Part shown: positions 1 to 64,000 of the stretch, one piece after another
How positions within the stretch are numbered: the first letter of the stretch is position 1
Layout: each line of letters starts with the position of its first letter
Origin: Owenia fusiformis
Lineage: Eukaryota > Annelida > Polychaeta > Sabellida > Oweniidae
Assembly (NCBI GenBank): GCA_903813345.2
Contig: CAIIXF020000007.1
Span: 12,754,714-12,818,713 of the forward strand
DNA: 64,000 nucleotides
Reading direction: 5' to 3'
The notes under the pieces: generated by a model
What the model was told of the DNA's origin: nothing
The model's database searches: none
The model's input: the letters and a program-made list of their open reading frames with translations, nothing else
Program-made: the position numbers and the translations under genes

Positions 1-1
1 C

Positions 2-91
2 AAATACGATCACAACGAAAATGTGGAGGAAATGGATTACGATTTCGAGCTCTTTAGGCTCTTGGAAGCCGATAACGGTCATCGAAAATAG
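2..91 (+). CDS. possible C-terminal end of an unidentified coding region (partial)
   Basis: From base 2 one frame stays open for 29 codons to a TAG at 89-91. The peptide is acidic and looks coding-like, ending in LLEADNGHRK. I do not recognise it. It could be the last exon of a gene upstream of LRP1 or a chance open frame, since 29 open codons are not rare. No AATAAA follows closely. It is not in LRP1 style: it has no cysteines and no LDLa, EGF or YWTD motif. Confidence 0.22.
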   Translation, partial: KYDHNENVEEMDYDFELFRLLEADNGHRK

Positions 92-2492
92 AAACTAGAA
101 TATTTTCTGAATTGAAAAATTGAACATTCGATCGCTGCAAATTCAGATTTGGATTCTGACCAGACGAAGAGGCGGAGCGGCGGATTCCGGAGGAGTATTT
201 ATGGTATATTTATACCCAGTCGTGTTAATGTACGAAAAAATTCATGAGAACATTTTTTTCATGAGCCAGGCCACTGTATCTTCCCTTTGTGAAAATTTTA
301 TCCAGATTCATTCAGTAGTTATTGAGATATTAATTATTTAGTCCAGGTATATCATTTTTTGCACTCTTTGAAAAATAAGTCAGTTGCGTGGGATATATTT
401 GCTGAAATAAGGCAGCATGGTAAAGGTTAATGAGACAGGGTTTATGATACATAAATATCTTTTATATTGTATATTTAATTTATATTATTGTTTATATTGG
501 TTACATGAATGGTGCTGTCCACTAGTCTTGCTTCAGGCTCTTGTGAACCCCATCAACACAACACATACATATTTATGTTTTTCTGCCAAATTATTTTCTA
601 AAAGGCATTTGTATTGCAGACTTGCACTTACTAATTAATCAAGAAAATATAAATATTACTTTTTCTCTACAAGAGTTAAGGGTGTGGTGAAATTGAGAAT
701 TGATATATTTTACTTTAGAATGTAGCATTCTAGATATATTTTGATGGCTGTTAATCCCGATAAAAATGATATGATATGGTATCTTTATGTTGAAAGGTAT
801 ATGCAACATATGCAGTAAAACCTGTCTCATATGAACATCACTTAGACTGGCCTTACATGTCCCATTCAGCAGGTGGTCACATTTCCAGGTATCACAATAT
901 TGTATGGCAGCATGAAATATGAGAGAGAAAGGGTGTTCACATTGAGAGGTGTTCAGATTAAAGAAGTGTTCATATATACAGGTTTTACTGCATATGCAAC
1001 AGGTTATCATAGTCTTACTTGGGAATTCATATAATTTGATGATCCTGTACTTTGGATTAAATGTCAGAAGAGTAGGGGAAAAGGAAGAAGAGTGGTTGTG
1101 ATGCAATCTCAATAGTAATACAAAATTGCAAAATAAGTTAAATAACTATCTTATAAAACAGATCAAATGATATTAGTATACTAGAGATATAACAGTTATT
1201 GAATTCCCTTAATAATCTCTTTAAAACATCATATACTTGTTGCTTAGGGTCCAGGAATAAAGTCACATTTATATAACATAGAAACCTCATTTTTAAGCAT
1301 CAGCATTCATTCCATCTTCCATTTTCATATCAGTCAGATTGTGATTTGCAAAATGGAAAGATGTGATGAATATTAAATTAATGTTCTTTTTTTCTTGATT
1401 AACTAACGTATTGGTCAGTTCCACAGAGAATTCTTCTTATTTCTGACAAGACATATTTACAATTGAATCTGAAAGATCTAAGGTTGATTGAGTTCAATTT
1501 GGTCCTATTGATCCCAGTGAACTCCCTGAAGGCCTTCAAAGAGAGTTTGATGTATTTAGTAGTAGATAAGAAGATCAGATTAAAGCTTTTTCTTGGGGTT
1601 TGATTAACAGAGTTGTTTTTTAAGAGTTTGATTTGACATCTTTAAAGGAGCTTCTAACCCCCTGAGCTTCTGATTACAGAGTTCTATTGGGATTTTTTTA
1701 CAAATGGTGAAAATGTTCAATTCTTTTATATTTTCCAGTACAATTAACCACATCAGGGTACCTTCTCAAATCTTGAAATGTGCTGCTGGACGGAAGTTTG
1801 TGAGAAGAATTATATGAATGTTCCCTTCAAAAAGAAGGCGAATCATTTTCATTGAATGTGCCCTGAGTTCTAAACTAAACTCTGGATAAGTTTGGCAGTT
1901 TTACAGTTCAGCTGCCCTGCTCCTTCTGCCAGTGTCCATCTCATCAAATAATAACGAGAGGAAATGGCCATATAGAGAAAATTGTTTCTTGTATCCCAAG
2001 AGTGATAAACGTTTCTTGTATTCATTTCTTGTGACATTTGTACATTCATTGAATATACAGTAGTATTTTACAGATATGTTTGTACAATTCAGTGTTACAG
2101 AATCCCCTTCAAAACCACAGAAATGATTTTGTGGCTTGAGCTATTCAGTGCAAGAGAAATTTAAAAATACTTCAGACTTTTTTAACAATTCAAAATTCAA
2201 TTCATTATAGCATATGATCAATGAAGTAAATGATCAAGAATAAGTGATATGATGAACATATAAAATTAAAACAGGGGCTTAGTCCGAGTACTTAATTTGA
2301 ATTTCTAGTGCAATATGTTTAGCTATATGTCTTGTTATCTAAAGCTGATGAAAAACCTTTTTGGGGGTTGGGGATTTGCGTTGTCTAGGACACTTGTATA
2401 TCTCAAACTTAGTGCAGCCATCGTAGTCTGATGGGCATGGGGTTGAATCATGTAAGCTCTCGGTGTAAACCTATTGTTCTGTATATTTTCAG
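92..2492. other. non-coding stretch upstream of the first recognised LRP1 exon
   Basis: AT-rich sequence with no exon I can defend. Short open frames exist but show no protein signature. A TA-type MITE lies at 813-990. If LRP1 starts nearby, its signal-peptide exon should end in phase 1 in or before this stretch; I looked for a hydrophobic Met-led exon followed by a GT donor and found none. Confidence 0.5.
813..990. mobile_element. MITE, CAGTAAAACCTGT family (copy 1)
   Basis: The ends are inverted: CAGTAAAACCTGTC on the left and ACAGGTTTTACTG on the right. The interior has the family vocabulary 'gttcag', 'actggcc' and 'tgttcacattgagaggtgttcag'-like stretches that recur in the other copies. 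Non-autonomous, no coding capacity. Confidence 0.65.
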
Positions 2493-2621
2493 TATCAGCT
2501 ACACCATGCCCCAAGGATCTTTTCCAATGTGGTTCAGGAGACAATGTTACATGCATCACCGCCAGGTGGCAGTGCGATGGTGACCTTGACTGCCCTGGGG
2601 GAGAGGATGAACATGATTGTC
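2493..2621 (+). CDS. LRP1: LRP1 exon 1: LDLa repeat, cluster I first
   Basis: Six cysteines and a calcium-cage core (CDGDLDC then an acidic GGEDE) define an LDLa repeat. Exon phase is 1 at both ends. Two acceptors six bases apart (after 2492 or after 2498) both keep frame, so the first two residues are uncertain. By sequence it corresponds to human LRP1 repeat CR1. Confidence 0.88.
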
Positions 2622-5600
2622 GTAAGTTTGATTTGGGATGGGTCACTTCAAAGCAATTTATGCTTTCATTCCAATCGGGGGTTTATAGCTTCAGTCTGAA
2701 TTTATATTATTCATTCAACATGTGTCATCTTTCTCTCCTGACCCCTGTTGCCTTTTGACATGTTGTATATTGAGCCTGTTAAGAGCAAAATAATATAGTA
2801 ATGAAGTTTATAGAATATTAAAGATTATGATGGTTAATTTTTTTTCTTGGTCTGCATAAATGAGCTCAGTCTAAGATCACATGAAGAAAGATGTGTAACA
2901 GGGATGTCACATAAGCTTGTAAGAAGAGAATATTGAAATTACAGCTTTGTTAAGAGTTTTTGCAGTAATTGAGCTATTATAATCACTCACTTGTCTGTCC
3001 ATCTGTCAATGTATTGGTGGCTTATTTGTTATATTAAATGGTTTCACTTTTGAAATGTGTCTTTCCAGCTCCAGCTACCTGCAAGCCCCACTGGCACCAG
3101 TGTGACGACAAAAAGCTCTGTATTCCTTATAACTGGAAGTGTGACGGAGACAAGGACTGCTCCGATGGCTCAGATGAGTTAGGATGTATGCCATTTTATA
3201 GTACCTTTATTATTATTTTCATAGTGCCTTATTTTACACCTGTCGTATTTTATGTCAAATCTTCATTCAGCATTGACAGAACATATGTTTTGTGTGTCAT
3301 TCTGACTGGATGTATTATGCACTGTGTACAGTATGGCATTTAGTAGTCTGACAGGAGTGGGCATAAGGGGAATGAATGGCAGGGTGTGGGGGGTTGTGGT
3401 GCATGTGGTATGGTTAAGTGCGAGATGGGAGATGAATGTAATGCATGGAAGTAGGTTACTTGCTACCAGGAATAAGGGAAATGGTGAGTAATATGCTTGA
3501 TAGATTCAATTGCAATGTCACAATACACAGTTAGCTCAATCTTTTTTTTATAGTATATTTATGAATCACAACAGGTCATGGTGTTTATAAGAAGAAATAT
3601 TTGACAATTTTGATTCAGCATTTGTATTTTGTAAGGATGCTCTATAATAAAGTGTCATCACTAAACTGATTTCCTGTATTATAAAAGGGCCAAAAAGGCC
3701 TGCAATCCACCAACAGAAAGCGTATACTTGCCCACCCTATCAGATTCTGCAATGTTCTATAACCAAAAATTAATGTAATAAACTTATATGCTATCAACCA
3801 ACAGCTATAACTATACAAATTGTCAATGGAAATTGGGATAGATTACTAATTTCCTCAATAATCTGTATAGCTCCTGATGTAAGTTTTGCTTGCATGGTAT
3901 TTCATCTTTTGAGGATTCCAAAGTCCATTTTGATTTGTTTTGTAATTTCTCCATGTCCATTTATGAACCAGGCGGTCATTTAACAGAATCTTCGGAAAGT
4001 TGTAACCATGGATATAATGACGTCACAATCAGAGAACAATAGATTTTATGAATTCTTAAATTTAAGAAGTTTCTGTTAATGCCCCCCAGATACATTGAAT
4101 CTGGTGCCAATATTTCACTGACTTATCTCGGTTCATCTATTATTTAACTAACATGACTTTAATCTATACTAGGGTGAGATAAAAAATCTCTGTTAAGACT
4201 AAAAATAGAAATTAGACTTGTAATTTGAGTAAGTAGAATCAGAACAGGCAACAAAAAGAAACTGTCCAGTTCTCAATCATTAGTTAACATGAGAAAAGAA
4301 TTATTAGAACATATATGAATTTTAATATGTCTGAATGTTACGTGTTCATTTAGAACCTCTAGGATTTTTTCATGCTTGTTTTCTAGAATTCCTACAAATT
4401 CCTTATTGTGATTTATATTTCCATCAGACAGGATTTGTACATGTTTATATTTTGTAGTTTATCTTTTATTTGTCTACTCCCTATCTTTAGTACTGATAAG
4501 TCTGTCTAGTTCTGGCAACGTATCAATGCCTGCTCTTAAGTTATCTTCCATATTGGTTTACATTATACTTTTCGCTAAAGTCATTGATTACCTTATGGAA
4601 TGATAGGATATATGGGACAGGGGGTACCCTGTCTAATCTTTGTAACCTGCCTGTGTTTCATAATTGTTGCTAGAGATTATGAAGTTGCAATGGAATGGAT
4701 CAGGTCTATTTTTATATGGCTCAATCAATTACATTTCAAATTGACCCCCTCCTTTCACATAAAAAAATATAAATTGGTGTTTCCAATAAAAACAAGTTGA
4801 CTTTAACCCCCTCAAAAAGACAATTAATGATGTTTGGGGAAAACATCAATCATTGCAATTGGCCATAAGGTTAAATCATCAGGGATTTTATTTTTATGCT
4901 CCTTATCATTTTGTTTTTGAGGCTACAATACCTATCCCGATAGACTGCCATAAATGTGTAATGGCATAATGAAAATTGATGAGAAAATTATTGGCTCTAT
5001 AATTGCGTAGTAATATCTGTAATAGATCACTGTGTTTCTGCTTTGGGGAATATGTATATGAATACATATATGTCTTGCATAGGCAGACAAAATAACATTT
5101 GTTAAACAGAGCTGCCTTGTAAATAAGCACATATCTGAGCATTTTTCTGGAATTATATGCAGGACTACTTAATATACATGTATATAGAACCACTGAGACT
5201 GGCCAAAAGTGTTCAGATTGTCAGGTGTTCACATCTTAAGTTTTTTTAAACACGAAAGTGTTTATTTGGCAGGTTAAAAAAATGGGACCAAAAAGTGTTC
5301 ATAATGCAGTGTTGAGATTATAGGGGGTGTTTGGGTGTTCATGTTTCACAGTATTCCATATCTAATGGCTGTGTAGCAAACCTGGTCAACATGTACTTTA
5401 AAGATGTGTTTTATCAGCAAAGGGCCTGCTAAATTCCTACCCTTTGCATTCGTTTGACTTCACTTCTTAAAAGAGAGCTTCGTCTGTAGTTTAACTTGAC
5501 TCTGCACGCAGGGTACTAAATTCCCTGATAAAACACCATTTGCTTCAAAAGAGAGGCATCTGGCAAGAGCCACAACCTCAAATGCGCCTATAGGGCTATA

Positions 5601-8600
5601 AAATTAGCCTAATGGTGCAAAATAAACCTCCGGTTCATTTACAAAAGTCATTATGGAGACTGTTTTGGGTTTCAGGATGTTATTTCACTATTTTCAATTG
5701 CGTGAGGCTGGAGGCCAAATGTTTATAAACAAATCTATGTTCTTTATTATGTTGAGGGGATTTGGCCACCTTGTTAAAGCAATTATTAGTTCTTGAGGTA
5801 GTAAAACATGGTTGAATAGAGTAAGAGTATAGGTTATCATTTTGCTTATTTGTTATTCATTTGGCCTTGAAGAGCAATGATATTGGATCATATCACTCCC
5901 AGTTGTCTCATAAAGTCTTCTCAATTGATTCTTAACTTAGTGTTTTTTCTGTAGGTTCTAAATGTGTTGTGGTGGGTTGGTTATGAGTGCTTTCTTTATG
6001 TAAACTTAAGGCATGGTACAGAGAGATGATTGACACTATATGTGCAAGAGAATGTATCGGCTAAATGTAAACAGAAACGATTTATTAAGGTTGTAGAGTT
6101 TAATGGGAAAATCCTCCATTATTTAGTTTACAAAGTCTCCTGGGAAAACACCCTTTTTGATCTGACAGGTTAAAAACAAAATGCTTGGCCTGTGATCTCA
6201 TTTGCCACAAAACCTGTGTGATGTTGATGTATGTTCCACCCAATTAGGGTAATTGGTACAGGCCCGTAGCCAGGATTTGCCAAGGGGGGGTTCAATTTTC
6301 AAAAAATTCCAGGGGGGGGTTCACATTTGACAATTTTGGCCCAAATTAGGCTAAAATCACTTGAGAAATGCTCAAAATGGTCAAAAACTGCATGATTTTG
6401 AAAGAATCTTTGGCCAGGGGGGGGGGGTTCTGCGAACCCCCCCTGGCTACGGGCCTGTTGGTACGAAAAGATGGCCACAATCAGCAGTCCAACATAAACT
6501 GATAAACAATAATATGGCAACAACCACAAAATATGGGCAAGAACCACCAAAGGCAATAGAGATACTGAGACACCCTTTCAAACTAATTTCAAGTTTTTAA
6601 GTTTAATTTAAATATAATTCCTGATAGTTTTGAATTCTTTCCTGATGAGGTTCAGATAAGTGGTGTAAATAGTCTTCTTGAAATGTGAATAGCTGCTAAT
6701 CTGAACATATTTGGCCAGTCCAAGTGGTGTTTGTGTTCAACAGGTTTAACTGTTGTTGGTGTATATCCATCATTCCCAGGTGAAGTCCATTTCCAGGCTA
6801 ATGGGGTCTGTTAAACATCAAGTTGTGTTTTTTAAAATGTTAAGTATTGTACCATGAGGAAATGTTGCCTATTTTTCACTTTTTGTGGTAATTACCTTCT
6901 GTTTTTGATTTCTACTACATTTGCCTTTTAGCATAATATCTACAACTTAAAGTGGCAATCAGTACAACTAGGTTGTATGAGTTGATTAAAGTGGCATTGT
7001 CTCTTTTTCATAGTAATTCAAGCTAAATGATGACTCCACTTGTCTAATGAAAGATATTCTCTATTTAATTGTAAATGATGGTTTTTAGGTTTTGGGGTAA
7101 AAGGGTGAGGGAGATACCCTTTGTATTTGTTCAACTTTACTTCTTAAAGAGAGCTTCGTCTTCACTTTTTCAGTTTACAATACATCTCTGATCTCAACAA
7201 GCCAATCAGAGTTTGTCGTCGAAATACAGTCATTTCCTCTGATATCCCCACATAGTTAATGAGCACCTATCTTCAATGTGTTCCTTCCACTTAACTGATT
7301 GGTTGAGAAAGGGTCAGCTTGGTAGATTTGAAATGATTCATTACCCGGGCTGTCAAAGGCACCAATCTTCGGGACGGGACTGCTAAACTGTAATATAGTC
7401 TATACTAGGCTGAGGGTAGTTTATAACTAGACTCTGCGCGCAGGGTAGAGGGAGAAGGACTTGTATTTGTTTTTAATCAAAACCACGTTTAGCTTTCTTG
7501 AAAATGTCACACTTAAAGCAATCAGTTTCCCTCCCACTTGCTGTGCCATTCTCAACATGTAATAATTGACTTAAGTATTTGTCAAATTGACATGGCTAAG
7601 ATATAAGCGATTAACAAAAAAAACACTTTTTGACTCTTGGAATGATTTAGTTTATGTCATAGGACTTGACAGGATCTATATTTTACTGCCTCGCTGTAAT
7701 TCATACAAATCGGAAACTTTCTCCGTTTCATGTGGATTAATTCAATAAATGTGAAAATTCCCTCAGGATTTCCCATTTAGGATTATCAATAGGAGGAAGC
7801 TTGTATTTTGACACATTTGACTTGATTAATTGCTTCTTGAATGGTTGAAGTGTCTATTTCTGAGTTATTCCCAGATTTAATTTGTATTCTGAGGAAGGAA
7901 ATTGAATGAACTTGTTATCTAGCACTCACTTACTATAGATTTATTTAACTGCTTAATTCAAAGGTTTTTTAATTTGATGAAGGCTTTTGATTTCTGTTTT
8001 TAATTTAAGAGCCGTCAATAATCTTGATGTGGCACTTTATAGATCCTTTTCTACAATTACAAGATCTCAAATTGCTTTTTCAAAATGGTTTCTTTTACGT
8101 CAGATTAGGGTTGTGTTATATCAAATTTGAGATTGAGTTGAAAGATTGAGTCAGATTGCTTGAAGAAAATGTTATCACCGATTCAGTTCATTTAGTCAAA
8201 CAAATATCTTTTGTCTCATTTAGCAAACCTAAGAATTAAAGAATCAGATATCCATTATTTCAGAATTTAGGTAGATCTTTCCTAATTTTCCTGCCTTTGT
8301 CTTGTTTTTCAATGTTAAGATTTAAATCATGGTTACCGTGACTGAATTGGTCACCATGGTTACCATGACTCCATTAGTCACCATATGATGTTTTTAAATA
8401 ATCATGAAGTGTGGCTGAACCTGTTTTTATTTAAGTGCAGTTAAGTTCTGCCAATTACATGAGGAAATATATGACCCTTCTTATGTTCATATAATTTGAT
8501 GAATTAGATTTTTCTTGAGATTTTAGTTTTCTGATGTTTATGGGACACTTACAGATGATAACGGAAACTGTTTATCTGTCTACTGAAAGAGCCTATTTCC

Positions 8601-11600
8601 TTTTGTGAATGTATAACATTGCAGATACCCTTGAAATTTCCTTCCAAATTAATTTTTCCTTCCGCAAATTTCTCCTCCCCCTAGTGCTAGCTGATTGTTT
8701 TACTAAAGTTTCTAATTTTCTGATTTAGTACTTCCTTTTTGGGGAAAAAATAATGAAAGTGTAGGAAATGAGATTTCTTTAAGGGCTACATATCAGGAAT
8801 TGAAGTCTTAATTCATCACATTGTTGCTAAAAGAAGATGTGATCACAATTACTGTAAAGGATATAAGAGAAACGAATGACACAAAGTCACTGTGACAAAT
8901 GTATTCGGATGATTTCATTAGGGATAGCGAGTGTTTTGTTGGATGTAAATGACAGAATACAAATCAGAAACAAGATGCTATACTATTAATCCTAATGATA
9001 TGAGGGGATGTCACCAATGTCACTTCTTAAAGCCATCTTGAAACCTTTATTTCCTGCACTTGTTAACAAAAAGGTTGTTTCCAGAAAAATGTGATTCATA
9101 AATTTTAGTTGTCCAGGTTATAAAAACATGGTAATTCATTTATATTTCATTTCATCATATACATCATATAGCGCTAATGCAAAAGAAAATTTATTCAAAA
9201 ATCAGATGTCTTTTGGTTGTCCTTATTTCCTGAAAAATGACAGAGTCCAGCCCCTTTGGTTGGATGCAAAATGTTTAAGTATTGAGATACAGGCTCGTGA
9301 AAATAACAAGAGTCCAGCTAGTCTGGTTATGAGAAATGACTAAGTGTTGCCTATATGATGAGTGAAAAGAACAGAGTTGTGGCTTTTGGCTTCAATGATT
9401 CTGTTAAGTCTTGATGCACAGCTATGCTGCCATCCTTATGCAAGAATTGAAACCTGGCATGACTTAGAAAACCCCAACAATACAGTGCTCATGAATGATA
9501 AGATGTTTTAATAAACAGACGAAATAGATCTATCTCTCTCTGCAAAAGATTGATGACTTTTTTATTAGCTTGTATTCATCCTCCAAATAAGCTTCATATT
9601 ATCAGAATTTCCACTTATGGATGCATTCCAGAGTCCTGCATTTGGGGTATGGCTCATATTATACGGAGCACTCTTAATAAATCAAATGGTGATCTAATAA
9701 TATTCATCAATAGCCTCAAATTGAAGTAAAGGGGCTGTAATACAAGGATTTGATTCTACTTATATGAGCTAAAGGACAGTTAACCTAAATCAAAATAATA
9801 ACTGAATTTGAGTCAGAGTCGAGCTGTTATTAAATAAAAAATGAAACAAGAGAATTTGAATCATTTTCGTTCGAGAAGCATCTATTAAGTCAATTATAGT
9901 GAGATCAAGTGATCTATAGATGGCATCCTGGTATTGGATTTTTGAAATTCATTATAAATAAGTTATATGGCATAGAATCAATGCGAGTAGGTAGTTACAA
10001 GTATCACCACCAGGTGGCTTGTTCGGGCCAGATAGCATGGCAGGTATAGTAGAAAGAAGTAGAAGTCACATTTTCAAAAATATTAAATTTTCAAAGTTGA
10101 TAAACAAATTCGGAAAACATTTTTCTAGATGTACTTTTGCATGTAGATTTCAAATATGACATCACTTTGACTGATTATTTGAATATTTAATGACATAAAT
10201 TTAGATTATTTCTACTCGCATCTAGTCATTTTTTTCATCACTCTAAGCCCCAATGAGTGAAAATAATATTGTTCATTTAAAGGGTATCACAATATTAATG
10301 TAGCATGTCTCCTTTCTATTAAATCTTGATACAAGGAGCTCTAAAACCCACAATGTTATTTCTCTGGTCTCCCAAACTATTATCCCATTGAACGAAGTTC
10401 GGGGGATTCAGAGAACAGCTCAGGTACATTTGGCCCAATATTGTTTACATTTTATGCGTATATGCCTCATGTGATTACAAGTTCTGCTTGAAAGCCAATT
10501 TTCAAAATGGCCTCCATTTTCAAAATGGCTGCCATTTTAGTGTTAATTTAACTGTATTTAATGGTACAACATAGGTAGAACTCTCCTTATTTTTTGTACC
10601 ATTAGGATGCATGTTAAATTGACAAAGTTCAAATTAGAATTTCTCAAATCGCAGCCCATTGATTTTCAAAGAATTTCAGAGAAATACAGCAACACATCTC
10701 ACCTTCATGTCATCAATTTCAACAAAATATCCCACGAAAATGATAAGTTCTGCTCTCTTACATAGTTTGAGTACCAAAACGTCATCATATTTATGTACAT
10801 TGACCAATTCACCACTATCAAGGTCATCCATTAGCCTTGCCCAAGTCGGTATTTTTTACTTATCTGATCTTGAATTATTACCGCCTTGTACAATCCAATA
10901 CATCTCCGCTGCTATTATGCTGAGATATTCAACGGTTTCGAGATTTCCATAATACCTACGCTATCAGGGGTATCGCGAAACCTTATTGATTAACAGATAT
11001 ACGCGTGGACACGACGTGTGACTTCAGGATGATTGACCAATCAAAACGTTATCAGGTTTAGCTGCACAGCAAAGCAATCTTCCCGTCTACGACTTGAAAT
11101 TCAATGATCTGATCAATCGTTTCTTTAGAGTTACAATATATTATGTAATTAAATGTACATAGGGAATGTAAGAGTCATTAATATAAATTAAATCATGCAA
11201 AAGATTTAAAACTGATCTCGCGATGAAAATGCAAGACCTAGTCCAATGTAGCGGGTCATGTAGTCGTCGATCAGTGATTGAATCTCAGCCTACATGTTCA
11301 TTTGAATTCAGCGATCGTTTCAACGTTTATTGTTGAAATCTTCTAACCTCCGGTTACCGATCGATGTCTACCATCCACTTAACTCTGATTGATATTTATC
11401 TGATAAAATATTTAAACTATATGATGAATTCATGCAAGATTTGTTGGTGAAAAGTCCCGACGAAAAGTGTACTTGTTTTTGACCGTGCATAATAATGAGC
11501 TAACGCTGCAGGGCCGTCGTTGATTGGTCAAATTTTACCGACATAAACATTGAGTCGGTAAAGCATGTGGCTTTCTCTTTTGTACAAGGTGGTCATAATA

Positions 11601-14600
11601 GAAATCAGATAGTAAAAGAGACCGACTTGGGCAAGGCTAGTCATCCATTTGCAGAAAGTAATCTCTAAGATTTTACCGTTCACTGTTATGCTCACATGTT
11701 TCCCAGTTATTCTGAGCATTATTTGCCTGCAAATTAGAGTATTATCCAAAGATGGTGCTGTAGTATACCATTGAAGTCCCCAAACAGATTTTTAATAGAA
11801 CTAATTTCCTCATACCACGAAATAAACAAATGAGTAAGGATAGTACACTCATATAAAACTGTTTTATTATCCCATCGAACGAAGTTCGAAGGGATATAGG
11901 GAACGCCTCCGTCCGTCCATCCGTACGTACGTATGCACATACGTGTGTCCAGGCATAAACTCAAATACCGCTGGCCCGATTTTGTTCATATTTTGTACAC
12001 ATATACCCAATGGGGGTAGAAGTTCTGCTCGAAAACAGATTTTCAAAATGGCCGCTCATTTAAAAATGGCGGCCATTTTAGTGCCTATTTTACAGTTATT
12101 TAGGTTCTGCCTATAAAACTGTAAAAGCAATATGTTTTAAATGTAAAAAAGTTATATAGGACATTGATTAAGCTAGAAATGTAAATATAGAAAAAATACA
12201 TGGCAGCCATCTTGAAAGATGGCTGCCTCTGCACTTCAATTTACGATTTTTGCTGTAACTTGAAAAGTAGTGGAGCGATTTTGTTCATATTTTGTATGTG
12301 AATACTTTAAGCATGGCATAATGTCTAATGACATTTTGGGTAGCAGGCGGACATTTTGAAAAATGGCCGCCATTTTTACGTGTGCTATTTTACATTTTTT
12401 ACTATAACTCAAAAAGTAGTAGAGCGATTTTGTTCATATTTTATATGTGAATACTATAAGCATGGCACACTGTCTATTGACACTTTTGGTAGTAGGCAGC
12501 CATTTTGAGATATGGCCACCATTTTTTACTATCACTTGAAAAGTAGTGGAGCGATTTTGTTCATATTTGATATGTGGATACTCATGAGCCTTGCACACTG
12601 TCTCATGACACTTCGCGTAGTAGGCGACCATTTTAAAACATGGCTGTCATTTTTACATTTTTTTATTTTACTATAACTCAAAAAGTATTGGAGCGATTTT
12701 GTTCATATTTAATATGTGAATACTTTAAGCATGGTACATTGTCTCATAAAACTTTGGGGAGTAGTCGGCCATTTTGAAAAATGGCCACCATTTTTATGTG
12801 TGTTATTTTACATTTTTTATTATCTTACATCTTACATCTATCCTAGGGGAAGAAGGTTGGATCCTGTAACTCAAAAAGTAATAGAGTGATTTTGTTCATA
12901 TTCGATATGTAATTACACGTAAGGATTGCAAACTGTCTTATGGCATTTTGGGTAGTAGGCGGCCATTTTAAAAAATGGCCACCATTTACATGTACGTCTG
13001 TGCAATTTTTAGAAATTTTATATGTGGCTTCTTAAAAGCGTATTACTTCTTCTGATGACAACTTGGCTAGTGAGCAACCATTTTGAAAATGGTGGCCTTT
13101 CTTATGTGTGTTATTTTATGATATTTACTATATATTTCGTTTGTAAAAATACCAGCCATTTCTGTTAGATGGAATTTGCTACGCTTTGGCGTTGCCGTTG
13201 TTCTGGTGAATATGTTTTAAATGCAAGAAATTAATTAAAGGAGCGATGGCTGTTGGATTGGATTTGCTACGCTTTGGCGTTTGTTGTTATCTAGCTTTAA
13301 TGGACAAATTATTAGATTTTTTGCCAGATACAAGTAAACAATAGAATAACTTTTGCATTTGCATAATGTTTATTTACTTAAAGCAATGTGTTAAACATTA
13401 ATATTAGAACTGATATGCTACTGCATTGTTATTTGTATACTGTTAATACAACATTATTTATATAACTTTATAGAGATCACAAAATGTTGAAAAAACTGCG
13501 TTGGACTGTAGGTTTCATATTTTTGATATTATGCATAATATTGTTACGGCAATATATTTTTGATAACAATCATCCAACAAGATTAACAAAAATGAGCTAC
13601 AAATTGAAGGATACTGAATGGAAAATCCGGAACAAACATCCTGACTCTGAATTGGATAAAAAAATCTCATTGGATAAACTTCGATATTGTCGACATTTTC
13701 CCTGCAAGAATAAAACTGCATCAAAAAATAACAATTTACCTTTGAAAAGAAAGAAAACCATTTTACTGTACAATTCATTCTGGGAAATGAAAGGATGGCA
13801 ATTTGGTGTAGGTTCAGAACCTTTCAAGAAGAAAAAATGTCATTATGATCAATGTAGGGTAACACATAATCGGAGTCTTCTAGAATCTAGTGATGCTGTT
13901 TTATTTCACATTACACAGTTAGGGCAGGACAAACCAAAAATCCGATTCCCTCACCAGCGTTGGGTGTTTTTCCAAATGGAAAGCCCAGTCTTGAATGCTA
14001 ACGAGTATAAAAACTGGAATGGACTGTTTAACTGGACAATGACATATAGGAGAGATTCTGATATTCACATCAGATATGGTGCAGTCTTGCCAACATCTGA
14101 GACGAAGGACATGTATTTCTATCACAGCTCAAATGCTATAAAACTGAATGCTACCAAAAAGACCAAACCACTTGCATGGCTGGTTAGCCATTGTTACACC
14201 CAAGGTAAAAGAGAGAAACTGATGAAACAGTTACAGAAATACACGCCAGTTGACATATATGGGGGATGTAGCAACAAGAATTTAAGATGTGCAAGAAACA
14301 CTAGTGCACATGATGCACAGTATGATTGCTTTATGATGCTAGGACAGAAATATAAGTTTCACTTTGCAGCAGAGAACTCGATGTGTAAGAGCTATGTTAC
14401 TGAGAAACTGTTCAACACTTTGGCATATGGCATGGTTCCTCTTGTCTATGGCCATGAAGACTATTCAGAAATTCTCCCGCCACACTCCTATATTGACATT
14501 ACCAAGTTTAAAAATGCAGAATCTTTAGCAACACTCCTGACAGATCTGCATAATGATGATCAACGTTATGACGAGTATTTTGCTTGGAAGAAGAACTACA

Positions 14601-17600
14601 CTGCATTTGGTTACACTGACAGTTACCACCTCTCCTGGTGTGATCTCTGTGAAAAACTCCATACAGACACAACACCCAAAGTATACGACCACATAGACCA
14701 ATGGTGGAATGAAGACACCGATTGTATTGACCCAAGTGATTTAATGAAATCATGGAACATTTAATTCACCTTATTGGTAAAGGCAATTGTTGCATACTAT
14801 TTAAAAACATTATTTTGTAAATGATATATTTAGAGGTTATGTCCCTTATACGTGAGATATGCCTGAGTTCTGCCAATATATGCCAACGTTTGGAGGCTCA
14901 ATATTTGAGCAAGAGCAAAGGCATATTTCATGTCAAAGTGACAAAACTGATCTAGCTTAAAGCTTATTTAACTTCTTAACATGGTTTGATTTTGATGTCA
15001 TTCACTTTCAGTAAGAATAAATAATTTATCTAAATGAAAATCAAATGGAATACCTTTATTAGCTCACAAGGTGTTAGCTATTGTAATCACTCACTTGTGT
15101 TTGTCCATACATCCATCCATCTGTCTGTTTGTCAACACATGGGTGGCTTATCACTCACTTGTGTTTGTCTGTCCATACATCCATCCATCTGTTTGTCAAC
15201 ACATGGGTGGCTCAATCACTCGCTTGTGTTTGTCTGTCCATACATCCATCCATCTGTTTGTCAACACATGGGTGGCTTAATCACTCACTTGTGTTTGTCT
15301 GTCCATCCATTCATCCATCTGTCTGTTTGTCAACACATGTGTGGCTTAATCATTCACTTGTGTTTGTCTGTCCATCTGTCCATCCATCTGTCTGTTTGTC
15401 AACACATGTGTGGCTTAATCACTCACTTGTGTTTGTCTGTCCATACGTCCATCCATCTGTCTGTTTGTCAACACATGGGTGTGGCTTAATCACTCACTTG
15501 TGTTTGTCTGTCCATACGTCCATCCATCTGTCTGTTTGTCAACACATGGGTGGCTTAATCACTCACTTGTGTTTGTCTGTCCATCTGCCCATCCATCTGT
15601 CTGTTTGTCAACACATGGGTGGCTTAATCACTCACTTTTGTTTGTCCAGTGGTTTCAGTAACTTTGTGTACAAGAGGCAGATGAAAAATACAAGAGGCGG
15701 CATTCAAAATAACCAATTTTACGCTCCCGACAACGCAAATTCTTGTTATTTTAGAGTCCATGGACTGAAACAAAGATGTCCAAGGTTTGTCAAAGTCATT
15801 TCAACGTGTGATGTGGCAAGACATGGGCTCCACAAAATAACTCCTGGAACTGTGGAATGACTTGGGCAACTTATATAGAATGTCATTTACCTTTTATAAG
15901 ATAACTTACCCTTACACACGTTGCATTTCACAAATCCAAATGCACTTGTTGAATTGAGCACTTTTGATATAAATCAAAATCTAGAATTGTCATTATTAAA
16001 ATGAGAGTGATGTATTAATAGATGATTCACTTGTGATTATGTGTATATCAGATTCATTTTAGTTTTTTACCACCTCCAGAGGGTACAGGGTGTTCCAAAA
16101 GTAACAGGACTGGTGCTGGTATTTTGTTAAATATACACCAATTGTCTTCAAAATTTTACATAATTTTTGTCGAAATTGATTTAGAAATCGGTAGTCATCG
16201 GCCGGCGCCCGGCGCATATGTGGCCTAGGCATTAGAGAGAGACCGAGGTGGGAGATATCCCCCTCCCCTCTACACCAAACTTGTTCTCACTACGTTTTCG
16301 AAAATTGCCTGAAAGGCCTCCTCACACATTATTAAGGAAAACATATCTACACATTTTGCGCATTTAACCATTTGATAACATATTGTGGATCTTATCTTAA
16401 TTTGTTAATGTGAATTCGCACCTCAATTTGCATGGAAGACTTGTATGTGATTCTACTTGCATGTAGCTACAAGTATTTAATTTCAATAGATGATAAACTT
16501 CTCAATATAAGAAATTTCCCTCATAAGACATTGTTGCAAGGTGTGTTGCAATGAATGTGACATCCCACATTCTCAGGCACGCATTATGTATTCTCGAAGA
16601 AAGCCATCATGATAAACCATGACATCTCATTTCTTCTCAGCCCTGAGATGATTCAGGTGAAACAGAAAGATGCTATGAGTATCAGAATGGAAGAAAGCAT
16701 ATATTTGCATTGATGGTGTATAGATAGTTATTTTATATAGTGTTTTTACTTGTACGTGGAAACCTATTCTAACCAGGAAGGATATTGCAACTTTTTTCAA
16801 GATCCTAAAGTTGCAATTTTCGTTATTGTGTTTCATTGTAAAGACACACAGGTCTGTGAAAGTGTGTCGCTGGTACAAAGGCGTAGTTCTAAATACATTT
16901 AAGATTTTTAAACTTGTATGTGAACATGTAGAATTATGGACCTGATGGATTTTTTCTCCCTTTATTTGTACTGTTAATACTTGGCCTGTTGAGTATATAA
17001 AGGCATACATGTATACAAGTGGAGGTTCAAACCTCCCCCATCCACACATACACTTTTTATCATGCTTAAGTAACTTCGCATTGTAATTACAAGGGCATTA
17101 TAAACGAGACACCAGGATGATAAGGTAGGGGTACAATATAGGGCGCAAATCTTGAGAAAGAGTCGAAGGCATGCAAGGCAAATCCTGGAAACTCGGGTTC
17201 GGGAAAGCGGGGTTCACTGTTTGGTTCCGTTGACACCTGTGCGAAAGATGACATGGTGACATGAGATGAGATGACAAAAACACATGGGTGGCTTAATCAC
17301 TCACTTGTGTTTGTCTGTCCATCCATTCATCCATCTCTCTGTTTGTCAACACATGGGTGGCTTAATCACTCACTTGTGTTTGTCTGTCCATCTGTCCATC
17401 CATCTGTCTGTTTGTCAACACATGGGTGGCTTAATCACTCACTTGTGTTTGTCTGTTCATCCATTCATCCATCTGTCTGTTTGTCAACACATGTGTGGTT
17501 TAATCACTCACTTATGTTTGTCTGTCCATCTGTCCATCCATCTGTCTGTTTGTCAACACATGGGTGGCTTAATCACTCACTTGTGTTTGTCTGTCCATAC

Positions 17601-20600
17601 GTCCATCCATCTGTCTGTTTGTCAACACATGGGTGGCTTAATCACTCACTTGTGTTTGTCTGTCCATTCATCCATCTGTCTGTTTGTCAACACATGGGTG
17701 GCTTAATCATTCACTTGTGTCCGTCTGTCCATACGTCCATCCATCTGTCTGTTTGTCAACACATGGGTGGCTTAATCACTCACTTGTGTTTGTCTGTCCA
17801 TTCATCCATCTGTCTGTTTGTCTGTCCATTCATCCATCTGTCTGTTTGTCAACACATGGGTGGCTTAATCACTCACTTGTGTCCGTCTGTCCATACGTCC
17901 ATCCATCTGTCTGTTTGTCAACACATGGGTGGCTTAATCACTCACTTGTGTTTGTCTGTCCATACGTCTATCCATCTGTCTGTTTGTCAACACATGGGTG
18001 GCTTAATCACTCACTTGTGTTTGTCTGTCCATACGTCCATCCATCTGTCTGTTTGTCAACACATGGGTGGCTTAATCACTCACTTATGTTTGTCTATCCA
18101 TCTGTCTGTTTGTCAACACATGTGTGGCTTAATCACTCACTTATGTTTGTCTATCCATCTGTCTGTTTGTCAACACATGGGTGGCTTAATCACTCACTTA
18201 TGTTTGTCTATCCATCTGTCTGTTTGTCAACACATGGGTGGCTTAATCACTCACTTATGTTTGTCTATCCATCTGTCTGTTTGTCAACACATGGGTGGCT
18301 TAATCACTCACTTATGTTTGTCTATCCATCTGTCTGTTTGTCAACACATGGGTGGCTTAATCACTTACTTGTGTTTGTCTATCCATCTGTCTGTTTGTCA
18401 ACACATGTGTGGCTTAATCACTCACTTGTGTTTGTCTGTCCATACGTCCATCCATCTGTCTGTTTGTCAACACATGTGTGGCTTAATCACTCACTTGTGT
18501 CCGTCTGTCCATACGTCCATCCATCTGTCTGTTTGTCAACACATGTGTGGCTTAATCACTCACTTGTGTTTGTCTGTCCATACGTCCATCTATCTGTCTG
18601 TCAGTCAACAAATGGGTGGCTTAATCACTCACTTGTGTTTGTCTGTCCAAACGTCCATCTATCTGTCTGTTTGTCAACACATGGGTGGCTTAATCACTCA
18701 CTTGTGTTTGTCTGTCCATACGTCCATCTATCTGTCTGTCAGTCAACAAATGGGTGGCTTAATCACTCACTTGTGTTTGTCTGTCCAAACGTCCATCTAT
18801 CTGTCTGTTTGTCAACACATGGGTGGCTTAATCACTCACTTGTGTTTCTCTGTCCATACGTCCATCTATCTGTCTGTTTGTCAACACATGGGTGGCTTAA
18901 TCACTCACTTGTGTTTCTCTGTCCATACGTCCATCCATCTGTCTGTTTGTCAACACATGTGTGGCTTAATCACTCACTTGTGTTTGTCTGTCCATACATC
19001 CATCCATCTGTCTGTTTGTCAACACATGGGTGGCTTAATCGCCCCATACACTCATGTATATCACTATTTTCTGATTTATGCAGATATATCAATATATAAA
19101 CCAACAGACCCAAATGAAGCCTTTTCATTTACATTAGCCCTTGTAATGTCATTTCTATGAGAGACCTTAAGAGGGCATCTGATTAAAAAGACATTGGAGT
19201 TATAAGGGGGCATGAGAATAAATGAGGGCATCAGAGTTAAAGAGGGCAAAAGGACTTGAAAGTTTGATACTCCAAGCTGATATCATGGAAGGAGTCTTAG
19301 TGAGAGAGGATTGTTTAGGATGTGTGAATGAAAGATTAGTTGAAGATTTCAAGATTTTATCTGCTATGATAATATCAATATATATTTTTATAAATGATTA
19401 AATAATTTTCGTTTATATTTTGTATTATTTGCATTGTATTGGCTGCTTCTGTAGTTTACACATGGTAGTAGTTCTTTGAATATATTTGTGCTGTGTGAAA
19501 TATATTTTGGTAGAAAAAGAATGAATGAATAGTAGATATAAATAATAAATGTCTTATTAATTGGCTGACTGAAAATCTGTATAACTTTGTACGCGGAGTG
19601 TTCATAATGTATTTGACTTAAAATCGTGTTTAATCTTCATGAGTATAGTACAAATTGAACTCTCCGTGTAGAATATAATCAAATATTGTAGTATGTAGTA
19701 GGAGCTGGGTCAACATTGAATATCAGGGGATCATTTTATTTAAATCTAGATTCATCAGAGCTGTGTATATGACATATCAGTCAGTTCTCTACCTTCATTC
19801 AAGGGGGAACACCTTATGTTGACTGACTTGAGTAGAAAACAATGGGTGCGGATAGTATGAGCGTGTGGTGCGGAACCAACACTAATTTTTTAAGCACTCA
19901 TTTATCTGCACCGACTGCTTTCTCTGTGTCCAGTCTGCATAGGGAGGGAGAAATCAAAGGTGGCTTTAATTGCAAATTCAACATTTCATATATTCATTAA
20001 GTTGACCCAGGGCCTCATATATTGTAATGCATTGATCAGAGAGGTTTGTGGAGTTGTCCTTGACATAGAGAGAAGACAAAATATGAGCCAGAGTCTATTA
20101 TCCTATACTCTTCATTCTAATATGCTTATAAATTTACACAAAGATAATGAACACATATAACTGTAATATACTCATATAGTTACATCCTTTGTTACACATA
20201 AGGTTCTATCGTACACATAAAACACCTATATCTTCTGTAAAGGTACACACTATCCTACATTACACATTTAGGGAATCAATTCGGAAATTCTCCCTTATAT
20301 GCCTTATGAGAATTTGGATTACACATACATTCATACTTACTAATTACCAGTTTGATTTTCAATCATATGAAAACTTCATACCTTTTTAATTCAAGATACA
20401 TACATTCAATTACATAAATATTTGAAACTTTATACTAAAATATTGACTTATTAAACATAAAAATCTATCTGTCATATGATAAAATATTTGGCTGTCACAT
20501 ATAAAAATCTCCTGTTTATTGAAACAATCCTCCATTGCATAAATACAGTAAAACCTGTATATCCAAACACCTATGAACACAAAATCTGAACACCTCATAT

Positions 20601-23600
20601 CCAAACACCTTTTTTCTTGGTACCAATTTTTTTTATCTTCCACCCACTCTCATATAAAATCCTTGAAATGTGAACACCTGCTTTTTGAACACTTTTGGCC
20701 AGTCCTAGTTATATTCCGATTAGACAGGTTTTACTGTATGTCCTATTTTGCCCACATATTTTGTTGTCTCTCTATGTAACACGGAAGTTTGGCTGTAATA
20801 TTGCATCTGATGACTGTTTTTCTGCTTTGATATTTAGGTAGGCCTAGCACGCCTAAAAAAGCTTCTTCTGGCTCAAAAGGTTGGTATGGTATTCTTAATA
20901 CTTTAAGCATCCTCCAAACACAGGACTTCAGAATTTGTACCTCCTACCAGAGTAAGAAGATATCCTTGATCTTGAAGACCTGAGTTTGGAGGATATTCTT
21001 TCAGTTAATGAGGGTTTTTTGAGTGCTGGGGGGCTTTGAGAGATTGCTTTATTAAAATATATAACAATATATACTTCCTATTGACTTAACATGCAAATCA
21101 AGAAGGTTTTTTAGGGGAAAGTCTTTTAGGGGACAGATATATACACTCAAACCCCCTCATTGACTCTAGTATAATGCCACAGACTGTTGATAGTCACTTT
21201 CCCTCAAAAGAAACTGTTTGTATTGTCTGGAATTTTTCGTATTTCAAAATCATTCAACATATCAATTGAAATCTTAAGAGCTTGATGACGTTCATTTTTT
21301 CGAGAATTCCATTAATAATTTGAATTTTGTTGAAAGTCTAATTGCAGACCATGTTGAGAAAATGATCAAAAGAAGTCAGGAATTGCAATTGATACATAGA
21401 TCAGCAATTGAATTTTAGCCTTTGTGTAAAATGTTGAAGTTCAAATGTCCGATGCTTGTTTCTTGAAAATAATTTGAATTAAGATTCATGAATTTCACTT
21501 GTCTTTTGCGATATTGCCAAAATTATACCATGAAAGACCATTCGATGCCATTAATCGAGAAATGGTCTCATCCACATAATTGATGCTCATAGATCTTTCC
21601 GATAAATCCTGCCACCTTTTGATACATCAGAGAAACTTTGATATATTGGCTAGCTTGATGATGTCATAGGTTGTATCTTTTGAAATTGGCAAGTTCATCC
21701 TGTTTTTGCATGGTCAGATTTCTACCTACAGCCAATGACATCATCAATTTAGCCAATATACCAGTTTTTCTAATGTACTAAAAGGTGGCAGGATTTATCA
21801 GAAAGATCTATAAGCTCAACTTGAGTTGAACTTTTTATCACATCTAAAATCTCCACATTTTGTCTCGGGAAAGTGTCTAATGACCTACAGTGGCTCCCTC
21901 TATTACTTAGATTAAATTCAGCATGAACAATGCAAGAATATGATTTATCTAATAAATAAATTCATGAATGAAATTAAAGTTGTATGCTTTCTTGTTAATC
22001 TCATTTAGTAATTATAATATGCATGTCGATGTGAACTAGTTAATTGGTGAGAGGTCGGATCAAAATATCAGCGCCTATCAAAAACTTAAATTGTTTTTTT
22101 TGCTCAACCTCCCTGCATTAAATGAAACCACATATACTTGAACAAAGGATTTATATCCCCTCCACCACAAATATAACATTATATTAGGTTTTTTGATGGA
22201 CACTGATTTTTGGACCTGGCTTTTTGAGAAGTTATTATAGATATGATGTGAACTTCCTAACAGGTTTGCATATAATTTTAGAAAATTAATTAATGCCTTA
22301 TCAGATTTGCAGTTGAGAAATGTGAAAAAGCTGAAATATTCAAAATATTCTCCCCTAAAGAATCTGATGAATGCTTTGCTTTAGTTTATGGAGGTCAATC
22401 ATTTAACCATGAAAAATAACAACTTTCTATTCTTATTCTCACTCACTAGTATCAATTCTCCACATTCTACCGAAAGACCTTTACCTTACAAAAGTAAAGA
22501 AATTAGAATTGAAAAAAATGAACTTTCACCCTGGATCATCCTTTGTTAAAAGGCCAGTTTCTATAAAGCTGATCCTAAATTACCCTGATATGTTTTGTAA
22601 CTTATGGTATGCTGGTTGTTGAATGAACACAGAATGAAATCCTGCACTAAGGGCTGATGTAAAAAGTCAGCCCACCCCAGAAGGGATCGAATCCAAGACC
22701 CCTGGCTATCTTGATAAGTGCACATTGCATATTCAATAGAATTGTACAAATCTACCTTTTACAAAGTCAATAATTCACTTTCTATATGAACAATTTTTCG
22801 AGCTTTCAAGAAAAGAATGGTTATATCAAAATCTGTTCATGGTACAACTCACATATCATTTTGAAGTATTTTGCAATCATTTCGGATGAAGATTCAGATT
22901 ATTACCCTCTCTTTAATAGGGCACAGTATCCCCGATAAGGACATAGTGTATAGTCCTTAAAAACTGACAATCTCTATTGTTTAGTATCCTTGTTTGCAGG
23001 TAAAGCCCCAGAGTTCAACTGCCTTCCCAACAACTTCAGGTGTCCTGGCACGGAGACTTGTATTCTCATAGAGAAATTATGTGATGGTCATATTGACTGT
23101 AAGATAGACCGTGCAGATGAGGGCTCTCAGTGTGGTATGTTTTATAGTCTATTGCATTTATATATGCATTTAGTTGATCTAATCTGAATAGCTCTAAATG
23201 TGAACATTTCCTTTTGTCCCATTTTTCAAATCTTCCACAAACTTCCATGTCATAAAACTTGAAATATGAACACCTGCCAATCTGAACACTTTTAGCTAGT
23301 CTCAGTGGTGTTCAGATAGGACAGGTTTTACTGTAATATACATGTGATGTTTTATTTTATAGCTAATAGAGACTGCTTGAGGAAGAACTGTATTCATGGG
23401 TGCAAGAGCAGCATCAATGGTCCACTGTGCTACTGCGAACAGGGGAAGTTCTACAATGATTCTGCTCAAACGTGTGAAGGTATGAATTGGAACAAAATTT
23501 ATACCTGTATTCCACTCAACTAATATTTTTCAAAAGAGCTACAGGGTGTTCCATATGTTTCAGGAATGATGCTGTGTTTTATTGGTTTTCTTTTCAATCT

Positions 23601-26600
23601 AACTGAATTTTTGACAGAATGTGTCTACACATGTTTTGAACAAGTTAGGAAAGTTTCATATCGTGAAGTTCAGTAGTCTTAATTATATGGTTGCTATAGT
23701 AACCTAGGGGTAGGGTAGGTGGAGCAGGTGTAACAACGCGCAAAGTATATGAAATATTTGTAAAAATAGGTTTTTTTGTACGAAGTGCGACTAAGTATTA
23801 GGTTGTCAGAGTATGATCAAACTTGTCAGTAATTAAACAAGAATGAATGTGGATTCCAAGAAAGTAAAAAATGTCATCACCCTTGATCACATCACAATTT
23901 AAACACCTGTCATGTCATGAGTCACAAAGGAGAATAAACACAGGTCATTTTGGACGAGCGGCCATCTTGAAAAGTGAAAAAGTCATTAGCAAAGGAAAAC
24001 TTTCGACTAAGGCAACACACAACAATCTGTGACAAGACATGACATGTGTGAATAACAGTTTTCTGCAGCAGACATAATTAAACTCCTGACGAATGCACAT
24101 GGGGAGTCAATGATGGTAACCTCTAGAGTGTATGAGTGGTACACGCAGTTCAAATCTGGAAGGGAAACTGAGACCGATTATCCAAAATGTGGATTTCTGA
24201 GAAAAGTGAGAGCGCTAACTAATGCGGAAGGGATAGATGCTGAAATAATGATGATGGCTAATAAAGGGTGTGATAACATTTTTAATTTCCAGGAATCCAC
24301 CTTTATTCTTTTTAATTTCCAACAAGTTTGATGCGACTATGACAAATTAATACTTTGAACACTTTATACAAAACCTACTATTTTTACAAAAATGTCATGT
24401 TTTGCGTGTTGTTACACCTGCTCCACCTACCCTACCCCGAGGTTACTATAGCAACCATATTGTTCAGTCTACTGAGCTTCATGATATGAAACTTTTCCAA
24501 CTTATTCACAACATATTTGGACACATTTTGTTAAAATATCAGCTAGATTGAAAAGAAAACCAATAAAATACAGCATCATTCCTGAAACATATGGAACACC
24601 CTGTATATTGCAATTGTCTTGTGCTGCTTGGCTTGATAATTTGTATGTTGAATAATCTTTTTGGAACAACTATACACAGATGAAAAAAGTAGTTTGTTAT
24701 ATGAAAATAGCTTAGCAATAAATAACCCCTAGATTGCACATTTAGGTATTAGATAAAAGTCACTTATTGTATAGGATTCTACTGTTTGGGTGTGAAATCC
24801 AAATAAGAATCATGTTTATTTCAAACTGACCTCAAATATACATTAACATATGGTTGTCTGTTACCTTTGATAAGTATCTATAAACCGTTACTTGACTTTT
24901 ATTTTTCAGATTTCGATGAATGTTCACTAGATGGGTTCTGTGACCAGCATTGTGTGAATACAGTAGGGAGCTATAATTGTACCTGTGCAGATGGCTATAG
25001 ACTTATTAAAGACAAACTCACTAATAAAACTTCTTGCAAAGGTAAGCTTGCTGATGTTGTAGAATCAAAACCTCTTATTGTCATAACTGTCGTATAAGTC
25101 CTAAAGATCTGAAGAGTTCAATTAATATCACACTGGAAAGGTGTTATAGTGTTGTCCTTGTGTGGTGCTGGGGCGATTAGCACCACATAATTCCGGGCAT
25201 CAAAATTCAAGGAAAATTGATTATCAATTGAATTTTTACAGATGCAAGAGTAGACTAGTGCTAGTTAAATCTGATTAGGTTTTCAGCATAAATAAAGCAA
25301 GTAATTCTTTTTAGGAGGTCAATACCAATTGCACTTTCTATGATACATGTATATCCAGGAATGTATTGCCCTCGCTTTACTGGCTGCGGCCATATGAACA
25401 GGTATTGGCCTTCATAGAATGAAATATTTGCTTAATAACCTCTTGTTATTTCAGTGACTGGCAATGAAGAACCCAGACTTTTATATTCAACTACAAAAGA
25501 GGTGCTGCTCTACAATACTACAGGGAAAACTAAAACTAAATTATATACAAGTAACACTTCACGTCATACAGCAAATATGCTCATCTTCAACCATAGAAAT
25601 GCCACAGCATGCTGGGTAAGGATCTCCTTTGTTTCTATGATATGAAAATGTCAATGTTTGTAATAACATAACAAAGACTGGGTCCTCATTCCCTTGTCAT
25701 CAAACCTTGTCCAACTCCAACATTGGAAGTATATTATCATCCATTAAATGTTCAGTTATGGGTTAGAATAGAATTGGTTTTGTGAAAAAATGACACTTTT
25801 ATATGTGACCCAGCTCTATATTAAATGACATAGGATTTTTAATTCTATATGATTCCAATATTGACTTGCTTTTATTGTTGATTAATACTGTGATAGACAT
25901 TGCCAAATAAACAGGGCTGACCTTAAACAATTGGTGTCTGGATCTTTCTCGGGAAGGTTGTAGCCTTCATTTCAAAGTATAATATAACTGTCTTAAATAT
26001 GTTTTCTTTTATTGATATATTTTCAGGTTACAAAAGTAATGAAGACCACCCTGGTCCAATGCTCAACTATACCTGATAAAACAACTACAACAACAACTAC
26101 AACAACAACAACAAATACAACATTATCTACCTGGACACTTAACATGTCTTATGATTTATCAAGTATGTATTTCTCTTTATCACATTCAGGCAAAATACTT
26201 TTTAAGTTTAAAACAAGTCACCTTTTGACCATTAAACACTAGTATTTAGACTTACTATTGATACAAATCATATTTTCTATAAATCAAAATGTAATAAGAA
26301 TTGCTGTCCTACTTAACAGATTTTTTCTACGGCCACTTTAAAGTGAGACTTACAATTTCCATTCAGGTACAACTGATATGGCCATAGATTGGTCGACTGG
26401 TAATATCTACTTCACGGATGACACACGTCAAATTATCTTCCTGTGCAATACCAAATCTATGTGTGTAACCTTGCTTTGGACTGAATTATCAAGGGTAAAA
26501 AGTATTGATGTGGACCCCTTAGCAAGGTTAGTAATTTTTATCCCACCTAACAAAGTTCGTGGGGGATATAGGAAAGCTGTCCGTCCGTCCGTTAGTTCAT

Positions 26601-29600
26601 TCGTCTGTCGGGGTGATAACTCAAATACTTGACGGATTTGATTCAAATTTTATAGGCTTATGCCTTATAGGTGTAGGACCTCTGCTCGAGGGAATTTTCA
26701 ATATGGTCGCTCAATTCTAAATGGCCACCATGTTTTGTAAAAAATGTAATCTTTGATAACTCCAATACTAGTGGATGGATTTAGTTCAAATTTTATATGA
26801 TGATGCCTAAAGACAATGGAGCTTTGCTCAAGAAGAGATTTTCAAGATGGTCGCTGAATTTAAAAATGGCTGCCATTTTTTTGTAAAAAATGTAATCTTT
26901 GATAACTCAGATACCAGTAAACGGATTTGGGTCAAATTTTCAAGATGGCGGCTGGATTTCAAAATGGCTGCCATTTTTTGTAAAAAACCTAATCTTTGAT
27001 AACTGAAATATTAGTAAACGAATTTCCTTCAAATTATATATGCTGATGCCTAAGGACAAAGTAGCTCTGTTTGAGAAAGAATTTTCAAGATGGCGGCTGA
27101 ATTTCAAAATGGCAACCATTTTTCGTAAAAGAACGTAATCTTTGTTAATTAAAATGCCAATTGACAGATTTGGTTCAAATTTTATATGTTGATGACTAGT
27201 GACAAATGAGCTCTGCTCAAGAAGAAATTTTCAAGATGGCGATTAAATTTTAAAATGGCCACTATTTTTCGTTATCCACCAAACAAAGAAATTTTGAATT
27301 GAATAATCAGATATTATCAGAATTATTGTAACTGTGTGTATGCTGTTAGTACAATAACGTCATTTCGAAGGGCAATATAGTGAAATATTGAACCGAGGGC
27401 CGAAGGCAGAAATGCAGAAATGACGTTGTAATATTACCACAGTTGATGACCAGGGCTCAAATAGCAAGAAAATCTTACACACTGAACAATATCTAATTTC
27501 CCGGGGAAAATTGCCAGTCGTTAATTGAAAAAATTAAATAAATGCCTTTTAAACTAGCACTTATACCCCTAGAACAGGCCTGGTAAGGTGGTAATAATGC
27601 AAATTGCTTTTTTCAGACTTATGTTTTTCACTGATTGGGGTGAACATGGAGAATTCCCAAGACTTGAGCGAACAGATTTAGATGGAGGTCATAGGCAAGC
27701 CATTCTCTTCAAGAAGTCAGGCAGTATTGCACTGGATTATGTCAACCGACATATCTACTTGGTGGATACCACATTTAAGAGACTAGAGAGGGTTGATTAT
27801 GATGGCCAGAACTCAAAGACCATATTACAGGGGAGACTGGTATGTCTTTACAATGTACCATTTCACATGTAATTACCGTTAAGCTAAGGTTGGGTCTATA
27901 ATGAATACCGATCTATTTCGGAGAACTAAGGAAACTATGTTATATTAGCCTGAATTATAATGCCATATTTAACAAAATACCCTAGAAATACTCCAGAATT
28001 CATAAATGTAAATACATGTATGAACGTCTTGACCTACATAGAGATAGATTCAGCTACGAATTCTTGGGTATTCCCCCCTCTTATTCCTGCCCTTAAATTG
28101 GGAGAATCACATTACAACCAATAGGTGGTATGATTTATTATTGAATAGAAAACTCATTAAACATTCAATATGTATCTTATATGTTTTCTTAAATGCACAC
28201 TGCTCCAGTTTTTAGATTAAGACTAAATTTTCCACTTATTATTATGCAATTGCCATTCAGAGTACTGTACGCTCTCTTTCAGATGGAACATGTGTTTGGT
28301 ATCTCTGTGTTTGAGAATTACATCTACCTTGCCAGTCAGAGAGATAAGTCTGTTACCAAAGTGCATCGCTTCAACAGTTCAGATGTCACAACTGGACTTT
28401 GTAAGATGACAGATATGCCCTGGACGCTGCATATATACCACAGGCAGAGGCAACCAGAGTGTAGGTTTCTTATGTCTTCTTATTTCATGAACAGTAACAC
28501 CTGGTTAGTCTGAACACCACTGGGACTGCCAAAAGTGTTCAGATCGGGATGGAGTAGGGGGTCAAGCAAGGGTTTCAAAATTAAGGTCATAATATCTTGG
28601 ATGGAGGACCCGCCAAAACCCAACGCTCGCTTGGGCTTCTTATCCATTCCATTTTCAAATTTGAAATTTTTGCTTTAAGCCATGATTAGTCGATGGCAGA
28701 TAAAAAAGGTTTTCAGATACACAGGTTTTACTGAAGTTGATATTGCTTCAAATCTCTGCCCTCCCTTGGTTTGAAGCAAGATTACATTTGGTTTATAGGA
28801 GTTTCCATGTACATATGCTTTCATATTTTCCCCTTTGGGCTTTCTGATAATTTAAGAAGGCTATAGTGTCAAGAATAACATGATTCCTCCTACATAGAAT
28901 GAATTCTCTACTAAATTTATCCAGAATAAACTGATTCTAGTTTCCATTAACAAAATAAAAAAGGGTACTGTTTTTTCCATGGTGGCAAAGGATATTGTAA
29001 ATGCTACAGAAATTGTTATTAATTGCTATGGATACCCCATTTACATTGATTAATTTACATTGTAGCCGCTGACAAGCCATGCAGTAATCTGACATGTGAC
29101 CATCTTTGTGTACCATATTTGGATGACACAACGCAGACAACCAAAGCCAGATGTCTCTGTCAGGCTGGATATATACTACAACCAGATGGCACCACATGTC
29201 AATGTAAGTCATGAATTCTATCATTTCATTCCAGACAAAATTCATAACACAAAAAAGTTCATGAATATCATGATTAGTGATTCACTGGTGTAATTTGTTC
29301 GATTTTTGTGCAAGCATATTAAAGCAGAGCTGTGTATGTCAAGGAATTTCACAATAAGTTGTTTTAATGTTCTTAGTTCTTTTAGAATATCTATATATTA
29401 TTCAAATGATTATAAAAAATTCAAATGAATTGATGTGCTTTTGCGAGATCATCTCCAGATTTTCTCAAAATCTTTCTAAACATACTATTTAATTTTGATT
29501 TTTATTAATTTTGTTGCAGCACCTTTGGGTGAGAGGAATACTAGTTTCCTGATTTATTGTAACGGTCCCCAGGGTCGGGTAATGGGCATAAGCTCCAGTG

Positions 29601-32600
29601 TGCAGAACCAGGTCCAGGAGGTCATGGTGCCCATAGACAACCTTCAGCGCCCTCTGGCTTTAGATTATGACATAAATGAACAGTTTATTTACTACTCTGA
29701 TGTGGAAAAGGGAAGAATAGGAAGAGCCAGAGTGAATGGATCTGACAGAAATGATGGATTTATATCTAAAGGTAAAGGAAAAGCGGCATTTCAATTTCAG
29801 TTGATTTAACACATTACATAAAAAATATTTATATTTAAAATATAATATCACATAAAAAATATTTTTTATATTGTCATGTTCCATGCTTTTATGGAAATTA
29901 ATGAAATTAAGTGCAATATACGAGGAGTGAAAGTAAAGGATACTTTTACATGGATGCTTTTTGTGGAGAGAAGAGCTCTCATTTGAAGGGTTCTTTATTA
30001 TGAACTCAACAAAAAAGTGGCATAACGTCTAGATTACTCTAGAGTATGGTTTGTTGTTTGATTTACATCACATTTATGCATTGTATTAAGACATATTGAG
30101 AAATGAAGCTCTGTTTCCAGGTATTAACAATGTGGAGGGCATAGCCATTGATTGGTTGGGTAAGAACATATATTGGACAGATGATGGATATAAGAGTATA
30201 AGTGTCGCACCCCTGTCTGATCCCACCAAGAGGAAAACTCTTATTAGTTTTAACCTAGAGCACCCAAGGGCCATTGTCGTTGACCCGAAAGCAGGGTAAG
30301 ATGTCTTCTCTTCTTGTAAATTTCACATAAATTCTACACATCATCACTTGCATTTTCTTTATGTATTGTAAAATACTATTTTGTTTACTACATTGTGTGA
30401 TGATGAATCTTTGTATAAGAGTATTTGTTATTAATTTTTAATTATGCTATTCATAAAGTTCTTTATATTCACAAAACAATCTTGCTTTATATGTTTACTG
30501 TTTATATTGCAATAACCTAGTTTTATAGCAAATCATGTGCTTCTCTGTTTCTAGTTTAATATGTTTAGCATTATCATTACAGTTTGTTTTATTTTATTAT
30601 TACTTGCTTCTAGACTATATTTATGTTAAAGCGACCTGTAATGCCAAATGGCGATTGGTCTTGCTTTCTTGTACTTTGTAAATTACTATGATTTAAGAAT
30701 AATAAAAACATTAATAATAATAATAATCATTACAGTTATGTGACTTTCATGAAATCCTTGAAATGAAGAGTGGGATTATATTTTACAGCCTTATGTTTTG
30801 GAGTGATTGGGTCCAGAGCCCATCAACCATAAATCAGGCGAAAATAGAGCGTGCTAATATGGATGGCTCCGATCGTCAAATCATAGTAAATCACAGCAGT
30901 TCTGAGCCGCTGCAATGGCCTAACAGTCTCTCATTGGACACAGCACAGAAGACACTTTACTGGTGTGACGCACATACTAATAGAATTGAGATGATTTACT
31001 ACAATGGAACTCACAGAAATGTATGTTTTGTTTTAATTTTTGATAAATAAGGATATATTTTGAACATGTAGAACATCTAGATTGCATTTGAATATGAGCA
31101 TCTATTTTTGCTATATAATATAATTTATACAAAATTGATAATTCTCAATGATTACATTTACATCTTGTAATTTGACCTACTTTCGCAATTTGACCTACTT
31201 TTGCAATTTGATCTATTTTTGCAACTTGACCTATTTTTAAAGAAATTTCCATGCAAGAGGACTGAAAGTGGTGTCATTTATCTATGAAATCACTAGCCTG
31301 ATCGATGATGCATGGTATTGAATTAATTTTTTTCATTTTTATTGAATTAATTTTTGTTTCATAGACAATATTAACAGCTGACAGCAAGTCCCTGAAGCAT
31401 CCTTACGGCCTTGCCCACGAAAGACATGTGACACCTGAGCCCCAGGAGGATGGGATCTACTTCTATTGGACCGAATACACGGACGGCTTAGTGAAGAGAT
31501 TCGACACAGTCTCCAATAAGACTATAGAGCTGAGACACGATAGCTCTCCTATTTTCCAGATAAAACTCTTTGATAACAGCTCACAGCTTGGTAAGTTTAA
31601 TGTATTACCCAAACCAGAAATCAGTAAGTGGAATGAAGTTGCCAAATTTTAAAATTATCAATAGACAGGTGTATCATCAAGAACAAACCAGACATCACAT
31701 CTTAAATATGACAGCAAAAAAGTGCATTACCTGCTTCATACATTTTTGGGATAAAGAAACTTGGAATTTAATTGGAAAAACATAACTATTTCCATTTACT
31801 ATTGTAGCTGCCAGTAAAGTTCTCAGAAACCCATGTGACCTCTCTCGCTGTGAGGAGTTATGCCTGATAGTGCCTGGTGGTTATAAATGTGCCTGTAAAG
31901 ACAACCATCATGTCATTAATGGAACTGCCTGCTTGAGTAAGTATTATATATGATAATAGATGTATCCTTAAAAGAGCATTTTGTGAATCGAATCTTAGAT
32001 AATCCATTACATTTATTAATGTATGCACATATATTCATAAACCAATAGTATGTACCTATACATTTATATTACAACCATTCATATTATTTCCCATTAAGGT
32101 ACAGCAATAAGTCCACCTGATGGTCCCCATGTATGTAATAAAGACAGTTTCCAATGTGATAACAAACTACAGTGCATAAACAAAGAGTGGCTCTGTGACG
32201 GGGATGACGACTGTTCTGATAAGTCAGATGAAAACGCAACACGCTGTTGTAAGTTGACAAACCCAAAAGTTGCTTATTAAAAATATCATGTCTTACAATT
32301 CCTGAAATTCATTTGTTTTTATGAAATTACAAATGTCAAACTTAAGAATTGTCAACACAAGAAAATAACAGATCTTTAAAAAACTTCCTCTCTTCATTAT
32401 TCTTTAATTCTACCTTGATTTACTCTGTATACCATATACATTTCAGTTAATCAGACTTGTAAGGATGATAATATGTGGGCATGCCCTCACCCAGATAGTA
32501 ACCCTCAATGTGTATATTCACTGTATATAATATACATTTCAGTCAACCAGACATGTAAGGATGATAATATGTGGGCCTGCCCTCACCCAGATAGTAACCC

Positions 32601-35600
32601 TCAATGTGTATATTCACTGTATATCATATACATTTCAGTCAACCAGACATGTAAGGATGATAATATGTGGGCCTGCCCTCACCCAGATAGTAATCCTCAA
32701 TGTGTATATTCACTGTATATCATATACATTTCAGTCAACCAGACATGTAAGGATGATAATATGTGGGCCTGCCCTCACCCAGATAGTAATCCTCAATGTG
32801 TATATTCACTGTATACCATATACATTTCAGTCAACCAGACTTGTAAGGATGATAATATGTGGGCCTGCCCTCACCCAGATAGTAATCCTCAATGTGTATA
32901 TATACGTTGGATGTGTGATGGAGAACCTGACTGTAAACACAATGAGGACGAAGACCCCGCAAACTGTGCAAGTAAGCATAGAATTTGTAGTCCCACATAC
33001 ATGACAGTTAAGGGTCATTAACTTGCACATTTAAGCTTCATTTAGATAGATACATTTTCTCTTTAATAATAGATATCATCGACAAAATATTCAGAAATAA
33101 ACAAGACAATGGTTTGATGAACCATTTATTAGACGCATCACACAACAAACTATGAAAAAATAATATATAAACCTTGATAGGGGATCAAACAGGATTAAAC
33201 TTTCTTCCCCTAGGAGAGATGTAAGATTATTAGGACAATTAATTGTACATCTTGCTTGCAAATTTGTCACCCCTCTAGCTCTGATTCACCTCCCCATTAT
33301 TTATGATTGGAAAATGTTATTTCTAGATATGACATGTCCAGAAAACTACACGCGATGTCCAGACACTAATAGATGTATCTTAAAAAGCTGGTTCTGCGAT
33401 CATGAGTCAGATTGTGCAGATGGATTTGATGAACTGAACTGCAGTAAGTCTAATGTGTTGCTTAGAGAGAACATTAACTTTGCAATTTTCACAAATAATA
33501 AACATGTACATACTTATTGAATCAAGTATTGTTTTTGGTCATCAAATTACCAAAAGAATCGTGAGAACTTGAGAGTCTCAAGTATTTGATAAATTGCAAG
33601 TATATACTCGTACATCTTGAGTCATCTTGCAATGATGCTTTTCAGACTACACAGATTGCGAGCCACACCAGTTCAAGTGTGATAACGGGAGATGTATTCT
33701 GAGGTCCTATGTTTGTGATAGAGATAATGACTGCAAAGATGGATCTGATGAAGTGAGTAGTTGTCAGCATTTCGACTCACAGCTACCTGACAGCCAATCA
33801 CAAATCGCAACCTGTTTTCGCTCTGGCAATGAACTTAGAAACTGTTTGCGACTGATCTCCTTTTACATCCTCAGGGATCGTTAGAATTTAAATCACATTT
33901 TGAATTTACATTTGTTATTTTTTGACAATATCATTTGTTCTTTAATTGTTTAATTAATGTATTGAGCCAACTTAACTATTAAAGTTTCAAAATTATTTAT
34001 TGACCCTTAAAATGTTGTCTTATAATTGTAGAGGTTTTGTCAATACAAGTGTGACAACCTCACAGAGTTCAGGTGTGACAATGGGCGGTGTATCTCTAAG
34101 ATGTTTAAGTGTGACGGAGATGACAATTGTGGCGATCATTCGGATGAACATGCTTGTGGTAGGTGCCCCCATCTGTGATTATGCTTTGACCACTTTGATC
34201 AAATTGAAAACATATTTAATATCTACTTATTTCTAATTGCTATTATATATACTCAGTATAATTATCAGTGCACAGAATTATGCATTTGTGGAGTTCTCAA
34301 AGAATTAGTTTGACCCATAAAATGTCTACATAATTTTTCTGAATTTTGTGTTCTGCTGATTATGACAAATTGTGCTATATTGTTTGAATGTGAGGTCATT
34401 TATGTTTTGTGTCTGAAAATTTAAGAGTGTTTTGCTTCATAACATGTCAGTTGATCGATCATAATTGGGAATTTGTAAAGCAAAGCTAATTTGTATTTTG
34501 TTTAAAGTCCTTATGTCTGTGAGCCTGGTCATATATTGAAATATTTGGAATGTGTTTAGATGAACGCCCCAATGTTTGTGAGCCAAGTGAGATCCAGTGT
34601 GATAATGGGGACTGTGTTCCAAGGAAGTGGTGTCATGATGGAGATGACGATTGCGGAGATGGTACGGATGAGAGATCCGACACAAACTGTAGTGATGGTA
34701 CGTGGAAATACTTCGTAAAAGCTTCTACATCTGCAGTTGCTTTGTAATTTCATTTATCTCCGAAGGTTATGGGAAATTTGCACTTGAAACACAGGCTTAA
34801 AGGGTTTAATTTAGACCAATTTAATCATTAAGTTTATACAAATTCACAATAACAACTCTATAAATTCAGGGTCATAGTCAGGATAAATTTAAGAAGGCGA
34901 AGTAATTTCATGCTTAATGGGGTATATTACTTCAATTGAACTTCTTTTTCAGTTTTAGTTTAAAAAAAATGTCGGAATAAAAGTAGTATTTTGGTGAGGC
35001 AGTTGCCTCGCCTGAATCATGCCTGGCTATGACCACATAATTAAAGTGCTAACTACACACCCATGATAAATGAAAACCTTATTACGCAACCAATTATCGC
35101 TATTTGCAGCCACGTCTAAACATGATAAACTCGAGTGTCTCTCCACTGAGTTTCTCTGCGCTGGAGAACTTCCCAACAAGGGTCAACATTGTATACCTAA
35201 GGCCTGGATATGTGATGGCCACAACGACTGCTCTGATAACTCTGATGAGGGAAACTGTACAGGTATAAGGGTTTATTTAAACATACTACTGTAAAATGTG
35301 TCTAATTGATACACCAATGGAACCAGCTAAAAGTGTTTGGATTGACAGGTGTTTACATTTCAAGTTTTTTAACAAGGTAATCCATGACAGAGTATAAGAT
35401 GGAACTGAAAAAAGTGTTCACATTGATAAGTGTTAGTTTTACTGTCATACTACTGATTTAACACATCCAGTTCAACACTAATATATTTTTATTTATATCA
35501 TTGAGCAATGAAGTTAGTGTTGCTCATTCCATGGTTCAAAATTAACATATAACTCATTACCAATGATTATCACTTTTCAATCTTGGCAACTGGTTGGCTA

Positions 35601-38600
35601 TTGCACATTCGAAACCTAATTGGAGCTTGTGTCTTGGAGTGTGTGTGTTGGAGCCATGATTTGTTTTCAAACGAGTGATGATACTTCGATGAAAATTCTG
35701 AATCCCATGGAGCGTTTTACTGTAATGTCTTCACTGGACAATATCCACATTTCCATGATTTTCATCAATGTTTGATTTTGATAATAATTTACATTCTCTA
35801 TTTCCGACTCCAGTCCCATGCCCAGTGCCCAGTAGACCCTGTGATAAAGACCCCAGTATCTGCATCAGTGCTGAAAAGCTTTGTGATAACTTTGAAGACT
35901 GTGAGGATGGCTCTGATGAAGGCTTGTTATGTGGTAAGGTATTTTTCAGTCAACCATTAGATCAATTCATTTTTAAGTATGCTTTTCGTCATCTAGAACA
36001 ACCAAAAATAAAGAAATAAATGAGTTGTAAGTGAGAGAAATATTTATTGATCAAATGTTTTTGTGTGTTCAAGCTTAAATCAAGCTTTATGTAGAAATAT
36101 TATAATCTCAAAAACAGTATGCTGAATTCTATTGAAATATGCTATTTCAGGGATAGAGTCATGTGCTACTGCAGGCCATGTGTGTAGTCATTATTGTCAG
36201 AATTCCCCTGATGGTTTTGTATGTACATGCCCCAAAGGCCTTAAGATTGACCCATTGAACACTACGGAGTGTGTCCGTAAGTACACTAAGACAATAAATA
36301 TTTATGGGTCACGAAAATTGAAATTAGTTTTTCATTAAAAGCTGCAAAAACTATTTGCCCAGCAACTTTATATTTGAAATAGAACCCAATTGATCCATTA
36401 TTTACTCTGAAATCTGAACTGAACTTAAGATATAAATTTCAGATCAGAGTCCAGATTGTGGAGAGTGGGGTGTCTGTAGCCAAAAGTGTCACCAAGGAAA
36501 ACATAGAGCTATTTGCAAGTGTCTCCATGGCTACGAACTAATGCCAGATCAGTTTACTTGTGTTCCTATAGGTGAGTACAAAAGATGCTACCATTACACA
36601 AACACAACATTACACAAACAAACATGTGGCTTGTCATGAGTGTGTATCATTGTCATTAATCTTCACTTAAGATCCATATCAATTGCCAATTTTTGAAAAA
36701 AATAAAGCTTTCTTAATGCAATATAGCGAAAGGTTAAATTAAAAATAGATTATGACTATTAACACTATTGATATGAAAAAGGTTTTAAATTAGTTTTTCA
36801 AAATTGGATGTGATTGTAACTACCGTATTTAAATTACATACTTTAAGAAATATGAGAACTTTGTATATGCTACTTTCCACTTTACAACATACCTCTAGGG
36901 TGTCATGTGAAATTGATTTGATTTGAATTGAAATTGTATTTTTCAGACAATGATGATGTCCCATTGTACGTCATATTCTCCAACCGACATGAGATTCGGA
37001 GATTAGACATCAAAGGGGAGACATATGTCCCTCTCGTGACTGGTTTAAGGAACACAATCGCAGTTGACTTTCTATATAGCAACTCCAGCGTTTTCTGGAC
37101 TGATGTTGTTGATGATAAAATATACAGAGGAACAATGATGGCAAATGGTAAGTTCATAGAATATGTATTCCTATTTTGAACTTCCACTTTCACATAATTA
37201 GGGGCCAACTCATAGGTCTGATATGGAACTTACATTTTTATATCTTCATCTATTGAGAATCATTGGTAGGTTATCAATTATTAAAGTACCCTATTCATCA
37301 AATTGCAGTAACAAACTTTTTTCTTTATGTGTGAAGAATTAGTATATCACTTTTGAGATGACCCCTTAAATACATATTATATTATATGTGTCAATACCTC
37401 CATTAGAGAGGTATAGGAATATTCAGTTGGTGGAGCTTTTTAAAGAAAAGTTGCTTAGCAAAGTTATACACTTCAAAATCCTTTTTATATCTCTTATTTA
37501 AGTAATCCATTGTTTTATTTGAAGGTTTTGGATTTATATGTCCAGTCCATTGAACTGCCGTGTTTTGTTTCTCTATTATTGTATTAGATGGAAAGAATGT
37601 TGGTAACAGCTTTGCTAAAGCTTGGAGGGTCTCCGCATAATATTCTGTTATCCCAACTAGGAGGTACTCTTCCTCAATAGTTCTCTTTACAGTCGCCAAT
37701 GTGCATTTTTTCTCCTTTTGGGTCCTTATATCGCAGAATGATAACAGCATTTTGTTTGGTGTTTGAAGTGAACAGTCCATGCCTTTCTCAATACATTCAT
37801 CTAAAGGAAGACCCTTGTGTTTGCCATAGTAATAATCCAGCCAGTGATAAGATGATATCGCCCTAGCAACTGGATCCCTCATCAGTTGAATATAGATAGG
37901 TTGTTGGTATCCATAGTAACTGAAATTCACAAATGACATATGCCTGACATGAAACACGGGTGGTGGTTTTGAGGAGACATATTTTGCGATATCACCCTCG
38001 TTGAAGTCCATCGTTTCTGGTACTTTGTGATCATACAAAAATGTAAGGTTGTTTACCAGTGCATACTTTTTGACTACAGTGAATAGAGTAGTGCTTCCAC
38101 ATTTTGCGATCCGGTTGTAGACTACAATCTGTTTCCCCAAATCCTTTACTTTGTAATCACCTTGTATGTTTAAATGCACATAAGTCTGACTGTACAGTAT
38201 TATATTGAGAGAAATTACTGTGAATATAATTGGGATGAAAAGAAGCATAACATTACCAATTGTCAATTTCATTTTTCTGTTTAACATTGTGTTGAGTGAC
38301 TGTTTTGTATTTTGACTGTCCCAATTTGCTTTAAAACTTTGGATCATTAATCAAAGTAATTGTTTTAAAAGTTGGAAAACCTGATGATTAATTATGGTAA
38401 AGTTGTTATAGTAAAAAATAACAGTAAAGTCGTTAAAGTAAAAATTATATTTTTAACATCTAAACAAGCGACAATATGGACCTCTTTATAACATATAACT
38501 GTCTGGCTTTGAGTTCAGTTTTAGCCAAATAATAAGTTTATTGACCTATATTGATATATCATCCTCGTACTAATGTAGAGTGTTCTCTTGCAGTGGTCAC

Positions 38601-41600
38601 CAATATTGAGGCAGTGGTGAATGTAGGTCTAGCCACAGCTGAGGGTTTGGCCATAGATTGGATTGGGCATAACATATATATATATCATCCTCATACTAAT
38701 GTAGAGTGTTCTCTTGCAGTGGTCACCAATATTGAGGCAGTGGTGAATGTAGGTCTAGCCACAGCTGAGGGTTTGGCCATAGATTGGATTGGGCATAACA
38801 TATATATATATCATCCTCATACTAATGTAGAGTGTTCTCTTGCAGTGGTCACCAATATTGAGGCAGTGGTGAATGTAGGTCTAGCCACAGCTGGGGGTTT
38901 GGCCATAGATTGGATTGGGCATAGCATATATATATATATCATCCATGTTTCTAATGTAGAGTCTTCTCTTGCAGTGGTCACCAATATTGAGGCAGTGGTG
39001 AATGTAGGTCTAGCCACAGCTGGGGGTTTGGCCATAGATTGGATTGGGCATAACATATATATTTATCATCCATGTTTCTAATGTAGAGTGTTCTCTTGCA
39101 GTGGTCACCAATATTGAGGCAGTGGTGAATGTAGGTCTAGCCACAGCTGAGGGTTTGGCCATAGATTGGATTGAACATAACATATATACATGTATATATC
39201 ATCCATGTTTCTAATATAGAGTGTTCTCTTGCAGTGGTCACCAATATTGAGGCAGTGGTGAATGTAGGTCTAGCCACAGCTGGGGGTTTGGCCATAGATT
39301 GGATTGGGCATAACATATATATATATCATCCTCGTACTAATGTAGAGTGTTCTCTTGCAGTGGTCACCAATATTGAGGCAGTGGTGAATGTAGGTCTAGC
39401 CACAGCTGAGGGTTTGGCCATAGATTGGATTGGGCATAACATATATATATATCATCCATGTTTCTAATGTAGAGTGTTCTCTTGCAGTGGTCACCAATAT
39501 TGAGGCAGTGGTGAATGTAGGTCTAGCCACAGCTGAGGGTTTGGCCATAGATTGGATTGGGCATAACATATATATATATCATCCATGTTTCTAATGTAGA
39601 GTGTTCTCTTGCAGTGGTCACCAATATTGAGGCAGTGGTGAATGTAGGTCTAGCCACAGCTGAGGGTTTGGCCATAGATTGGATTGGGCATAACATATAC
39701 TGGGTTGAGAGTAACCTTGATCAGATAGAGGTCGCTAGTATAGATGGAAAAAATCGCACTACATTGGTAGCTGGTGATATGCATAGTCCAAGGGCAATTG
39801 CACTGGATCCAAGATATGGGTAAGAGGCAGAAGTGAATTATAACTTTTTAGGCCCTTATGATTTAAATGTTTGTTTGGAATTGCATACCCGGTCATCCAT
39901 TTTTGAATTTTTTTTAAAAACAAAGGAGATCTGGTAACCTGAATTTTGTTCAACTTTTTGTTTGCTTTCCAATAAATTGCCTGAATCTTAGAAGGGAGGT
40001 GACATGAAACATACATTAAACCTTGAATGGCCTTAGAGATATATTCAGCTAGGATGTGTCCATTTCAGAATGTTATTCTGGAGTGACTGGGATGCAAATA
40101 ACCCAAGAATAGAGATGTGTTCCATGTCTGGGGATGGCAGGAAGACCATTATGAAAGTCAGTACCTTAGAGGGAGCAGGGTGGCCTAATGGTATCACAGT
40201 GGACTATGAGACAACACGAGTCTATTGGATTGATGCAAGGTATAACAGATTGTGGTGGATATGGCCAAATGTAGACACAATGCATAAAGCATGGATTAAA
40301 TATTAACTCAAAACTTTTACTTTTGTAATGTACTGCATAATCTCCACATATCTGAACATCTCTATAATCTGAACACGTCCCAAAGTGTTTTTCTGGGTCC
40401 TATTAGACGGTCTGGCTTAGATTTCCTTGAATGAATTTGACCCAGTGGCGAGTGGTTTTACTGTATTTTTTTCTATTCTTACAGGTCTGATTCCATCCAT
40501 ACCATCAATTACACTGGTGGTGACCATCATGAAGTGTTGAGGGGACATGACTTCATTTCACATCCATTCTCCGTGTCAGTGTTTGGTAACCATGTATATT
40601 GGACAGACTGGAGAACCAATGCTCTTGTTAGGGTATGTAGGAATTAATGTATGGTAAAACTTGTATATGTTTATGATTTGTACCCATACAATATTTTGGG
40701 TTGAAAAAAATGTTTTCTTCCATATTTTGTCAAACATCAGTATTTGAATTATCAGTTTTTTGGGTTGTCAAGAATGGTTTTTAGAATGATATTATTTAAG
40801 TACATGGCGTCAGTTCTTGATGATCTTGAAGTTCATAAATTCTATTGTATTGTTTTATATTTACTACAGGCCAACAAGTGGAATGGATCAGATGTTGAAG
40901 TGATACAAAGGACTACAACTCAACCATTTGACCTACAGATCTACCACCCGAAACGACAGCCAAACTGTAAGAATCATTTATATTATATTTTGGTGTTTTA
41001 GAGGATCAAAATGGCAGACACTGCTCTTTTGATAATGAAACTATTTCGTTATTTGAATTTTGAACTTGAATTTATGATAACATGTGTTCAATTTTTCCCT
41101 ATGTGTTACCTATCTTTCTGTTAAAATAATTGCTTTGTAACAGGTATAAAAACAGGCACAAAAATCATTTATTATGAAGCTTTTTGCCAAAACGCTTCAT
41201 AACAAAGCAATTTAAGCCAGCTGTGTGACAGTTACCATAGATGAGCGACTAATTAGTGTTGGCTTCTTTCAGTCATAGATGCAGAAAGTGTAAAAAACCC
41301 ATGCGCAGAAAACAATGGGAATTGTTCCCATCTTTGTCTGATTAGCTTCAACCAGCAGGCTGGCTGTAGATGTCCACATCTCATGAAACTTGACAAAGAC
41401 AGCAAAACTTGTATTGGTAAGTACATATGTACTCTCATGCTGGAATATTATATTATCCTTTTTTTTAAGGATGGTCCCGATGTAACAACAGTATTCAAAA
41501 TTACAAGTGAAAGGTTCTGACTAGATTTCTATCATATATCCCCTACCTTATCAAGAAAAGTTATATTTTACCATATTAAAAGCAGTATTTTTGACTCCTC

Positions 41601-44600
41601 TTATTTAATGAAATGACAGTTTGGATATGATTTTTCATCAACTGAGCAATTTTGTTCAGTGCTTTCAATTCTTGAGTCATGGATTGTTAAGAAATCAAAA
41701 TGTTAGTTCTGATTTATTTCGCAATCAGACTTTGACATTTCCTGCTTCCAGTTGAGACAAAGTTCCTCGTTTATGTGAAGGATAACGAGATAAGAGGGGT
41801 GGATATGGAGAATATGTACTTCAATGTTATTCCCTCCCTAACTGTACCTCATGTTGAGAAACCTGCCACCATAGACTTCCATGCCAAGAATAAAAGGTAA
41901 CTATTAAACATGACTAGACATTTTATTTAACTTATGTTATTTGCAAAATATGTTCATGTTTTCAATCCAGTGCAAATCTTCAATATATTGCTTGACTTGA
42001 GGATGTTTCTGAATATGTATGAGAAACTTATCGAAGTGACCAAGGGGTTGTTAGTTAGAGCTGCTCTATCAGAGATTGATACGAGGAAATATTATTGAAC
42101 AACAATTTAATTTGGCTTTATATTTCTTATATTTAGATACATGTAATGCTTGTCTTGACTGTCACAATTATGATATTGTTTACCACATGTGTTAGTAATT
42201 ATATTAATTATTATTATTGTGTGTTAAATATATTATTGTTTATCTTGTGTGTTGAAATTATAATATTGTTTACCTTGTGTGTTACAGGTTATATTGGACA
42301 GATAGTAGCTACATGTTTATAAAGAGTGCCTACCTAAATGGAACAGATATAGAGACAGTCATTGACTCAGGTATAAAAAGCAATTTGCATTTTCTTCACG
42401 AATGAAATGTTATATCAAATTCTGTCAATAGTGCAAGTTATAGGTTATTTTTTATTTATATTGATTTTGATTCTAGTGTATATTCACGCGGTCCTAACTT
42501 CGACCATTAATTTGAACTTTTGACCTACCAGGTGCTTGAAAATCAAGGATTGCGAGTCTCATACTGCACCGTTTTTCACCAAACTTATACCATTAAAAGG
42601 AGAACAAAATTGCATTTCTGTCGGTGCATTACTTTATTGTAAAGAGTCCCTCGTTCTAGCAGCATTTTGGTCCCTACCTGTTAGAAGGCCTTCTTACAGC
42701 TGGGGACCAAAATGCCGCTGGAAGTAGGGACTCTGTTGAAGAGAATAATGTACCACCAGAAAAGGATTTGTGTTATGCTTTGAATGGAACAAGTTTGAAG
42801 AAAAACGGTGCAGTATGAGACTCGTAATCCTTGATTTTCAAACATCCGGAAGGTCAAAAATTCAAATTAATGGTCGAAGTTAGGACCGCGTGATATTAAA
42901 ATCAGAGTTAGGCACTAAACCATTTGAAAATCTTCATCTTCCTTAAGCAAAATTAAAGCCACTTGTCAGTCCAATAGCTTCAAATAGATAGAGCAAGTCA
43001 TCAGAGTTCAAGTATCAAATCATGATGACTAAGAGTCTAATACTTCATCATGGTGTTAGTAGGTGATGGAAAATATGCTTATCAGACTTAATTTCAGATC
43101 TATTATCAAATACAATGGTAAGGGGAAAATATGTCAATTCCATTTCTTGATTTCTTGATATCTTTATTTCTAGGTATTCCTAATCCATTGGGTCTGGCAA
43201 TTGACTGGATTTCAGAGAACATGTACTTCACGTCATACAGGAAGACAGATGGCTCTGCCAGTCTTTCCGTAGCCACGTTGAATGGTGCATTTAGGACAGT
43301 TCTAATCTCAGATAGCAGAGAATTGTTAAAACGTCCCAGTTCACTGGCCGTTCACCCAATGTCAGGGTAGGTTTCACATCTCAGACTACATTTTTCATTA
43401 CTTTTAATAGACTTTAAATTCACTTATTTTATACAAAAATGCAACCCTCTTGATCTGAAATAACTTTCTTTATCATGGTGAAATGTCATAGAGTGTTTTC
43501 AGAGTGTTTATGTGTAATATATATATTTACATATTACTACATACATGTACTTCAGAGTGTTTATGTGTAATATATATTTACATATTACTACATACATGTA
43601 CTTAATTGCTGAAATGCATCAATGACTGATTTTACTACGTAAATTAATATCACTTACCAATTATGTCATTACAATATGCTAAACGCTACCATAGTCACCT
43701 TTTATTGGAACAATTATTTTCTACTTTCACTTTCGGTTTCCCGGAAGCCCCGCCCACTCTACGTCATAGTTGCGCATGCGCACCATTCATTTTTCTACCA
43801 TTTTGAAAGTCACACAAAATTTTCAAAAGTGCGATAAATTGGTACAAAAACGAGTGTTACAAGTCTACTATGTCGACGAATACAACGCAGTTAGATACAA
43901 CAGAAGGGGTTAATACCCAGGGTGATCCACGAGTTAGCCCAGCGCGCTCGAACAAAGGTAAATCACCGGTTGTGAAGTCTAAAGTTCTAGAAAAAGACCG
44001 GCGTGGCCGTAGAGAAAGTCGAAGTACTTCAATTTCTAGTAGGTCAGACTCTGACACTTCGTTTAAAAGACGTAAAAAACATCGTCACAGAGATTCGGCT
44101 TCTCCTAAACGGCGACGTCACAGAACTAAATCTATTTCCTCAAGTCCGAGGGGTAGATACAGATCGAGATCCAGGTCTAGATCCAGGTCTAGATCAAGGA
44201 GATCACGTTCTCATTCCTCAAGTCCGAGGGTGAGATACAGATCTAAAGATAGACTTCACAATCGTAAAAGGTCTAGATCTAAGTCCAGGTCTAGATACAA
44301 GTACAAACATAGATCAAAGTCTAGGTCTAGATCAAAGTCTTTGTCCTCAAGTCCGAGGAAAAGACACAAATCTTCACATCATAGATCTGCTTATAGGTCT
44401 CATAGATCTCCTTCTTTAAGTCCAAAGAAGAGATACTATCGTAAACAATCTCCTTCTATAAGTCCTAAAAGGAGACGTTACAGAAATGATAAAGATTCAC
44501 CAGTATCAATGGGAGAGAGATCAATTTATCAATCCGAGAATTGATCAGAGACAGGAAATGTTTCAGAATTTCTTGCAAGACCAGCAAGTTCTGAGAGCGA

Positions 44601-47600
44601 TGTATGCAGAATCTGCATACAAACCTCAAAATATTTCCAAGAGAACACAGTCAAGGCCATGGTCTGTGAATGATGATCACACTCAAGTAAATGATGATAA
44701 CACACAAGAAAAGGATGATCACATTCAAATAAATGATGATCATCAATTTAAATCACCTCCTTCTCTTACAAGAACCATTTCTCTCAATAGAGACGATGAT
44801 TCAGTTACTATAGAGTTGGAGAATGATGGTGAACAGGAAGATCCTGATACTAAGCCATCAAATGAGGTGGCAAGAGCCAAATTAGAATTTTTGGCAGCCA
44901 CTGAAGTCGTTAAAAAATCTTTCCCTGAGATAGCAGAGATGTCAACACCTAAGAATAAGGTCAAATCTTGGTCTCTAGTGAAAGATAAACCTTCAGTATT
45001 GACTAATTCTTTACAACTGCCACTTTGCCCAGGTGTAAAGAACAACTTGATCGAAGGAGTCAAAATCTTTAACGACTTACCCCAGGATGCCTTTTCCAAA
45101 GAGGAAGGAATGGATCCTTCTATATGTCAGAAAATAGAACAGGCTTTGACATTAATTAAAGCAGCTGGTCACTGCATTGAGGATGGGTATCGTCTTAATG
45201 CTTTTTTGCTCAATCAAATAGTAGCATGCAGGAGACATTCTTACCTTTCCATGAAGGCGGATAAAGATATCCCCTTTGCAGATCTCAAAGAACTTATGGC
45301 TCTTGAGCCTCAAACTGGCAAGTTGTTTCAAGACAACTTGGCCAAAGTGAAAGAAAATTTGAAGAAAGCTAAAAATGATATAGCGCAGAATCAAATTCTA
45401 GACTACACCTCTAAAAAGGAGGACAAAAACAAACCCAAAACTTCCAATAAGTTCCAGAACAAAGATAGTTCTTTTCATGGAAAAGGACGGGGTTCAAAGG
45501 GTTTTTCTCGAGGAAGAGGCAGAGGTAAATCTGTCGGTAGAGGAAAGTCCACTGATAAACAGTGACTTATTCCAGGTCGAAAATTACCTCCATACATCGT
45601 CAAACGACAAAGTAGGTGGGAGGTTGATGGAATTCTGGCAGGAATGGAGTCAAATAAATGCTTCAGCAAAAGTGATAAACCTTTTAAAAGAAGGCTATTA
45701 TCTTCCATTCAAAGAAAAGTCAAAGATACAAAAGACTCCCCTTTGGTCAGAATTCCACAATCCTCTAAAAAGAGCGGCAGTTTTCGACCTAATAAACACT
45801 CTCCTAGAGGAGAATGCTATAGAACAAGTAGAAGACATTTCTTCCCCAGGGTTTTACAGTCGAATATTTCTGGTTCCAAAAAAGTCATCCCGACAAATGG
45901 AGACCCGTGACAGACCTGTCAACTCTAAATCTTTTTCTGAATGTCCCATCATTCAAGATGGACACTCCAGAAATCATCAAAAGAAATCTGGAGAAGGGAA
46001 TGTACATGACTTCTATAGACCTTCGACAGGCCTATTTGCATGTCCCTATCGCCAGGTCTCACCAGAAATATCTGAGATTTGCCGTGAAAGGTCGGGGAGT
46101 CTTCCAATGGAAATGTCTTCCATTTGGTCTATCAACAGCTCCTTTAATTTTCACAGAGATAGTTTCTCAGATCAAAAAATTCCTTCATTCAATAAATATA
46201 AAGATTAATTTGTATTCCTTTCCTCAAATCACTAACCAAAATAACTTACTTTTTCGAGCTTTCGGTAGCAGCTACTACCTTTGTCAAGATGATATATTGG
46301 CGGGAAATGGGCTGACCCTTGACCTTGTTTGGGTTTTACTCCTGTGTAGTTCCAACAGTCCCGGGGAAACCTTAAATCCAGAGTCCCTGTTAAGTTGTGG
46401 CTTGCTTGTATGAATATGAAGTGCTTCCTTTACTTTCCGTTTAAAGTAATGGGGTTCTCTATCTAGAATTTTGTACTCCCAGTTAATCCTATGCGCTTTG
46501 GAAACTATATGTTCAGCGATGGCGGATTTATTGGGATTGTTCAGTCTAAAAGCGTCCTTGTGTTCCTTAACTCTTGTATCAATCGCTCTACTGGTTTCCC
46601 CTATGTAGAGTTCACTACAGTCCTTACATTCAATTTGGTATATTAATCCTGATGTCTCACCTGTGGGGGTGGGATCTTTGGGTGATACTAGCATTTGACG
46701 TAAGGTTTGAACAGACTTAAAACTAGTCTTAACTCCTGCTTCTTGAAAGATGCGTTGAAGTTTGGGAGCAATAGTACTAATATAAGGTAACACTACACTA
46801 ATTTCCCTATCTACACTGTCACTAGGAGGTCTATCTCTAGGCGTAGCTGGTGCTTGGTTTAGAAGCCAAGATGGGTAGCCACAACGAGAGAGAGCTTGAG
46901 TGATATGGGCCTGCTCATCCTTAAGCTTAGTAGGGTTAGACACTATCTCTGTGGCTCGTTTATTTAACGTCCTAACTACCCCTCTTTTTGTTGTCAAGGG
47001 GTGATGGGAATCAAATCGTAAGTAAAGGTCCGTATGTGTTGGCTTACGATACACACTTATATCTAAAAATCTGTCTACACTATCCTTACATTTCACTAAC
47101 TCTGTAACAGTGTCTAGAAAAGGCAACTTGTCGTCCTTAAGACTTTCACTGGTGAATTTGATATCGGGATCAATCTGGTTAATGAAATCAGTGAATTCAT
47201 CTACATAGTCCTTGTCTAACAAAACCCACGTGTCGTCCACGTATCTTTTCCAGATGCGAGGGGGATGGGGTGCTAATCTAAGAATTCTAACTTCCAAATC
47301 CTCCATGTAAATGTTGGCGATAATGGGAGACACCGGGGATCCCATTGCAGCTCCAGTTAAGACTAGTTTTAAGTCTGTTCAAACCTTACGTCAAATGCTA
47401 GTATCACCCAAAGATCCCACCCCCACAGGTGAGACATCAGGATTAATATACCAAATTGAATGTAAGGACTGTAGTGAACTCTACATAGGGGAAACCGGTA
47501 GAGCGATTGATACAAGAGTTAAGGAACACAAGGACGCTTTTAGACTGAACAATCCCAATAAATCCGCCATCGCTGAACATATAGTTTCCAAAGCGCATAG

Positions 47601-50600
47601 GATTAACTGGGAGTACAAAATTCTAGATAGAGAACCCCATTACTTTAAACGGAAAGTAAAGGAAGCACTTCATATTCATACAAGCAAGCCACAACTTAAC
47701 AGGGACTCTGGATTTAAGGTTTCCCCGGGACTGTTGGAACTACACAGGAGTAAAACCCAAACAAGGTCAAGGGTCAGCCCATTTCCCGCCAATATATCAT
47801 CTTGACAAAGGTAGTAGCTGCTACCGAAAGCTCGAAAAAGTAAGTTATTTTGGTTAGTGATTTGAGGAAAGGAATACAAATTAATTATCTTTACCTAACC
47901 GATGAATACATTTGGACAAATATAAAGATGTTCCAATATCTCGACGATTGGATGATAATAGCATCATCACACCAAGTAAGTTCAGAGAACACGCAGACTG
48001 TGTGCAACTTAACGAAAAAGTTAGGCTTTCTCCTAAATCTGGAGAAGTCAGAGTTAAATCCAACTCAGCAACTTACTTACCTGGGCTCACTTTACAACCT
48101 AAAGAAAGGTCTGATTTTACCCACTCAATACAGAGTGGAGTTACTCGAAACAGAGATACAGCGTTTCCTAGCGAAACCTTTACAAACAGCAAAATTCTGG
48201 AAAAGAATTTTGGGTCTCCTAGCGGCAACAGAGAAAATTGTGCCATATTAGGGAGATTGTTCATGAGGGAGATGCAATACGATCTCCAGAGAAATTGGAA
48301 TGCCTCAAAGGACATGAACATTTTGATTCCATGGTCCAAAATGACAAGACAAGACTTAGTCTGGTGGCTAAACAAGGACAATCTTGTGAAAGGTGTTCCG
48401 ATTCAAATGCAGAATTCAGTAGATCTAAAACTGTTCACAGACATTTCAATGACAGCTTGGGGAGCACATTTAGAAAATCTAGAAGTTTCAAAGATGTGGT
48501 CCAAACAAGATCTGAACATGCACATCAACATGAAGGAGTTGATGGCAGTAGAGTTAAGTCTCAAACATTTTCAACCTCAAGTACAGGGGAAAAGGATACA
48601 AGTATCCTCAGACAATGCATCCACTGTGGCCTATTTGAAAAATCAAGGCGGCACACATTCTTACCAGTTATTCAAGGTAACAAAAAGAATTCTGCTATGG
48701 AATCAAGTCAACAATATAGAAATGACAATACGTCATATTCCAGGGAGATTGAACATTCTGGCAGATGCTCTGTCCAGAAAGTCTCAGATTCTGTCAACAG
48801 AGTGGAGTCTGAAAGATCAAATTTTCCATGCAATTTGCAGGAAATGGGGAAAACCTCTAGTAGACCTTTTTGCGACACGACACAACACGAAATTACCTCT
48901 GTTTGTGTCACCAGTCCCGGATATGCTAGCATGGGAGGTAGATGCTCTAAGTATGGATTGGAAAGGTCTGTGGGCTTATGCCTTTCCCCCGACACCATTA
49001 ATCTCTCTTGTTCTGAACAAGATGTTGCAAACGACAAATGTGGAAATGATTCTCATTGCCCCATTATGGGAGAAACAAGCATGGTATCCCAGACTGTTAG
49101 AGTCTCTTGTAGAGAAACCTCTAAACATTCCAGTAGTTCCAAAAATGTTGAAACAGACAAGACAATGGGTATTTCATCAAAATCCCCAAATATTCAAGCT
49201 TCACGCTTGGAGGCTGTCAAACAATCCTTTAAAAACAAAGGCTATTCAAACAAGGTTTCAGAAAGAATTGCAAAACCTCAAAGAAACTCCTCGATCAAGG
49301 TATATGACTCGAAATGGAGAGTCTGGGCTGGTTGGTGTTCTGAACGGAATAGAGATCCATTCAGAACTTCTGTTACTGTAGTAGCCGATTTTCTGAATTG
49401 GTTATTTGAAGATAGAAAACTTCAACCAGTTACTATAGCAGGATACAGAACAGCCTTAGGTAATACTCTGAAAGAAACTTCGAATTTAGATATTGGTTCA
49501 GATCCTTTGATTTCTTGTTTGCTATCTAATTTCAAACAAGAAAGACCGAGGAATATCTCTAATAAAATTCCAAACTGGGATTTAAATGTGGTCCTACAAG
49601 GTCTTATGAGACCTCCTTTTGAACCTATCGAAATTGTTGATTTAAAATATGTCACGTGGAAAACAGTTTTTCTCACTCTGTTAGCTTCTGCAGCAAGACG
49701 CAGTGAGATACATGCCTTGGTGCTTAAAAAGGTGTCACATAGTATTGACTGGCAATCCATTTTTCTGGGATTCAAATCTGACTTTGTACCCAAGACCTTA
49801 CTAAAGGCTGGAGGTACTGTCCTGAAGGACATTGAGATAAAAGCCTTAACAGGTTTTTTGACACCAGATCTTCAAGATGACAAACTTTTATGCCCTGTTA
49901 GAGCATTAAAAGTTTATATGAGAAGATCAAAGCCCATGAGAGATAAACAACAAAGATTGTTTATATCATACAAGAAAGGCTATAAAGAAGAGATACATGC
50001 TAACACAATAACTTCATGGGTGAAGAATTGTGTAGCAAAGGCATTACAGTCTTTTCCCAAGCATGCTGAGCAGGTTTATAACGTTAAAACTCACCAACTC
50101 AGAGCCTTATCAACTTCCATTGCTTTTGCGAAGAATTGCACTCTAGACGAGATTATTCAAGCTGGAAGATGGACTAACTTTAACACGTTCGCTTCATTCT
50201 ACTTAAAGGAAGTGTCCTTGAAAGACTTCGAAGGCAACCACTTCATTGCTGCGAACAAAACTGTTTAAGTAAGTTTTAAAGTCTTATAGTTCATTATTCT
50301 ACCAACAAAAGGTGGAAAGTTTTTGTTATTCATCTCCAATTATTTGTTATCAATAATTAAGATATGAATAACAAAGGAGTGTGCTTGGATAAATTATTTT
50401 CACTTGTTACTTTTAGTTTTGCGTTGCAAAATTATTTAACTTAATATCCTATGGTAAGGATAATGATTCAAGTATGAATTCTAATCAGTTAATGCTGTTT
50501 TTGGACTATTTTATTTTCTAAGCTAATATCCCTCCACCTGCTCTGGTGGGATTCAGCATATTGTAATGACATAATTGGTAAGTGATATTAATTTACGTAG

Positions 50601-53600
50601 TAAAATCCCAAAATTTTATGTAATTTTGGTTTTTATAAGTTAATTATACTTACCTATTATGTCATTACATCAAAAGCCCTCCCTTGCCACCCCGCTTATC
50701 AGCTTTAAAATAAGCGTTTCACCTAGTGAAAAATGAATGGTGCGCATGCGCAACTATGACGTAGAGTGGGCGGGGCTTCCGGGAAACCGAAAGTGAAAGT
50801 GAAAGTAGAAAATAATTGTTCCAATAAAAGGTGACTATGGTAGCTTTTAGCATATTGTAATGACATAATAGGTAAGTATAATTAACTTATAAAAACCAAA
50901 ATTACATAAAATTTTGGGATTTATGGAAATAACATTTGCCATTGAGATCACATAGAATCATCCAAAAACATAAAGAAAAGCAATTTCATGGATTGCTTCC
51001 ATACATATTAGTTCTGTGATGATTTCATCATTTTTTGAGCTATTCCAAGATTAGAAGGTTACATGTTTGTGTAACCAATTACATTTGTAATAGTAGTATC
51101 TCACATTATGCGCTATTTTCATGGTTTAATGATTTTATTTTCTAGGAAAATCTTTTGGGCAAATGATGGTGACACATTATATGGAGGAAGTAAGGGTGAT
51201 ATAAACTGTGCCAAAATGGATGGTACAAGTCGTCAGCTTCTATTCCCTAATGACCTGGTTCTGGCAGACGCAGTGAACAAACCAAGAAGTAAGCAACTTG
51301 TATTTAAGTTTAGTACAGTATGTAGATCTTGGGAGGTGTTCTATTTTAGCAACTCAATGTATTTAAGAACAGAACAGTATGTAGAACTTGCGAGGTGTTC
51401 TATTTTAGCAACTCAATGTATTTAATTTGAAGAACAGTATGTAGAACTTATGGTTATACATTAATCAAATTTTGGTGATACATGATCATTTCATTGTTTT
51501 GTCAATTCCATTTCAGGTCTTACAATTGACTATGAGAATGAGAAGCTCTATTGGATAAACAGTGGGGCGAATCTTCATAAATATATCACTAGATGCAACC
51601 TAGATGGCACTGATCCAGTATTTATACATCTTGGCATAGACAGCACAACTCATCTCAACTCACTCACTATATTCAGTAACCGGATTTATTTTGGCACAAA
51701 TGCATCATTGAACTCCATTCATATCAGCCAGAGAAATGACACACTTAGGGTAGAACGAAGGAATACAGTAGGCATAATGGCAATGAAGGTGTACGACCAA
51801 ACACTCAGGGATGACTGGGGAACTAATACTTGTGCAGTAAACAATGGGGGGTGTAACCAGTTATGTCTCCCAACAAGTGCCACAACGAGGGTTTGTAAAT
51901 GCACAGCAGGGTACATATTAGATTCAAACAACAAATGCGTTGGCATAGAAACATTCCTGATCTACTCCAGGGATACAGAGATTAATGGCGTCTCATTGGT
52001 CGATACTGGGAAAGATGCACTGCCACCTATATCTAAGATTCATATGGCAACTGCTATTGATTTTGATGCAGGTATGAAATCATATTAAACCCAGGACTCA
52101 ATGAATTGTAAGATGATTTTACATCAAATGTCTTGTTTCCAGACTTTGAATGAGTGTAGCAGCATGAGTTCAAAGTCCAGGATACAAGACATGAGTGGAT
52201 TAAATCATCCACAATTCATTGATTCATGTGTTTAAACAACACATAATGTTAATATCAGATTTGGTCCAAATATTATAGGCTAATGTGAATGCTTTAAGCA
52301 ATTAGGACTTCAACTGAAAAATGGAGTACTGGTGCGGTATCATGCCATGTTATGGGTGCAGGTTCTGCCAGAAGGAGACAATACTAAAGCCTGGTTATCC
52401 TGATTAATATGTTATATTCAGACTGATGGGTCATTTTGATTTACTGATTTACTGAATTTATCAAGATTATATAAAAGTTGCAGGACTAATATAATTCATG
52501 GATATTATTGGAGGCTTCAATCAGGCCTACATTAGGTTTGATTCAGGTCTACATTAGGTTTGATTCAGGTCTACATTTAGTTTGATTCAGGCCTACGCTA
52601 GGTTTAATTCAGGCTTACTTCAGCCTTGATATTGCTTAAATAACTACGATTGCTTGCAGAGTTGGACTATATATACTGGGTAGATACAACATCACGCAAA
52701 ATCTCTCGCATCAAACGTGATCTTACAGAGAGACAAGTGATCGTCAGTAGTGGATTGAAAATGCCTGAGGGTATTGCGGTTGACTGGGTTGCAAGTAAGT
52801 GGTAACATTCTATACTCTTTACAAAAATTTGACTTCATTCTGCCTCTTTCAAAGAGAGATGATTCTTGGAATTAGTCAATATCTAATGATATTGGGGATC
52901 TGATCCTTATTGTTTGAGTCATCAATCAGACACTTTAAAGTCTTCAAAATGTTAATTTCTCATTTAAACTCTTGAATAAAGGCTTATGAGATCTTAAGAT
53001 CCAAGTAAAACTAAAACTGTAAAATAACTACTTGTGAGTTTGTAACTGTATAGGTGACACCACTTGTGGTCACTTTGTATTCTTAACTGACAATAGATAC
53101 CCCTGTATTCATTTAGATTTATCTCATTGTTTCAGAAAATGTCTATTGGACAGACTGGGGGCATGATGTCATAGAGGTGTCACGACTGAATGGTTCTTCT
53201 CGCTATGTAGTCTTAGCTGACAACATGGACAAACCTGGTGCAATTGTAGTGCATCCAAACAAAGGGTATGTGAATATAGAATAGTAAAGGATTTAAGCCC
53301 AGGACTCAATGAATTGTGAATGATATTAAGTGATGATTAATGAACACATATAGGGATGAACTTACCTTATAGATGTTCTAATTTTAGGCATATGTTCTAA
53401 TTTTCAGGCATATGTTCTAATTTTCAGGCATATGTTCTAATTTTCAGGCATATGTTCTACATTTCAGGTATATGTTCTGGGTTGATTCAGGCAACCCAGG
53501 GAAGATAGAAAGAGCATTTCTAGATGGTTCTAATAGGACTGTTATTAAACAAGACACTGAATACAGAAAAATCCAACCAAAAGGTATGAATACATTCTAC

Positions 53601-56600
53601 GCATTTTTATAAGGGCTGTTCAATAAATACTGATACAAGTGCTCTTTTCTTGTTTGTGAGGGAATCAAGATGAAATTTTCAGGAATGGTAAGCAATATTT
53701 ATGTCATACATATTTTGACATATTGCCTTTAATCTATGAATTTTCTTTAATTCTTTTACAATTAAGATACAATTTAGCAGGTTTTCAATCTTATGCTGTC
53801 TCATTTTTATGTCACCATAAAGACATGGTGAAATATTGCTATGTTAAATTTTTACTGGTTACAACATTAGTAGTGGACACCTGTAATAAATTGTTACATT
53901 TTGTTACCATCCGACATGACTCACAAGGTGGTGACATTTTGCAAAGCTAATGCCTTGTTTATTCCTACTATAGTTTTCTTAAAATGTTGTGATGTCTTGT
54001 ATTTCAGCTCACACTATTGATTATGAGAAAGACTTATTATATTGATGTGATGTCTTGTATTTCAGCTCACACTATTGATTATGAGAAAGACTTATTATAT
54101 TGGTGTGATGTCTTGTATTTCAGCTCACACTATTGATTATGAGAAAGACTTATTATATTGGTGTGATGTCTTGTATTTCAGCTCTCACTATTGATTATGA
54201 GAAAGACTTATTATATTGGTGTGATGTCTTGTATTTCAGCTCACACTATTGATTATGAGAAAGACTTATTATATTGGTGTGATGTCTTTGTATTTCAGCT
54301 CTCACTATTGATTATGAGAGAGACTTATTATATTGGTGTGATGCCAAGGAAGACAAAATATATGAGATGGACCTAAATGGTGAGAACGAAGAAGTTGTGG
54401 TAGCTAACAATGGCCGTGGTCAAAATGCTCTAAATGACTGTTATGGACTTGCTACAAAGGGGGACTATTTATATTGGATTGACCCGTGAGTATATGAAAT
54501 TTTATTGGACTATTTTCTTTAAAGGATCTGTACCTATTAGTGTACCTATAAGAACTTAGAAAATTATTGAAAAGGGTAAAATGGAATTCCAGAATTATTT
54601 TTATGCAATTTGAATCTTTATTAAGTATATTTTCAACAAATTACAAAAATAGTGTGGAAAAAGTGGTAAAAATGTGTTTTTTACAGTGATTCTTAACACA
54701 TGTCATGTTGACTCTTCAAATGAGTAATTTTGACATATTTTCACAGAACCTTGATTAAAATCTGGAGTTTTGTTGATAGACTTAATTTCACTTTTCAATA
54801 TAAGAACTACAATGTGTCCTAATCTACTAAGCTTCATTTCATGTACCATTCATGCATAAATTGTTAGTAATCCAATTGTATTGAAAGACACCCTATTGTG
54901 TTTTTGTTGTAAACAGTGAATGACCTTCTCCATTCATTGACAGATTGAGGTACTTCCACAAACCAGACCCCCTCTGAATTTACCTTTATTGTTTCGTATT
55001 GACACTATTTTATAATTCAAACATGAAATTAGAGAGGGTCCTAAGTGTGGAAGATACACAACATGAAAGTATAGCAAAAATTTTAGTTTCAAAAGGGAGG
55101 CCATATTGAAATTGCCATTATAGTCAAGAATCCATTCTGCCTTGAATGTATTGCTTAAGGTAGGTGCAACATAGAACCTTCTACAAAAATAGAAAATCTT
55201 ATTTAGAAAGATATTCTTGACTGAACCTTCCAACAAACTCTGTCATTTACAATAACTATTGTGTCAATGTATCACGCCACAGAGACATCCAACCCGGATT
55301 CCCATAGATAATTCTGAGCACCATGTTCAAACCTCTAAACAGATTTGTATTCAATTTTCAATGATAACAAGATCAAAGAAAACGTGTCATTTGCAATAAA
55401 GCAATTAAATCACAGGTAACTTAAAATAATGTTTTTCAGAAATTTGTTCATGGGGTATACTATTACATGTATTAGAACGTGTGATATGTAAGCAATGAGC
55501 CTGATAATCGAAAAAATATGTTTCGGCTAGTCATTAGTTCAAATGAATATTGCTTGTTAAGTGTTCATGTGAAATACACTAAGACTATTATGTCATCTAT
55601 CATTGTTTCAATTTCTTTGACAATGAAAATATAATGCAATGGAAAGTCGCAACTAGATTCAGCTTGAATTTAGGTTTTGTATTTTCAACTGTTGCTCTTT
55701 GTATTCTACCTTATCTTTAATGATGTTTTGACATAGTATCTAGGTTGAATACCTAGGTTAAAGCTGCAATAAGGGTGATCATGGTACTATTGTTCAGAAC
55801 ACATTTAACAAGGTTCGTTTTATCAAATGATAGATTATTTTTAGGGGTTATTTTATGATTTGTGTTTTCAGTATGTTGCCCTTTGTGTCCCACCTTAATG
55901 ATATATTGATATACCCTCTAGGTTGAATGCCTACTGTTAAACAACTGAGATGATCATGGTACTATCGTTGAGAACACATTTATTAAGGTTCATTTTTTCA
56001 AAAGATGTATTAAGTTTTCGTTTTTTTATGATATGTGTTTTCAATATGTTGCTCTTTGTGTTCTACCTTAACGATGTTCTGATATATCGATTGAGGAATG
56101 GTCAACATAGTTAAAACGATCATAAATGAAGACTAACATACCCTTAAAATGATATTTAGAATGATTTGCGTAGTCAAACTTAAATGCACTGAATGACCTT
56201 AGTTTTAATCCAAATGACCTAATTTCAGTTTTGATGTGTTCATAATTGATAAAAGTAACTATTTTAATATTATTTTCAATGAAACCTTTGGGGGCACCTT
56301 CAGGTACATTAGGTAACGGATCCTTTACTGGCCATTACTTTTTATGAATTGAATTTTTTATACTTTATGTTTAAATCAGTTTCTCTTTTCCAAATATACA
56401 GGGTGTCTATAATTGTCATTTTACATGTTGCACAAGCTTTATATTGTAATTATAAAGATACTTAATGGAAACCCTGCACAAATTATCATCGATATAAGGT
56501 TTTGAGTGGTTGGGTTTCTAATATGGCTTACAATGTAGAATTTGCCAAAAGGAGTCAATACTACCACCTGTTTAAATGATGAGTGATGTGATAAAATATG

Positions 56601-59600
56601 TTTTGTTTGGTGGGATCTGCTACTACAAGGAGTTGCTGTTTGTTAATATTTGTTTTTAAAATAGACCTTTAGATTGGTACGTATTCTAAGTTTGGTTATC
56701 TCTGATTTTGCAGGAGCTATTTGGATGGGAGTATATCCAGAGTTAACAAGTCCAGTAGTAGAAACAGTGGTGATGTGGATATTAAGACCATTAAGGAGCA
56801 TCTATCCCCTAAAGTCAGAGATATCAAACTCTTTGATAAGGAAAGACAGAAAGGTAAATATTAAACAAATATTTCATTCTATGGAGGGCAATACCTGTAC
56901 TGATTTTTGCAGGGTGAGGGAAATAGATGCTGCAAAAATCATTGAAAGCGAAACCGAGGCCTAAGAACCGTGCAACACCACAGTTTCAGTTCACCATTAG
57001 ACCCTTTATAAATACATACAAGTATCATTGTATACTACACTTTTATTTTTGTCCCTTCCATTTGTCAGAATCCACGGGCGAGCAATACACCATGCAATAG
57101 GTCTTTTATAATCAAATAATTCAGGAATCAGTGAAATACGCTATGGTCTTTTTGATCACATGATACTGAATCAGCCAATCAAATCGCACAATTTCTAGCA
57201 ATGGTATTATAATATCAAATCTGTATAATCACTACGTAACATAATAATTATTGTTCCTATGCAAAATGCTACTTAATGATTTTTGTGAAATTTATTTTCT
57301 TCATCTTCTATTTTTGGCATACATGTATTTCATTCACTAATATTTAATGTTAATTGCTCAGTTGTACCAGATGGAAGTGCCTGTCAGAAAAACAATGGTG
57401 GCTGCCAACAGCTGTGTTTACGAAAAGGTCTTAATGAGTTCCCGTGTGCCTGTGCCCATGGGAAGGTACAGCCTGATGGCAAGTGTGGAAGTAAGTAGAC
57501 TTGTCTACATTTAGATTGGAGATGGTTTAGGGGTCACTGATCAGGCAATTTATAAAAGGTCTGAGTTAATAAATTCCATCAATCAGTGATATGTACAGCC
57601 TGATGGCCAGTGTGAAAATAAGCTTGTCTTCATAATTAGTGTCAATATATTTTCACATTAAATAATTTTTGCAAGGTAAACAAATAAATCATATTGGGAA
57701 ATGATAAAATATTTGTTTTAATTTTATATTTCAGACTACGAGGCTTTCTTGCTTTACTCCCAAGTCACAAGCCTCAATACTTTACACATGTTCAATGAGT
57801 TTGACAAAAATGACCCTCGACGCCCAATCCAAAAAGACACAATGAAGAATGTGATAGGCATGGCGTTCGATTACAGCAAAGAGACCATCTTTTACAGTGA
57901 TATCCAGCAGGGAAATATACAGTCTGTCAAGTTTGATGGGTCAGATTGGAGGTCTATTAAAACAGGTGAGAGTGACAAGTAAACATTGGCAATGACTTAT
58001 GATAATAATCATATTTGTATAAATATTAACATTTTTACATATCGCCATCATCTTGTTTTACTGTTGGCCATATTTGGACATGTGCATCCTAGTTAACCAT
58101 ATATGGATTTATTTGTCCCATGCCTTTTTATTTGCTATCTCTATCAAAGATGGCATTTATTGGTTCATGCTTTTTAATTGACCATATTTTGTATTTTAGG
58201 TGTGGGATCAGCAGAAGGTCTGGCATATGACCAGCGTTTCCAGGAGTTGTATTGGACCAGTTATACAGACTCCTCCATCACTAGGATCAACATCAGTCCA
58301 CTTAGAAGGGATGCTGAAAGTGAGAAAGTTGTGAAACTTGGACCAGAGGACCACCCCAGATCTATTGTAATTGACAGCTGCAAATCGTGAGTTTTAATCT
58401 TACAATATTAAATTGTTTCACTCAGATTTCATGCCAAATTTTTACCTCAAATATGGTTGTGATACTTGTAATGAATGTGTGTAATACTTGTCATAATAAA
58501 AGTTGCTTATTATGAAGACAGTTTCCCCTTTTCCATTCTCTTATATTCTCTTGTACTTTCAGGCAAATGTTCTGGACAAACTGGAACGACCACGAGCCTA
58601 GTATTCAGAGATCATACCTTGGTGGCTGGGGCATCAGGTCAATCATCACAAGTGAAGTGAGAACCCCCAATGGCCTCACCATTGATCACAGGGCACAGAA
58701 ACTATTCTGGTCTGATGCCAGGTTGGATAAAATTGAAAGATGTGAATTTGATGGTTCAAATAGAGTGGTGAGTGAAAATGGCCTTAATGTATGTATCATC
58801 AATGTGCCACATTTATTTGTTGATTATTCCATTGAACAAATTTTGAGCAGAAACGATGATATTAAGCAAAATTATCACTTTTCACTTAATTTTCACATTT
58901 TTTCAGGCTATTGTCACATTTCTTTCTTATTGTCACATTTCTTTCATTTTGTCACATTTTTCAGACTATTGTCACATTTCTTTCATATTGTCACATTTTT
59001 CATTCTATTGTCACATTTCTTTCAGGTTATTGTTGCCCAATCACCAGAGCATTCATTTGGTCTTGCTGTTTACGGTGACTACCTCTATTGGACAGATTGG
59101 GTACTAAGAGCAGTGTTGCGTGCGGATAAGTACACTGGGGGCGACATCACATGGCTTAAGAAAAACATCCATAAACAGCCAATGGGAATCATCGCTGTAG
59201 CTAATGATACAGAAGATTGTAAGTGATGTTTAATCATAAGGCACATAAGATATATATCTAGGTTATTTACTGGGAGGGATTGAATATGGGTTTTATAGTA
59301 GACTACTTCATAAATTGCTGCATGCAAAATATGAGAATTTTACCCTAGTTTCCTTGGTTGACCAAAACGGGTCAGGATATATTTAAAGGTCTTTTTCAGA
59401 ATGAAATTTAATTACTGTAATGAATATATTTGTATTTCCAGGTACGCTAAACCCATGTGAGGTCCAGCATGGAGGCTGTGAATACAACTGCACCGTCAAT
59501 GAATATGGGGCAGTGAACTGTACGTGCCCAGCTAATTTCAAACTCCAACCAGATGGAAAACGCTGCTCCACAGAGAACATCACATGTTTGGATAAAAATG

Positions 59601-62327: not shown

Positions 62328-64000
62328 GTAAGTCGATATAACCATAGTTTTCTCATTATTAATTGGATTTAATTTGACAGAGTAAGTTTGACATAGATAC
62401 AATATACGTTTTTCAAATGCCTGAGAGAATTTTTACGTAACTTTATTTCATACTGGTTGAAAACAATATATATATGCGTTATGTTATACACTGGTATTCA
62501 TTTATGTTTTGTATTTAAACATAATCATTGATGTTGAGATGGAATTCAACTCCTGAAGTTACAACACTCATATTTAGGGCTGTCTCTTTACTTTTTGGTT
62601 TAGCACCTCTTTGAATTCCTAGCACAGTTTGGGCACTGGGAATATAATACACCTCTAACAAAATAAAATGTTTCTCTCAAGCAGAACATGTCGTGTCTAT
62701 TCTATACATTCAGTCTCCAGACTCATCAAAACAGGGCCAGTGAAGTCACTTGTTTCATGTATTTGATGATTAGTTTAAAGACTGTGCAAAAGAATGGAGG
62801 CTATTTATCAAAAATTTTGAAAATCACGATTCTTGATAATTTATTGTCTTTTGTGGTTTTGATATGGAAATACTGGTATCACAAAAGACCAATGAGTTTT
62901 TCAGTAAACATGACATAGAGGTGTTGTTTCTGAACTTTTGATTCCTTTATTTCCCGATTCCAGATCCCCTGACCACCACCCCCCCCCCCCCAACTAATGT
63001 GTACCAACTTGATTATATTTTCAATTTATTTATTTATTTTGAAGCATCATATATACTCTACAGAATGCAAAGTATAATTGATTGCAGATGACTTGATGAC
63101 TCATGGAGGATGACTGGATCAGTTTAAGAAAAATACAGTCTCGTTTTTACAAATTCTATTTTTCAGAATAAAATTTAGCTGTAAAGAATGTTGGAGTTTC
63201 ATTCATCTCCCTTTTGCTTTTTGTATATTATTTTTCAGAATCTGTTTAAAGCACCTGCTAACGCTAACATACACTCTCTCTCTCCTTCATATCTTCTCTC
63301 TGTTTAAAACATTAAATGATACATACTCTCTGTATGGTAATATTATAGTTATCACATAATATAACATAATTTGCATCACAATAACATTGCATATTTAATC
63401 ATCATCCATATTTTGAGCACAATGATAGTACTAAATAGTTCACAACCCTCTAATTTGTCTAATATACAGTACATATAGGGTGTTTCATAATGACTGTCAC
63501 CAATTTTAGATCCATGTCAATGATCAGTCATGCCAATATTTGGCCCATAAATTCTGAATTGAATAAGCTTTATTATGATACATGTATATAGATTATAAGG
63601 CCATTTGATGCAGGATTGCCTATTGGGGGATGGTCATTATTAACATGTGGAAACTTCCCAGGAAATCTGCGGCCATTTCATCATATCCAACAACTTCAAA
63701 TGGCCTTTCTTTATGAAATTGAAAGTTGTGTTTCCACATTGACAATTTTAATCCATGCCAATATTAATTTTAAGTGAGTGAGCACATAGAAATTGCGACT
63801 TGAAAGATAACATCCTGACTCTCAATTAGGTCATATTGGACATATTGGTCATTTTTATCTCATATTGGACATATTTATCTTAAATTGGACATTTTTATCT
63901 TATATTGGACATATTTATCTCATATTGGACATTTTTATCTCATATTGGATATATTTATCTCATATTGGACATATTTATCTCATATTGGACATATTCTCAT
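62328..64000. other. LRP1 intron 51 to window end, no exon recognised
   Basis: AT-rich, with a C run at 62979, a possible mariner-type end near 63478 (TAGGGTGTTTCATAATGAC), a partial foldback (GGCCATTTGATG about 63600 against CAACTTCAAATGGCC about 63690) and the terminal tandem repeat. Confidence 0.5.
63826..64000. repeat. 20-bp tandem repeat running off the window end
   Basis: Unit CATATTGGACATATTTATCT with the variant CATTTTTATCT, about eight copies, cut by the window border. Whether it reaches the next LRP1 acceptor cannot be seen. Confidence 0.9.

Follow-up and report, generated by a model that had tools for sequence, protein, structure and literature searches.

The account of minisatellites spanning exon boundaries in amphioxus, the little-studied so-called mirages, is reportedly that of Canestro et al. 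2002 (NAR). As set out in PMC3087553, the described amphioxus mirages include one in Adh3, they occur at both exon boundaries, and RT-PCR suggests that they leave regular splicing intact. The same source cites the Rogers model of intron gain by tandem duplication. In the form of intron gain by tandem genomic duplication presented in PMC3443670, an exonic AGGT is doubled and a new intron appears.

The window analysed here is a stretch of 64,000 nucleotides from the annelid Owenia fusiformis (assembly GCA_903813345.2, contig CAIIXF020000007.1, positions 12,754,714 to 12,818,713). It contains a giant LRP1-like gene on the + strand, in which TRF identifies tandem arrays at four acceptors, those of exons 18, 28, 40 and 41. 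These arrays, or ladders, cross the intron-exon boundary of the gene model and have AG splice signals inside the repeats. By analogy the ladders are members of the published mirage class, as it appears in the account cited above, a class that is further marked by length polymorphism or somatic instability. As in amphioxus, units made of the intron end, AG and exon start, or of a duplicated exon 3' boundary, are present in several copies, the gene retains an authentic copy, the inner copies may be partly homogenised, and several genes are affected. The ladders differ from what that account describes in belonging to an LRP1-like gene, in an annelid rather than in amphioxus, and in there being four in one gene; RT-PCR and haplotype data exist for amphioxus, whereas the LRP1 ladders are known from the sequence of one assembly. 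No report of mirages in annelids was found in literature searches. If true, the presence of mirages in an annelid would mean that they arise generally when minisatellites are born in introns and are not a peculiarity of amphioxus, which would bear upon gene annotation and upon models of intron lengthening and gain.

The four ladders of the LRP1-like gene

The gene model contains 50 exons, with model-predicted boundaries, and is spliced to the last copy of each array. Phase is kept at 46 of its 49 joins. The three breaks are before exons 3, 21 and 42 and none is at a ladder: the last acceptors, at 32831, 39615, 53468 and 54299, lead to exons in phase with their neighbours, such that joins 17/18, 27/28, 39/40 and 40/41 are all in phase. 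An LRP-like protein results from this last-copy model. Neither Rfam nor tRNA scanning of the window gave any match.

The exon 18 ladder (32425..32901, + strand) has a period of 96 bp and 5.0 copies by TRF, with predicted acceptors at 32447, 32543, 32639, 32735 and 32831. Its unit consists of the intron end, AG and ~70 nt from the start of an LDLa exon. The last copy opens exon 18 itself (32831..32971, +), a phase-consistent LDLR class A module in the model, and a Pfam LDLa is found in the exon 18-20 peptide. The exon 28 ladder (38554..39699, +) has 9.0 copies of ~127 bp by TRF and predicted acceptors at 38594, 38720, 38846, 38975, 39102, 39235, 39361, 39488 and 39615. The last of these leads to the modelled exon 28 (39615..39819, +), part of a YWTD propeller, and an alignment to LRP2 crosses the 27/28 join with gaps of only a few residues. 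Before exon 40 (modelled at 53468..53583, +), TRF finds 5.3 copies of 20 bp (53373..53478, +) with predicted acceptors at 53388, 53408, 53428, 53448 and 53468. Before exon 41 (modelled at 54299..54485, +, a YWTD propeller by sequence), it finds 6.1 copies of 58 bp (53988..54343, +), with predicted acceptors at 54008, 54066, 54124, 54182, 54240 and 54299.

The periods and copy numbers given in the initial annotation for these four clear ladders are thus confirmed, and each has the unit that was claimed for it. It is also true that the last copy alone enters a complete exon, but this is automatic whenever an acceptor lies within a tandem duplication. The gene finder cut the ladders of exons 18, 28 and 41 into false exons.

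In the model of intron gain from doubled AGGT, as presented in PMC3443670, tandem duplication likewise copies splice signals and splicing conceals the duplicated sequence. The difference is that here an existing acceptor has been copied and the old intron merely lengthens. Intron gain between AGGT copies was not retained as an origin for the ladders, the repeat lying at the intron end in the model and the ladder joins keeping phase.

The copies within a ladder are not identical. In the exon 18 ladder one variant is common to the outer copies and missing from the inner ones, and the exon 28 copies form a mosaic of variants. Compared with the last copy of exon 28, some of the others have G in place of E, S in place of N or E in place of G. 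For exon 41, four of the five non-last copies have H for L, and the last copy is set apart from all five others by R for K. Constraint on the last copy only is weakly supported by these differences, because non-last copies far outnumber last copies.

It is extremely unlikely that the ladders are an assembly artefact. Tandem arrays are easily misassembled, and there is the precedent of one amphioxus mirage that, according to PMC3087553, seems to be aberrantly assembled in the draft genome. However, several independent arrays are involved here, whose copies differ in their variants and in microsatellite length. Furthermore, in a search of the assembly that skipped very common words, the arrays of exons 28 and 41 were each found at a single location, their own, which makes a simple assembly duplication unlikely. 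Exact ladder copy numbers may be off in the assembly. A dispersed element as the source of the units was also considered and is unlikely, with these two arrays each matching one place.

Probable splicing to the last copy

On translation, use of an upstream acceptor leads to a premature stop in 17 of the 21 upstream copies of the four ladders. All are stopped for exon 28 (8/8), exon 40 (4/4) and exon 41 (5/5), and none for exon 18 (0/4), where all four upstream acceptors are open and in frame. The acceptor scores vary little from copy to copy, and at exons 18, 28 and 41 the last copy does not stand out by its score. The upstream scores are 5.6-6.4 against 5.6 for the last at exon 18, 6.7-6.8 against 6.8 at exon 28, and 7.9 against 7.7 at exon 41; at exon 40 they are 5.7-7.6 against 8.0. 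The earlier suggestion that duplications of an acceptor and exon start are tolerated fits with this gene, as last-copy splicing would give an open, homologous protein. There is no evidence for the companion suggestion that the ladders tune acceptor choice, the scores being near-equal and the last copy not favoured at exons 18, 28 and 41.

A stronger form of the latter would have the ladders act as functional regulators, in which decoy acceptors slow or divert splicing and stop-containing isoforms tune the dose of LRP1. The recurrence of AGs of near-equal score 20-127 nt apart would suit such a role, and the upstream stops have the layout that a poison isoform requires. This is nevertheless very unlikely, given that some exon 28 and exon 41 copies are non-synonymous relative to the last copy, that comparable structures stand in further introns and also at one donor, and that repetition was the only suggestive feature noticed in passing.

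For exon 18, it is conceivable that the ladder is at least partly translated. Use of the first or an inner acceptor would add 1-4 extra half LDLa units of 32 residues, generating a coding repeat born of splice-site duplication. The 96 bp period holds the frame, the upstream copies are all open, and the exon-derived part encodes identical residues in 5/5 copies, its five variable sites all being synonymous by our own count. The chance of synonymous-only variation is 0.0001-0.0007 if all copies are free, but rises to 0.07-0.09 if half of the changes come from a constrained copy. Against translation, each extra unit would bring three cysteines together with a hydrophobic stretch that derives from the intron, and Pfam finds one LDLa, the last, in the peptide of copies 2-5, of which the last is complete. 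An open in-frame unit of 96 bp is estimated not to be rare by chance, and none of the sister ladders (28, 40 and 41) has an upstream copy that can be read into the exon. Translation of the ladder is on balance unlikely. The prospects are equally slim for the broader proposal that boundary-spanning minisatellites have arisen independently outside the cephalochordates and may turn coding, with exon 18 as a translated half LDLa repeat.

Ladders in other LRP-family loci

Of 30 LRP-family loci, 27 were merged into regions and sampled; L016, L025 and L028 are inside the window and were left out. One 6-kb piece downstream of the window (L051) was added. Two further ladders were found, in LRP-family loci on chromosomes other than that of LRP1. 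In L013, an acceptor ladder (2721-2964, 70 bp, 3.5 copies) precedes an EGF-like exon (PF14670, E 2e-9). In L003, a donor ladder (2683-3024, 115 bp, 3.0 copies) closes a nidogen-like exon, to which the nidogen chain 1npe aligns across all 189 query residues, and GT is present in all three copies. Both types of boundary are therefore affected in this genome, acceptors in LRP1 and L013 and a donor in L003, and the phenomenon is specific neither to LRP1 nor to acceptors.

Likely origin at short direct repeats

At the borders of each of the four LRP1 ladders there is a short direct word of 5-7 bp common to the intron and the exon. This is TGTATA (6 bp, at 32426 and 32895) for exon 18, ATATA (5 bp) for exon 28, ATGTTCT (7 bp) for exon 40 and TGTGATG (7 bp) for exon 41. 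Two positions picked at random would share a run of such length with a probability of 0.0036, 0.009, 0.0012 and 0.0012, respectively, and of 0.00027 for the 8 bp border word of the L013 acceptor ladder. For the five ladders combined the chance is 6e-10, with borders that were chosen by hand. The border word of the L003 donor ladder, read by eye, is imperfect. Given border words of 5-7 bp, the arrays were likely born at short direct repeats, through slippage or end joining. Minisatellite birth at short direct repeats has reportedly been described by Haber and Louis and by Taylor and Breden; the words of 5-8 bp at the array borders here are a point of likeness, and a unit that crosses a splice junction is a point of difference.

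From the sequence, the LRP1 ladders are very probably near-neutral boundary-spanning minisatellites that are spliced at the last copy and are not a speciality of LRP1. A direct repeat located just 5' of the acceptor and just inside the exon would give rise to a tandem duplication of the intron end, AG and exon start, by slippage, template switching or end joining. Unequal exchange may then add copies and homogenise the inner ones, as the mosaic variants suggest. The upstream exon would be spliced to the last acceptor, this being the sole one that leads directly to an intact exon and donor. Exon definition probably guides this choice, as the copies cannot be told apart by local acceptor strength. 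Transcripts from upstream AGs, which by translation would meet a premature stop in three of the four ladders, are presumably rare or degraded. With last-copy splicing and the loss of such transcripts the arrays would be nearly neutral, and on the same account the ladders would reflect a minisatellite-rich genome rather than anything peculiar to LRP1.

In each ladder the spliceosome meets 5-9 near-identical acceptors within a native gene. This makes it a ready-made test of 3' splice site choice without local sequence cues, which could separate branch-point scanning, nearness to the donor and exon definition.

Frequency of arrays in LRP1 and at acceptors

Twenty 10-kb pieces, chosen evenly from C1-C8 (L031-L050), served as the random sample for comparison. 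In the initial annotation, four clear ladders in one gene were held to be far more than scattered minisatellites would produce, and this is only weakly borne out. The excess at LRP1 acceptors is nominal. The P for at least four there is 0.0065 under random placement of single units and 0.05 under random placement of whole arrays, but it is 0.41 against the 6.5% array coverage of the random pieces, and all of these tests were selected post hoc.

It had also been proposed that LRP1 may be a duplication hotspot, which could mean one of local mutation at intron ends. Ladders are present at 4/50 acceptors in the window versus 1/83 predicted exons in other LRP-family DNA (P 0.066), these 83 including 4 from the downstream part of the LRP1-like gene itself. 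Arrays make up 10.1% of the bases in LRP1 versus 6.5% in the random pieces, and there are 8 large arrays (period at least 15, at least 3 copies) in 32.4 kb of LRP1 versus 20 in 200 kb of random DNA (nominal P 0.033). However, this comparison is post hoc and the ladders account for four of those eight large arrays. Arrays per kb are equal in the gene-dense part of LRP1 and in the random pieces, at 0.37 and 0.355 (12 versus 71 arrays, P 0.49). Coupled with the ladders in other LRP-family loci, one of them at a donor, this counts against a hotspot, which is unlikely.

The clear LRP1 arrays are split 4:0 between acceptors and donors (P 0.06), which becomes 5:1 with the other LRP-family loci (P 0.11) and 7:1 when two loose cases are added (P 0.035). 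There may be some acceptor preference, given the 4:0 split and the P of 0.0065 for single units. A copy at 28 or more of 36 bases was found upstream of 4/50 acceptors and downstream of 0/50 donors, versus 95/1011 upstream and 111/1011 downstream for deep-intron controls. At face value there is no acceptor excess in this test, where many of the controls are probably inside ladders.

No boundary ladder was accepted among the 71 exons called in the random pieces with a score of at least 8, some of which are surely false. Candidates in L031, L036 (two rows) and L047 were dropped by eye, the array itself having been called as an exon, as were those in L046, with whole thrombospondin-type exons in tandem, and in L037, with the array inside the exon. 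In L035, which was also dropped, one 10-bp array is 10 bp from a donor and the other array is inside an exon.

The two loose cases, initially assigned to exons 34 and 47, are arrays that do adjoin acceptors, a point in favour of a hotspot, but they are weaker than had been claimed. The degenerate 30-bp array of exon 34 (42166..42283, +) is on the intron side only and by TRF stops 5 bp before the exon. The other precedes the exon at 59026, which is exon 46 in the present model and probably the exon previously counted as 47. It is a 19-bp polypyrimidine array (58909..59024, +) that by TRF stops 2 bp before the exon, and some of its units contain AGs.

Structure of the acceptor ladders

TRF recovered the four clear ladders, tandem repeats of intron end, AG and exon start across a 3' splice site, with the periods and copy numbers claimed in the initial annotation: 96 bp and 5.0 copies before exon 18, 127 bp and 9.0 before exon 28, 20 bp and 5.3 before exon 40, and 58 bp and 6.1 before exon 41. 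The AG lies at the identical place within the unit in every copy, with exon sequence 3' of it, and by the gene model the last copy in all four ladders extends into the complete exon in the correct phase. The looser cases, before exon 34 and before the exon at 59026, do exist as arrays, but stop just before the exon. That only the last copy joins a complete exon is true, yet inherent in the geometry of the duplication, because whenever an acceptor is duplicated in tandem, the copy next to the exon retains the intact junction. When a duplication spans a donor, the intact junction stays with the first copy.

The gene model came from a purpose-written small gene finder, with exons picked by eye. 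It has 50 exons in the window (G000:C7:12754714-12818713), and phase is intact at 46 of the 49 joins, with breaks before exons 3, 21 and 42. The gene encodes a giant LDL-receptor-related protein, for the central part of which LRP2 chains are the best PDB matches. Reading of the exon translations gave two or three LDLa modules in the first cluster and eight in the second, a pattern we take to be LRP1-like; the name LRP1 is therefore reasonable, not proven. An (AAC)n run (26080-26122) within predicted coding exon 7 gives a poly-threonine stretch. The assembly is 498.3 Mb in 525 contigs, of which 12 are chromosome-sized (31.9-62.2 Mb each, 477.5 Mb together) and the other 513 make up 20.8 Mb. It holds three above-cut-off matches to PF16915 (Eryth_link_C), presumably an annelid erythrocruorin-linker family, within 15 kb of each other and one with an internal stop; there were none in 14 control genomes.

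Consequences for splicing

The outcome of using each acceptor in the four ladders was translated. Upstream acceptors lead to a premature stop in every case at exons 28 (8 of 8), 40 (4 of 4) and 41 (5 of 5). At exon 18, where the 96-bp period is divisible by three, the frame stays open from each of the four upstream copies. The last copy does not stand out by local acceptor score at exons 18, 28 and 41, and at exon 40 the last acceptor is slightly the strongest (8.0 versus 5.7-7.6); the score model was trained on last copies, so any bias favours them. Choice of the last copy would therefore have to depend on another cue, most simply closeness to the downstream donor (exon definition). In the portion of the LRP2 alignment inspected, the exon 27/28 join is crossed with gaps of a few residues, and the relative therefore carries the equivalent of a single copy at this point.

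The sequence leaves room for translation of the exon 18 ladder. The five copies of its exon-derived part encode identical residues and differ at five counted sites, every one of them synonymous, for which the chance is 0.0001-0.0007 with every copy free and 0.07-0.09 if half of the changes fell in a constrained copy. However, each extra unit in such a protein would amount to half a module and hold an odd number of cysteines, and when the peptide of copies 2-5 was scanned, the last copy alone was recognised by Pfam.

Origin of the ladders and comparison with amphioxus mirages

At its two outer ends, each array has an identical short word in intron and exon: TGTATA at exon 18, the low-complexity ATATA at exon 28, ATGTTCT at exon 40, TGTGATG at exon 41 and ATGGCTGC in the ladder of L013, an LRP-family locus on another chromosome. 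In a control of 300,000 randomly drawn pairs with similar spacing, the frequency of a matching run was 0.009 for at least 5 bases, 0.0036 for at least 6, 0.0012 for at least 7 and 0.00027 for at least 8. Combined, the border words give 6e-10, with both borders and words chosen by the analyst. The copies vary by point changes, and those of exon 28 also by microsatellite length. Variants are common to non-neighbouring copies in mosaic fashion, the pattern that would be expected from unequal exchange.

Tandem repeats across exon-intron boundaries, at either exon end, have been described as 'mirages' in amphioxus globin genes, with earlier Adh3 work cited for them (PMC3087553). According to the same source, mirage units range from 10 bp to about 160 bp, the AG/GT signals are present in many of the repeats though not in every one, copy number differs between two haplotypes, arrays show concerted evolution within themselves, and RT-PCR suggests that splicing is undisturbed (PMC3087553). 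The LRP1 ladders have the same anatomy as these repeats (PMC3087553) and therefore belong to the mirage kind, the difference being the host animal, Owenia fusiformis rather than amphioxus. Among the papers listed by literature searches on such repeats and splice-site duplications, in a collection with few subscription papers, none was recognisable by title or abstract start as a report of mirages outside amphioxus.

Distribution of ladders

Clear ladders occupy 4 of the 50 acceptors in the window and none of the 50 donors. The 12 units of the gene-dense part (48 exons) were placed at random, singly or as whole arrays. The proposal that four cases in one gene exceed scattered minisatellites is weakly borne out by single-unit placement, with means of 0.91 for acceptors and 0.90 for donors and P = 0.0065 for at least four at acceptors (0.077 at either boundary). 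Whole-array placement gave means of 1.52 and 1.51, and probabilities of 0.05 and 0.36. Tandem arrays occupy 6.5% of random pieces (200 kb), against which 4 of 50 acceptors is unremarkable (P = 0.41). Array number per kb in LRP1 equals that of random DNA (0.37 versus 0.355), but coverage is higher, at 10.1% versus the 6.5% of random pieces. Large arrays are denser in LRP1 (8 in 32.4 kb versus 20 in 200 kb, P = 0.033), four of the eight being the ladders themselves.

LRP-family DNA outside the window (68.2 kb in 16 regions, one being the downstream part of the window gene; 83 predicted exons with score at least 6) contains one acceptor ladder and one donor ladder, and comparison of LRP1 with it gives P = 0.066. 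The acceptor ladder (L013 2721-2964, G000:C1 near 50.471 Mb) has 3.5 copies of 70 bp and lies ahead of an EGF-like exon in a different LRP-family gene. The donor ladder (2683-3024 of locus L003, G000:C8 near 37.115 Mb) has three copies of about 115 bp comprising exon end, GT and intron start; it ends a nidogen-like exon, which is joined to the first copy. Donors lie within arrays in 1 of 133 cases, below the base rate (P = 0.0014), and acceptors in 5 of 133, not significantly below it (P = 0.29). The 5:1 asymmetry (P = 0.11) is a hint, no more, that donor duplications are less well tolerated than acceptor ones.

Other elements within the gene

Intron 35 contains a retroelement (43628-50922) that looks DIRS-like: it has terminal inverted repeats, and its frames comprise an SR-rich open one, one for a reverse transcriptase (PF00078) and a long final one that matches no Pfam family. 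Nested in it on the minus strand is a GIY-YIG piece (46204-47885), presumably Penelope-like, with a reverse-transcriptase-like YVDD motif seen by eye and arms of 531 bp that form a perfect inverted repeat. An uninterrupted sulfotransferase-like open frame (PF03567; 37406-38350, minus strand) lies in intron 27, antisense to LRP1. Between model exons 2 and 3 are a fucosyltransferase-like open frame that runs for 432 codons without interruption (PF00852, PF17039; 13466-14761) and two long arrays of one 69-bp unit (15084-15646 and 17279-19040), about 1.6 kb apart, both with long open stretches in more than one frame.
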